A stretch of 64,000 nt of DNA, taken from the NCBI GenBank assembly GCA_014898425.1, contig RCSZ01000008.1, positions 2,442,001 to 2,506,000 on the forward strand. The letters run 5' to 3'. The position numbers were made by a program, and so were the translations under genes. The notes beneath the pieces are model-generated. The model worked only from the letters and a program-made list of their open reading frames with translations. It was not told where the DNA came from and did not search any database. This document shows, one piece after another, positions 1 through 64,000 of the stretch. The stretch is from Botryotinia globosa (lineage: Eukaryota; Ascomycota; Leotiomycetes; Helotiales; Sclerotiniaceae). Position 1 is the first letter of the stretch, and every line of letters starts with the position of its first letter.

Positions 1-649
1 CCGAACTCTCCAAATGCTACGCAGTGATTTGTGTTTTTTGCTTCTAATGCCAACGACTCGAGTTCTTGAAGGTATTTATCCGGAGAATTAGGGGCTTTCG
101 TGAATTGGAGACAGGAACAGGGGTGGACGCCAACGGTTGCGAAGAGTACCCCGGCTATGAGAATCAGCTGTTAGCTTTTGCTACTTCCCATTTTCCACTT
201 CTAGATTTCTAGATTTCTATATTGAAGATGCTTACAATATTCCTTAGATAGCTCAACAGCCTTTCTAGACTCTTCCAAATCGGATCCGGTAACGATAAGT
301 TTCTGACACCCTGCGGTAAGAGCTCGTGAGATAACAGAGGGCAGATCGGTTGGATGACGTTGTGTATCATAGTAGATTCCAGAGTAGACGGGATCGGTAA
401 GATTTATACCTATCTACTGCGAAAAGACTGATCAGCTATTGTGTCCGCGGTCGAATAGATGCTAAAGTCTTGAGCAGGAGAATGTACATCTACATAACGG
501 GGTTTATCTCCTTGCCCAGCTTCGAGGACACCATTGGTAGCTGTAGACATGTTGAATCTGTGGTTGTGAATTTTCAGAAATATTGCAGAGTTTAGTCGCG
601 GTTTTAGAAAAGAGTTCGTGAACCTACAAAGTGGGCGAAGGTGATTCAT
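1..649 (-). CDS. TatD-family metal-dependent deoxyribonuclease, 5' part, runs off the window
   Basis: TatD nucleases are metal-dependent 3'-5' exonucleases with a TIM-barrel fold. Three exons are visible on the minus strand: 649 (or 550) down to 488, 413 down to 236, and 154 to the window edge, with introns 414-487 and 155-235. The translated junctions give the family's opening block (R-Y-V-D-I-G-I-N-L-T-D-P), then a QRHPTDL region, the IVTGSDLEES block, the metal-site region ATVGVHPC and an AFGEFG segment. Two in-frame ATGs exist. The upstream one (649) adds 33 residues rich in Arg, Asn and hydrophobics and lacking acidic residues, like a mitochondrial presequence; the downstream one (550) starts MSTATNG. 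Which start is used cannot be settled here. The C-terminal two thirds lie outside the window. Family assignment is firm; the exon limits are my own reading. Confidence 0.85.
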
Positions 650-1409
650 GGAGTGAAAATGAAGTACTGAATGTTGAGGGGGTGAAGAAGGCTGTGATGA
701 AATTTGCGGGGTGGCAGCCTTGCGCTAAGAAATACTAGCGGGGAACACCTCCCTCATTTTTGTTGACGAACAAGCCATGGCTGGCACGAATGCAAATTAA
801 AGGTGTAAGGCCGAGTTCCTTCTCCATAAACTTGTGCATGCTCATATGTCGTAACGCAGTGTCTATTTGTGGCTTTATGTCATGCCATTTTGCTCTTTGC
901 ATATGTGTCGCTGTTGATACCTTACCCCTTACATCAATGGAAAGAATCACTACTACAGTCACCTTTTCCTTTGGTTCTCACATCGAGTGATACGGGTTCG
1001 CAAGAGAAGGAGGTCTTCAGTCAATTCGCATTGTCATCCACCAACGATCATAGATCACAGGGAGTTTGAGACTAGACATCTTGTGCAAAACAATTTAGCA
1101 TGCTACAAGCAAAGGGTATAGCTAAGAGAAATGCATCTAGCATCTAAACATCCTGAACCTTTTAGGTCATCATTAAACATCCTTCATTCCATTCATATGC
1201 GCATATCATAATATCCATCCCAATTCATATCGAATCTAACCATGCCCAACCTGTACACCTTTCAAATGCAAATATCATGCTCTTGCTCGCTCATTTTCAT
1301 ATGCTCATGCAATCATATCATGTCATGAAAAATAATAAGAAAAACAGTAAAAAAGTCCTCCAAAAAAAAAGAAAACGCCAACCGACTGATATAAATCCAC
1401 CTATAATGA
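650..1409. other. Intergenic region, no gene seen
   Basis: This stretch separates the TatD start from the 3' end of the coiled-coil gene. Short open frames on both strands look like chance. From about 1140 on it is rich in A, T and C with an A-rich run near 1330-1375, as expected of the 3' flank of the minus-strand gene that follows. I see nothing else. Confidence 0.5.
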
Positions 1410-4400
1410 TCATGATAAACTTGAATGTCCTTGCGTGAAAGCCTGCAATCTCAAACCACTCAAGGCAGGACCGTCCTTAGTACTACTGGCGTTGCTTCCA
1501 CCCCTACTCCTCCTTGTCCCAAGTATACGGTGCTCACCAGGAACCTTTCCATTACCGCCGACCAAAGTTTTACTATGAGTTAGATGATCCAGATCATCAC
1601 TCGAATGAACAGCATCGACTAGATCATCAAATTTTCTAGAAGTTCCCGCGATTTTAGCGCCTATAACGGCCAAAGAATCGCGCGTTCGTCTTAATCCATC
1701 AATGTTGTTGTGTGTCAATCGTTCGAGAGTAGTATGAATACCTCTCAGCTCAGTTTCAATCTTTGGAAAAGTATAATCGGAAATTCCGCGGATTCGTGTA
1801 CCGCTATCATGAGCCAATTCGTCGAGTTGTGAGACTGCTTTGTCCAGTTCCTTGGTAAGTCGCTTGTTTCCTTCAAGAACAACGGATTTTACTTGTGCAC
1901 CGGTTTCGAGTACACGATTGTCTATTCGGGCTAGTGCTGCGCCATTAACGCGAACGGCGGTTGTGGTCTGGCCGACTGTTAAATCGAGGTTTAGAATATT
2001 CGAAGATAGGGTGTGGATCGTTGAGGAGTTTATTTCAGCCGATGAAATCAAGTCGTTCTTGATGTTTGAGAGTAGCGAGGCATTGTCGTTTATTTTTGTA
2101 GAGATATGTTCAACGGAGTCACGGATGGATCCAGTGGCGTTGTCACAGTTCTGCAGTTTTTCCAGGGTTTGAGCATTGGACTCTCTTTGGAATGTCTGGA
2201 GGCTCGAGAGGGAATAGCTGATACCAGGAATGTCAGTATGGGTCAATGTATCCACGGTAGTATAAGTATTTAAAACTGTCTCACGGATATTTGAAAGTCT
2301 CGCTGCGTTGCCTTCTACGGCACTAATGGTCTCCTGAGCGGCCTTTGAAAGGGCTTGGTCCACGGCCTCTATTGCTTTTCCAATCTTCGCAATATCTCCA
2401 GAGAGAAGGTACTTCATCTTGTAGTCCAGCTGAGACAAGGCCGATGCATGGTCATTAGCAATTTGAATTATCTGGGGAACGGCCTTCTCGATGGAATCGA
2501 CGGAGGCTTGGTTCTTGGCCGCAGCGGACTCGAGTTCACTGAAATCGATGGCCTGGATATCCTGGCGAATTAGGGGAACTTGTTTATCTAGAAGGAACCT
2601 AATGTCATTGGTACTTGTAGCAACACTTGACTTGATGTTTGTCAACATCTCAGTATTACCTTGAACGTCTCTCCCAGTCTCCTTGATCGCCTCATCAATC
2701 GAAGCTACAAATTTGGATATAGAATCTATTGACATGTTCATTGAAACGTTCTCGGTTGATCTGATGTTAGTAAATGCTTCAGGGAGGGCGGCCAAATTTC
2801 CTGCGGTTTCCACGGAGGTTTTGTATGTTGATTGAACATCTCTGCTCAACGCATCAATAGATGTGTTTGTTGGACCGAGGTCAATGTTTTTGATATCCGA
2901 TTTCAATTCGCTCGTACTGGATGTCAATCTTGAGCCAAGATTCTTCATTTCACTCTCAAGTTCAGTAGCTACATCATTGATTGAAGCAACAAGCGCGGAT
3001 TTGTTGTCGTTGAGGTTGGTTCCGATTGCTGAATGAAGGTTTTGGATGGCAGTAGTGACTGATTCTTCGCTATCTTTGATCTTTGTGTTGACGGAGAGGA
3101 TTCCATCGTAAGCCGAAGCAAGAGATGTTGTATTGTTGTTAAGAAGTTCTCTAATTGCAAGAATTTCACCCAACGTTTTCTCGATGCTGGCATTCTTGAT
3201 TTCCAAGACGTCGGTATGAACAGCTCCGATTGATTGACCGTTGGAATCAGCGACTTTCATGATAGCTTCCAAAGCTTTCAAAACCTCTCCGTCTTGAGAA
3301 CCCGAGCCTGCTGTAGTCGAAGAGGTATCAAGGTTCTTAATTGCCTCCATGATTTCCTCATCTTTGCTTCCGTCCTTGATGGTATCAAGAATGTTCTTTA
3401 AAGCGGCAATGTCTTGAATCATTTCACTCTTCCTGTTGTCAGCTTTGACGGAGTCAACAAATTCCTTCATGATCATGAGTTGTCCAAGGATCTCATCGCT
3501 TCGTTTATCCTGTTCCATTGAAAATTTGACATGCTCGATAGCGCCTAGGATCTCATGGTTGGCGCCGCTCTGCTTAATGTCCCTCAAGACAACATCTTGA
3601 TTATCTAGAGATGTACCGAATCTTTCGAGTTGGGTATGCAAGCCTTGAACGCCTTCACGTCCAGTAGCCGTTCCATTTTCAACGTGCTGGTCGATGGTCT
3701 CTAAGCTGATTGTAATCGTCTTTAGGGTTGTTTCAGTGCCGGAATGGAAAGTAGATAGATCATGAGAAATAGTATCGAGTTTCGTGGAGTGAGATGCCAA
3801 AAGCGTGGCGAGAGAATCATTATAAGAGGCGGACTGAAGATTGTTGAGCAAAGTGGCAATCTCGTCCAGCTTCTTTGTGTCTATGGGCAACACAGTTTGC
3901 CTGTGAATATCCTCAAGAGAGTTGCTTTGAGTTTCAAGTCTTGCATCCAATTCTGCCCGCATATCTGAAAGTCGATTGGCCAAGTCATCAAATTTGGCAA
4001 CTTCGTTGCTTGGGAGTAAGGCCGAAGTTGTCTTCGACACACCATCTTGGATTCCGGCCATTGATTCAGCGAAGCTAGTCATCATTGATGCGATCATTGT
4101 GAGTTTGTCTCTATGAGCATCGAATTGAGATGTGTTCAATGTTTTCACGTGTTGCTCAACTCGATCGAGAGTATCTTTCACAGTTATTGTTGTAGAGGCA
4201 AGAGTATCCAATTTCTCCGAGTTAGAGGTGTGTATAGATTGGTCATTCGCGGAGACATGCTCATTAACGGATTCAAGCACTTCGTTGATCTTGGTGACTT
4301 GCTCGATGATGTTGCTGAGACGAGATGTGTTGGTCGACAACAATTTCGAATCAATGGATGCCAGCTGGCCCTGACCTTCCAATTCCTTTCGAACAGTGAT

Positions 4401-5390
4401 AATGCTTCTTTCGATATCGTCTAACCTCTTTGAATGATGTTCCAGTGATGATGTATTAAGGGAAGAGACGATATCGCGGACTTCTTGGATATTGCGAGCC
4501 AATCCTTTCTCTGTACTTTGGATATTCTTTTGGGAGTCTTCCAATTTTGAGACACTTTTCTTGAGACTTTCCATTCTATCAACCATCTGTGAGTTTTCAT
4601 TCAACATCTCATCGAGCTTACTAGAGTTCGAGGACGATGAATCAAATTCCATAGAGGAAACTTTATTGATGACATTTCGACTGGATTTCCCGAGATCCTC
4701 AACCATTCCAATCAATTTCCGGTGACTGCCATCGATCTTCTTACCCAAATCGCCTTCGACAGACCACAGTCTTTCCCCAAGCATCTTGTTTCGGTCCTGG
4801 AGTTCGTTGGATAATTCACCGAACCTGATGGCAGATCTTAAATCTGCGTTGACAATCTCTCCATCAAGGCTGGTTATTTTCTCTCCAAACTCATCGAATT
4901 TCGTGTCAATACCAGTCAGGCGCTCATCAAGTGACTTTAAGTATTCTAAAATCTTCTTTTGGCCTTCAACGAGAGACTCAATGTCGTCCTCGGTGTCTGG
5001 AACATCGTCAATCAATTGACTGATTGGTTTTAAAGCTGGATCCAAAGTAGCTTTAATGTTTGAGGTACTGAATGATGACTCAAGGTTCAATGTCGTAGCT
5101 TTCAAAGCGTTCAACTTTTCTTGCTGTCGAGAAAGAGCAGCGGTCACGGGATCAATTTGAGAGGCAATGACATTTCTGAAGGCATCACTATTGAGTGCAT
5201 TTAAAACAGCTTCCTCGACAGCTTTCTGGAATGGTTCTTCCGAGCTTGGAGTGTATTCGGTCCAAGAGTTTAACCCGCCGGACGTGGTTGGTCTAGTCGT
5301 ACCGGCCGTTCCAGGTGGTGCGGAAGCGGTGGACGAGGTACGTTTGTTCTTCCATCGGTTAAGAACCGACCGACTACCGTTCAACGACAT
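1410..5390 (-). CDS. Large coiled-coil protein of 1,326 residues, function unknown
   Basis: A single uninterrupted frame of 1,326 codons starts at an ATG at 5390. The first 50 residues are basic and Ser/Thr/Gly/Pro-rich, hence probably disordered. A short conserved-looking stretch (about 50-95: EEPFQKAVEEAVLNALNS) follows, and then roughly 1,150 residues with heptad-like spacing of Leu/Ile and many Ser, Asp, Glu, Lys, Asn. This is the pattern of a long rod of coiled coils in repeated segments of about 40-60 residues (LDxIxxxL, SxLxxI). The tail is again basic and Ser/Gly-rich. There is no signal peptide and no ATPase motif, so it is not an SMC protein despite superficial likeness. I do not recognise the family; a structural or scaffold role is inference. 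No intron is seen, unusual for this length among its neighbours. Confidence 0.75.
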   Translation of the reverse strand: MSLNGSRSVLNRWKNKRTSSTASAPPGTAGTTRPTTSGGLNSWTEYTPSSEEPFQKAVEEAVLNALNSDAFRNVIASQIDPVTAALSRQQEKLNALKATTLNLESSFSTSNIKATLDPALKPISQLIDDVPDTEDDIESLVEGQKKILEYLKSLDERLTGIDTKFDEFGEKITSLDGEIVNADLRSAIRFGELSNELQDRNKMLGERLWSVEGDLGKKIDGSHRKLIGMVEDLGKSSRNVINKVSSMEFDSSSSNSSKLDEMLNENSQMVDRMESLKKSVSKLEDSQKNIQSTEKGLARNIQEVRDIVSSLNTSSLEHHSKRLDDIERSIITVRKELEGQGQLASIDSKLLSTNTSRLSNIIEQVTKINEVLESVNEHVSANDQSIHTSNSEKLDTLASTTITVKDTLDRVEQHVKTLNTSQFDAHRDKLTMIASMMTSFAESMAGIQDGVSKTTSALLPSNEVAKFDDLANRLSDMRAELDARLETQSNSLEDIHRQTVLPIDTKKLDEIATLLNNLQSASYNDSLATLLASHSTKLDTISHDLSTFHSGTETTLKTITISLETIDQHVENGTATGREGVQGLHTQLERFGTSLDNQDVVLRDIKQSGANHEILGAIEHVKFSMEQDKRSDEILGQLMIMKEFVDSVKADNRKSEMIQDIAALKNILDTIKDGSKDEEIMEAIKNLDTSSTTAGSGSQDGEVLKALEAIMKVADSNGQSIGAVHTDVLEIKNASIEKTLGEILAIRELLNNNTTSLASAYDGILSVNTKIKDSEESVTTAIQNLHSAIGTNLNDNKSALVASINDVATELESEMKNLGSRLTSSTSELKSDIKNIDLGPTNTSIDALSRDVQSTYKTSVETAGNLAALPEAFTNIRSTENVSMNMSIDSISKFVASIDEAIKETGRDVQGNTEMLTNIKSSVATSTNDIRFLLDKQVPLIRQDIQAIDFSELESAAAKNQASVDSIEKAVPQIIQIANDHASALSQLDYKMKYLLSGDIAKIGKAIEAVDQALSKAAQETISAVEGNAARLSNIRETVLNTYTTVDTLTHTDIPGISYSLSSLQTFQRESNAQTLEKLQNCDNATGSIRDSVEHISTKINDNASLLSNIKNDLISSAEINSSTIHTLSSNILNLDLTVGQTTTAVRVNGAALARIDNRVLETGAQVKSVVLEGNKRLTKELDKAVSQLDELAHDSGTRIRGISDYTFPKIETELRGIHTTLERLTHNNIDGLRRTRDSLAVIGAKIAGTSRKFDDLVDAVHSSDDLDHLTHSKTLVGGNGKVPGEHRILGTRRSRGGSNASSTKDGPALSGLRLQAFTQGHSSLS

Positions 5391-5730
5391 ATTGAGCGTC
5401 GAAGGTGTTTTGGGTTTGGATTAATCGAAGAGTAAATTGATGTTGATCGCGAGAGAGGTGTTTGCTTGCTTGGTTGATTGATTGTTGATGATGATTTTTA
5501 CGTTTGGTGGATTTTGATGTTGGAATTGTATGATTATCGACCGATTTTCTGGCTTGGTGTGATGGTCATGATGTTGGAAAGGTTTCCATGAGGATGAAGG
5601 AGGTGAAGATAATGAGAGAATGTATAAGGAAAATGAAGGGGGTTGGTGAAATGGATATCAATAAAAGGACAATTTCGATAAGAAGAATGGATGAGCCGTA
5701 TACGAAATATTAATGAAATGAAATAATCAA

Positions 5731-5741
5731 TGCTCTGTCTC

Positions 5742-5772
<31 letters not shown>

Positions 5773-5785
5773 TTTTCTCTTCCTT
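5731..5785. repeat. CT/GTCT-rich simple repeat in the coiled-coil gene's upstream region
   Basis: A run of CTCT and CTGT units interrupted only by TTTTTCTCTTCC lies about 340 bp upstream of the coiled-coil gene's start. Pyrimidine-rich tracts are common in fungal promoters. On the gene's own strand it reads as a GA/GACA tract. Confidence 0.7.
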
Positions 5786-5983
5786 CGTCTCCTCTATCTA
5801 ATACATGTACATGTTTATGCTGCCATGCAAGCAAAGACCATGTGGCGCTGGGGAGTGGAGTTCGAGGTAAGACGTGTCCGATTGAATTTGGTTAGCATAT
5901 CCCGTGATAATCCGTTGAAAGTTGAAACTCATCTCTTTTTACGATATAAAGAATAATTCGTTGTCATTCATGCCTAAAAGTAA

Positions 5984-6301
5984 CTAAAACAACACACAAA
6001 CGATACAAATGATACTATTCGCCTCCGACTGGTACCTTGATTGCCCTGCTTGCCGTCGTGTTATTGGATCTGTGGATTTGGATTCGAAGAATTCCCTGGT
6101 ACTGCGGCCCCATCCATTATCCACTTGGAAGTAGCTAGCCAAATACCAGCCAAAGTAACCAACCAATCCACTAAGACCCATTGAACCCATCAAAGCAAGA
6201 CACAACATCCAATTAACAACTTGAGTTTGGGAAGAAATGAGCGCGAGAAACGAGTTGAACTTATTGGTGAGCCAGAAATCTCGATCAAAGACCAACGGCA
6301 T
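5984..6301 (-). CDS. Possible small membrane protein (105 residues), weak call
   Basis: The frame from the ATG at 6301 encodes 105 residues. It has a hydrophobic central segment (residues about 28-58, containing WMLCLALMGSMGLSGLVGYF) followed by a polar, Arg/Ser/Glu-containing stretch (GWGRSTREFFESKSTDP). The composition is more protein-like than that of surrounding random frames. The same frame stays open upstream through the 9-bp minisatellite, where it would read Cys-Pro-Ser-Cys-Ser-Ser repeats, so a longer 197-residue form starting at 6577 is possible but unlikely. No homologue is recognised. It may not be a gene at all. Confidence 0.35.
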   Translation of the reverse strand: MPLVFDRDFWLTNKFNSFLALISSQTQVVNWMLCLALMGSMGLSGLVGYFGWYLASYFQVDNGWGRSTREFFESKSTDPITRRQAGQSRYQSEANSIICIVCVLF

Positions 6302-6303
6302 AC

Positions 6304-6392
6304 AGGGGCGCGAGGGGCACGAAGGGCACGAAGGGCACGAAGAGCACGAAGAGCACGAAGAGCACGAAGAGCACGAAGGGCAAGAAGCGTAA
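6304..6392. repeat. 9-bp minisatellite, units GAAGGGCAC / GAAGAGCAC
   Basis: About nine tandem 9-bp units with G/A variation at one position. The length keeps all three frames open, which produces spurious Gly-Ala-Arg-Arg and Cys-Pro-Ser-rich translations on the two strands. Confidence 0.85.
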
Positions 6393-6780
6393 GAAGGGCA
6401 AAGAGAGGTAGGCAAAGGGTATCTCGGATATCGGTTTATGTGGGTGGTTACCCGTACATATACATGAACACTGTCTGTACATGTTGATGCATTGCCTTGC
6501 ATTTCCAGAATTTTGCCGATGTATGACTCCGTACTGTTACTCCATACCGTCCAGTCTGTACTCCATAAAAATGCCATGGTCACAAGTTGATATCATCATA
6601 TCATTCAGATCCCATCTTTCGGGATGAAAATGTCTAGGAACGTCGAGTGTATACCTAGGTAGAGTTTCAACGAGAATTTGGCCAAGTTCCTCCAAAATAC
6701 TCAATTGCTTATCATCTAATTTCAGCATTCCATTTGACTTCGGACGGCTTGTACGTAGTAGGTATGTAGTAAGGTTAAAC

Positions 6781-6819
6781 GCTCGTCGCTCGTCGCTCGT
6801 CGCTCGTCGCTCGTCGCTC
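6781..6819. repeat. 7-bp tandem repeat (CGTCGCT)n
   Basis: Between five and six tandem copies of a 7-bp unit in an intergenic region, followed by two copies of TCAGGAC. No gene overlaps it. Confidence 0.8.
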
Positions 6820-6899
6820 ACGGTCAGGACTCAGGACTCAGTACCCTTGACATTACTAGTACACCGCTCCTCTTACTCTACCTATGCCTATCGATATAT

Positions 6900-9441
6900 T
6901 CCCCTCACATTTCCAGCCTCATCTTTTCATTCGTTTGTAGTTGATTGATTTCCTCAAGCATTTCTCATAACCTATCATACGCTTTCAATATTGCATACCT
7001 ACCCAGGTAGATACCTAGTAGTTCTCAATTCTTATAAACAAGGCGTCAAGGCGACAAAGGCGAAGATTGCACGTCAGGATCGACTGATCTTTTTCCCTGA
7101 ACCCCAAGAAGTTCTGAAACATTCACGATTTAGAACCCTGAAGACCATCCATCCACTTGTCGATTTTTGATTCGAGTAACAAACAAGTTTATGGATTTTA
7201 TGAATCATTCTTATCTGTTCGACTTAGTGTAGACTCCTCTCGCTCCTCTAGTTCATGTATCTAGAAAATTTTATCGCCTATCGTCTGTGCTTATTAGTCC
7301 TTACCCCAGTTCTCAAAAGAGTTCGCAGTTAATAAGACTCGAAGAATTTTAAAAGTTGTGACTTACTATGCCCTTGTTGTTACTCGATTGAGCTGGCAAC
7401 CTTAGTTTTTGTATGGAACGGCTGTGGCGGAAGAGCAACAAACTTCCATCAAGATTTCATTCAACGGATGGGCCAACACACAAGATTGTAACCGCCTTGA
7501 GTTTTTAAATATTGGTATCTATGTAACCTTGAGTTTATTTTTCTCAGAAATGAAGCATTAACCGGGTGAGATCCGCAGCGACAAATGCTGTCGGCCCACA
7601 CCTGATTTTGGAATTGATATATCAGCTGGTTTGAAGACAAACGTTGTTGCTAGCTCGTCGTTAATGCATTTATGGTTCTGAGCGAATAAAGAATGGGGGT
7701 GCCGATGCTAATGCTGAAGATTTACAATCACATTAGGTAGAGACTGGTACTTCCGCATTCCGGCCACTGAGGCTGCCATAAGTCAATAGACCTGTTATTT
7801 TCTGGTCGCTATAAGGACAGTCGACTTATAATAATCATTTGGTTACATTTTCCTTTCAAGCCCCCCTTATTTGTATGATCAAAAAAGTCTTGTCTCGCTA
7901 GAGAAACATCGGAAGTTTTTCTACCCCATTCTCTTATGTGGTGACCATCGAACGGTCTGAGTGCTTCATTGATTGCATGAGACGATGTGGGTACGTTATC
8001 TGCTGCATTTTCTTCCTGTTATCCACTATCGTCGAATGATCAAGGTTGCAGCATAGAGCGGCTTTAAGTCTACGTACATGCGCACAGTTCATGTTCTATT
8101 CATCAGAAAAGCTCATTAAGAATTCCACAGCCTTACGAATGCTTTCGAATTAGACACGGAATCAAATCTCGTCGTCTACTCCGTACTTGAGACCGCGATA
8201 GAACTCACTCGCCGGATATTCGAGGCGCTAGTTTGAAATTCCATTTCCCCAGGTTTATGAGTTGGTCAGGAACTACGCCAAATTGCGACCACTCACACCA
8301 AGGACCCATTTAACGAAGATGATGACTCCTGAATAGCTGGTCTGCCGACACTTATTGTGGTAGAACGAACCAAGTGACGCTTCGCTGAGGGTGATTGCCG
8401 CTGTAAAATGTGTCAGCCCACATCACTGCGATTGCTCGCATAGTATGATGGTATGCACATAGCCGCAAAGCTGTCTAGATAGCGCCAGGTTACTTCTTAT
8501 TTGTTATCCGGATGTCTGACGTCTAGACGAACATTGAGAGTTGCTAGGCGAGAACAGAACTCTGTGCCTCGTATTGACCATCAACTAACTATATTATGTT
8601 TGCGGCCTATCCAATCTCATATAAGGTTACTCACCTCATGCGTAAACGATTTTGACAATTCAAAGTCAGTGATCATTGCAGGATGGAACCTAGTTGGTAT
8701 GTCAAAAATCTATCATCAGAAGAATTTAGGTGGCCTCGGAAGATTGATTCCATTCGATATCTTCGCGTTCGACATTCTCGCAATTCATGTTGGAATAGAA
8801 CAGAATCATTCTTTCACTCCGTTGCATGAAAAGGGTACAATTTGGGTTGTATCAAATATGCGATTCACACACCCAGAACTTGTGAAGGTGAGAAGCAAGG
8901 CAACGTGAAACATAAGATTAGTCTTCGCCCTTCTGCAGAATCTTCATTGTCCTACTTTCCTTCAGCAATGTGGCCCAGATGATCGTGTTTCCTGCATTTC
9001 CTGACCCTCAACTTTGCGATGCGAGGATGCGTAGCTATCATAAATACATTCTAGTGCAGTCAGCTCTGTCCTCACGATTCACTTCAATAATCTCACTCCA
9101 TGGAATATTTGATACGTCGCTTATTTCGACGCTTCTCGTATATATTTGACAACAATTCTTCAACGCAGTCACAGGTCCTCCCTCACTCACTCGTTTGCAG
9201 AGCATGGTAAATTTATCAATTCAAAGTTACTAAATTTCAGTGCCCCCTAAATTAAATCAACCTGACTGGGTATCCGTGTAGACATGCTTTTCGATCAATG
9301 TCAATGATCTGCTCCCCCCCTCCCCCCTCCCCCCCCCAAAAAGCAACCAACATCCCAAACGCCCCAGACAACTCCTATGCTCTACCAACGCCGAAGATAT
9401 AGGAAAAGTTAATGACTCCTTATCTCATCGCGCCGCAAAGC
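6900..9441. other. Long intergenic region without a recognisable gene
   Basis: About 2.5 kb at intermediate GC. The only longer frame (8501-8908, plus, 135 codons) has no signal, motif or neighbourhood that supports it. Polypyrimidine runs of C and T lie near 9310-9350. I cannot exclude a decayed gene or a long non-coding transcript here. Confidence 0.4.
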
Positions 9442-11249
9442 CTATGGAAGTATTTTGGATTTACTTTCTTTCTCCATGCCCTCCCCTACGTCATTATCTC
9501 TACCTCTCATTCTTTTTCGCAATTTAATCCATAAACTCGAATGTGCCAGAGCCATTGAAATCAACATTACAGCAGCCCAAATGAAAGAAAAGAATCTCAT
9601 TGCTGTCAAATACCCTTCCGGAATACGAAGAAGTGTAGGAGAAGAGAGACGATACATCTCGAGGATTTCCGTTGAATCTAATTCATTTCCATCTTTGTCT
9701 AAAGCAATGGCTTGATAGAAAGCAGAAGAATTGGATGGCCGCACTCCGGTTTCGAATCCAGTCTTAGGCGTGGTGAGAAGATGATGCATAGTGGTCGGAG
9801 AACTTCCTCCGTACTGTAGACATTTGTTAGTCCCAAAGGATGGAGGTCATACAAAAGCAAGGTACTTACTAAAGCCCAGGATTCAACCTCGGTAGCTCCA
9901 TTCCAGCTGATATATAAAATTTGCCCAACTTCAACCATGACTGGCTTCCATGAGGGCTGGGCAACCCAGTCAAATTTATATACGCGGTACAAATCCGTGC
10001 CTCTACCAGAGGCGACATACCAGGGCCTGGTCTGAACTTCCATGGCGACTTCACCCGTCTCTGTGAACTCAGCAAAACTAGGAACAACTCCATATCCAAC
10101 CAAGAAATTCCCATTATCCAATGCGTGAATGCCACCCTCAGCCCATGCCTGTACACTTTTTGGATGATAAAACTGATGTACAAGCTTCACCGTCATGTTG
10201 TGATAATTAAGCTTGATCTTCATACCCCGAGAACAATCCGTTGTGCAGTTGGGCGTCGGCGAGTTCATGTACATGTTGTGGTTATCAAAAAATGTAATTT
10301 CTGTCAGGTCATCATTGACGAATCGTGCATGGTGTTGGAATGCAAAGTTTGTGGCGTTTCCGGCGCTCAAATCCGTAAAATCATTGTTGTGTCCACCAAC
10401 CTGCCATATTTTACTTCCATCGGTTCCATTGATATATGCTATCATTCTTAAATGACGACTCGAAATCAAGTAATTCCCTTCTCGGGTTTTCTGTAGACTG
10501 TTCATGTGAAACCAATCCCATCCCCAATCCTCGTTGACATAGGCTGTGAAGGATTCGTTTAAGCCGAAGTGATCAAGTGCGTTCCAGGTATGTCGTACCC
10601 ACCCCGTCTCGATATCAACCTCTTGAAATGACCCTGTCAAGACCTTCCCACCATTGGGGCCGCCTACTGGTCTACAATCGGCAATAGTAGTATGGTAGTT
10701 ATTCATCATCGCCCCTCCATCTTCCGTCAATTGGAACTCATGACCATCCGCACCTCCAGCTAATGAATTCACACTGATGTTGTAGACTTTGTCATACGAG
10801 CTATTCAGCATTACCCCTCCACCAGAACCATGGCCTTGAAAGTCGATACCAGACCAAAAGGTTAAATACGGCTTTCCGTTGTAGAATTGTAATTTGGTAT
10901 CTGAACCACCATGCCATGTATGATCCGCGTAAACTAGACTTAAATCTTTGCTAGAAAATATCATTGGTGACGTCTCTTCTCCGTCTAATGTAGGCGACAT
11001 GAAAATATGAGAATGGTTGCTGATAGCACTCTCGTTCCATTTATTGACGAGAAAGAGGGGTGATGTCAAATCGGATGAATGATAATGCTGTTTTGGCCAA
11101 TCACCATATCCTCCAATATTAAAGGTATCATAGTTTTTACTTGTGATCAAACCAGCATCTGCTCGAACTTGATAATGAGAGGTATTGCTTAGAAGAAATA
11201 ATAATGTCGTTGCACTGATAGCGATGTTGAATCCCATGAAAGAATACAT
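9442..11249 (-). CDS. Arylsulfotransferase-family protein (Arylsulfotran_2), secreted or membrane-anchored
   Basis: The family resembles bacterial arylsulfate sulfotransferases, which fold as beta-propellers; the substrate of fungal members is unknown to me. Two exons: 11249-9870 and 9813-9442, with intron 9814-9869 (GTAAGTACC...CTACAG). Splicing joins ESWAL to YGGSSPTT and gives 583 residues, a normal length. I place the start at the ATG at 11249, because MYSFMGFNIAISATTLLFLL makes a good signal peptide or anchor; the open frame continues to 11525 but without protein-like sequence. Family landmarks are GADGHEFQLTEDG, NEDWGWDWFHMNS and FAFQHHARF, with many N-glycosylation sequons. A second hydrophobic helix (RFFSFIWAAVMLISMALAH) near residue 535 followed by Lys/Arg suggests a C-terminal membrane anchor with a short cytosolic tail. 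The gene runs convergently towards the empty 7-9 kb region. Confidence 0.85.
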
Positions 11250-12948
11250 ACTTGTTGATCGATCATGAGTCTCGAACATCAAAGAACGATGGTGACATCG
11301 GAAAGAGAAGTTTCGTGATTTTGAAATCAGATTTGGGGAATCAAACTCGAATACTTTTCTATAATCTACAGAAACGATTAATAAACACGTAATTAACCTC
11401 CCTGAGCCTCCATAGCAAATTCCCCAGAACGCGTAGTTCCATGCTTGATACCCGGCCCTGTTTGAGCAAATAAGGGGCTCAGAGGGATGTATGGAGCGAT
11501 CATTTTTTGATGTGCGGGAAAGCAAATTTGATATTCCCCATCAAAGGCCCTTTAAAGCCCCCAATTGGCAAGACAGTCTGCGTTTATTGCGTACATCAAA
11601 ACGCGTAACTGGATCAATGCGAGCAATGTATTATTCATGAACCTAGCAATTTGGTTGGGTTGGTTAAATTGATTTTTATGAGAAGCAGTGAAGCGATGAA
11701 AGTTTAGATCAATCCCATAAAAAGTCCAGAAATGGAACATCAATAGTATAAAAAACATGAAGAGATAGCAAAATTACATGAAACAACGAAAGGGCGTTTT
11801 TCCGTTGTCAGATAGATTACTCTGTACTCCGCGTACCACTTGGCGACGATAACAATTCGGGTATTTCGATGCTTAAATGCTGAGCTCATGGGCTTTGTAG
11901 GAAAAGAAAAAATGATGGACCTTGAAGATTCTAGAAGCCCCGCAAAGCATGAAGCATTTGTATCCTCAATCATCTAGATCTCAAAGACCAATCCGGGCTC
12001 AGAAATTAGCCCAAATCCTCGAGAAGTCTGCCGCTGGGCAATGTTGATGGGAATCCAACAATATCACAATGAGCAAGTACAGCGTAAATGTCAACTCAAC
12101 AACAGCCTCCCACAATCGCAGACTTGACAAAGCTAATAGATTCTCATCTGAAGCGCATAGAGTCCAATTAACTGACGCCAAAAACCGCGGTATCTGCTCC
12201 AGATTTGAACAATCTACCAAAAATATCAGTACATTGCTGACAGCTAGGGAAATGGCTTTGCTGAACATCATTGGTTCAGGCCCTCTAATACGTCCGGATT
12301 CCCATTTGTCTCAAGACAAGAAATCCACTGCCACCCGAATGCCATTGTGCCCATGATTCCTAATAGTGATCTGCTTGATCTATATTGGATGCGAAGTTCC
12401 CCAGAAATTTTTCGCCATTTTCTTTTGACCCATTTAGTGGCAATGGATTCGAATGGCAAGAAAAGGATTGTTCTTTAGTTATGGATTAGTAGATGGTTAT
12501 GACAATTACTTGAATTATTGAAAGTCGTTGACACAACATCAATTCCATCTATCTTTTTCGTCTTTGTCACAAAACCGCGTAACTGAGACAACTTACATAA
12601 ACAAACTGATGGTGTCGGGAATTAACGAACGGCTTGGTTAACTTATACAAATAAATTATTTTCTGACATGAGAGAGTATTTTTCATTCCACAACCCTCAG
12701 TTACTACGTGATAACTAGCAAATCTTGATGATGCTCAATCCCGATATTCCTTTCCATACTCTTTCAATGTCAAAGAGAATGAACTATGAAAGTGCCTCGG
12801 TAAGGTAAGGCGAGATGGCTCAGACTATTATTGGAGCTGTCTTGGTATCTCAGATGGACGTCAAGCTTGCAAGCTAGACAATTCATAATCTAATAATTGT
12901 ATTGTATCTTCTCCTTTGCCCTCAACTGTTCCAACCAAAACTCTCGAT
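11250..12948. other. Intergenic region between divergent genes, no gene seen
   Basis: The region contains the divergent promoters of the arylsulfotransferase (-) and the dehydrogenase (+). Frames of 60-95 codons on both strands overlap one another and show no conserved motif. I see no RNA gene. Confidence 0.45.
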
Positions 12949-13987
12949 ATGTTCTATGGTTTCTTTGGCTTAGGAGGTGTATCCTTCAAACCCGAAAAAG
13001 ATATTCCTGATCTCTCTGGAAAAGTCATTCTTGTTACAGGCGGTAAATTATCTCCCTATCTCACACAAGGATCAATTATCTCTTCCCTTCACTCGATGCT
13101 AACTGATTATCATAGGAAACGTTGGTTTAGGCCTTGAAACTATCCTCCAGCTTTCTAAGCACAATCCTTCGCACATCTATCTCGCCGCGCGATCCGAATC
13201 TAAAGCTACCGCCGCAATCAAAGAGATACAATCCAAAGTACCAAATGCCCCAATTACATTCATTCATTGCGACCTTACCTCCCTCCCATCAGTTCAGGAG
13301 TGTGCCAAACAATTCAACATCAAAGAGTCCCGTCTCGACTTATTGTTCCTAAATGCGGGAATCATGGCGGTACCAGCGGCAACTACGGAACAAGGCTATG
13401 AAATACAATTTGGCACAAACCATGTTGGACATGCTCTTTTGACGAAACTACTTCTACCCACATTGTTGAAAACAGCAGAGCAGAAAGATGCAGATGTGAG
13501 AGTTATCTCCTTGAGTAGTTTGGGTCACACATTGGGTCCTGTTGGGGGCATCAAATTCGACGATCTCAAAACGAATATGAATGGTTATACAACAGCCTCT
13601 CGATATGGACAATCCAAGCTGTCAAACATTCTTTTCGCTAAAGGGTTGAACAAGAGATATGGCGAGAAGGGTATCACAGCTGTATCGGTTCATCCGGGAG
13701 TAGTCAACACAAATTTGTATGCGACCGCTTTGGAGAAATATGGGGTGTTTGGAAAAGTTGGTGGATTAGTAAGAGATTTGGCTTTTACAAGTATGGCTGA
13801 CGGAGCAAAGAATCAACTCTGGGCTGCTGTAGCAAACAAGGGTAGTGCAAAAGGCGAAGTTTTGAAAGGCGAGTATTACACACCTGTTGGAATTTCTGGC
13901 AATGGAAATAAGTACGCAGGAGATGAAAAGCTGGCGGATGAACTGTGGGAGTGGACAGAGAAAGAGTTGGAAGCGTACAATGCTTGA
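12949..13987 (+). CDS. Short-chain dehydrogenase/reductase (SDR), classical/retinol-dehydrogenase-like
   Basis: A NAD(P)-dependent oxidoreductase of about 321 residues. Exons 12949-13042 and 13116-13987; the intron (GTAAAT...CATAG) splits the codon for the second Gly of the dinucleotide-binding motif. The landmarks are the TGGNVGLG nucleotide-binding loop (residues 30-37), NAG at 111-113, the conserved Asn of TNHVGH, Ser165/Ser166 and the catalytic Tyr195-x-x-x-Lys199 (RYGQSK), then VHPGVVNT. All active-site residues are intact. There is no signal peptide; a cytosolic or membrane-associated enzyme with an aromatic N-terminus (MFYGFFGLGG) is likely. Substrate cannot be told. The start is the first ATG in frame; the frame continues 33 nt upstream only from a TTG. 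Confidence 0.92.
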
Positions 13988-14030
13988 CTTTCATGACACC
14001 CACTGATGGCTTATCTTGACTTGTGTTCAT

Positions 14031-14787
14031 ATGCTAATGCGATTCATTTACTGTATATTATGATTTTCTGTTTCTGTTTCCTAAATTTATTTTCCTACAC
14101 GGGTGCAGCTTTCTGAGTGATTACTAGCCTCAAAATTCTTTCCAAAAGATATGATGGGGACGAGATGGTAAGTTTTGCCATCGAACAATTGCATCTTGCT
14201 AATCTATCATGCACCTGAAATTACCTCTAGTATTGATGCAAGTAATATTTTCCAATTAAAGAAGATTCAGGTATTGCCAGCGCAAATACGTGTTGATCGA
14301 TTCAAGTACTACATGTCTCGGGCCAAGTAGGCACCATGATGAATGAATCTACGATGTGGTCCCCCGAATACAGAATTAAAGCTTGCGTCAAGGCAGTCGA
14401 TATTGCTTTGATCCTGGCACAGTTTCTTGATCCCCTGATATATAATTTTGTGTCCAATCATTGTATATGCACATGCATGACCAACTTCAAGCCGGACCAT
14501 TAATAATGTCTGCTCTAAAATTCAAAATAGGCAAATGGCACGTTCCAATCATATCGAAATCCGTGGTATGCTTCCTCACTTCACGAAAGAATTCAAATGT
14601 AACGCTGTATGATGACAACTCAAATTTAATGCGGAGAGAGTGAGCCCAAGTGGATATGTTTCTGGAAAGATCTTTGAGACTCAATCGATCTTTTATTATG
14701 TCGAAATTGCCCATTGAAGGATCCCCAAAATCAATCTAGAATTGTGGGAGAACTTTAGAGTTTCGTTCAAAGAGAATGTATTCATAT
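14031..14787. other. Intergenic region, no gene seen
   Basis: This contains the 3' flank of the dehydrogenase and the former promoter of the broken oxidase. Only short overlapping frames are present. Confidence 0.5.
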
Positions 14788-15994
14788 ATGGGTCACATGC
14801 AATTCCTCCTCTTCATCCTTATTCAAGGAACAACGTGCCATGGCATCTGGACATCTCTTAGTCAAACATTGAACGGCCGATTACATACTTCGCGACCTTT
14901 CTCATATCCATGTTTTTCAATCTATGAAGGCCAGTGAGTTACTCCTAATCAATTACAATGCGCGGAAATTCAGCATAACTATACATCGTCGGAATATCGA
15001 ACTCAATTTTACAACGGATTCATGAACAATCAAGACGAAATTTGTTTTACTAATGTTACTGACCAATGTGTTCTCAATAACATCCCTCCAGCCGATGCAA
15101 ATGCGTTCGCAAATGTCAGCTGTAACCCAGGAAGTGTTTCAGAGTACTATGTACAGTTGAGGAGGTTTCCGACGTTGTGGCCGCTCTTGACTTCTCTAGA
15201 AAGACCGGAATAAGATTGTCCATAAAGAATAGTGGACATGATTATCTTAGTCGTAGTAGTCGCAAGGGATCTTTGGCTCTTTGGATGAGAAAAGTATCAG
15301 GGATGAGTCATGAAACATCTTCTGTACCCAAAGGTTGTGATTCTACTCCAGTCATTGTCATCACAACAGCCGCAGGAGTAAATACAAATGATGTTTATGA
15401 GTTTGCAGAAACCCAGAACGTCACATTCATCGGAGGCTATGCAACAACAATTGGCGTAGCCGGAGTCTGGGTACAAGCAGATGGCCACTCCGTTCTCTCG
15501 CCAGTCTATGGACTAGGAATTGACCGAGTCGTTCAATACAAGATAATTACCACCGATGGTGTCTTATGAATTGCCAACGAATGCAAAAACTCGGACCTTA
15601 TCTGGACCTTGAGGGGTGGTGGTGGTGGAACTTTTGGGATCCTGCATCAACATCCTCTACGCCAGCATGGCGGGACTCTATTTGGGAACTTTCATATGGT
15701 GGGGGTGGAGCATGGACATTTAACGAAACTTTGGAGCAACGAACATCCCAGATTGATCTGGTTAATAATTCGACTGCAATGGTAGAGGAATTCACACCGA
15801 CAGGAGGGGCATATTTTAACGAAGCTCATTCATGGACCAGCAGTTGGAGAGAAGCTTGGTGGGACCTCAAAATTTATGAGAGATTGGTCGAGATCAAGAA
15901 GAGATACGATCCTGACAATTTGTTGACTTGTTGGAAATGCGTGGGATTTGATGAAGAGAACGCAGCAAAAGATTTCCCTTTTTTGAACATATGA
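14788..15994 (+). pseudogene. Broken FAD-linked oxidase (FAD_binding_4 / BBE type), secreted
   Basis: The intact family (berberine-bridge-like and 6-hydroxynicotine-oxidase-like enzymes, usually 500-600 residues) binds FAD covalently and is secreted. Here a signal peptide is followed by CHGIWTSLSQTL. The FAD-binding part shows KNSGHDYLSRS, GVNTNDVYEFA and TLRGGGGGTFGI, and the BBE C-terminus shows WWDLKIYERLVEIKKRYDPDN with LLTCWKCVG. Four lesions are visible: an in-frame TGA at 14935-14937, a 1-bp deletion near 15157 (the frame moves so that EEVSDVVAALDF continues correctly), an in-frame TGA at 15567-15569 where Arg is expected (CGA to TGA), and loss of about 150 residues between the Gly-rich loop and the BBE domain near 15640-15660 with a frame change. 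It is certainly non-functional as it stands. It lies between two intact genes, so decay is local. Confidence 0.87.
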
Positions 15995-15999
15995 GCCGG

Positions 16000-16596
16000 A
16001 TCTTGCATGGTTCTAGATAGAGAACCTGTAGAGTTTGAGCATGATTCTCGACATACAAATGAAGGATGGACCAAAGATAATGCGTTTGACAAGACTGTTT
16101 TCAATGCAGAGACCTCGATGAGACTTTAGCTCTCGCGTAATCTCACATGAAAAAAAATGATAATTGGAATTTGTTCGCTCTGAACAATAGAACCTTATAC
16201 TGAGACTGAGCAAGCTTCCAGTACATTATGATAGTAAAATAGATGGACGAATCATTTGAATTATACTAAAAAGGCACGAAATTAATTTCTTCAATTTCTA
16301 GTAGGTTACCTGAAAACGTAGGAACTTGTTCTATTCTGGTCTTAACAAAGAGAGACATGTATAATTACCTGGTACGAATACCTAAGGGCCTACCTAGGTA
16401 GGTACACCAGGTAGCAGGTGGATAATAATGTAAGCAAACCAAGCCAGCAACCCCGCATTTCTTAGGTCTCCCCCCCCCAAAGCTAACTCCCCCGCATAGT
16501 ATTATCTTAGCTTTGATGCTGATGCTCTTAGAGCTCCACACCTACCTAGCAACTTATCAATTACAACTTTTTAACAATTCAGGAAATTTAACTCTC
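16000..16596. other. Intergenic region with CCTAGG motif and C-tract
   Basis: The promoter side of the nitrilase gene. It contains TACCTAGGTAGGTAC at about 16391-16405 and a run of C near 16470. No gene is seen. Confidence 0.5.
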
Positions 16597-17883
16597 ATGG
16601 CACAAAAATTACGTTTAGCAGTTTCGCAATCTCATACACTCTCTACCATATCTGCCACTCTTGCTGCCCTCTCTAGAATAACAGAACAAGCTGCGACAAA
16701 ATCAATTGATTTAATCCTATTTCCAGAAGCATATTTGGGAGGTTACCCTCGCACAGCAACATTTGGCGCAGTAGTCGGAGCTCGAGATTCAAAAGGCCGT
16801 GAGCAATTCCTACATTATTACAAAGATGCGGTCGATTTAGGGGATACACCAGAAGGCGCAGGAAGGAAGTGGGTAAACAAAGAACTAGAGGCTAGAGATG
16901 ATGGAAAACGCGGAGATGGCACAAGAGAGGAGCTGGAAAGAATCGCAAGAGATACTGGTGTATTCATCGTGACAGGACTAGTCGAGAGATGCGGTGGAAG
17001 TTTATATTGTGGTGTTGTGTATGTTTGTCCAAAGTTTGGAATGATTGGAAAAAGGAGAAAGGTTATGCCGGTATGACATTTCCCCTTTTGTTGTCATTAT
17101 TCAGAGGGATTGGTCGTGTGCAATAAAATAAATACTAATGATGACATAGACTGGCAGCGAAAGGCTCATATGGGGCCAAGGACAACCTTCTTCATTGAGA
17201 GCAGTTACAACCACGATCAGAGGTGTGAAACTTACGCTTGCGGCTGCGATATGCTGGGAAAACTACATGCCTTTGTTACGACAATCCCTTTATAGCCAAA
17301 ACGTCAATTTATATTTAGCCCCCACCGCAGATGCAAAAGATACATGGCTATCATTGATGCGGACAATTGCATGCGAGGGGAGATGCGTGGTATTAAGTGC
17401 GAATCAATGTATGAAGAGATCGAATCTTCCAAGCTGGATTACTGGAAACAATAAAGAAGACAGTGCTATTGACGACGGTCATGCGGAAGGTTATAGGCAT
17501 GTTCAATCCAAATCAAGGAGGAAATCCATTCTGACGGATGATGGATGTGAGATTGCACTTCCCCAGAGGATAGAAGGAATACCAGAAATCACAGAAACTC
17601 TCAAAAATGATACGTCTGATTTCGTATGTAGAGGTGGTTCATGTGTCATTTCGCCTTTGGGCGAGGTTCTTGCCGGTCCGATGTGGGAAGATGATAATGG
17701 TTTGCTCTCTGTTGACATTGATTTTGAAGATTGCTTGAGAGGCAGGTTGGATTTGGACGTTGGTGGAAGTTATTCAAGGTATGTCAAAACCTTTGAGTTC
17801 TACTACGGGGCCTGCTAATTAGTCCAAGGAATGATGCTTTCAGACTTACAGTAGAAGGATTGGATCTGAGCCCTCCACCTTGA
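16597..17883 (+). CDS. Nitrilase-superfamily enzyme (nitrilase / cyanide-hydratase branch)
   Basis: Nitrilases hydrolyse R-CN to the acid plus ammonia using a Glu-Lys-Cys triad. Exons: 16597-17070, 17150-17778, 17829-17883, giving 385 residues, with clean GT-AG introns; the last intron ends in CCAAG. The catalytic residues are Glu44 ([11 protein letters not shown]), Lys155 (KRRKVMP) and Cys193 ([11 protein letters not shown]). The [15 protein letters not shown] block formed across the first splice junction is characteristic of true nitrilases. A further 27 in-frame codons exist upstream (ATG at 16516), but [12 protein letters not shown] is the usual start. The enzyme is cytosolic, with no signal peptide. 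Whether it prefers nitriles or cyanide cannot be decided from motifs. Its neighbours give no pathway context. Confidence 0.92.
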
Positions 17884-19054
17884 TATTGGCTGTAGATGCA
17901 TGAGCAACATATATTAACATAGTAACGGGGATTATCGGTATTGGCACATCTTAATCTATTACATGTGGTATGATCTTCAGGGTAGGGCAACCGTTGATGA
18001 TTTAGAGGATGCAAGTCATGGGTAGTCCATTTCCAGAGAATCTTCTATGGCAAGCAATATCATATTATTCCTGATTATTCCTGACCTCATTGTGTTACAT
18101 CCACCACGATGTTCCGTATATTCGTTTGTGTGATTGACCACTAAAAGGCAAGGAATATGAACGGTTTAGTACTCGAAGATCTACATATTATCGTATGTCT
18201 GACGCCCAAAATCTCAAATTAGGCAAGGATCGCGCTATGTTAGATGTGTTTATCCTTGTATGATTTGCAAACAGGGTTCGGCACATCGAAATTATTGGTA
18301 TTTCAAAGCTGTACGGAGTACTTCGTCGTACCTGCCACCTTTTCAGATTAAAGCATTCCCGAGGTCTCTTCCAAACCATTTTTTCTTATGGCCAATTCTC
18401 AAATTATCTTGGAACCTTTCACTGCCTGGCTAATCGTACGTCAGCCGCAAAAGCCAATTCTGCCGAAAATCAAGTACTTTGATCAAGCGTTTGAAGTTTG
18501 GCTACGTCACATGAAATCATCTATAGCTGAATACCTAGTACGGAGTATCTATCTAGGCTACCTAGGGTATCCAATGATGTTTGATGTAGCGATGTGTGGC
18601 TAACACTGGTTTGATGCAATTCTCTACGTAGTACTTTGACATGGACAGAGTGCAAACAAAGTACATGCGGAGTCGGCAATATATATGTACGCACAACAAG
18701 TGAAATTAACTATCGATTATCACATTGCACTTGTGCCATCCGTGCTCAATCAGCTAGCCAACTGCAGAACTAATTCTGTCGTAAGAAATCGATTTGATTC
18801 TTTCTTTCAGTCTAATTAACGCTAAGTCTGAAGTTAATCAATCAAATCGTGCAAGTGCGAGTGCGGGGGTGACGAAGCTCTGTATTGTCATTATTGAATT
18901 GAGAAAAAATTTGGTCTAGTTATTCCCTTACTTCAATCCACTTCAATATCACATAGCGATTAAAAGTCTTTTCGAGAAGTTAGTCATACATAGAAAGATA
19001 TCTGCATTGCCAAAAAGACTCTTGTTTTCATTTGCTTTTGCAATTGCCTTCCAG
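17884..19054. other. Intergenic region, no gene seen
   Basis: Contains two copies of the GTACGGAGTA motif (18311 and 18538) and a CTACCTAGG motif near 18560. The upstream half of the channel gene promoter lies at its right end. Short frames only. Confidence 0.5.
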
Positions 19055-21863
19055 ATGGTCAGTCTCATGTTCCTATTCAAATCTACATTATGCATCTGGG
19101 TCAAATATGCAATTGCTAACTCAATAACCTCATAGTCTTCTTCTCAAACTGCAGGATCTGGAACATCTACTACTACATCAAGCTCTGCATCCAGTCTTGT
19201 TTCCACTTTGATACCTGTTGCCGCTCTTGCTGCGGTATATATCATTGCCTTCTTGGTCCTTCGCGCAAAATACTTACGCGTTTACCAACCTCGAACTTTC
19301 TTACCAACACTTCGCGAGGATGAAAGGACATTGCGGTTATCTGATAGCAAATTTGGCTGGCTTGCTCCCTTCAAAAGTATACCAGATGAACATGTTCTGG
19401 ATCACCAATCACTTGATGGTTACTTTTACCTTCGATTCTTCGGATTGTTGACCAAGATATGTTTTGTTGGTTGTTGTATAACTTTCCCCATCCTATTTCC
19501 GGTCAACGCGACTGGTGGTGGCGGCCAAAAGGAGCTTGATATACTATCTTTCAGTAACGTAGTTAATAAGAATCGATACTATGCCCATACATTTGTTGCA
19601 TGGATATTTCTCAGTCAGTACTCCTCGTACTAGTCTTTCGTTCTTCTTCAGGTCTCCCCTACGTTTGTTCGAAGCTGCTGACAATTCTAGGTTTCGTTAT
19701 ATTCATGATCACCAAGGAAACCATGTTCTTTATCAATGTTCGACACAATTATATGCTAGCCCCATTCAATGCGTCCAGAATTTCATCCAAGACTGTCCTT
19801 TTCACCTTTATCCCACAGGAGCATTTGAGTGAATCAGCATTAAAGGAGGCTCTTGGAGGCGATGCTGTTGTTGCCCATATATGGATCGCTAAAGATTGCG
19901 AGAATCTTACGGAGAAAGTAGAAGAGCGAGATACCGATGCGATGAAGCTGGAAAATGCCGAAATTAAACTAATCAAAGCCGCAAATGATAGACGCCTTAA
20001 ATGGGAAAAGAAATGGGCTAAGGCGGAGAAGAAAGGAAAGCCAAAGCCAGCGCGAAAGAATGTGGATACCGAAGCTGGGCTTGTCTCCGAATGGATGAAG
20101 AAGACAGATCGACCATCGCATCGTCTAGGGAAGATACCATTGATCGGAAAGAAAGTCGATACCATTGACTGGTCTCGAAACGAACTCCAAAAACTCATTC
20201 CAGAAATAGAAAAGGAGCAAGAAACTGTAGTGAGCCACAACGGGGTATCACTCCCTGCTGCCTTTGTTGAATTCAGATCCCAATTCGAAGCCAATTATGC
20301 GTTTCAAAGATTCAGCGCAAAAAAACCCACCACGTTGGACCCAAGAGCTATCGCAGTCAAACCCCAGGAAGTCATTTGGAAGAACCTCAAAATCAAGAAA
20401 ACACAGAGAAAGATGAGAGTCATCGCTACTGCGACATTCTTGACTGCAATGATTATCTTTTGGTCGATTCCTGTTGCTGTTGTCGGTGCTATCAGCAACA
20501 TAAACTATTTGACTGAAAAGGTTCCTTTCTTGTCATTCATTAATGACATCCCTAGTGTTATTCTTGGTGTCGTCACTGGTTTACTTCCCTCGGTCGCATT
20601 ATCAATCCTGATGGCTTTGGTACCTATCGTCTGCAGGTGGATGGCCAAACTCAGCGGTGAGGTGACAACACCGGCCGTGGAACTTAAATGCCAGAACTGG
20701 TATTTTGCATTCCAAGTCATACAAGTATTCTTGGTCACCACATTCTCGTCTGGAGCGGCAGCTGTGGTGTCCGAAATCATTAAAGATCCTTCTTCAGCTA
20801 CCACATTACTTGCTCAAAGTTTACCAAAAGCTTCCAACTTTTTTATATCTTACATCATTGTGCAAGGCCTTGGAATCGCAGCTGGAAATTTGATCAACGT
20901 TGGCGCTCTGGTCATGTTAACCGTTGGTGGTAAATTTCTCGATAAGTCACCAAGAAAAATGTATAATCGATATATCACATTGGCTGGTCTCGGTTGGGGG
21001 TCCTTATATCCAAAGTTTGCTTGTTTAGGAGTTATTGGTATGTTCATGTAGTCCTGACAAACAGAATGTTCATTTTTAACAATAAATTAGCAATCTCTTA
21101 TTCTTGCATCGCACCACTTGTTCTCGGATTTGCAACTATTGGGTTTGCAATCGTATACCTTGCAGTCCGTTATAACATGTTCTTCGTTCTTTCCAACGAC
21201 GTCGATACTCGTGGATCTTCGTATGCTAAAGCTCTGCAACAATTAATGGTCGGAGTGTACATTTCCGAAGTCTGCCTACTCGGTCTATTCGCCATTAATA
21301 CGACCATAGGTCCAATTGTTCTTATGGGTGTTTTCATTTTCCTGACAGCTGTTTACCATGCTGTGATGCGCCATGCTTTGAAGCCTTTAACTATGTACCT
21401 CCCAAGATCTACTGATGGTGATGATCAGGTCGCTTTATTCGAAACGCCATCAAACAACACTCACGAATATACCAAGTCTGCACTCCCACCCACACAATCC
21501 GAAAGTCGTGGAGAAGATGCCAAAAAGTCCAAGAAGGCCGCGATCCTTGGAAAATTGTTTGATCCAAGGAAATTCAAATCACACGCGCGTGCCAAGAAGT
21601 TTGTGACTAGTCGCGAGGAGCTTCCATCATATGAAGAACCTGTTGAGAGTCAGGCTTACCTTGATCCTGCCATTACAAGCCCCCCACAAACCTTGTGGAT
21701 TGTTAGGGATGAAATGGGCATTAGTCAACACGAGGTTGAGGCTACGAGGGGGATAATCCCAATTAGTGACGAGCTTTCAACATTCAATGAGAAGGGGAAG
21801 GCTGTCTGGAATCAAGATACAGTATTGCAGGCGCCAATTTGGGAGAAGAGAATCGATTATTGA
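19055..21863 (+). CDS. CSC1/OSCA-type calcium-permeable osmosensitive channel (DUF221 family)
   Basis: A multi-pass membrane protein of about 866 residues, the usual length for fungal CSC1-like channels related to plant OSCA/TMEM63. Exons: 19055-19057 (the ATG alone), 19136-19613, 19691-21037, 21091-21863. Order: Ser/Thr-rich N-terminus (SSSQTAGSGT), TM0 (VAALAAVYIIAFLVL), TM1 and TM2, the long cytosolic loop with charged helices (KAEKKGKPKPARKN), FEANYAFQRF and then DPRAIAVKPQEVIWKNL. The C-terminal channel domain includes SIPVAVVGAISNI, ILGVVTGLLPSVALSILMALVPI and YNRYITLAGLGWGSLYPKFAC. The long C-terminal tail is polar. Every junction keeps the frame across conserved segments. It probably sits in the plasma or an internal membrane and gates on mechanical or osmotic stress; the family is well established. 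Confidence 0.93.
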
Positions 21864-22128
21864 TCGTCAAGCTCATTATCAAGCTCTGTATGATGCATGG
21901 TCGGAAACATGGAGATATCACAACACGTAATGGTGGGTGACATGATTTGGAAGAGTGTGATAATGAAGTTTTATGCTAGGAGAAGATGGACATACCCAAG
22001 TGATTATTATTAGTGTTTGTCTGCTGCGCCATCTGCGTATGAAGAACGTTTTGTAATTAATTATAATTTTATCTCTCGTCTCAAGTTATAACTGTTTATA
22101 CAACTTTGCATTCCCCATTCGTAGTGAC

Positions 22129-22927
22129 TCATTTCACCTGACTCTCTGGTACCAATCTTACGCAGCTATTTTGATCCCGGTCATAGACAAACGCATGAAT
22201 CTGACAGTCCCATTCCTTCATTGCTCGCTGAACACTAGGTTGCTGTCTTAACCATTCTACTTCAGACAGTACGTAAAGTTCCGTGAAATGACGATTCCGT
22301 GATTGAGGTGATTGAGCAGGTGGCTCGAGTGCGTCAGACTCTTGATGAAGTTGGATGATATCACTGGATGCGTCAGTGGGATTCGTATTGTCAGGACTGG
22401 AAGTGAATGGAGAGTAGGTGATACGAAGGTTCAGGAAGGAAAGTGGCACGTGAATCTATCTTGGCAGTATTGGGGAGAATTACCGATACCAATTGTTACT
22501 ATCACTTTCTGATTCTTCAAGCAGATGACAGTCATAGTGGCCGCATATTATGATATGTTGTACCTGATACCAATGACTTTAGTATTCAAGTTCCACTATA
22601 TAGCAAGCTTTAACATACCTTTAGAACATCTACGGCCCATTCAATTGCACTTCCACTGCTTGTATCACCAACGCTCACACGGTTTCCTAAGTTACGGTGG
22701 ACAAAGATCTCGGATCTCTTAACATTTGTGAGAGCATCAGTTTCTGATACCAGGGAATCAGAACACCCTATCCAGAGGACAGTTTCTTTTGGTTCTTGGG
22801 CATTGGTAGTTGAGTCCCGGGAAGGTGGAGGCGACGGTGGAGAAGAGGTTGATTGATTGTTGAATTGGAGTAGATTGGCTGGAACAGATTGAACAGAGTA
22901 ACGCAGGGAGGGGAGTGGAATCGTCAT
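22129..22927 (-). CDS. Beta-class carbonic anhydrase, 218 residues
   Basis: Zinc enzyme interconverting CO2 and bicarbonate. Exons on the minus strand: 22927-22619, 22563-22484, 22396-22129. The middle exon follows the split ...VDVLK / VQHIIICGHYDC, and the last intron (GTAATTC...CTTCCAG) joins NNWYR to PDNTNP in frame. The presumed zinc ligands are Cys55 (WIGCSDS), His112 and Cys115 (CGHYDC), with the Asp57 dyad partner; HRNLGN and SAIEWAV are also conserved. Deviations: the canonical CSDSR is CSDSL, and GHYDCGG is GHYDCHL, so activity might be altered. The C-terminus (LYVLSEVEWLRQQPSVQ, then VYDRDQN) is typical. I start at the first ATG (22927). The N-terminus is Ser/Pro-rich, possibly a targeting or disordered leader. 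Confidence 0.86.
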
Positions 22928-24086
22928 TTTCACGAATTTCTTTGGTCAAAAAGTTTGATTGGAAGGTGTGTTCTGTTCAATCAATGTTTCCGAGAGAGAG
23001 AGAAAAGAATGTGAAATTAATACTTTCATTCAATTCTCAATGTACGAAGTATATGCAATGGTAAGTGATCACAAGACAGTGGAGATTCACATGTTTAGAA
23101 AAGGTTAGACCAGACCATGAAAATGAGTCCTTAGCGGCTTAACGTGGGGTGACTTGTTACAAAAATCACGCCACATAGCATGCAGGATGAAGCTTAGTGA
23201 AAAGCTTGTTTTTGTCTCTTCCAGTAGAATTGCTGGTGGATTTTAGAAAAATGGAATCTAGATGATATATATGATATATATCATGTAGGGATGGGCGAAT
23301 TATATAATCTTGGGGTTGATTATATAATTCTATATTATTATGTTTTTTGAATGTTATAAGATATTATATCAAGATTATACATATGTTTTTTAACCCTAAT
23401 TTAATTTAATTAATAGAATAAATGAAAATGAGTCATTTTTGCACATTTTTAAAGGTTTTTATTTTTCAATTTAGTATATAATCAGATTTAAAAGTTAAAT
23501 ACTAATTATATGATTTATATAATAATTATCTCCTTTTCAGAATAACTTTAAATTAACTCTTTATAGGAATTTTCTAGGATTTTCTAGGAATTTCTAGGAT
23601 TTTAGGATGATCATATATATAATGCGATTTGACTAACAAATATGCGATATTACATATCATCAAATCGCCCAACCCTAATATCATGTACTTGGTAATTACT
23701 CCGTAAAACTATGTGGGGTGGTGTACGAGCGTAAGTGCTAAACTTATTTTCACCTCACTAAAAGTAAAAAAAAAAAAAAGGTTAACCTATTATTCCTGGA
23801 CCTACGATAGAGTACCTAGGTAGACTTTTCTCATTTGTGAAATCAACTCACCTCTTTCCTATTCTCGATTTACCTCATCGTCGCCCATTTGTTGCTGTCC
23901 TTTCTTGTCCATTGTGATGTCATTGTAATGTGAAAAATCTTCCAGTGAATTGCCACATACATTGGAGGAACTACCTCCACTACCTTAATAAGTCGTGATG
24001 GGGCTTTCTACGCTATTGCGACATCATTCGCAGATTCAATCAAAACTTAAACTCCTCATTGTCATTCACTCATTCTTTCTACCACA
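22928..24086. other. Intergenic region between divergent genes, holds a hAT-type element
   Basis: Promoters of the carbonic anhydrase (-) and methyltransferase-like gene (+). The centre is occupied by an AT-rich transposable element described separately. A GTACCTAGGTAG motif is at about 23813. No other gene is seen. Confidence 0.6.
23286..23677. mobile_element. Non-autonomous hAT-type element (MITE), 392 bp
   Basis: The ends form a 16-bp terminal inverted repeat, TAGGGATGGGCGAATT on the left and TAGGGTTGGGCGATTT on the right, with two mismatches. The flanks are perfect 8-bp direct repeats, ATATCATG at 23278-23285 and 23678-23685. An 8-bp target duplication with a TAGGG(N)TGGGC end is the signature of the hAT superfamily. 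The interior is AT-rich and has no coding capacity, so a transposase would have to act in trans. The TIR and duplication are directly seen; the superfamily name is established knowledge applied to them. Confidence 0.85.
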
Positions 24087-25165
24087 ATGACCTCTCCTTC
24101 TTCCGATGAGATTTTCGATAATTGGAGTGGAATCAAAGAAGATGATTTCTCCAAAACAATATTCGAGACATTCCGCCTATCCAATGATGACAATTATGTA
24201 TATCGCGCCGAATCATTCGCCATGACATTATCACAAATTCAAGAAACTACTAGTACGGGAAAACTAAAGTATCATTACCAAGATCATGGCAAGGTGGTTC
24301 AGGTAGGTCATTTCTATTCACAACTTGTAGATTGATGTTGACTGACTGCTAGGTACCACTCGCAGACATCGATGCCTATACTTCGATATTCTCTTCCAAA
24401 ACGGATACATCTAAAGCTCTAGTAGCATTCTCTTCCAACGCAAAGAAAGGTTCACCTCGAGAATGGGTTGCGAATTACCTTCAATCTCGCCGAATTGCTC
24501 CTTCATATAAGATACCGAAAGCCAAAGCACACATAAATCCATACTATGAGATCTGGGCTTACACTTGTCGGATGGTATCTTTCCTTGGACCACTTCCTGA
24601 TGCACATTATGCGGATCCTGCGGCCGCAAAAATGACCCATCCTATTCTTCCTGTTCTTTACCACCATTTTGGATGCGTCGTACCATCTTACGATTCTCTT
24701 TACATAATATCTCGACTTGTGGAAGAGTCAAAAGCCGATGGAGTTATTGATATGGCAAGTGGAAGTGGATATTGGACATATATGTTACGCAGAATGAAGG
24801 TAAGGGTGACCGCTGTTGATAACATGGCGAGTGAATATAGAAATATGTGGATATCTGATACTGAAAAGGCAGATGGGGTGGAATATCTGAGGAAGAATGC
24901 TGGAGGAAAGAGCAAAGTTTTATTGATGGTATACATGATTACAGCTGGGTCATTTACGAAACGAGTGTTGAACGCTTACAAAGGAAATACAATTGTGGCA
25001 GTCGGAACACAAAACGCGAATCGATACACAGGATTCAGCGACTGTAGTATGGAAGAGTGGTCTCAGAAGGAGATGAGTGATTGGGAGCTCACTTGCAGAA
25101 TCGCAATGCCAAGTTTCGCAGGCAAGGATGAAGGGATGTTTGTATGGAAGAGAAAGACTTTATGA
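24087..25165 (+). CDS. SAM-dependent methyltransferase-like protein, uncharacterised
   Basis: Exons 24087-24302 and 24353-25165 (intron GTAGGTC...TGCTAG) give 342 residues; the junction joins GKVVQ to VPLADID. The recognisable part is a Rossmann-type motif I, VIDMASGSGYWTYMLRR (about residues 203-219), followed by a VRVTAVDN strand with the acidic residue expected to bind the SAM ribose. Later VEYLRKNAGGKSKVLLMVY could correspond to motifs III-IV. The N-terminal 140 residues have no domain I recognise. No signal peptide is seen. The fold assignment is likely; the substrate is unknown. Confidence 0.72.
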
Positions 25166-26295
25166 GGTTTATGAAAATTATTGAGGGCGGGGAATGGAGC
25201 GAAACTTTTGGTGGATCATGATGTATGATGGGTTAGAAATGTATTTATGCCATTGGGACATTCCATTTGATACTGGTGTCGATCACGCTTCTGCGATGAA
25301 CATTTGGGTGATCCTCGAGCTTTTGGTATCTGTCTCATATAAATTTTCTAATATGCTATCAAACAGCTTGCAGTGAAAGCTGGGGCTCTTTCTCTTAGAA
25401 CCTCAAGGATCTTTCAGTTTGAGGTTGAACAATTCTATTTCCCCGAAACAAGTGTTGTCCATGGTAGCCATGCATTTGTGAGTGATGAATCTGGGAGTGA
25501 AAAATCAGAGGAATTACAAAGGTGGAGGTGAACCAAGAGATTGTACAAGGCTACTAGATTCTTCGTCGTAGGACAGTTAGTGTTGTCTCTACCTGTATTT
25601 CAAGTGGTTTCGATCATTAATTTGGTATGTGTGAGAGAGAAAAGAGCTTACTAGTTGATGTGAGGGATACTTGGGAAGAGATGAGTGTAGAATGTGACGG
25701 GGAAAGTGATGTTTACTACTTGGACAATATGGAATAAGGGACTGAAAAAATTGCTGATTTTTATGATGCTGATCGAGTGGTGACGAGGCAAAGAATGGTC
25801 TTGGAGCCATTCACGATCACGATGAAATGCTTACGAGTTGCCAATGAATATTTGTCTTCCTGCTTCCTTCAATCTACGCCTTCTTCCTCATAAGTATGGG
25901 CCTCCTCTATGACTCCAAACTCGACTCATTACTAATTCGGTCTACCAAATTTGAAGTTCTGAATATCTTTCAGGCTGAATGGTATACCTCAATTTAACAA
26001 GCCTATTATCAAGAATTCTAAAATATCAATTATGTTTCTGTGGTTTGTTCCCATATGATCGATCATATGTATTCAATCTTGTATTTCTAACTGCGTGAAT
26101 GATACTCATGCTGACGGCACTCGCACATGTAATGGGGTATGGAAAACTGGGTTACGATGGAGAAGAGAGAGAACAAAACTATGGAGCCTGAAGTAGGCGG
26201 CAGAAGTGCTGCTGGTTCATTACTGGAAGATGGTGGGGGTTACTAGGGCTATTTGATCGGAAGCCACCTTCTCGGAAGGCATTTCTCCATTCAGC
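25166..26295. other. Intergenic region, no gene seen
   Basis: 3' flank of the methyltransferase-like gene and former promoter of the PAQR pseudogene. Frames of 60-73 codons on either strand show no support. Confidence 0.5.
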
Positions 26296-27397
26296 ATGGA
26301 ATCCAGGATGAGACAAAGAGGACCCCAGCAAGTGGAGAGCACTGTGTCTAGTGTCTATATCTCTGACGATTCGACCCTGCTGCAGAAAACCAAGACGTGA
26401 GTACTGCTTCTCCTTGAAGAACTCACAGAGTGGGCAAAGGATAATGAATACATTCTCTCCGCTTAGGGACCCGAGACAAATTCCTACTGGGAATGCTCCA
26501 AGAGCATGGTATATATCCACAACAAATCAGGCAAAATATGCACTCATTTCTTCGCAACCGTGTGGATGGTTATTTTAGGGTCATGGTGGAATGTGTGTGC
26601 AAACGAGTGGTATCCAGCTACCAATTCTGACGATGCCATTGCTTTTTGTCTTTGCTTTCTACGCGGGAAGGTCTGTTACATTCTTTCAACAGTTTACCAT
26701 CCATTTTTAAACCATTCGCATGCAACTTATCTCCTTTGCTTGAAGCTCGACTTCCTCGGAATCCTTGTTGTCATTGCAGGAATTTTCCATCAGGACTCTG
26801 GTACACTTTTCCATGCGCTTCACGCCAATTGAAATTTACATGGATTGCGGTAAGTATCATTTCCATAATCACGTTGCTCTCCTGCATAAGACTCGCTTTG
26901 CAGCCGTCAGAGTAAATCGTCGAGCTATTCAGCTGACTAGCCTGTACAGGTTGACTTTATCGCTCAATTTTGCGCCGCCTTGCTAGCTCTTTTCTCTAAA
27001 TACTTACAGGCTCCCAAAATGCGACCCTCCGTGGATTAGCATTTTCTGCTATGGCATCTTCGGCGTTTTATTCTATTATTATAAAGATTTCCCAAGTCGG
27101 GTGGACGCAGACAAACTCTGAGCACGGAGCTTCGTTGTACGGCTGTGCTGTTATCATCTATTAAGGCTCTGTAACAATTTATGCAGTAAGCCGCCTTTTC
27201 TCCCTAATTAGAGACTCGTGATTTGTTAATATTGTTAACAGCTGCGAGTTACAGATGTTTGGAAACCTGGCTACTTTGAGATTTGGGGTCATTCCCATCA
27301 GATATTTCATGTAGGTACAACAATTGGCTTTACAGTACATTTCTTGGCCTTCTTCGGGGCCGTTGATCACTTTTACATTGTTAAGCATGGCCAATGA
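26296..27397 (+). pseudogene. Decayed PAQR / hemolysin-III (Izh-type) membrane receptor
   Basis: PAQR proteins are seven-helix membrane proteins with a zinc site (fungal Izh, animal adiponectin receptors). From the ATG at 26296 one frame runs through a polar N-terminus to the family opening LTEWAKDNEYIL and SMVYIHNKSGKICTHFF, then helices with STVYHPFLNHSH and LDFLGILVVIAG. Near 26780 the frame shifts by one base and continues GLWYTFPCASRQLKFTW. Further downstream come ATLRGLAFSAMASS and, after an intron at 27186-27241, LRVTDVWKPGYFEIWGHSHQIFHV, which carries the zinc-binding HxxxH region. In-frame stops lie at 26398-26400 (TGA), 26464-26466 (TAG) and 27162-27164 (TAA). The segment between about 26850 and 27010 is not recognisable. 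Family match is strong; function is lost. Confidence 0.82.
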
Positions 27398-27665
27398 GTA
27401 CAATTATGATTGTGTTCCCTTCGTTACAGCTATACCTGTCATTTTTCGTGTGACTTATAGGGTGTTCAATAGGTCAGGTCAGACTACAGCTTAACAATCA
27501 AACTCCTTAGAATCTTCAGCAATTTGCCAATTATTGCAATATTTTCAGCTATTAAGATGCATTCAATTATCGAATTGAATTAGAACAATGAATGTAAATC
27601 GTTTTTTGTTTCATGGCTGAACCACTTCATCTCAAGTCTGTGGCATAACAAATCCGATATATTCT

Positions 27666-29975
27666 CTAGTAAGAAGTTTGTTGTCCAAAATAGCTCATAA
27701 TTAGGTCAACATTGGCAGTCGGAGAAACAGTATGGTTGCTCCACCCATCACACAACTCCATGACGTAGTTGGATGTACCATAGTTAGGATACCAATGGGG
27801 TAAAGCACCATCAGTGTACGCTCCACCAGTGTTAGGGTTACCAGCTCTGATGAATTTAACCCAGTAGCCAGTCATCAACTCGCCGATGTAGTAATCTTCA
27901 TCAGTGAAAGGATATTTGTCAGTATTGGTGTATAGTGCATTCAACGCATACATGATTTCGCTTTGATGGAAAGCACCCTGATCCTGTCCCGGTGGAGCAT
28001 CTACAAAGGATAATTAGCGCTGATTTATGAGTTCATGGAGGAATGAAAAGTACTTACGGTCCCAGTAGTAGGTGTAGATTGGACTTGCGGCAGAATCAAT
28101 CCACTTGTTTGCATAAGCCCAACTGCTGACAAGCGAGACATCTCTTTGAGCAGCGTTCCAAGCCACGTTTGCCAGAGTAATATTACCATCTGCAGGGTAA
28201 AGTTTGAAGTATGTGTCGGAGAGATTGCCCCATCGGAGAGCCTTGTATTCTTGGTATTTGGGGAGATTATATAGAGTAAGGGATGTCGAGGCACTACTCT
28301 CGTCTTTGGTGTTTCCGGTGATAAGTGGGAAATCGTTAGCCGGACCTGCGATAAGTTGATCCAAGTACTTCATGGAAAGAACGTATCCATCCAAGACGGG
28401 CTTGAAGATAAGAGCATCGTTGCATAGCAAAGCAGTAATACACCAGATGCTAGAGTCACGATCATTGGAACCTTGAATGACGTCTGATAGAGGCAATTCA
28501 CGGAGCTCCGCAAGAGTACTAACGTTTTGAGAAGCTGTGTAGTTCACACCAAAGGCTGACGCTCTCTCCATAGTGATGTAGGAAGTAGCTAGACCAGCAA
28601 GGAGTGTATCATACGGATATCTAATACCAGACTGGGAGATAACGCGGTGAAAGTAATCAGAAAAAAGCGGACTGTTGATTGCATGGTAAACTTGTGATGA
28701 ACCGAAAGATTGACCCGCAATTGTAACACTGTCTGGGTCACCACCAAAGTTGGCGAAGTTGTTTTAGATCCACTCCAAGACCTCAAGTTGATCAAGAACG
28801 CCGTAGTTGCCGGAAGTGTTGTAACCGGTGGTAGCGAGACCCTCTGCATTGAGTTCAGGGGTGGCGAGATAACCTAGAACATCGTCGCGACCATTGAATG
28901 TGACCATGACAACATTTTTCACTAGAGTGGAGTATTTCAGTATTCATTCAATACAAGCAATGAAATTCGACCTCTACCACCATCTAGAAATTTTCCAGAC
29001 ATAGAAAGTTTGCTTGAATTCAGTGTAGGCAATAGTATTTCCCGTATTTCGTATACGGGTTAGTTTAGTGGTGCGTATCGAATTTTTTCGAAATATGTAC
29101 GTATGTGGTACAGAATCCAATACCACTGAAAGTATTCAATACTACTAGCAATATACTGAAATACTGGAATTCAATATAAAATATACATTCCTATCCAAAT
29201 TAGGCTAGAAATAAGAGATTCTTATTCATATTAAGTAATAAAATTCCATTCTTTATTCGAATTGATATGAAATCCCTTATTTCTAGTCTAATTTGGATAG
29301 GAATATAGATTTTTATATTGGATTCCAGTATTTCAGTATATTGCTAGTATTCTTTAAATATATGAATATATACGAGAGTGGTATAACCTCCTTTTTATAT
29401 GTACTAGCTGCAATATCAATATGCTAATACGCGCCACAGTTTCACTGTACTATACTATTGCCTACACTGCTTGAATTTGGATCTCAGCTCACATGAATCG
29501 TCGAAAACTTACCGGCTATTCCGCCACCATACCACCAGGAATTGTCACTAGCCTCCTCGGAACCCTTATTCCAAAGCAAGACTGGGAGCTTATCACTGGA
29601 AAAGTTTGCGTTTGTCCAGATATTCAGACTTAGACAATCCTCGCTCACATAGCCCGTTGCAGAGCTGGTAGGACAAGCAAGGCCGAAGCTGGTAGCTTGT
29701 AAAGTCTCGTTCCATGACTCTCTAGGTTGAGCTGACTTCCATCGGTTTTGGTAGCCAGTATCAGCAGCATAAGGAATACCTAAGAAAGCGGCGACATTGC
29801 TGGAAGAAACACCGAATTATTCTTCACTGACATTGGCCGTGAAATACTTGTATCCTTGAACAGGACCCAAAGTGGTTTGAAGTGTTTTGCTTCAAAGCTG
29901 TGCATTGATAGGAGTAACTGTCAAAAAAACTGAGGTGACCAAAGTCACAGCAAATTTGGAAGTATAGAATGACAT
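27666..29975 (-). pseudogene. Broken secreted type-B carboxylesterase/lipase, intron enlarged by a transposon
   Basis: Alpha/beta-hydrolase of the cholinesterase/type-B family. Minus-strand exons: 29975-29513, 28921-28058, 28000-27666. The signal peptide starts at 29975 (MSFYTSKFAVTLVTSVFL). Landmarks: AAFLGIPYAADT, SEDCLSLNIWTNAN, WWYGGGIA, the nucleophile elbow GQSFGSS, the acid region TGNTKDESS, and GQDQGAFHQSEI with the catalytic His; all catalytic elements are still readable. Three in-frame stops break it: TGA 29892-29894, TAA 29817-29819 and TAA 28764-28766. The two TAAs sit where Gln is expected, as from CAA to TAA. The second intron (28922-29512) is 591 nt; removing the 449-bp element and one 8-bp duplication leaves 134 nt. 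Fragments are otherwise well preserved, so inactivation is fairly recent. Confidence 0.88.
29021..29469. mobile_element. hAT-type foldback element, 449 bp, inside the esterase intron
   Basis: The ends share a perfect 18-bp terminal inverted repeat CAGTGTAGGCAATAGTAT, and the element is flanked by 8-bp direct repeats CTTGAATT (29013-29020 and 29470-29477). Most of the interior is also palindromic: arms of about 75 bp (roughly 29135-29215 and 29280-29355) pair around an AT-rich loop, so the whole element can fold back. No coding capacity is present. A CAGTG terminus with an 8-bp duplication points to the hAT superfamily. It differs in sequence from the 392-bp element at 23.3 kb. Confidence 0.85.
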
Positions 29976-31279
29976 GATTGATTGAGTCGTCTCAAGATGA
30001 GTAATAATTAGTACAGAGTGTAGTTGTAGATGTCTGGCTAATCAGCTATTGAACGTCCTATTGATCTTTATTTATGTCATAGACCGACCGCTCCATTGAA
30101 GGTGCCGCGTAGGTTCAAATGAGTGTGTAGCTACACCAAGTGAGCACTTACGCACAATAGATGAATGACAAGAGGGATTTTTAGTCCCTGGCGCCCCACA
30201 GACGTTGCAGCAGTGCCACTTATGGCTTTGAGATAAAATATCCATCCATGAGCGTGGGCGACTTGCCATTGTTTACTGTCTACAGACCAATCTATTCTGA
30301 TTCCAGGCGGATATGATAGTCGTTGCCTCCATGTATATACTTCAGCTCAAACAGCTACAACAGGGAAGCCGCTCACGGTATGCTAACCAGGTAAATTCTA
30401 TAGGAAAAAAGGTACTTAAATATTATCACAGGACATTTGCATTTATGTAAAATATTGTTTATCACATCAACTATGCTTGTAACCCTAATATGATTCTATA
30501 AGATTCGATTTAAATTGATCTTAATTATAAGCATAGAAAATACTAGGATTTCGTTATAAACCATATAAACCTAGGATATTATTTGAGGAAAACCTAGAAA
30601 AAGTAAGCAATTTCATTTCAATCAAGCCTAGCTCTTATAAATTGACTTCAATTCAACTCTTATATATATTCGATTTATCCCTAAGCTTAAATTGACTAGA
30701 TCTTCCACTGTTATAATAATAATTATTATAAAAGCAACCTCTAATACCTCGGGAGTCACAGATATCAAGTATCTCGCGGGACCTGATGGAAGCAGAGAAG
30801 CTTCCTGGCTAAAATTGATTGCTGCATCTTGTGCCACTGCTATCTCTCGCGGAATATTTGGAGAGAATTGAATGAGAAACTCTGTGTTCGCGCAGTGAGA
30901 TGACAATTGCGGATCAGACGAGGTATTTCATATACTTATTAGTGTTTTCTTTCATGAATTTGCTTTTTCAGCAATGCTAGGTTGAATTAGACATGTTGCC
31001 GCACACCAACGATGACATTTGGGAGAAGTCCTTTCTTAATCGATTACGAGGCTCTCAACAAATTTTGTCACTACATCGTGTTTTTGACAAAGATCTTGCA
31101 ATAATGTGATAGAGGATTGCTAGAGAATCAGAATCAAGGGCAGATTTGTAGCCTGATAAATAGGTAATGCTAGCCATAACACACATGAGACAGTAAATCC
31201 ATCCAACAGATTTATATCAGCTCAATCCCCTGCAGATAGTATAAGGCGGCCACGCCATCGCCTCGAGATACTGGGTATC
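29976..31279. other. Intergenic, partly AT-rich, no gene seen
   Basis: Contains the old esterase promoter and, at about 30440-30740, an AT-rich stretch that may be a decayed repeat; I find no terminal repeats in it. The frame at 30628-30906 (minus) is of low complexity at its end and unsupported. Confidence 0.45.
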
Positions 31280-32234
31280 TCACAGTTCCTTCGCTTTCTC
31301 ATCGATACTATATGCACCTGGGCCATTGTTTACTAGAAGAATGAGACCTCCTGCAATAGATAAGGTTTGAAGAAAATCATATCTAGCAAAAGCTTTACGA
31401 GGATGCAACTGATGGAGCTGTATTAATGGTCAGCGCATTTTCTCGTTTGCAATTATCATCGTAAACTCACATTCCAAAAATCATTGATGAGAAAGTTGAG
31501 GACACTTAACATGGAGACGAGAACAACGGCGCTCATCTTTGCTTTGTATCCGACAGCGACCATAACGCAGACACCAAATCCAATGATGGATATGATGACG
31601 CTTAATAAATTCAATTCCAGGCTGCAAAAGAATGCAAGGAAGGTTAAAACAATGAGGACTCGACCGGCAAGCTGAATATACATCTTGTGGTCTTTTTCTT
31701 CAATCTCAGGTAAACCAGGTGTCGCTGATCTCCTGCGCGCCCAAGACTCGCAGAACATTATCAGCAACCCTCCAAGAACCGAAAGGTTACGCAAGAAGTA
31801 GCCAAAGTCCGAGATCATGCCATAACATAATGCTTGCGTTATAACCACGAAAATGAGGCCTCCAGCTGCAAATCCAGTGTGTTTTCTGGCAAGAACGAGT
31901 GAAGAGCAGGATAGCATCAAAAGAACATTAGTAAGAAGTATGAGATTAGCTAATGCGTAGTAAACTTGAAGTAAGTTAGCAAAAAATCCACGGTTAAGGT
32001 TAAACTTGCAGTACTGACTTTTTCGGTATTGATTCAGAAATATGAGCTGATTCTTCCACTCAGTAACAATCGTAAAAGCATCCTCCAAGAATGTCACGAC
32101 TATCAGGAATCTACCCGCGAGTGGTATATACCTCGAAAAATGTCAGTAAATAAATGCCTCAGCTATATAATTAAAAAAACCTACTGTTTGATGGTGCCAC
32201 TGTGGTCTTTTATAAAAGCTTCCATCTTGCTCAT
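31280..32234 (-). CDS. SURF4 / Erv29-family ER cargo receptor
   Basis: SURF4/Erv29 proteins are multi-pass receptors that load soluble secretory cargo into COPII vesicles. Minus-strand exons: 32234-32185, 32131-31471, 31417-31280. Splicing of the first intron (GTAGGTTT...CGAG) gives GTIKQ-YIPLAGRFLIVVTFLEDA, a strong family signature. Further landmarks are SSLVLARKHTGFAAGG, ITQALCYG, FFLRNLSVLGG-like FLRNLSVLGGLL and the last exon with FARYDFLQTLSIAGGLILL and DEKAKEL. As drawn it has 282 residues. A likely further 54-nt intron at 31965-32018 (GTCAGTACTG ... CTAAC ... CAAG) keeps the frame; removing it restores the expected YRKIYYALANL spacing and leaves 264 residues. The C-terminal KAKEL is compatible with a di-lysine-like retrieval signal, though not a canonical one. 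Confidence 0.87.
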
Positions 32235-32785
32235 TTAGTGGCTTGAAGAATTGAAATAGTCCATGTAACTGATGTGATTATGAGTGCTAATAGCGGTATG
32301 CGTGTCGTGTTTAATAGATGTAATATAAAAAAAGTATGAGTTCAAAAAACGAAATTAGTCTAGACGAACCGCCGGGTGTAAAGCTTTATTTACAGTTCTG
32401 TTTGGTGGTACTACATAATAAGTGTGACGGCGCAGTATCAGTATCCAGGCACTGGTGTTTAAAGGGGCACTATCATGTGGAGAGGCTTACTGCTGTAAGC
32501 GACTGCGCAAATTCCTGTCTAGAAAAATTGGAATGAATCTATACCCGATACTCCGAGGCCAAGTTTATTTGACGCAGTTCTTTCAAAGAGCAGCTGCCCT
32601 CGGAAAGAGTACGTCTCTGAACACACACCGAGGCCCTACAAACTTCTGACTATATATAGGCAGTCATTACAACGCTATCCTCTACTTACAACACAACACA
32701 TCCAGACATTCATATCAACATTCAACCTATTCACTAGATTCAAATTCCATCAACTCCATTTCCACAGCATACAGAATTCATCATC

Positions 32786-33089
32786 ATGCAGTTCTCTCAA
32801 CTCATTATTGCCGCTACCGCGCTTTTCGCTACCATCGCCGTTGCTGGTCCTTCCTACCCTAATTTGTTGGATACTCGCGAGCCTCATTGCTCCAATGGAG
32901 AGACTTGCGAAGGTGTTAACTCCGACACGTGTTGTTACAATGACGGTTGTTGTTATGTCTGCTCTGAGGGCTCTGATTCCGAGTGCTCCCCAGAGGTATG
33001 GTCAACTCCTGAAGCGATGCATAGAACGAAGACGCTGACTTAATTACTTATAGATCACCGAGCGCTCTATCTTCGCCGAGATTGCTTAA
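32786..33089 (+). CDS. Small secreted cysteine-rich protein, 81 residues
   Basis: Exons 32786-32995 and 33054-33089 (intron GTATGG...TTATAG). The N-terminus MQFSQLIIAATALFATIAVA is a textbook signal peptide with cleavage predicted at about AVA-G21. The mature part has eight cysteines in about 36 residues, spaced C-x6-C-x8-CC-x4-CC-x2-C-x8-C, which would allow four disulfides. There is no other domain. A TATA-like TATATATAG and a CAACACAACACA leader precede it. No homologue is recognised; knottin-like effector or antimicrobial peptides have similar size and spacing, but function is not inferable. It sits beside the transporter and the UstYa-like cluster. Confidence 0.7.
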
Positions 33090-33711
33090 ATAATCTGCGC
33101 ATTGATCAAAGCCTAAAGCACGGGAGAGGGGCTCCAAGCATTTTTCTTGGGTCTGAAGGGCTTAGAACTTGAACTGCAGAGTATATTAGTGGGATTAGAT
33201 AGAACTGGTGTAACTTTGTCTGAAGAAGAATGGATCTGGATCTGGGGCATTTCGAAATTCAAATACTCTCCACTGGCAGGTTTCCACACCCAGTTAGCGA
33301 ATATAAACGTTTTGGACCTCCATTATTGTGTTCTTTGTCGTTCGATACTTCATGTACCAGAATCTCTGATGTGTAAGTCTCAAACTAGCAACTTGGAAAA
33401 AGAGGATTTGTCAGCACAAGTCGAATATTCTCCTGTAGTCAATTTCGAGTTCATCATTGAATTAGCCTCCTTTCAAAGTAATATAAAACTTATATCTGGA
33501 TAATATTGACGACTCAAAATAAGTGCTGTAGTATGTTTTAGCAACAAATCGAGGCAAACTTAACTTTCACAAGGGCACCTACCGAATCGAAATCGGTTTT
33601 CTATCATCAGGCCAAAGCTCCGACAATCTTCTACTTGTGAGTAATATTTCAACTTTCTTGTTTTAAGAAGAAGAATCTTATTTAAATGAATTGATCATAA
33701 CATATTTCAGG

Positions 33712-34864
33712 TCATTGGTCTACAATTCGCGTATAAGGTGCCATTTCAATATCAACTATATCGTCTTCTCTATATCGATATCTTTGTATCACATACACAG
33801 CCTGAATAATCAGTACCGCACCCATGCCAGAAGTGACATCAGGTATAGTATGCCAGATCAGCCAATCTGCAACGAGAGCAAGAACCACCTGGCAGTAGAT
33901 CATATGAATGGCATAACTATTACCTTCATCAGAAAGCCCTGCTGTGAGAAGGTACTCCTAATTGACTCGGTCAGTGTTAATTAATGTTAGGGGAATGTCG
34001 TATTACCATGAAGGCTCCAGAAAGCCCAATACACCCCATGATAGACCACTGTAACAAGCCTAGATTAAAGTTGAAGTTGACTCCCGGAGCGGCAGCAAAG
34101 CAAACACTGCTCACAATCAGGATGGCAGTGGCAAAACAATTAGTTGTCACAAGTGGGTGTGATCGTGTCCCGATCTTGGAAATTGAAGAGTAAGCGCACT
34201 GAAAAGCTGACGTCAGTGGAATTCTAGGGGGAAAAATGATATGTTCAGCTTACTACTCCGCCCAGCACCCCGATCATTGCACAGGCCAGTCCGAGCCATG
34301 ACTGAGGGTTCAAAGTCTTCTGGTGATTATCTCCATCATTGTAGTAAAGCAGATCGGCGATGAAACTTGGTTTAGTGATAAGTCCCACACCAAGGAAACA
34401 AATCGCTATAGAACCAATCTGTATCAAGGTTAATCTTTTTGTTGTGACGAGGCTAGCTCCTAAGGGTGCGAGTAGGTTCATCGTTGTTGCGTCTGCCAGG
34501 GGGAGATACTGCAGAGAATCTGAGACGAAATTGATAGTCAGTCGAGGGTTCGAAGGTGAGGATACTCTTAACCTGATGTCAAACGATTGACAGGATACCC
34601 ACAATAGAATCCAGCTGAACCAAAAATGCCTCCCAGACTTCTAAGTATGAGCAGACCTCTGACACTTTTCTTACCGAGAGGCAGCTCCTTCGGATAGCGC
34701 ATCGTGAGGAAGAGACTGTTGATACTCAAAGTGATGAACATACGGACTTGGAGGATCTGTTGGGGGTCAACCGAGGTGGTTGTCTCTAGGAACTTGACCA
34801 AGCCATGAATCGTTACAGCAACAAATTGAGAAGCAAGTACTAGTAATGGTCCGTTGCTAATCAT
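33712..34864 (-). CDS. EamA/DMT-family transporter, 5' exon undetermined
   Basis: Drug/metabolite transporter superfamily protein with about ten helices. Minus-strand exons: 34864-34603, 34519-34254, 34198-34007, 33957-33712, all in phase. Joins give GSAGFYYSLQYLPLADATTMN (the EamA hallmark), LGGVCAYSSISKIG and SGAFMEYLLTAGLSD. These exons encode 321 residues with repeated LLILRSLGG and APLGASLVTTKRLTLIQIGSI segments, as in fungal SLC35-like members. The ATG at 34864 directly follows TTTTCAG, so it may be internal to an exon, with another coding exon further upstream (34880-35000) that I cannot define. It may export a product of the adjacent cluster, but that is inference from position only. 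Confidence 0.84.
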
Positions 34865-35366
34865 CCTGAAAAGACCAAAATAATAGAGTTGATGACTTGG
34901 CGGCTAAAGAAACACAACATCAGAAGAGCGTATGTATACTTGGAAGGAGCTGAAAGAAGATGAAGACTCATAATACATCTTCAATCATATCATTAAGCAA
35001 TTGCAGTACTGAGCTATCGCATAATGGGCTCAGGCTTCAGTACGGACTCCGCCCTCGCCAACTCACCCTCGATTGCCGGCTAACACTCAAAATTGAAACT
35101 CCTTCAATCAAGTAATGTGCTGCCCGGGCTTTTTTCACGATAAGGTTTTCTCTCGGGGTTCGTGAGAATTATTATGCGACTCTTGTTTAAAGTGTAAAGC
35201 ACCCTGCCCCGATAACCTTAAGCGAGCCGACGATCAGACCGGGTTTATTTCGCGGGGCACTTGCCACTTCAAATGAAAACCATATCGAACGGCTCCCTCT
35301 ACATCAAAATACTCATCACAGCCTTCCGATTATTTGAGCTCTTCTCGATTCACTGTTCAATCCAAC

Positions 35367-36479
35367 ATGGCTTTAATTTCGTCATTGTTCAATACTCAGG
35401 CCGAAAGATGGAGAGATCAACACACAGTCGACAAAACATCAACGGAAAGTGAAGAAAATTTGCTACCGAAGGATGAGGGCGACACAGAGGCACCGAGAGG
35501 ATTGAGAACTGTAAATAATACAACCCAAGTGGTCATCACAGTTACCATATTACTCCTTTGGGGTGCAGCGGCTTTTGTCGCGGGTACTATGACCAGTAAA
35601 ACGCAACGGGATAGTCCTTTCGGTTCGGCTGAAAATGGATTTGTTGAAGAGAGAATTATTAGTAAGTCGAATGAAATCTATGTTTTCTGCTTTCGCCTCA
35701 AGATCGTTGCTAACTTAACTTGACTAATAGCACCCTCTCAAACGTTTGAGCTCGTACAGACAAAATTTTCTGGCGGGGTGGACTTCACCCCTGAAGGCGT
35801 AGAAGTCCTCGCTCCCTCACTATATGTCGGCGAGCCTAGTCCTGAAATCGACGAAGCATGGAATGCTATCATCGGCGGAGAATCTCATTACTTTTCGGTC
35901 TCTGAGGATGAAGCTAGAAGCCTGTGGGGTACAGAATCTGACAGGTATAGAGACAGAATCAGGGGTGGGTGGACCGGCACGTGAGTTTACTCTTCCAGCT
36001 GGCTTACATATCTAACAGACTTAGGCTCGACATGTTTCACTGTCTACATTGCCTGGTATGTTTTGTACCAAACCCTGTTCGATATAAACGCCGCTGATAA
36101 TTTGGCAACAGAATCAATTAAGAAAAGCACTGCGGCGCGACGTCTATCCCGAGGAAGAACATCGAGGGATGATACACCAATGTAAGTAGAACAAGACCCC
36201 TCGTCCATTTGGAAAATCACAGCCAGTCTCATCAATTTTGCAGTGCATTGTATCGATCATTTAAGACAGGTGATAATGTGCCAGGGTAGCAGCGTAATAT
36301 CTCCCAGTGAATGGCATGATAAACGTGGCCAGTATATTAATCCTAAGCAACTTCATACCTGCAGAGCTTTCGAAAAGCTCCACGCGTTTTCCAAAGCGAG
36401 ATATAATGGAAGTATTGCTGTCCCGCGCGGGCCCAAGTTGCCACTGCACCCACATCCATCGGTCTCGCTCTTTACATAG
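35367..36479 (+). CDS. UstYa-like (DUF3328) oxidase 1, 293 residues
   Basis: UstYa-family proteins are membrane-anchored, copper-dependent-type oxidases that cyclise fungal RiPP (dikaritin) peptides. Exons: 35367-35661, 35731-35980, 36025-36055, 36112-36181, 36244-36479. After a polar N-terminus comes a single helix (about 54-73, VVITVTILLLWGAAAFVAGT), then the lumenal domain with EIDEAWNAII. The two family motifs are intact: H187-C-L-H190-C191, encoded by the 31-nt third exon, and H214-Q-L-H217-C218 followed by IDHLRQVIMCQGS. The C-terminus includes HTCRAFEKL, also common in the family. It is transcribed away from the EamA transporter, sharing a 0.5-kb promoter region. The exact chemistry is unknown without a substrate. 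Confidence 0.85.
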
Positions 36480-36887
36480 ATTCGAAGTAATACATGAAAT
36501 CTCTGAGCCAGTCCTTGTGTTTTATTCTCACATTGACTGTTCACGCCTGTATTCCAGTGATAACTTAAAGTCTTTCTGCACTTTTCCCATGGTATAAGCT
36601 CCTGCTTACTATTTTGAAGTATTCACTGAAAGCAGTTTGAAAATGAAATTATTGCAGACTTGACTAGTAATTCCGTTCTGGTCGAACGTACTTGAGTAAA
36701 CACAACGATTCTGATGCGATGAATTTTTAATAAATCGTAAATGTATGTTATACGGGAAATATCGCCTCAAAAATAAATCTAGCCAAGAACTTTCAACTCA
36801 CTTCCATTGTATAGCTACTACGAGAAAGCCATCAACATCCGCACTTCCCTTTTGAGGAAGCTTCTCATAATCACTTCACAAGCAATT

Positions 36888-37681
36888 TCAACCCTCCCAG
36901 CATATCTGATTCTGCGGCTTCACGTGAATCGGCGTTCCAGTCTTAAACAATGCCTCCTGAGTTGAGGTATAGTTCTCGGCGGTGTGAGCGGTCAGGATTC
37001 TTATACAATGCTCTATATGATGCTGACTTCTTGTGATCGAGTCCAAGACTGGACGTCTTGAGTTTGCGGCTTTTATTTGCTTTTCCCAGAGGAAACTATT
37101 ATTTCATAGCCCAATGTCAGTAAATGTATAGTACCACCACTTGAGAGCTTGGGATATCTTTTGCAGATGCTTTGCAGCCATAAATTAGCATAACAAGAGA
37201 TGCTTACTCACAGACAGTGCTGGGTGTGATATGTGGCGTGAGTGAAGATAATATTGAATTCTCCTTTCTGCACTTCTTCCCGTGAAAGCTGACCCGTGCC
37301 CTTGCTGTGCTCCCAAAATGTGAAGTTGTTAACAGCGAGGTATCGATCCGAGAGCTCTTTATCATAACACGGCTTGGGTAGCCATGAGGACATCATAATA
37401 TCGAAAACGCAACCGTTTGCTTTTGCTTCTGCGACCGACCACCCGCATTCTCCTCGGTGAGTCAGAGCATAAGGAGAGATAGTTGTGTAATGATTGTACA
37501 AAAGGAGGCCGGATGTCCATGCCAATATAATTGTTGCCGACAACACAATGTGAGTGTACCAGCTCAATTTTGCTCGTGGCTTTTGCTGGCGTTCGTACTC
37601 CTGGGGTGGAAACAGCGTGGAGTCGCCGCTTTCCGACCCTGTACCCAAGAGGGGCGATTTGAGATATTCCGGGGGTTCCAT
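36888..37681 (-). CDS. HxxHC-motif companion protein A (GCVFD-box family), 225 residues
   Basis: Minus-strand exons 37681-37212 and 37095-36888; the intron (GTGAGT...AATAG) joins HTQHCL to FLWEKQIK. It is a single-pass protein (helix about 43-62) with a lumenal domain containing GECG, then ANGCVFDIMMSSWLPKPCYD. Two HxxHC motifs (152-156 HTQHC, 183-187 HIEHC) lie in the same relation as in UstYa proteins. I recall this family as one often encoded beside UstYa genes and labelled phomopsin-biosynthesis-associated; that label should be checked. Biochemical function is not established as far as I know. The gene is divergent from UstYa-like 2 and shares its 0.4-kb promoter. Confidence 0.8.
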
Positions 37682-38077
37682 CTGTAAATATTCACCAAAC
37701 AGAATAAAGGATATAATAATAATTTCAAGAATGAGAACAAAGATTGGAAACTCTTAGTGTGCTGGAACAGGGTGATCCTGCATTAGATGTGAGGGTAAAG
37801 CAGGTGAAGGTCAAGAGATTCAAAAGAAATTGAATCAAACTAATAATGCTCACTAAGTTCAGGCGCTATAATGAAACCTCTTGAATGTTGCCCCTTTAAA
37901 GATAGCCTTCGAACCACTTCCCCCATCAAGCAGCGCTGCTAGTATTGCCCCCTTAAAGATCGGATAGACTCCCCACGTCAACATTAGGGTATATTCAGGT
38001 GGTCTGAGAGAAGACATGAATTCATCAGTCAGGGCGCGTCTTCTATCTCTTCCATCAAAAAATATCACAAGATCACG
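37682..38077. promoter_or_regulatory. Bidirectional promoter with two TGCCCC(T/C)TTAAAGAT sites
   Basis: Only 396 bp separate the starts of companion protein A (-) and UstYa-like 2 (+). The region holds TGCCCCTTTAAAGAT at 37889-37903 and TGCCCCCTTAAAGAT at 37946-37960, in the same orientation and 57 bp apart. A near-identical TGCCCCTCGAAAGAT lies at 40679-40693, upstream of companion protein B. Co-regulation by a cluster-specific factor is inference. Confidence 0.5.
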
Positions 38078-38860
38078 ATGAAATTTACCCGCTCCCGAAG
38101 CTACGAAGCAGTGCGCCATAGTGAAGATGGATCTGAAAATTCAAGTCCAGCTGTTCAGTCTCTCTCAATATCCTTCTTGTACATGGGGTGGGTGTTCGCT
38201 GCTCTTTTTGCATTCATCACTGGAGTCCAGATTTTTTTGCAATCTAAGATACACAAGAACCGCGATCTTGGTTCTGGTTCATTCGGTACTGGATTTAGTA
38301 CTGAGTTTGACTCATCAAAGCCTTATGTCCGACAAGAATCGAAAATGTTCTATGGAGGACCACGCTGGTACGGTAATGGTACTGGATACATAGTCCACAA
38401 TCCTTCCGAGCCAAGATACGTCGGACCGCCTACAGACGAAGTGGACGCGGCGTGGAAAGACTTGGTCAAAGGTCGATATTTCAACGTCACCGAAGAGGAG
38501 GCCGAGATCGCATTCGGGACACCTCACGGACTTTACAATCACCCTGGTCTGGGCTATCTCGTGGGACTGGATGTCTACCATGCTCTTCATTGCGTTGACG
38601 AGATCAGGAAAGCTTTGGACAAGGACTTCTATTACAATAAAAAGACAAAACATGCCTATCCAGATAGAGCACACCGTGATCATTGCCTAGATCACCTCAG
38701 ACAGCAGCTAATGTGCCATGCTGATCTCACACCAATACCTGTCATATGGTATGAAGGGCATGGGAGAAGTTTTGTCCAGTCGGATGTTGTACATACTTGC
38801 CGGAATTGGGATATGCTTCAGGAATTCAAGGACTCGAGGATTGTTGAGGCGGTATTTTAA
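38078..38860 (+). CDS. UstYa-like (DUF3328) oxidase 2, 260 residues, intronless
   Basis: A single exon. The N-terminal cytosolic stretch is basic (KFTRSRSYEAVRHSEDGS), followed by one helix (about 31-53) and the lumenal domain with FYGGPRWYG, PTDEVDAAWKDLV and FNVTEEEAEIAFG. The HxxHC motifs are H168-A-L-H171-C172 and H199-R-D-H202-C203 (then LDHLRQQLMC), and HTCRNWDMLQEF is at the C-terminus. All features match intact UstYa relatives. Unlike oxidases 1, 3 and 4 it has no introns, which suggests a separate origin or a retro-copy. It is divergent from companion protein A. Confidence 0.87.
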   Translation: MKFTRSRSYEAVRHSEDGSENSSPAVQSLSISFLYMGWVFAALFAFITGVQIFLQSKIHKNRDLGSGSFGTGFSTEFDSSKPYVRQESKMFYGGPRWYGNGTGYIVHNPSEPRYVGPPTDEVDAAWKDLVKGRYFNVTEEEAEIAFGTPHGLYNHPGLGYLVGLDVYHALHCVDEIRKALDKDFYYNKKTKHAYPDRAHRDHCLDHLRQQLMCHADLTPIPVIWYEGHGRSFVQSDVVHTCRNWDMLQEFKDSRIVEAVF

Positions 38861-39632
38861 GGATACTATGTATCTGGACGGGCTGTAGGGAAACAAAGAA
38901 AAGAGGAAGGATGGAGACACACGTAATGGTTGAATTCACTGTCTACAGGCACAATTTCGAGCATGCAAGTTAATAAATCGGTGCTGTGATAAGTATTTTT
39001 GTATTTCAATTACGTCCCACTTTATAACGAGTGGCGACATTTGTGAGGATATTTCGAGAGTTTTTATTCGACTGTATATCATTGAGAGTATGTCATATTC
39101 CGATAATGAATGTCGTCAGTAACATTTCAGATCCCAGCATATCGGGTCTTGCTTTGCTCCCATAAGCTTCAAATGCGACCAAGGCAGATAGATGTACTGT
39201 TTGAGGGCCTTCAATAAATCTACTTTACAAATTATCAGTGGATGGTTCTTAGGTAAAACAATCTGGCAGAGAACAATTGGAATTTTAAAGCCAAGAATAT
39301 CTTGCGAATGGCTTTTACATGAGCCAAGGAATTTTTTGTGCTTAATTTGGTTGTATTTGAAGGACCAAAAGCTGATAAGTGTATTTTGGGTTTGTGGATG
39401 TGGGATGATTGATGAGGACGAAGTCGGGATTCTGACTAACTTTGGTTGAGCGGGGTGGACTAAGAGAAGTAAGACGGTGAGAAAATTGTTGTCTGCAAGG
39501 CAGCAAGGTCTTCGAAAGAGTTTTTTCATGAATGGCTTGCACCCGTGTGACACAACATTTCTCTTCAATGCTTTTGAAAATGATTTCCCGCTCTGCTGTC
39601 ATCAACCACGCCTCCCCGCCACGATATTGGCT
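38861..39632. other. Intergenic region between convergent genes
   Basis: 3' flanks of UstYa-like 2 (+) and companion protein B (-). Open frames on both strands at 39116-39568 overlap each other, contain no recognised motif and are not called. Confidence 0.5.
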
Positions 39633-40349
39633 TCAAAAGACTTCCATCTCGCCGATCATACATTTAAGCCTGAAAGCCGATCTCTTGATCTTCGTCCCAG
39701 TCGCAAGCTGGAGCTGAGTAATGTTCGGGCTCCCGACCCGGTGGTAACAGTGCTCAACGTGCTCTTTAGAACGTGAAACACTGTCTAGAACAAGAGGAGA
39801 CTTCTTATTCGCACGGATCTGCTTGGCCCAAATGTAGGCACAATGTTGATAGTGAAAAGTCCCATGACTGTATATAACCTCGTAGTTGCCCAGACGAGCC
39901 TCTGCTTCTGTCATGATATTGATACCCTCTCTTTCCCTATAAAAGGTGAAATTATTTACCCACAGAAACTCGTCGGACAGTTCTTGGTCGTAACAAGGAG
40001 GATGTACCCAACCGGACATCATGAGATCAAAGACGCACCCGCTGTCTCGGGCTTGTTGTGGTGTACGCCCGCATTCACCCATGTTTATAAACTGGGCTGA
40101 CGATGGGCTGAAAGAAATACTCTCACTGAGAATCGAGCCAATACCAAATATAACTAACAAAAATGCTAACCCGACATAAATGCCCATGTACTGCCACTTC
40201 CTGATATAACGCAGATGCGCATTATCGTCAAGTTTCTTATCGTCGCACAGAGGCGGCGACAATGTTCGATCGCTGCTGCAATCTTCCGAGATTGCCGGGT
40301 AGGCTTGCTCAGTCTCTGCCTCTCCTAGAAGTGCCAGTCTCTGCTCCAT
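39633..40349 (-). CDS. HxxHC-motif companion protein B (GCVFD-box family), 238 residues
   Basis: A single exon from the ATG at 40349. It parallels companion protein A: a polar N-terminus, one helix (about 55-73), GECGRTPQQARDSGCVFDLMM, SGWVHPPCYDQEL, VNNFTFY, then HYQHC (166-170) and HVEHC (197-201). Between the two motifs both proteins share a W-x-K-Q-I-[KR] and PVLDS/PLVLDS stretch, so they are clearly paralogues. The C-terminal 35 residues (NITQLQLATGTKIKRS and beyond) diverge. The intron present in protein A is absent here. A TGCCCCTCGAAAGAT site lies 330 bp upstream. Confidence 0.8.
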   Translation of the reverse strand: MEQRLALLGEAETEQAYPAISEDCSSDRTLSPPLCDDKKLDDNAHLRYIRKWQYMGIYVGLAFLLVIFGIGSILSESISFSPSSAQFINMGECGRTPQQARDSGCVFDLMMSGWVHPPCYDQELSDEFLWVNNFTFYREREGINIMTEAEARLGNYEVIYSHGTFHYQHCAYIWAKQIRANKKSPLVLDSVSRSKEHVEHCYHRVGSPNITQLQLATGTKIKRSAFRLKCMIGEMEVF

Positions 40350-41136
40350 CTAATACGATAGTTTTAGCAAAATCCCCCAGCAATATCACAGCATCGTCTT
40401 ACCTTACTCGTGCTGTGAAAACTCATTCTTATAATGTAGGAAATCAGAAACAGCTTAAAGTCGACACATGGAGGAAAAATCGAGTTCTCCTAGCTAAGTT
40501 TAGTACTTTCCTAGCCTGCAAAGATCTTGACGCACAGTGACGAAAGTAAAATAGGCAGACTGTGAAGAAGAATGAAAAAGGTGTCTTAATCTCATGAAAT
40601 TCTGTGACAAATTTAAGCGGCGCCACTATGACCGGGAAAAATGACCAGATTACGCATGAGTGTATTTCAAGTATAAAGTGCCCCTCGAAAGATGAGCCTC
40701 ATGCACTATTCGAGAACCTGGCCGCTGTCACGTCGCTAAGGAGTCAGGTATTCTCAACATCGTTTTCTACATGAGCGAGCAGAAAGAATACCTTGAGGTG
40801 AAATCTTTCACGTATAAAAGTTAGCAAGTGAAAAAGTGCATCATGCATGCTTTTATATCTTTCCGATCGAAGTCGCCAAAGCTCTGTTGCAATTCAACAT
40901 AACATTTAATTTTACAAACAGATAACTCACTGATAATTCGTGGATTATCTATGCTAGGTGAATAATTTCAAAGTCTACGAATAATCTGTAGTGAGGATAG
41001 AGCCTCTAGCAAGTAACCTGTGGAGCGGATTATCCCCAAATTTCTTAGGTATGGGAATAATTTCTGCGCAGCCTTTCATAAGATACAGAGCGAAATGCTC
41101 TACTACATATGAATACAAATCACAGCACCAAATCCA
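40350..41136. other. Intergenic, promoter of companion protein B
   Basis: Carries the third TGCCCC...AAAGAT site (40679-40693) in reverse relation to the gene it precedes. No gene is seen. Confidence 0.5.
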
Positions 41137-42253
41137 TCACGTATGATGTTCTTCTAATGGATACATCCAGTTCCGCAAAGCACTAAAATCTCTGCAAATA
41201 TGCCACATATCTGTGTCTGCATGATGTATATTAGTAGGCCTCAGAGTTCTTGGAATTGGAGTCATATCAAGCTGACACATAAGGAGCTGGTGAATCTGCA
41301 TTAAACAATGTTCTGCGTCCAATTTAGTTATGAAAAGCATCCTATAGATTCATATCTCCAACTTACTGAGATGCATATCAAGCGGTCTTTGTGGATTTGG
41401 ATCTGTTACGGGGCCAAAGTACCACTCAGGTGACAGTGACATTCTTATATAATTCTGACTTTGGGGTCAATTTTTGACATAGGGTTAAATTGAATTCAAA
41501 CTTACTAAACAATGAAGTGAATGTAATCCATTTGTCCTGCAAAGAGAAAACTCGATGGTTAAAATGCTATTCTCCACACAGATCAGAAAGAACTTGCTCC
41601 AAACGTATAGTCCCGTTCACCAAGTCTTTTTCTAAGAAATCAACCGCTTCCCATGGCCAGTCTTTGGGTGGAACAGCAATAAATCGATCTGGACAACGCG
41701 ATTAGTAAAGCTCAGGTTTTCACTGTAGTTTGAAACATGCCTTTTAAATCGAGATTCCAATGGTGGTCTGTTTCACGACCAGGTATGCCAAAATAGTCGG
41801 GGCCAGGTGGCCGAGTGAGAGACGCGGTGCCGTTCTCATCATAAACAAATCCTCCATAAAACTTGACCCTTTTCAAAGCTAATGTGTTACGATTAGGTCC
41901 TATAGGGTATCAGCTTCCCACATCATTTCGATGCCTCATCATCAGAATAACCCACTTATTTCAGTCTTGAATCCTCTCTCATAACTACCTAAAGGACCAT
42001 CACAGTCTGCAGCTTTCCCCAACATCGTGCTGACCAACGCTACTGCAAGTAATACTGATAGAGTGTAGAGGAATATGGCGTGGAATCTAGAGATGCCGTT
42101 TCTATTACGGAAAGTTGTTGAGTCCACTTCTGCTGCTTTTGTCCTGATATCCTCTGTGTCGCTCTCATGGTGATTGGATTGAGGAATGTTTATGTAAGCG
42201 TGAGGCAGTATGTTGCGGAAGCCGGTCCGGAAGATGACAAGCAAAGAAGCCAT
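41137..42253 (-). CDS. UstYa-like (DUF3328) oxidase 3, 286 residues, six exons
   Basis: Minus-strand exons: 42253-41956, 41899-41741, 41688-41580, 41536-41506, 41454-41367, 41312-41137; every phase fits. The second intron starts GCATGT, a GC-AG donor. After a polar N-terminus comes one helix (about 57-77, AIFLYTLSVLLAVALVSTML) and a lumenal domain with KRVKFYGGF and PGPDYFGIPG. The first motif H194-S-L-H197-C198 sits in a 31-nt exon, as in oxidase 1; the second, H227-L-K-H230-C231, is created by splicing exons 5 and 6. The tail has MCQLDMTPIPRT and WHICRDFSALRNWM. Exon limits are my reading, but restoring both motifs in frame makes them credible. Confidence 0.8.
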
Positions 42254-42375
42254 GTGTTGAATTCATAGACGTCCACTAATTAAACGTCTCAAGTCGTGCC
42301 TCCATTTCTACCAGGCACTTATATTTGGATGTAAGTCAAGGTTGCCAAAGCAAAGTGAGGGATGTTTTGATATGG

Positions 42376-42463
42376 GCATTGTTTGAGAGGACAATTGCCT
42401 CCTGGAACAATTGAGATGCGCATTGTTTAAGAGGACAGTTGCATCCTGGAACAATTTTATGAA
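42376..42463. repeat. Two tandem 44-bp direct repeats upstream of UstYa-like 3
   Basis: Unit 1 at 42376-42419 and unit 2 at 42420-42463 both start GCATTGTTT and contain GAGGACA(A/G)TTGC and TCCTGGAACAATT. Only three mismatches occur in the first 38 bp. Unit 1 includes GAGGACAATTGCCTCC, which is nearly palindromic. They lie about 120-210 bp upstream of the start codon, a sensible place for operators. Confidence 0.7.
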
Positions 42464-43559
42464 TCGTCCACATTTCGCAAATTAAGACGATTTGACCCCG
42501 GCAGATTTTGTACAAACTTGATCTACTCCCCTTTTCGTGACGAATCGAAGACTCGCGCCAGAATGAATCGAATGTTGCTTTAAAATTATAGATTTTGTTT
42601 AAATATTATGAGCCGCTTAACGCTTTAATTCGTGTTGGCACTCAACTCTCTTCAGAGGAGCGTCGTGAAGAGGACACACTTTCTGTAGAATTTGAATTTG
42701 AAAATGCTTGGAGCAGCGCATGGCCATCTGGAATAGATTTTAAATTTCTGACACGGGAAACTCGGAAACTTGCATCATAATAAGCTTTCGGCTCTTCTTA
42801 CTTCTTCAGAGGCTGAACGGCGGTAAATTTGGAGAGCAGTACGGACTAATGAGCCGAATAAAACCCGCTGTAACATCATCCTATAGATTTGAAACGAGGA
42901 TGGAAAAGCTTATTTCAAATCAAGCTTTCATATCTTCTTATCATTTCATATCATACAATTAAGGGAGTGATTGAAATGACAACACGCTAAGAAAACTAAA
43001 CTCAATCGAGTATCATTCAATCACTACCTTTTTGAACAAAAACTGATTTAATACCTTTTTCTTTTTTATAATATAAAGCCTTGTTATAAACTTTCAATTA
43101 TTGAATTATAAGGATTTTTAGAGCTCTTATAGTTTATATCGATTAAATCTATTAGTTAATATGATATCTATCTCCTGATATAATACTCAAATGTAATTCA
43201 CCGATTTAATTGAAAAGAAAGCTATTATAGTGTTTATTTGTATTAAGCATTCAATCCGGTTTTTTCTTTAGTATTTAGATTTTCCGTGATTCCTCGTTAA
43301 ATTTAGACTTCAATTAATATATTACTATTTCAATTGTTCCGTTTATATTAATATCTCTTCTAACGTATAAGGAGCGGTAGAAAACAGCTGACTTGACTGA
43401 GTGAATAATAATTCGTATCTACTAGAAAGTGTAATACAAAAGATGATCTCTTCGTACTCTACTTTATTACTAATCTGTGGAAAGAATCTCTATTAACGTC
43501 TATCTTTCGTCTGAGGTCGATTGATAAGCAGTATTAGGTTTCTAAGGAGAGATATTATA

Positions 43560-43980
43560 CACCCCGCTTTTTTTCGATAATTGGAGGTTTACCTCCTTAA
43601 TATTCTTGCCGCCCGCGAGGACTAAAGGTATATATACACACGAAAAAAGAGAACTCTCGCTTAGTAAGTCCCGATTCAAGCAATCTGATTGGCTTGATTC
43701 AAGCGATCTGATTGGCTTGACTTCCTTGGCACTGTAGCTATAGTATAGATTCTTAGGGGTTTTCAATAAAATTATCTAAATTAGTTGAATAAAAACAAAA
43801 CAAAAGTGGTAACTATATAAAAGAAGTTAAGAGCTTTAAAATGATATAATTTTTATAATACTAGTTTCAAAATTAAGAGTTTTCCAAAGGGTTGAAGTTT
43901 AAGTAATATAGATATAACTAGAGCTTATATAATCAATTGAAAAGGGTTTATATCGAATGTAGTAAATCTATTATTAATTA
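43560..43980. repeat. Dispersed repeat, copy 1 (GGAGGTTTACCTCC start)
   Basis: Starts near GATAATTGGAGGTTTACCTCC, continues with CTTGCCGCCCGCGAGG, a GATTCAAG-CAATCTGATTGGCTTGA duplication and a long AT-rich body. Closely related copies start at about 43990 and 54178. The differences are mainly transitions. It carries no coding capacity. Confidence 0.65.
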
Positions 43981-43984
43981 AAAT

Positions 43985-44560
43985 TATTTTTATTGAAGGT
44001 TTACCTTCTTAATATTCTTGCCGTCCGCGAGGGCCGAAGGTGTATATACACGAAAAATTCGATTTGGAAACTATCGGTTTAAAATGAATCGCGATCCTAG
44101 CCATCTGATTAGTCATAAGTCTTTCGTAACGTTCTTGGCGTTGTGGCTGAATTAATAGTAGAATCTTTTGAATCAGCTTATTTAAGCTAATATGAATTGA
44201 ATAAAAAAGAAAAAAAAGTAGTAACTATATATAAGAGATTAAAGGCTTTCAAATAATATATTTTTTATATTGCTAGCTTCAAAACTGAGGTCTTTATAAA
44301 GGATTGAAGTTGAAATAGTATAAATATAACTAGAGTTTATATAATCAATTAAAAAAGGTTTATATTGGATGTAGCTGATCTAATATTAATAAAAATTACT
44401 TTAATACTATAGCTTTCATAGTTCAGTAGTATAATTGATAATCTGATGTGAAGTGACCCACTAAAATCTAAATAAAATTAAAAAATCTGAATAACAAAGG
44501 TAAACCGACTTCGCCTGCAAGCTTTCCATAAAATTTCTTTTTTAGATTCTTATAATTATA
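43985..44560. repeat. Dispersed repeat, copy 2, with tRNA A-box-like sequence
   Basis: Same beginning as copy 1 (TTTACCTTCTTAATATTCTTGCCG). At 44419-44429 it has TAGTTCAGTAG, a full match to the tRNA A-box pattern TRGYNNARNNG, and it ends with GGTAAACCGACTTCGCCTGCAAGC. The two ends share GGTTTACC in inverted orientation. The type (SINE-like or TIR element) is unresolved. Confidence 0.6.
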
Positions 44561-44584
44561 AATATAATTATACGAGCTTTTTTC

Positions 44585-44660
44585 GGCCCTTCGGGGCTAA
44601 AAATAACAACGGGCTCGCTAACGCTCTCCGTAGTTATTTTTCACGCCCCTCAGGACCTAC
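44585..44660. repeat. GC-rich hairpin island in AT-rich DNA
   Basis: CGGCCCTTCGGGGCT is followed by a 14-bp inverted repeat, AAAAATAAC(A)ACGG paired with CCGT(A)GTTATTTTT at about 44598-44641. It stands out against surrounding DNA of very low GC. Confidence 0.65.
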
Positions 44661-44731
44661 GTTTATATTTATATTATATAGCTTTTAGAATTCTAAAAAT
44701 AAATAAGATTTATATTTTTATATTTTTATGT

Positions 44732-44954
<223 letters not shown>

Positions 44955-45587
44955 CTTTATTAACCTCTAGCTTTTAGCTTATATAAAATATTAAAGGTAT
45001 AATTAAACCTCAAAATCTTATAAACCTTAAAACCTCAAAACCTTATAAATCTTATAATTCTTTTTCTAATTCTTTTTCTAATTCTTTTTTTCTAATTCTT
45101 TTTTATTTTTATTTTTAATTCTTTTTTTTAATTATTTTTTAATACTTTATTTAATTATTTTTCTAAATTCTATTGTTTTAATTTCTATTTCTCTAATTTC
45201 TATTTCTCTAATAAATCTAATCTCTTTTCTTTTCTTTTTAATCTTTTCTCTTATCTCTCTTATTATTAATCAAATCTGAATCGATTAGAATTGTATTAAC
45301 AACTTTTTATTGAACTTTTTATTACAAAATCAACTAAACAATGAATATATTAATAACAACTCTTTTTTTTTATATAAAAATAATATTATTTAAAAGCTAT
45401 TAATATAAAGAATATAAAAATATTAATTAATTATATTTCATAAATCATTTATAATTATTATATCTATTAATAATAATATCTAATCTAGATTAGGATTTTG
45501 ATATTCGCTACACAGACCTTACGTACTTTCTAGACCAATCAGCTTCCAGTTATGAACCGTGTTTTAAATCCTGTATGTTAGAGATAA

Positions 45588-45641
45588 TACTTTCTCAAAA
45601 AGCAAGGGGTCCGGGGGCTCGCAGGCCCCTGGTATATTGAT
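45588..45641. repeat. Conserved 54-bp GC-rich palindromic repeat, copy 1
   Basis: Starts AATACTTTCTCAAAAAGC and contains GGGGTCCGGGGGCTCGC followed by AGGCCCCTGG, able to form a stem. An identical copy lies at about 55123-55176. Confidence 0.8.
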
Positions 45642-45899
45642 ATATTTTTGAATAGGAGCGATTAAAATTGCGATACACTAGGGAAAATAAACTCAATTAA
45701 ATATTATTTAATTACTTCTTATAAGAAGGAAGTCAATTCTTCTTATTTTTGTTATAATATAAAATCTTACTTAAGATTTTTAAAGCTCTAAAATTCTTCA
45801 ATTTAATTATTGAAAGTTTATAATTTCGACTCGATTATTAATATAATATAGAAAAGAAAGTAATTCTTATATTTTATTTACTATATGTTATATAGAGTA

Positions 45900-46695
45900 G
45901 AAGTCGGATAACTCACTTTTGAGCTATTCTCATATACTAAAAATTACTTTTTAGCCTATTAATATCTCTATTAATATAGAATGTAATATAATTTAATAAA
46001 AATTTCTTTTTATATAATTCAAGCCATTTTAAATCTATTCTAAAAGTTTCAGATTTTTAGTATTTTTGTAGATCGATTTCTAAGACTTTAAAATATCGAT
46101 TTTTCAATTTGTATAGAAATCACATAAAAATTTAAAACTTTATAAAATCTAGAATAATTTTCAAAGAAAATAACTAAAAAATAAATTATAAATTTTATAA
46201 TAAATTTATAGTACATTCTCTTTAGAAGCTTTAAAAATATAAGAAAATCTTTATTATTAAATTTTTAAAGGATAACTTCTGAAATTGTAGAGATTATTTT
46301 TATTCATTTAAACTATTTCTCTATATCTATTGAATTTTTTTTAAAAAAATTGAACTTCTATATAGATTCAGATTTAAAAAACTTAAAATAATAAATAGTT
46401 TTCTTTTAATGATTGTTGTTAAAAAGTTATTAAAGATTATATAAAAGTTTTAAATATATATATAATTCTTATACAAATTTAAAAATCGATATTTTGAAGC
46501 TTTAGAAATCGATCTACAAAAATCCTAAAAATCTAAAATTTTCAGAATAGACTTAAAATGACTTGAATTATAATTATAAACATAAATTTTTATTGAATTA
46601 CATGCTATATTGATAGAAATATTAATAAGCCAAAATAGTGATTTTTTGATGTAAAAGGGTCGCCCGAAATAGGGGTGGCCCGAAAGTAGGATGAT
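45900..46695. mobile_element. Large foldback element, about 0.8 kb
   Basis: Two long arms (about 45900-46130 and 46465-46695) are inverted copies: AAAGTTTCAGATTTTTAG and TTTGTAGATCGATTTCTA on the left match the complement of TAGAAATCGATCTACAAA on the right. The outer ends pair GTCGGATAACTCAC with the complement of GTGGCCCGAAAG only if many G-to-A and C-to-T changes in the left arm are allowed. No coding capacity. Boundaries and target duplication are not resolved. Confidence 0.65.
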
Positions 46696-47370
46696 CGACT
46701 TAAATTGTAGAATTTCACTGAGGTTGGTAATGTGTGCCTATATCGGTTCTTAGCTTTTCCGTGATTCTTTATTAGGCTTAAGTCGTAATTAGCGTGTCGC
46801 TATTTCAATCGCCCCCTTTTGAGCAACGTTTGCTTGGTTCACAATTTGAAAAATCCGAAAGTTTTTCAAATTCGTTCTTCGAGAGAGGCCTATATCGGCA
46901 CAACACACTTACTTATCTTGATAATAATGCTTGACAGAGCCTTTTGTTATCTTCCAGGTTGTTTCATGTAAAGCTTTTACAACTTCCTACCCATTCAGGT
47001 CGTTCGAATAGGTAATGGTACTTGATAAAAACCCTCATAGAATAACTTCTGAATTTAGAACATGATAGGGAAAATGCTATCTCAAGTTAAGGTTTCGGCC
47101 TTCTGATTTCTTTATACGATGGGCTTTCTTTGGACAGCAGGACTTGTTGACAACCGCCCACGGTTCTCAAGTGCGATCGTCAGCCTGCAACAGAGATGCC
47201 ACAATCTCTTTATAAACTTTAATCTGATGCAGTGTTGGAGATAATCTCGATGGCACGATGGTACTTATGGTAGTACATCATTTTGTTTATAAAGACCCGG
47301 GTCTTGCGTAGCCTAGACACTTGGCAGCTTAGCGAATTGAATTTTAAATATTCAAGCGCAGGCAAACAAC

Positions 47371-49199
47371 ATGATTCGAAGACAGCTACTAGAACCCGTC
47401 ACGGAGTTTCAACTGGCACTAGAAAACGTGTCTCTGGGGGATGTAGTTCAATCACCGGTCAGCTCTTGCCTCATGATTTTGATGCGGATGATGCTTCTTG
47501 TGTGTTAGAATGCTAACTGACCCTAAATATTAGGATGCTCTACATAGCTTCCGGAAATTTTTGCGACGTGGAACCATTCTACAGCGACGACAACTTCTTA
47601 TGGAAGCGCAGAAGCTCTCCCCTCAAACTTCATTGTCACATGATCTTCATCTCATTCAATCGCCGTCCCTAGAATTTGACAACAGTACTACCTACACATC
47701 TGATGTCACATCTGAAAACTGTAAGAAGCGGCGTCTGGACGATCTGTTGCAGCAATCCAGTCCTCTGAATGGCTCTACTCGCAAGTGGAGAGCTCAATCC
47801 TCAAGGGCGGCCTCTAGTTCATCAAATACCACTGCACACTCCCCCTCTAATAAGACGGTCTCTTCAACTACGTCCTACTCTCAAGAAATTGACAAAGACC
47901 CAAAGGATGGCCATGTTGAAATTGATATCGATAAACATGTAGCAGCTTATGGAATGACGCCGGAGCATGTACAGTCGCCGCGAACTGCATCTTATGACCC
48001 ATCCAGCAATCCCGCTATTCCCAACATCCTTGTCAAGGCGAGGGAGTTCTTTGAGACGCGGCTTACTAAGCGCGCGAACCGCGCTAAATATCTTGTTCGC
48101 GCCGTCCAGGGTTTCTTGAGGCACCTCAGCTCCCGTGCGATTTTGCAAAGGAGATGTGGAATAAGAAGTCGGCCATCTTCTCTAAACCAGGAGTTACAGG
48201 CTCCACAGCTCGTTTTCGAAGTCTCTACGAGGGTCATCGAAAAATTAAAAGAGGCGGGGAGGAATATCTCGCTGCAGCTCGCTTCTGTTATATCTATTTG
48301 GAACATGATTTGGAGCAGATAATTCAATCTCAAAAACTTGTTTTGTCTCAAGGTAGAGGAAAAGTGACGGCTGCCTTTCAGCTACAGGCGAAGAACATCT
48401 CCATCACCATGGACGCTCTTCGAGCTGAACGTAAGGCCGGTCGAGGATACATTCGACTTTTGATGGAAGGCGGACCTGGTTTCGTGCTTCGCATGGGTAG
48501 CAATGTATCGACTATGTAAGTTTCATTCTTCTACGGTCAATGCTTTAGGTGCTAAAGAATTTATTCAGATGGGAAAGAAAGCTTAGTGTTAGCGATATTA
48601 CTCTTATTATAGAGTTCATCAAGACCTATGCCGTCGAGTTATATGACGAGATTAAGTCATACGATCAAGCTGCTGTACAAGCACTTCTAAATGGCTTTAT
48701 CGCATATGGTTGGACCAGCACGGAGATTCGTGAAACAAAAAGTTCGCTGTTTGACGAATTACAACGCTATGCCAATTTAAACGACCAATGCCCTGGAAAA
48801 ACAATAGAAGAGAATTCTAATATAACGTCTCTCGCAACACCAATATCAGAAATCTGGGATGGTGTAATGAGACAAAATGATTCCCCATGTATGCTTTCAG
48901 ACCTAGATCTGCTCCTGGAAGAGGGAAATCAGACGATGCCGATGCCAACGACCTCCGAGGAAGACCCAGAATCAGTTCTTGGCAGCGACGACTTCGGTTA
49001 TATCGAAACGACGACTCTGGAGCTTGATCAGCCTTTTTCGGAAGAGGATTTGGAGATAATGTTTGATACAATAGAGACTTCTAGCTCTGAGATACAACAT
49101 GATCTCGCTTTCTTCCACGAGCTCTTCCCAGATTTTACTGCCTATGAAACTTCCGTTCATTCTCTAAACAGTGAGTGTTTAGACACGCTAGTCGGATAA
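47371..49199 (+). CDS. Uncharacterised fungal protein, apparently frameshifted
   Basis: Exon 1 at 47371-47457 (MIRRQLLEPVTEFQLALE) joins in frame through a good intron (GTCAGC...TGCTAAC...ATTAG) to exon 2 from 47534, and exon 2 joins exon 3 (48569-49199) through intron 48516-48568. Within exon 2 the frame in use changes near 48090-48130: upstream is ARAKYLVRAVQ-like basic sequence, downstream is PQLPCDFAKEMWNKKSAIF, one frame over, and no intron explains it. The protein has a basic helix (FRKFLRRGTILQRRQLLMEA), a Ser-rich linker, then an all-helical conserved-looking region (KPGVTGSTARFRSLYEGHRK, KTYAVELYDEI) and an acidic tail. No DNA-binding motif is certain. It could be a regulator, but I do not recognise it. 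Pseudogene or sequence error remain open. Confidence 0.6.
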
Positions 49200-49886
49200 T
49201 AATCTCGTGGTACTTGGTCCAAGCGTAGGATCTTGTATTTGAAAATATCCAGCGTATTTCTTTGTCTTCATCTCGACGACACAGATTGAGATTTATGTAG
49301 GCCGCTCTGATTTTCAAGTTCGAGCAGTGCCAGTCAATACTTTGGAACTTCGATGCAAATGTGGGTATTGAAAGGCATAGATGGTAGAAAGTCTTTCTGG
49401 TCATACGACTGTTACGGCAAGATGTTTACGCTTCGGGCTCTTACTTATATAAGTACGAAGTAAATCGAGTATCAGCCTGAAAAATGGGAGTGTCTCCTTT
49501 TTGCGGTATATCGGGGCTCAATTTGTCTTGTTCTGCTAAAGAATAAATCATGAAAGCATGCATCCTGAAGGCATCTTAACCATACCCTGGTGCTGATACA
49601 TTGTTATACGACGCTCTTACACATGGCAATTGTTAAATGAATAAACGCTAGTGGTTGCGCTATCTGAATAGTGTTCATGTCTCCTGAGATGTCGATCGAT
49701 GGAGCGGATCGAGTGTTCATGAATCAGAAAAGGCTTAAATACCGTTCCGTAATTCCGATTGTGTATCTAGTACAATTTCAATGAAAAAAATAGATAAATT
49801 GGCACAATATGGTGGGACTACAAAGCCGATGGATACAAGATTGGGAAGAAGTAGACAGTTGTCATTTCCCTTCTGTGTAATACTCG
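49200..49886. other. Intergenic region, no gene seen
   Basis: Convergent 3' flanks of the hypothetical gene (+) and UstYa-like 4 (-). Nothing recognisable. Confidence 0.5.
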
Positions 49887-50874
49887 CTATTTACGACGCC
49901 ATATCCACCCACCATCCGCTTTGACAACCGCACGACTCCATATCGCATCCATCAAAACCCTTTCATCACGACAAACGTGCTGTTGCTGTGAAGGCCATCT
50001 CGTAGAAGAGGGAAGCCCCTTGGGACGCTGCACACTCAAGTCTGCTTTACACAAGATAAGCTTCAGATGAAAGTCAGTACTTCTTCATACTTTGATTCCT
50101 TGAAGAACTGAAGAAAGTCGAACGCACCTGTCTTAAAGTTTCTATGCAATGATTCGTGTGAACGTGCTGCTGCGCCGTCATTGCACTACGATTCTCGTAG
50201 GACAAATAGTGTTTTAGGACACCCTACAAAGAATTGTTAGCCAGGCCGTTACGAAAGCAATAGCTGAGGTTTATTTCTGCGCACAACACAGTGTATCTGA
50301 TGCAAAAAAGCCAACCCAAATCCCTGACTTCCAGCCACAAAATCGGTCGAATTTTGTGCTTCAGCACTTAATTCCACTCCCCCCTCGAACCCAAATTGTT
50401 GTGGATTTTCGACCGCAATGAAATTGCTTGGGTAAATATCGTCCCAAACTGTAGACCGACGGTCGGGTTCAAAGTTTTGATTTTTGTAGAGAGTCCAAGC
50501 CTGGCCATCGTACGGATCAACATGAAGAAACTTATCATTTCCACCGAAAGTCTGTCTAATCCATGGAACTAGAGAAAGTAAGTTGACGTATTTACATTGA
50601 GAGAGATAAGGACATAGGAAGAGGTCATACTGTCACCAAAAATGGTGCGGGTCGTATAATCATTCTCTGGATGTGAAGAAATGCGTAGGCTCAAGACTAG
50701 AAGAAGCAGGAAGACAGGGCTTAGTATTGCGGAGAGAGAAACTATCTTCCCTCCAAGTCCATAGAAATGTGATTGTGTTGGCGATATCGGGTCTTCTTCC
50801 GACTCAATGAAAGAATATTCTCCAGGAGTACGACCTGAAGATAATTTGGCTTGAAGTGAACTTATAGGACTCAT
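49887..50874 (-). CDS. UstYa-like (DUF3328) oxidase 4, 265 residues
   Basis: Minus-strand exons: 50874-50631, 50568-50285, 50223-50128, 50060-49887, in phase throughout. The N-terminus (SPISSLQAKLSSGRTPGEY) precedes one helix (about 44-64, IVSLSAILSPVFLLLLVLSL). The lumenal domain has YPSNFIAVENPQQFG, and the motifs H171-Q-I-H174-C175 (FLHQIHCV, split from GVLKHYLSY by an intron) and H198-T-N-H201-C202 (IETLRQ, then LILCKADLS). The tail ends in a basic GWIWRRK. Only exon 1 forms a long open frame, so the gene is easily missed. It is separated from the other family members by the AT-rich block and the hypothetical gene. Confidence 0.84.
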
Positions 50875-51240
50875 CTTACGGGAGGTGTCGTTATCCTAAA
50901 TAAACACGAAATGAATACAAGCTAGAGAGATACCTTATAAGATAGATATAATGATGGTGAGAAGTAGATATTATGATCGAATCTTTTCGAGTAACGCTTA
51001 TTTGATGGGGCAATTTGTCCCCTCAAATCTATTTGGCACGAGCTCCGGCTGAAAAAAGACACCTAGAGCTGGTCGTAAGTTCTTGTAACAAGCTAGAACC
51101 TGGCGTTCCCTCACAAACATATTGTTTTATCATATATGTGAACTTTATTCGTACTAATCATAAATAACTCCTCTCACATTCAGTATTATAATTAATATAC
51201 GATCGTTTTATTATAACTAATATTAGAAGTACGATATATA
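50875..51240. promoter_or_regulatory. Upstream region of UstYa-like 4 with an inverted GGGGCAATTTGTCCCC motif
   Basis: At about 51006-51023 GGGGCAATTTGTCCCCTC occurs, about 130 bp upstream of the start codon. On the gene strand it reads GAGGGGACAAATTGCCCC and resembles the GAGGACAATTGCCTCC in the 44-bp repeats before oxidase 3. A regulatory role is inferred. Confidence 0.4.
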
Positions 51241-51248
51241 TTCTACTA

Positions 51249-51764
51249 TGTAAGAGTTTAGGCCCCGGCTTATCGCACACTAAGCGAAAACACACCAAAA
51301 AGCCTCATTTCTTCAACTTTTGAACTATATATTATTCTAATTAATTTTCAAATTAAATTTATAAAATTTATTCTAATAATAAATAATTAATGAAATTATA
51401 TAAAAAAATAAGTGAATTATTTTTAATAATTTTTTTGATAAAATTGTAGGTATTTAAAGTTGGAATTCCTGAAATTTTCAAAAAAATCGATTTTTTTGTA
51501 TGGGAAAAACGTTACATGTTAAAAAATTTGAAGATTTCCAACTTTAAATACTTATAACTTTATTCAAAAAATTATTAAAAATATTTCACTTATTTTTCCA
51601 GAAACTAATTATAAATATTATTTAAATAACCAATTTTCAAATTATATCTTCCATTCATTAAAGAATTATAAAAATAATTAATTTATATAGGAAAACGATA
51701 TTTTTGCAGGGATTTTGTCACGAAATAGGGTGGTGTGCGATAAGCCGAGGCCTAAACTCTTACA
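51249..51764. mobile_element. Foldback/TIR element, about 515 bp
   Basis: Ends are inverted copies of about 32 bp: GTAAGAGTTTAGGCCCCGG on the left against GTAAGAGTTTAGGCCTCGG (complement of the right end), both followed by CTTATCGCACAC. The pairing continues inward, for example AAAGTTGGAATTCC against GATTTCCAACTTT, so the whole unit folds into one hairpin. There is no transposase. No convincing target duplication is visible, which leaves the superfamily open. Confidence 0.75.
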
Positions 51765-51904
51765 ATAGTCAATAATATTTATCCTAATATTCAGACCTTC
51801 TTCGTCAATAGAACGTATTTTATTGAATTCTGGATAATATCTTTATCTTTTTAGTATTAGTGTTATTGGCTGCTTACTAATGATCGAATTTTTTCGGCTA
51901 ATCA

Positions 51905-51965
51905 GGGATCGGGGGGACGTTCCTACGGTTATAAACCTTCGGGAGGCCCCTGCCTCGAAATCAAG
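51905..51965. repeat. GC-rich island in AT-rich DNA
   Basis: GGATCGGGGGGACG is followed by CCTTCGGGAGGCCCCTGCC, an isolated high-GC segment similar in style to those at 44.6 and 45.6 kb. Confidence 0.5.
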
Positions 51966-52199
51966 GCTAAAAATTATATAATCACCGTATAGTCTGAGGG
52001 TGAGATAAAATAATATTTACATTTATATATATTATTATTGGAACACGTGACTAAGGACGTAACTCAAGATATTATATTCTAATTCTAACTATTATTTTAA
52101 GGATTTTGTTAGTAGTTAGCACCTATAGTAACGATAACTCTAAAAGCGGTAGTGACTTAGATAAAAAGTCTTTAATTAATTACTACTTCTTTTAATTTT

Positions 52200-54165
52200 A
52201 ATTTTAAGTTTTTCGAAAATCTGAAAAGAGAAATAAATAGAAATTTAATTAAATTCTTTATATATAAAATTAGAATTAAAAAAAACTTTTATATTTAGAT
52301 TTTTATATTAAATTGAAATAACCCTAAATATTATTCTAAGGATTTTCTTGATGGTCAACACTAGTGATAATTATAACTCTAAAGGGAATGATAACTCAAA
52401 TAAAAAGTTATTATTTGATCACTACTTTTTTATACTTCAATTCTAGACTTTTTAGAAATCTGAAAAAAGAAATGAATAGAGATTCAATTGAATTTTCTTT
52501 ATATAAATTCAGATTTTTGATATCTTTAATATTAATCAATCTGTAGAAATAATCTTAAAGCTTAGAATTAAAAAGATTTAAGGAAAATTATAATAATTTT
52601 CGAAATCAAAAGGTGGTGATTTATAAAATAAATGAAATTAATTATTATCTTTTTATATTTCAATTTTAGATTTTTCGAAAATCTAACTATTATTCCGCGG
52701 ATTTTATTAGTGGTTAGTATTAGTAGTGACTATAACCCTAAGAGGGGTAATGACTCAGACAAAAACGCTTCAATTGGTCACCACTTCTCCTAGCTTCAAT
52801 TTTGGGTTTTTCGAAAATTTTAAAAAAGAAATTAATAAAGATTCAATTGAATAATATTAATTCGAAATTCGAAATTCAAAATCTCTTATATTGAGATTTC
52901 TATATTGAATTGAAATAACTCTAATTTTGAAAAGATTGAAAAAGCTATAGTAATTTATGAAAAACAAAGGGATAGTAACCAACAAAAAAGCATTAAAAGT
53001 CATCAATTGGTTATTATCTCTTCTGGCTTTAATTTAAAGCTTTTTGAAAATCTAAAAAAAATAATAATAGAAATTCAATTGAATAATATTTATTCGAAAT
53101 TAGAATTCGAAAAGCTTTTAAATTGAAGCTTTTAAATTGAATTGAAATAATTCTAATTTTGAAGAGTTTGAAAAAAAAGCTATAGTAATTTTTGAAAGCA
53201 GGGGGGTAGTGATCAGCAAAATGAATAAATTTGGTTACTATCTTTAATTCAATATTAAATAGAAAATTTAATAAAGTTTTATAAAGAATTAGGGCTTAAT
53301 TTCAATAATATATTAAATTCTAATTATTATTCCGAGGATTTTATTAGTGGTCAGTACTAGTGGTGACTACAACCCTAAAGGGAATAGTGACCCAATCAAA
53401 AACGCTCCAATTGGTTACCACTTTTCCTAGCTTTAATTTAAAGCTTTTTGAAAATCTAAAAAAAGAATTTAATAGAGATTCAATTGAATTATATTTATTC
53501 GAAATTAGAATTTCGAAATCTTTTATATTGAGGTTTCTGTATTCAATTGAAATAATTCTAATTTTGAAAAGGTTGAAGAAAAGCTATAGTAATTTTTGAA
53601 GACAGGGGGGTGGTGATCAGCGAAAAAGTATTAAAAGTTATGAATTGGTTATTACCTCTTCTAACTTTAATTTAAAGCTTTTCGAAAATCTGAAAAAAGA
53701 AATTAATAAAAATTCAATCGAATAATATTAATTCGAAATTAGAAATTCGAAATCTCTTATATTGAGGTTTCTATATTGAATTGAAATAATTTTAATTTTG
53801 AAGGGATTGAAAAAACTATAGTAATTTATAAAAAACAGAGGGGTAGTGACCAGCGAAAAAGTATTAAAAGTTACGAATTGGTCACCACCTTTTCTAGCTT
53901 TAATTTAAGGCTTTTCGAAAATCTGAAAAAAGAATTTAATAGAGATTCAATTGAATTATATTTATTCGAAATTAGAATTTGAAAAGCTTTTCTAATAAAG
54001 CTTTTATATCGAATTGAAATAATTCTAATTTTGAAGAGGTTAAAGAAAAAGCTATAATAATTTTTGAAAGTAGGGGGTAGTGATTAGCAAAATGAATAAA
54101 TTTGGTTACCACTTTTAATTCAATATTAAATAGAAAATTTAATAAAGTTTTATAAAAAACTAGGA
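52200..54165. repeat. Satellite-like repeat array, unit about 230 bp, block 1
   Basis: Repeated units contain TCTGAAAAAAGAAATTAA, GATTCAATTGAAT and GGGTAGTGA(C/T)CAGC. Spacing between matching points is 233-234 bp where units are contiguous (53477, 53711, 53944) and irregular elsewhere. Units differ mainly by transitions. Confidence 0.75.
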
Positions 54166-54169
54166 CTTA

Positions 54170-55110
54170 TTTTCAATAATTGGAGGTTTACCTCCTTAAT
54201 ATTCTTGCCGCCCGCGAGGGCCGAAGGTGTATATAGACACGAAAAAAGAGAACCTCGCTTAGTGAGACCCGATTCAAGCAATCTGATTGGCTTAATTCAA
54301 GCGATCTGATTGGCTCGACGTTCTTGGCATTGTGGCCATAGCGCAATTCCTTAGACTTTTTCAACGAAATCATTTAAATCAGCTTATTTAAGCTAATATA
54401 AATTGAATAAAAAAGAAAAAAAGTGGTAACTATATATAAGAGATTAAGAGCTTTCAAATAATATATTTTTTATATTGCTAGCTTTAAAACTGAGGGTTTT
54501 ATAAAGGGTTCAAATTGAAATAGTATAAATTTTATAATATAAAATTCTAGGCTTTTTCAACGAAACTATTTAAATTAGCTTATTCAAACTAATATAAATT
54601 GAATGAAAAAAAAGAAAAGTGGTAATCATATATAAGAAACTAAGGGTTTTCAAATGATATATTTTTTATATTGCTAGCTTCAAAACTAAGAGTTTTCCAA
54701 GAGATTGAAATTTAATTAATATAAATATAATTAGAGCTTATATAATCAATTGAAAAAGGGTTATATTGAATATAATGAATCTAAAATTAATACAAATTAT
54801 TTTAATATTATAGCTTTTGTAGTTCAGTGGTATAATTAATGATTTGAAGTGAAGTGACTCATTAAAATGTGAAAAAAAATAAAAAATAAAAAATAAAAAA
54901 TAAAAAATAAAAAATAAAAAATAAAAAATAAAAAATAAAAAATAAAAAATAAAAAATAAAAAATAAAAAATAAAAAATAAAAAATAAAAAATAAAAAATA
55001 AAAAATAAAAAATAAAAAATAAAAAATAAAAAATAAAAAATAAAAAGAGGTAAACCGACTTCGCCTGCAAGCTTTCAATAAAATTTCTTTTTTAGATTTT
55101 TATAATAATA
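54170..55110. repeat. Dispersed repeat, copy 3, with A-box-like sequence and AAAAAAT array
   Basis: The start GGAGGTTTACCTCCTTAAT and the end GAGGTAAACCGACTTCGCC match copies 1 and 2. TAGTTCAGTGG at 54820-54830 fits the tRNA A-box pattern. Between this and the end lies a 7-bp AAAAAAT tandem array at about 54872-55045 (roughly 25 units), at the place where copy 2 has only a short A-rich stretch. So the microsatellite grew inside the element. Confidence 0.65.
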
Positions 55111-55122
55111 AATATAATTATA

Positions 55123-55176
55123 TAATACTTTCTCAAAAAGCAAGGGGTCCGGGGGCTCGCAGGCCCCTGGTATATT
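55123..55176. repeat. Conserved 54-bp GC-rich palindromic repeat, copy 2
   Basis: Identical to the sequence at 45588-45641 as far as I can read, although the surrounding DNA is unrelated or heavily mutated. Its conservation is therefore notable. Confidence 0.8.
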
Positions 55177-55317
55177 AAATTTTAAAAATAGATTTAAATT
55201 ATCTTTTAAATTAATCGATTTATACTAATTCTGAAAAAGCTTCAATTTATATAGTGGTGATCAATCGAAAAGAGATATAAAATAGTTCAATCATATAATC
55301 AAAATTTCAATATTAAT

Positions 55318-56190
55318 CCTAACACCCTACTAACTGGTATCACTAGTTTTACTGGTATTACAAAATATTTAGGGTTTTTAGGGTTAAATATATATATATA
55401 TATATATTTTTGAAATCTAAAAGAAATTTGGGATTTAATAGTGTTTTTACTTTTTTGCTAGCGTTATTCCTTATTGAGTTCTATTTTTAGAATTTTAACT
55501 AATATCACAGAATATCTCGTTTAATATTAGAGCTAGCTTATTAAAATTAACTTTTTTAAACTTTTCAAAAAAAACTGAATTGATTGATATAATTTTTATC
55601 CAAATCAGGCTTAGTTCGTTTTTGACTTAGAAAAATACGATTTCCTTTATTTTTATGAAATTTTTAATCTAATATAAAAGCTTAAATATTAGAAATTTCG
55701 AAAAACACATAATATATTACTATAAATAGAATTCAAAACTGAATATTTTAGTGTAGTTTTTATTATATATATATAAAATTTCATTTTTTATTTTCTAATT
55801 TTACTGGTATCACTAAAATCCAACTGGTATTACAAAATATCTTACGTAATAATGGAGCTAGCAATATAAGAATAGTATTTTTGAAATCTTTGAAGAATTT
55901 CGAACTATATAGCGTTTTTAAATTTTTCAAAAGCTTCAATTTTATAATTGAATATGAAATCACGTGATATTCACGTGATATCAATCCGAATCCGAATCTC
56001 GTAAAAATAATATTAGTAATATTAGTATTATTAGTATTATTAGTATTATTAGTATTATTAGTATTATTAGTATTATTAGTATTATTAGTATTATTAGTAT
56101 TATTAGTATTATTAGTATTATTAGTATTATTAGTATTATTAGTATTATTAGTATTATTAATATTATTAATATTATTAATATTATTTATAA
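55318..56190. repeat. Duplicated segment, less mutated copy
   Basis: Aligns over its length with 57668-58610. Where this copy has CTGGTATCACTAGTTTTACTGG, the other has the same letters with C and G replaced by T and A. Both copies carry a TA run, a region with a common degenerate frame, and end in a 9-bp (AGTATTATT)n array. Confidence 0.8.
56015..56170. repeat. 9-bp tandem repeat (AGTATTATT)n, array 1
   Basis: About 16 units. It ends in related AATATTATT units. Part of the duplicated segment. Confidence 0.9.
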
Positions 56191-56559
56191 TTCTAACCCT
56201 ATTATTAGTATTGTTTTTATTAATTAAAAGTTATTTCGAATTAAATAATTATAATATTATAAAATTGCTTTAAATATTATTAGATTTTATAATTTAATAA
56301 TAAAATATTAGAATAAAAGAGTTATTTTTAATAGTAATAATGAAATCTAATAATTTTTTAAAAAACTTTTTTATTTTAAAAATATTTTAAAGAATTCATT
56401 AGTAATCATTTATATTAATTAGAAAAAAAATGATTTAATATATTTATAATTTAATTATTTTAATAATATTAGAAAGAATTTATTCATAATTATTTATTCA
56501 TTCAATTATTAATCAAGTTTAATAAATATAATATTAAATTTTTCTAATTTTTTAATATT

Positions 56560-56880
56560 AAAATAATAATCCTTAAAATACAAGTAATATAAATATTTAA
56601 ATACTAAAATAAAAACTTTTAATATTAAAAAACTAAATTTTAAAATATCAAAAAACTAAACTTTTAATATATTAAAATAAAAGTTTTCGAAATATTAAAA
56701 TAAAATTTTTTGAAATATTAAAATAAAAACCCTTGAAATATTAAAATCAAAATTTTTGAAATATTAAAATAAAAATTTCTAATATCAAAAAGCTAAATCC
56801 TTGAAATATTAAAATAAAAACTTTTAATATTAAAAAACTAAGTTTTTGAAATTAAAAATTAAAAATCTTAAATATTAATA
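56560..56880. repeat. Short interspersed AAATATTAAAATAAAA-type repeats
   Basis: Units such as GAAATATTAAAATAAAAA and AATATCAAAAAGCTAAA alternate. Their complements occur in the long array at 61880-62790, so the two arrays are inverted relative to one another. Confidence 0.6.
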
Positions 56881-56899
56881 TATAGAATCTTTAAATATT

Positions 56900-57668
56900 A
56901 AACTATAATATTAATTATTATTTTAAGAATTTTATTAATAATCAATATTAATAATAACTTTAATTCTAATTATTATTTTAAGGATTTTATTAGTAATTAG
57001 TATTAATGGTGATTACAATTCTAAAAAGAGTAATGATTTAATCAAAAACATTCTAATTGGTTATTATTTCTTTTAGCTTTAATTTAAAGCTTTTTAAAAA
57101 TCTGAAAAAAGAAATTAATAGAAATTCAATTGAATAATATTTATTCGAAATTAGAATTCGAAAAGTTTTTATATTAGGGTTTCTGTATTGAATTAAAATA
57201 ACTTTAATTTTGAAGAGGTTGAAAAAAAGCTATAGTAATTTTTGAAGGTAGGAGGGTAGTAATTAATAAAAAAGTATTAAAAGTTATTAATTAGTTATTA
57301 CCTTTTCTGATTTCAATTTAGGGTTTTTCAAAAATCTGAAAAAAAAAATTAATATAAATTTAATTGAACTTTTAATATATGAAATTAGAATTTTGAAATT
57401 ATTTATATTAAAGCTTTTATATCGAATTGAAATAATTCTAATTTTGAAAAGATTAAAAAAACTATAATAATTTATAAAAAATAAAGGGATAGTAATCAAC
57501 AAAAAAGTATTAAAAGTTATCAATTAATCATTATTTTTTTTGATTTCAATTTAAAGCTTTTCAAAAATTTGAAAAAAAAATTTAATATAAATTCAATTAA
57601 ATTTTTGATATATAAAATTAGAATTTCGAAATTATTTATATTAAAATTTCTATATCAAATTGAAATAA
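56900..57668. repeat. Satellite-like repeat array, block 2
   Basis: Same unit as block 1 (AAAAATCTGAAAAAAGAAATTAA and AATTCAATTGAAT), with comparable points at about 57123, 57357 and 57591, that is 234 bp apart. It is more AT-rich than block 1. Confidence 0.7.
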
Positions 57669-57736
57669 CCTTAATACTTTATTAACTAATATTATTAGTT
57701 TTATTAGTATTATAAAATATTTAGGGTTTTTAGGAT

Positions 57737-57772
<36 letters not shown>

Positions 57773-58610
57773 CTAAAAAAAATTTAGGATTTAATAGTAT
57801 TTTTATTTTTTTATTAGTATTATTCTTTATTAAATTCTATTTTTAGAATTTTAATTGATATTATAGAATATTCCGCTTAATATTAAAACTAATTTATTAA
57901 AACCAACTTTTTTAAACTTTTCAAAAAAAACTGAATTGATTGATATAATTCTTATTCAAATCAGATTTAGTTTGTTTTTGATTTAGAAAAATATAATTTC
58001 TTTTATTTTTATAAAATCTTTAATTTAATATAAAAACTTAAATATTAGAAATTTTAAAAAATATATAATATATTATTATAAATAGAATTTAAAACTGAAT
58101 ATTTTAGTATACTTTTTATTATAAATATATACAATTTCATTTTTTATTTTCTAATTTTATTAATATTATTAAAATCCAATTAATATTACAAAATATCTTA
58201 TATAATAATAAAGCTAGTAATATAAGAATAATATTTTTGAAATTTTTAAAGAATTTCAAATTATATAATATTTTTAAATTTTTCAAAAACTTAAATTTGA
58301 TAATTGAATATAAAATCATATAATATTTATATAATATCAATTTAAATTTGAATCTTATAAAAATAATATTAGTAATATTAGTATTATTAGTAATATTAGT
58401 ATTATTAATATTATTAGTATTATTAGTATTATTAGTATTATTAGTATTATTAGTATTATTAGTATTATTAGTATTATTAGTATTATTAGTATTATTAGTA
58501 TTATTAGTATTATTAGTATTATTAGTATTATTAGTATTATTAGTATTATTAGTATTATTAGTATTATTAGTATTATTAGTATTATTAGTATTATTAGTAT
58601 TATTATTATT
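57668..58610. repeat. Duplicated segment, heavily RIP-like mutated copy
   Basis: Partner of 55318-56190. Nearly all C and G residues of the partner are T and A here. The order of motifs, the TA run (about 57740-57768) and the terminal 9-bp array are retained. Confidence 0.8.
58362..58606. repeat. 9-bp tandem repeat (AGTATTATT)n, array 2
   Basis: About 25 units, longer than array 1. It gives a spurious Leu-Val-Leu-Leu open frame on the plus strand. Confidence 0.9.
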
Positions 58611-58934
58611 AAAAAGAAAAAGAAAATAATAAATATTAATGAATAAAAATAAGAATTAAAATAAGAATATTAATAAGAATATTAATAAGAATATTAATAA
58701 GAAAAATACTAAGAAAAAGAATATTAATAAGAAAATTATTAATAAAAATAAGAATACTAATAAGAAAATCAATAAGAAGAAGAAAAATAATAATAATAAA
58801 AATAATAATAATAAGAAAAAGAAAAATAAGAAGAATAAATAGAAAAAACATATAAAGAAAAAGAATATAAAAAAACAAATTATTAATAAAAATATTGATA
58901 AGAATATCGAAAAGAATGATAATAAGAAAAATAA

Positions 58935-59075
58935 AAATGAATAAATAAGAAGAATATAAATAAGAAGAATATAAATAAGAAGAATATAAATAAGAAGAAT
59001 ATAAATAAGAAGAATATAAATAAGAAGAATATAAATAAGAAGAATATAAATAAGAAGAATATAAATAAGAAAAAC
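58935..59075. repeat. 15-bp tandem repeat (AAATAAGAAGAATAT)n
   Basis: About nine near-perfect units in a purine-rich tract (58620-59350) of AATAAGAA-type sequence. The spurious minus-strand frame repeats Phe-Leu-Phe-Ile-Phe. Confidence 0.9.
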
Positions 59076-59559
59076 AAGAATAAGGAGAATAATAATAATA
59101 AAGAAAAGAAAAATAATGATAAGAATTAGAATAATATTAATAATAATATTAATAAGAATATGAAGAAAAATATAAATAAGAAAAATATTAAAAAAAATTA
59201 AAATAATATTAATAATAATAAGAAAATAATTAATAAAAATATTATTAATAATAACTTATTTATTAGAAATTTAGAAAATATAATTATTATTCAAAAGAAA
59301 AAAAAGAATTAAATAGAAATATTAGAATAAACTTAAAGAAATAAAAGAAAATAAAATCAAAAGAAGAAATAAATTAAGTTTATTTAGGAAGATAGATTTA
59401 TTTTCAAAAAAAGGAAGGTAGATTGAAACTCGAAAGGAGGAAGAAAGATAAACTAAGTTTATTTAGGAAGATAGATTTATTTCTAAAAAAAGAAAGGCAG
59501 ATGAACTAAACCTATTTAGAAAAGCATATTTATTTTCAAAAAAAGAAAAGCAGATTAAA

Positions 59560-60350
59560 ATCCTAATTATTATTCCAAGGATTTTTTTGATGGTTAGTAC
59601 TAATAATAATCCCAATTCTAAAAAAAGTAATAACTCATGCAAAAAATCATCATTTGATTATTATTTCTCTACACTTCAATTCTAAGCTTTTTAAAAATCT
59701 AAAAAAAAAATAAATAAAGATTTAATTGAATTTTCTTTACATAAATCCAGATTTTTGATATTTTCAATATTGATTAATCTATAAAGATAACCCTAAAACT
59801 TGAAATTAAAAAGATTCAAAAAAAACTATAATAATTTTCGAAATTAAAAAGTAATAACCCACAAAATAAATAAAATTGATTATCATTTTTTTACACTTCA
59901 ATTTTAAGCTTTTCGAAAATCTGAAAAAAGAAATAAATAAAGATTCAATTGAATTTTTTATATATAAAATTAGATTTTCGATATATTCAATAATAATAAA
60001 TCTATAAAACTAACCCTAAAATCTAGTTTTAATAAAATTAAAGAAAAACTATAATAATTTTCGAAATCAAAAAGTAATAATCTACAAAATAAATAAAATT
60101 GATCACTACCTTTCTATATTTCAAATCTAGATTTTTCGAAAATCTGAAAAAAGAAAAGAATAAAGAATCAATTGAATTTTTTATATATAAAATTAGATTT
60201 TCGATATATTTAATAATAATGGATTTATAGAATTAACCCTAAAACCTAGTTTTAATAAAGTTGAAAAAAAACTATAATAATTTCAAAAACAAAAGATAAT
60301 AACCCATAAAATAAATAAAATTAGTTATTATTTTGAATTCAATAAAAAAT
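59560..60350. repeat. Satellite-like repeat array, block 3
   Basis: Units with matching points near 59720, 59943 and 60165 are spaced 222-223 bp apart. They share TTTTCGAAAATCTGAAAAAAG and GATTCAATTGAATTTT with blocks 1 and 2. Confidence 0.7.
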
Positions 60351-60599
60351 AATAAATTGAATAAAATTTCTTAATATTCTAAAAGTTATTTTAATCAATA
60401 TTTCGAATATCAAAAATAAATTTAAATTATCTTTCAAATTAATCGTTCTATACTAATAACCCTAAAACTTGAATTTGAAAAAATATAAATAATAATAACC
60501 CAACAAAAAGAAATATAAAATAATTAAATTATATAATCAAAAATTTAATACTAATAGAAATACTACTAATTAGAATATTAAAAAGAAAAAATATTAATA

Positions 60600-61080
60600 A
60601 AAATATTAAAAGATATATATTGAAAGATTTTTAATAAAATATTAGGGTTTTGAGAAAATAATATTGAAAGATTTATAAAAGAATATTAATATTTTCAAAG
60701 AATAATATTAAATTATATCGAAAGATTTTTAATGAAATATTAATATTTTGAAAGAATGATATTGAAATATATTGAAAGAATTTTAATAAAATATTAGTAT
60801 TTTTAAAGAATAATATTAAAAGATTTATAAAAGAATATTAGTATTTCGAGAAAATAATATTGAAAGATTATATATTAAAAGAATATATATTGGAAGATTT
60901 TATATTGAAAGACTTTTAATGAAATATTAGTCTTTTGAGAGAATAGTATTAAAATATATTAAAAGATTATATATTGAAAGATTTATTAAAAGATTATATA
61001 TTGAAAGATTTATTAAAAGATTTATTAAAAGATTATATATTGAAAGATTTATTAAAAGATTATATATTGAAAGATACTAG
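60600..61080. repeat. ATTGAAAGATT-type tandem repeats
   Basis: Irregular repeats of TATATTGAAAGATTTATTAAAAGAT (shortened forms included); the last 120 bp are a fairly regular array of about 25-37 bp units. Confidence 0.65.
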
Positions 61081-61089
61081 TGAGCTTTA

Positions 61090-61880
61090 TCCCAATAATA
61101 TTTTAATATAAATCTATTTATAAATTTAAAGTTTTAGGTGGGTTTTATTATAGATTTTATTATAAATCTTAAAGTTTATAAACAATTATTAATGAATAAA
61201 TATTAATAAATTAAATTAATAAATTAAAATCGATAAGCTAAATCCAATAAACTTCAATTTAATAATTATAAATTATATAAACCTAATATATAGATTTTAT
61301 ATATCTATAAATAGATTATCAAAAGCTAATAATATTAATATTAATTTGTATATTAAATAATTTATTGGAAAATATTTTTTTAATCGAAATCTATTGTATA
61401 TAGAATTTCGATTAATAAAAAGTTTATAAATATATAATAAAGATAATTTGAAAAACATTTAATATAAAGTGATTCTAATATTAATATTTTTTAAATTTGT
61501 TTTTATTAATATAAATTTTGGGTATTATATATTCTAGATTTTTATAACCTATAAATTCTATTATTGAAAACTAGAATTCTTTTATATATAAATAAGTATA
61601 TATAAAATTAATATAATTAATATTTAGATCTTAATAATCTATAAACTTTATTATTGAAAACTAGAATCCTTTTATATATAAATAAGTATATATAAAATTA
61701 ATATAATTAATATATAAAGCTAATAAAAGATTTTAAATACTATTATATAAAAATTCATTTAATAACTTTTTAATTAGAATTCTAATATTATAATATAATA
61801 TAAAAATTTTATAGATTAAAAAAACTCTATTCAATTCTAATGATATAATATTATAATTTAATATTTAGAGATTTTATATA
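61090..61880. other. AT-rich DNA without gene
   Basis: Contains repeated TTATATATAAATAAGTATATATAAA blocks (near 61590, 61670; again at 62830 and 63220), suggesting further duplications. Nothing codes. Confidence 0.5.
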
Positions 61881-62790
61881 TTAGTATTTGAGGTTTTTTA
61901 TTTTTAATATTGGGAACTCTAATTTTATTATTTTAAAAACTTAGCTTTTTGATATTGGAGCTTTAATTTTATTATTTTGGGGATTTAGCTTTTTGATATT
62001 GAAGGCTTTAATTTTATTATTTTAAAGACTTAGCTTTTTGATATTAAAACTCTAATTTTATTATTTCGAAAACTTAGCTTTTTGATATTAGAAGCTCTAA
62101 TTTTATTATTTCGGGGGTTTAGCTTTTTGGTATTAAAGGCTTTAATTTTATTATTTTAGGGGTTTTTATTTTTAATATTGGGGGCTTTTATTTTATTATT
62201 TTCGAAGGCTTTTATTTTTAATATTAAAGACTTTTATTTTATTATTTTAGGAACTCTTATTTTTAATATTGGGGTTTTTATTTTATTATTTCGGGGACTC
62301 TTATTTTTAATATTAGGGGTTTTTATTTTATTATTTTGGGGGCTTTTATTTTAATATTTTGAGAGCTCTTATTTTTGATATTAGAGATTTAGCTTTTTGA
62401 TATTCAAAGCTTTAATTTTATTATTTCGGGGCTCTAACTTTATTATATCGGGGGTTTTTATTTTTGATATTAGGGATTCTAATTCTATTATTTTGGGAGC
62501 TTAGTTTTTTGATATTTGAAGGCTTTTATTTTTGATATTAGAAACTTTTATTTTTGATATTAAAGGTTTTTATTTTTAATATTGAGGGTTCTAATTTTAT
62601 TATTTTAGAGATTTAGCTTTTTGATATTCGGAGACTCTTATTTTTGATATTAAAGGCTTTTATTTTTGATATTAAAGACTTTTATTTCATTATTTTCGAA
62701 ATTCTTATTTTTAATATTTGGAGCTTTTATTTCATTATTTCAAGAACTCTTATTTTTGATTTTCGGGGTTCTTATATTTAATCTTTTAAG
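61880..62790. repeat. Array of about 45-60 bp units with TTAGCTTTTTGATATT
   Basis: At least eight units contain AGCTTTTTGATATT followed by CTTTAATTTTATTATTT and a variable short GGGG/AAAA spacer. The spacer shows G-to-A differences between units, again transition-type. It is the inverted form of the array at 56.6 kb. Confidence 0.7.
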
Positions 62791-63690
62791 TCTTAATAGC
62801 CTATAAACTCTATTATTGAAAACTAGAATACTTTTATATATAAATAAGTATATATAAAATTAATATAGCTTATATATAAAATATTAAAATTAATTTATTT
62901 AAAAGATTAGAATATTATAATACAAGAATTCACTCTATAGCTTTTCAATTAAAATTCTAATATTTTAATATAATATATTCTAATATTATATTTTGATATT
63001 AAAATTTTATAAATTAAAAAAGCTCTATTCAATTATAATAATATAATATTATAGTATAATATATAAAGAGTTTTTATTTTTGAATTTTAAAAACTTTGAT
63101 TTAATATCTAAAAACTTTTTATTTGATATTTCAAAGCTTTTAATATTGATTTTAAAAACCTTTATTTTGATATTTAAAAGCTTAATAGCCTATAAACCTT
63201 AATATTGAAAATTAGAATTCTTTTATATATAAATAAACATATATAAATTTAATTTAGTTATTATATATAATAGATTCTAAGGTTTATTCATATTAGGAAT
63301 TTTATTTCAAATTTAGAAATTTATATTTTGAATTACAAGAAATTTTAATTTAATATTGAGGGCTTTTTTATTTGATTTTAGAAATTTATTATTTAAATTT
63401 GAAAGTTTTTAATATTCATTTATATTAAACATTGATAATTCAAAATAAGAGGATTAAAATATTAATATTGAAATTATAATATTGAGGAATAATTTATAAA
63501 ATATAAGTTTTATATAGTATTCAAATGCTAAGATTTCAATATATTATATATAATAATATTATATTCATTTTAAATATTAAATATTCAAATATTTTATATT
63601 ATAATATAAAGAAAATTAAGAAATTTATAGAAAATATTATATTTATATATTAGAATGTTTTGAAAATATTAATATAGTTTTTAATATATT
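62790..63690. other. AT-rich DNA without gene
   Basis: Further TTTATATATAAATAAGTATATAT blocks and no frame of credible composition. Confidence 0.5.
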
Positions 63691-63699
63691 ATATTATAA

Positions 63700-64000
63700 T
63701 AATTTCTAATTATTATTCCAAGGATTTTATTAATGGTTAGCACTAATAATAACCCCAACCCTAAGAGAGGTAATGACCCAGCCAAAAACGCTTCAATTAA
63801 TTATTACCTCTCCTAGCTTCAATTTAAAGCTTTTCGAAAATCTGAAAAAAGAAATAAATAGAGATTCAATTGAATTTTTTATATATAAACTTAGAATTTC
63901 GAAATCTTTTATATTAAAGCTTTTATATTGAATTGAAATAACCCTAATTTTGAAGAGGTTGAAAAAAAGCTATAATAATTTATAAAAAACAAAGGGATGG
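63700..64000. repeat. Satellite-like repeat array, block 4, runs off the window
   Basis: Retains more G and C than blocks 2 and 3 (GGTTAGCACTAATAATAACC, CCCTAAGAGAGGTAATGACC) and then the usual GATTCAATTGAATTTT. The array probably continues beyond the window. Confidence 0.65.

What the first reader, a model, noticed from the sequence alone, without database searches (positions are those of the whole stretch)
31280..50874. Six-gene HxxHC oxidase locus without a visible RiPP precursor
Four UstYa-like genes and two GCVFD-box companion genes lie within about 15.5 kb, all with one N-terminal helix and two HxxHC motifs. Established knowledge: UstYa-type proteins oxidatively cyclise dikaritin peptides such as ustiloxin and phomopsin. 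In the sequence I find no Kex2-repeat precursor, tyrosinase, methyltransferase or peptidase nearby. This could be an undescribed pathway with several oxidases acting on a substrate encoded elsewhere or not peptidic at all. The Cys-rich secreted protein and EamA transporter next to it, and the ER cargo receptor beyond, are candidate partners by position only.
Basis: partly seen in the sequence, partly recalled or inferred. Interest (0 to 1): 0.9.

Follow-up and report, generated by a model that had tools for sequence, protein, structure and literature searches.

The report
Conserved fungal copper-oxidase gene cluster
Near a chromosome end of a Botrytis-type fungus sits a conserved set of four copper-oxidase-like genes and two genes of a second, unnamed family that shares their metal-binding motif; the oxidases are of a known kind, their substrate is not visible, and the unnamed partner family is the part worth testing.

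Summary
Observation confirmed. The window lies within the last 69 kb of a telomere-capped contig, most likely of Botryotinia globosa. All six genes splice into intact frames with one N-terminal membrane helix and two HxxHC motifs. Four (genes 1, 3, 5, 6) pass the Pfam UstYa/DUF3328 cut-off; the two GCVFD genes do not and belong to a family without a Pfam model. The locus is more than chance: homologues of genes 1, 3, 4 and 6 recur in twos and threes on 19 further contigs (matched by length), with neighbouring locus tags in seven named genomes. Distant relatives of the companions lie about 2.5 kb from a UstYa gene at 3 of 5 other places in this genome, one beside a textbook Kex2-repeat precursor. 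At the locus I found no repeat precursor, tyrosinase, S41 peptidase or NRPS; the one small secreted ORF is a single-copy Cys-rich protein. But about 68% of DUF3328 genes have no repeat precursor nearby in a published survey, so that absence is weak evidence for a new pathway. Best reading: a conserved oxidative tailoring cluster of known enzymology, perhaps on a ribosomal peptide in the secretory lumen, with an undescribed HxxHC companion family as the novel part.

The parts
35367..36479 (+). gene 1, UstYa-family oxidase, 295 aa, 5 exons; HxxHC at aa 189 and 216
   Evidence: spliced model; PF11807 112 bits; homologues
36888..37681 (-). gene 2, GCVFD companion, 225 aa, 2 exons; HxxHC at aa 152 and 183
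   Evidence: PF11807 16.7 bits, below cut-off; 37% identical to gene 4 over 177 aa
38078..38860 (+). gene 3, UstYa-family oxidase, 260 aa, single exon; HxxHC at aa 168 and 199
   Evidence: PF11807 141.5 bits; 24 homologues; weak AF2 model
39633..40349 (-). gene 4, GCVFD companion, 238 aa, single exon; HxxHC at aa 166 and 197
   Evidence: no PF11807 row; 23 homologues incl. EAF00_006594 of B. globosa (246 aa there); AF2 model
41137..42253 (-). gene 5, UstYa-family oxidase, 286 aa, 6 exons (one GC-AG intron); HxxHC at aa 194 and 227
   Evidence: PF11807 85.3 bits
49887..50874 (-). gene 6, UstYa-family oxidase, 265 aa, 4 exons; HxxHC at aa 171 and 198
   Evidence: PF11807 71.4 bits; identical to EAF00_006597 (P0048)
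33712..34978 (-). EamA-type transporter, 347 aa, 5 exons, divergent from gene 1; candidate partner by position only
   Evidence: model; PF00892 57.8 bits
32786..33089 (+). small secreted Cys-rich protein, 81 aa, 2 exons, 8 Cys; candidate substrate by position only
   Evidence: no Pfam; one match in the genome; signal-peptide heuristic; splice
31280..32234 (-). SURF4/Erv29-type ER cargo receptor, one of two loci in the genome; exon borders not modelled
   Evidence: PF02077; two loci; ends
47371..49199 (+). uncharacterised gene between genes 5 and 6, pieces in several frames, no Pfam match at E 0.01, one match in the genome; start by eye

Best explanation
A conserved oxidative tailoring cluster, subtelomeric in Botryotinia globosa. 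Four UstYa-family (DUF3328) proteins, each anchored by one helix with the catalytic domain in the secretory lumen, hold paired HxxHC helices that bind two coppers; reduced copper and O2 abstract hydrogen from a C-H bond of the substrate, giving cross-links, hydroxylation or similar. Two companion (GCVFD) proteins carry the same paired HxxHC helices plus a conserved cysteine box and act with the oxidases, most simply as partner subunits. The most likely substrate is a ribosomal peptide passing through ER and Golgi, whose precursor is not a recognisable Kex2-repeat gene in the window. Shown here: gene content, motifs, anchor helix, conserved neighbourhood of genes 1, 3, 4, 6, recurrent pairing of companion-like and UstYa genes, absence of the usual precursor. 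Inferred from the family: copper, lumenal topology, chemistry. Guessed: peptide substrate, partner role of the companions.
For: Six intact HxxHC proteins; PF11807 for four. Conserved neighbourhood: 14 of 15 non-self gene 4 homologues on contigs of 10 kb or more share a contig length with a gene 1, 3 or 6 homologue, and locus tags lie close together: Coleophoma cylindrospora BP6252_10259/10260/10261 = genes 3/1/6; C. crateriformis BP5796_09306/09310 = 6/4; Oculimacula 9245/9248/9250 = 4/3/1; Phialocephala 02398/02402 = 4/3; Rhynchosporium secalis 06928/06934 and Neoarthrinium 004340/004343 = 4/1; B. porri 0699g00030/00090 = 1/6. In this genome 3 of 5 companion-like places outside the window lie 2.2-2.6 kb (hit midpoints) from a UstYa exon hit, about 1e-6 by a simple binomial; one (C12) also holds a signal-peptide, Kex2-repeat precursor. 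CctR is a lumenal, dimeric, binuclear copper enzyme whose HxxHC residues are essential (PMC12435403, parts 1 and 2 of 3 read).
Against: No precursor is seen, so a peptide substrate is not shown; CctR's own substrate is a non-ribosomal peptide. No close homologue of gene 2 or gene 5 was in the listed rows, not even from B. globosa's own annotation, so their place in the conserved set is untested. The five other companion-like genes are distant (24-28% identity); all five keep two HxxHC motifs, but the only box my pattern found (C12) reads NCVME, not GCVFD. 2 of the 5 have no UstYa hit on their contig. Companion and UstYa profiles align only weakly (hhalign 25%). No expression data.
Confidence: 0.5

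Rival explanations
1. The oxidases tailor a non-ribosomal or polyketide small molecule whose scaffold enzyme is encoded elsewhere, as the UstYa-family enzymes of the cyclochlorotine pathway do with a non-ribosomal peptide.
For: CctR, CctO and CctP2 belong to a non-ribosomal peptide pathway (PMC12435403); copper-dependent halogenases carry the same two motifs (PMC12871659, passages); the genome has condensation domains on other contigs.
Against: None of the 23 condensation-domain hits is on this contig, and no PKS or NRPS piece was among the 40 window proteins or ORFs scanned with Pfam. I did not search genome-wide for PKS or terpene cyclases. That the cyclochlorotine NRPS sits in the same cluster as CctR is recalled.
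Confidence: 0.25
2. The Cys-rich secreted protein at 32,786 is the substrate: a single-core, non-repeat precursor modified in the lumen, perhaps with the neighbouring SURF4 copy as its cargo receptor.
For: In a heuristic signal-peptide scan of 30.5-51.3 kb it is the only candidate above 31 aa that does not overlap the six genes, EamA or SURF4 (19 rows; one row of 47 aa overlaps this gene in another frame); one match in the genome; beside one of two SURF4 copies.
Against: No dibasic site in the protein; eight cysteines, as in ordinary disulfide-rich secreted proteins; it lies outside the block shown to be conserved, and its own conservation was not searched.
Confidence: 0.08
3. A decaying cluster that has lost its precursor: subtelomeric, with about 4 kb of AT-rich sequence between genes 5 and 6.
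For: The contig ends in telomere repeats 18.5 kb beyond gene 6; AT-rich sequence at about 42.9-47.1 kb and beyond 51.2 kb (by eye).
Against: All six frames are intact with motifs and splice sites kept; B. porri has five locus tags between genes 1 and 6, the same number of genes as here, which suggests a stable arrangement.
Confidence: 0.12
4. An accidental crowd of unrelated UstYa genes without common function.
For: UstYa genes are many here: 37 exon hits in 22 places.
Confidence: 0.02

Closest known systems
Dikaritin clusters (ustiloxin, phomopsin, asperipin-2a, victorin)
   Same: UstYa/DUF3328 oxidases clustered; tailoring in the secretory path (PMC9233826 and PMC12048977, passages)
   Different: no Kex2-repeat precursor, tyrosinase or S41 peptidase found at this locus
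CctR, CctO, CctP2 of cyclochlorotine (DUF3328; CctR copper-dependent)
   Same: one TM helix, HxxHC(x)nHxxHC, same Pfam family for genes 1, 3, 5, 6
   Different: no condensation-domain hit on this contig; two companions of another family
C12 locus of the same genome (C12:1,482,020-1,488,219; L013, L004)
   Same: a companion-like gene with two HxxHC beside a UstYa gene
   Different: has a signal-peptide precursor with three NxFYAVQ repeats between KR/KK sites; its companion is a distant relative with a diverged box
Family of gene 4 (homologues P0025-P0047)
   Same: gene 4 belongs here; gene 2 is a 37% relative
   Different: unnamed: where a source names it, hypothetical or uncharacterized protein, once 'Major facilitator superfamily transporter protein'; no significant Pfam-A row for gene 4

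Membership tests
UstYa/DUF3328 (PF11807) | score above the Pfam cut-off (25 bits), genes 1, 3, 5, 6 | tested here: met
   112, 141.5, 85.3, 71.4 bits
UstYa/DUF3328 (PF11807) | score above the Pfam cut-off, genes 2 and 4 | tested here: not met
   gene 2 16.7 bits, gene 4 no row; they are not filed as UstYa
UstYa/DUF3328 (PF11807) | two HxxHC motifs | tested here: met
   6 of 6 proteins
UstYa/DUF3328 (PF11807) | one N-terminal TM helix | tested here: met
   one hydrophobic stretch in each of 6; helix 31-60 in the gene 3 model, 44-77 in the gene 4 model
UstYa/DUF3328 (PF11807) | binuclear copper, dimer, O2 chemistry | not testable with these tools
   shown in print for CctR (PMC12435403)
Dikaritin cluster | signal-peptide precursor with Kex2-separated repeats | tested here: not met
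   none found in window, 20 kb upstream, 5.4 kb to the telomere; the scans found two such genes elsewhere in the genome
Dikaritin cluster | tyrosinase | tested here: not met
   13 hits listed genome-wide, none in the window; the one on this contig is at C8:753,110
Dikaritin cluster | S41 peptidase | tested here: not met
   one weak hit genome-wide, on C4
Dikaritin cluster | methyltransferase | tested here: inconclusive
   no Pfam methyltransferase among 40 window proteins or ORFs scanned, not every ORF; ORF 24,353-25,165 has a SAM-motif-like stretch by eye but no Pfam row
Dikaritin cluster | multiple DUF3328 genes | tested here: met
   four
Dikaritin cluster | transporter | tested here: inconclusive
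   EamA gene adjacent; membership in the conserved set untested
Companion (gene 4) family | GC-FD-MM box with further cysteines, plus two HxxHC | tested here: met
   41 invariant columns in 23 rows for gene 4; gene 2 has GCVFDIMM and two HxxHC. The five distant relatives in this genome keep the two HxxHC, not the exact box

The most novel reading that the evidence does not exclude
The companion proteins are the missing partners of UstYa copper oxidases: HxxHC subunits that pair with them or feed them Cu(I) or electrons, the kind of accessory protein that the CctR authors postulated. This cluster, spread over three classes of fungi, would be a UstYa-companion system acting on a precursor type without Kex2 repeats.
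Probability: 0.17. Interest if true: 0.75.

Novelty: new variant of a known kind. Interest (0 to 1): 0.45.

Why it matters
UstYa oxidases are newly recognised copper enzymes, and how they obtain Cu(I) and electrons in an oxidising lumen is open (PMC12435403). A second HxxHC family that travels with them across fungi, with a distant relative in a locus that has a textbook RiPP precursor, is a concrete candidate partner and a marker for clusters that mining by Pfam model or by repeat precursor would overlook.

Tried and rejected
Precursor scans. Scan 1: stop-to-stop ORFs of 45 aa or more with dibasic-separated repeats or a 5-mer three times over; 3282 ORFs in the window and 39 loci, printed rows limited to GC above 0.33; 12 rows, none in the window or L017-L019. 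Scan 2: dibasic site plus 8 residues, any frame, same GC limit; 6 rows in the window, 8 in L017 and 2 in L019, partial matches that I take for chance or AT-rich repeats. Scan 2 missed the in-frame repeat of the C12 control, so the two are complementary, and a single-core precursor would escape both.

Structures: gene 4 model pLDDT 74.0, pTM 0.61; gene 3 model 60.3, 0.42, too weak to argue from. Foldseek against PDB with the gene 4 model gave 42 rows, none at E 0.001 or better; PDB sequence search gave 4 rows at E 0.54 or worse for gene 4's alignment and none for gene 3's. Homology of companion and UstYa by profile was only 25% probable; I rely on shared motifs and helix order. P0073 (Penicilliopsis zonata) carries a companion part (GCHFD) and a UstYa part in one predicted chain with four HxxHC, but may be two neighbouring genes merged by annotation. 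The contig pair of length 1165 (P0006, P0045) was dropped: both proteins do not fit on it.

Papers: eight searches. Botrytis globosa with gene cluster found 0 papers, Botryotinia globosa 2, listing only, HxxHC 15, listing only. None of the listings or passages that I saw describes the companion family; that is one open library and no proof of novelty. Whether the known dikaritin clusters hold a companion gene was not tested. After checking, the novel-case probability was lowered from 0.2 to 0.17, because one search shows that the distant relatives in this genome do not keep the exact GCxFD box.
Full report
What the window is. Contig C8 is 2,511,391 bases long, the same length as the contig of gene 4's identical database entry, EAF00_006594 of Botryotinia globosa, so I take the window to be B. 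globosa (Leotiomycetes, Sclerotiniaceae). The contig ends in TTAGGG repeats. Gene 6 lies 18.5 kb from that end, and the last 5.4 kb have 20.7% GC. Beyond gene 6 I saw only AT-rich sequence, so the locus looks like the last gene-bearing stretch of a chromosome arm. Enrichment of secondary-metabolite clusters at subtelomeric places was reported for the related Sclerotinia sclerotiorum (PMC6941272, passages).

The six genes. Reading and splicing gives six intact frames of 225 to 295 residues, each with one strongly hydrophobic N-terminal segment and two HxxHC motifs. Two of the second motifs straddle an intron (genes 1 and 5) and still read correctly, which argues that these are real genes. Pfam puts genes 1, 3, 5 and 6 in UstYa (PF11807) well above the cut-off; gene 2 scores 16.7 bits and gene 4 has no PF11807 row. 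The whole-genome PF11807 search lists 37 exon hits in 22 places; it shows genes 1, 3 and 5 but not gene 6, so it is a lower bound.

Conserved neighbourhood. Gene 3 gave 24 homologues, gene 4 gave 23, and an alignment of genes 1, 2, 5 and 6 gave 187, of which 120 are listed. Hits were assigned to genes by local BLASTP. For one search I used 23 of 24 gene 3 hits (one has no contig), all 23 gene 4 hits, 8 gene 6 hits and 20 gene 1 hits; weaker gene 1 relatives near 40% identity were left out. Contigs were compared by length, a proxy. 21 lengths carry two or more kinds; without the window's own contig and the impossible 1165-base pair 19 remain, some of them from Botrytis species and some from unnamed metagenome or assembly contigs. 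Of 15 non-self gene 4 homologues on contigs of 10 kb or more, 14 share a contig length with a gene 1, 3 or 6 homologue; P0040 does not. On megabase contigs this alone is not adjacency, but locus tags are close: Coleophoma cylindrospora 10259/10260/10261 are genes 3, 1, 6; C. crateriformis 09306/09310 genes 6, 4; Oculimacula 9245/9248/9250 genes 4, 3, 1; Phialocephala 02398/02402 genes 4, 3; Rhynchosporium secalis 06928/06934 genes 4, 1; Neoarthrinium 004340/004343 genes 4 and 1 with two tags between, as here; B. porri 0699g00030 and 00090 genes 1 and 6 with five tags between, as here if the unnamed gene at 47 kb is counted. Gene 6 therefore seems to belong to the set in spite of the AT-rich stretch that separates it. 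No close homologue of gene 2 or gene 5 is in the listed rows, not even B. globosa's own entries, so that search says nothing about them.

Spread. In a gene 1 tree of 24 rows Leptodontidium P0053 falls inside the Botrytis clade (100/99), and Neoarthrinium, a Sordariomycete, groups with Oculimacula and Rhynchosporium (100/99), which are Leotiomycetes, as Pyrenophora and Bipolaris are Dothideomycetes (these classes recalled). This suggests some horizontal transfer, not tested against a species tree. The gene 3 tree is mostly unresolved.

The companions. Gene 4's alignment of 23 rows (window row and 22 of 23 homologues; one homologue is the same gene) has 41 invariant columns, among them the cysteine of the GC-FD box, three further cysteines (C93, C119, C230) and both HxxHC motifs. 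The gene 4 model puts each HxxHC near the start of a helix, 165-181 and 195-205; block means of pLDDT are 87-94 over residues 91-200. Gene 3 has the same order of helices in a weaker model. Profile comparison is only suggestive. In this genome gene 4 finds five further places at E 1e-9 to 1e-3 and 24-28% identity. All five carry two HxxHC motifs, but the box is not kept exactly; at C12 it reads NCVME. Three are 2.2-2.6 kb from a UstYa exon hit; two (C3, C5) have none on their contig among the 37 listed. Under random placement three or more of five would have a probability near 1e-6. One predicted protein of Penicilliopsis zonata joins a GCHFD-box part and a UstYa part, fused or merged.

Precursor. 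At C12 the companion-like gene lies beside a gene with a signal peptide and three repeats ending NYFYAVQ, NIFYAVQ and NWFYAVQ between KR and KK sites (splice by eye). At C4:438 kb, 2.5 kb from a UstYa exon hit, a signal-peptide gene carries many EPELSYVNS repeats after KR over several exons (splice by eye). These two are positive controls: the second came from 10 other UstYa places of which I held about 20 kb each, the first from short pieces of further places. Nothing like them was found in the window, in the 20 kb upstream (L018, L019) or to the telomere (L017). A heuristic signal-peptide scan of 30.5-51.3 kb gave 19 rows; apart from those overlapping known genes only the 81-residue Cys-rich protein and two ORFs of 24 and 31 residues remain. 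The Cys-rich protein has one match in the genome, no Pfam match and no dibasic site.

How unusual is that? The Kex2-repeat survey (PMC7329392, passages) counts 2991 DUF3328 genes near such precursors, 31.8% of 9399. So about two thirds have none nearby; lichen clusters with signal-peptide genes but without repeats are also reported (PMC12048977, passages).

Mechanism. CctR, a DUF3328 hydroxylase, is a membrane-anchored, lumenal dimer with two coppers per chain at the HxxHC pair, uses O2, needs Cu(I), and its authors hypothesise an accessory protein that transfers electrons or delivers Cu(I) (PMC12435403, parts 1 and 2 of 3 read). By family, genes 1, 3, 5 and 6 should work alike. That the companions are such partners is my inference from motif, cysteine box and recurrent pairing; nothing here shows it.

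Context. Left of the locus are ordinary genes: arylsulfotransferase, SDR, BBE-type FAD oxidase, nitrilase-type hydrolase, PHM7-type channel, carbonic anhydrase, carboxylesterase. SURF4 has a second copy on C9; which is the housekeeping one was not determined.

Noticed in passing
L013 2546-2847 (C12:1,484,565-1,484,866): Textbook Kex2-repeat precursor with cores NYFYAVQ/NIFYAVQ/NWFYAVQ beside a companion-like gene and a UstYa gene: a likely dikaritin-type cluster.
   Followed up: partly
L031 3093-4204 (C4:438,093-439,204): Multi-exon signal-peptide gene with many EPELSYVNS repeats after KR, 2.5 kb from a UstYa exon hit: a second likely RiPP precursor.
   Followed up: partly
C14:952,010-967,074: A tyrosinase hit about 11 kb from three UstYa exon hits, a combination known from dikaritin clusters.
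   Followed up: no
P0073, Penicilliopsis zonata: One predicted 369-aa chain holds a GCHFD-box companion part and a UstYa part with four HxxHC motifs; real fusion or merged gene models.
   Followed up: partly
gene 1 tree, P0053 and P0078: A Leptodontidium copy nests within Botrytis, and Neoarthrinium among Leotiomycetes: possible horizontal transfer.
   Followed up: partly
window 31280-32234: One of two genomic copies of a SURF4/Erv29 cargo receptor lies beside the cluster.
   Followed up: partly
window 47371-49199: Gene without Pfam match and with one match in the genome between genes 5 and 6; basic KKRR stretch and acidic C-terminus by eye.
   Followed up: partly
window 24353-25165: ORF with a SAM-binding-like motif by eye but no Pfam match.
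   Followed up: no
L017 5232-5391: Telomere repeats at the contig end, so the cluster is subtelomeric.
   Followed up: yes
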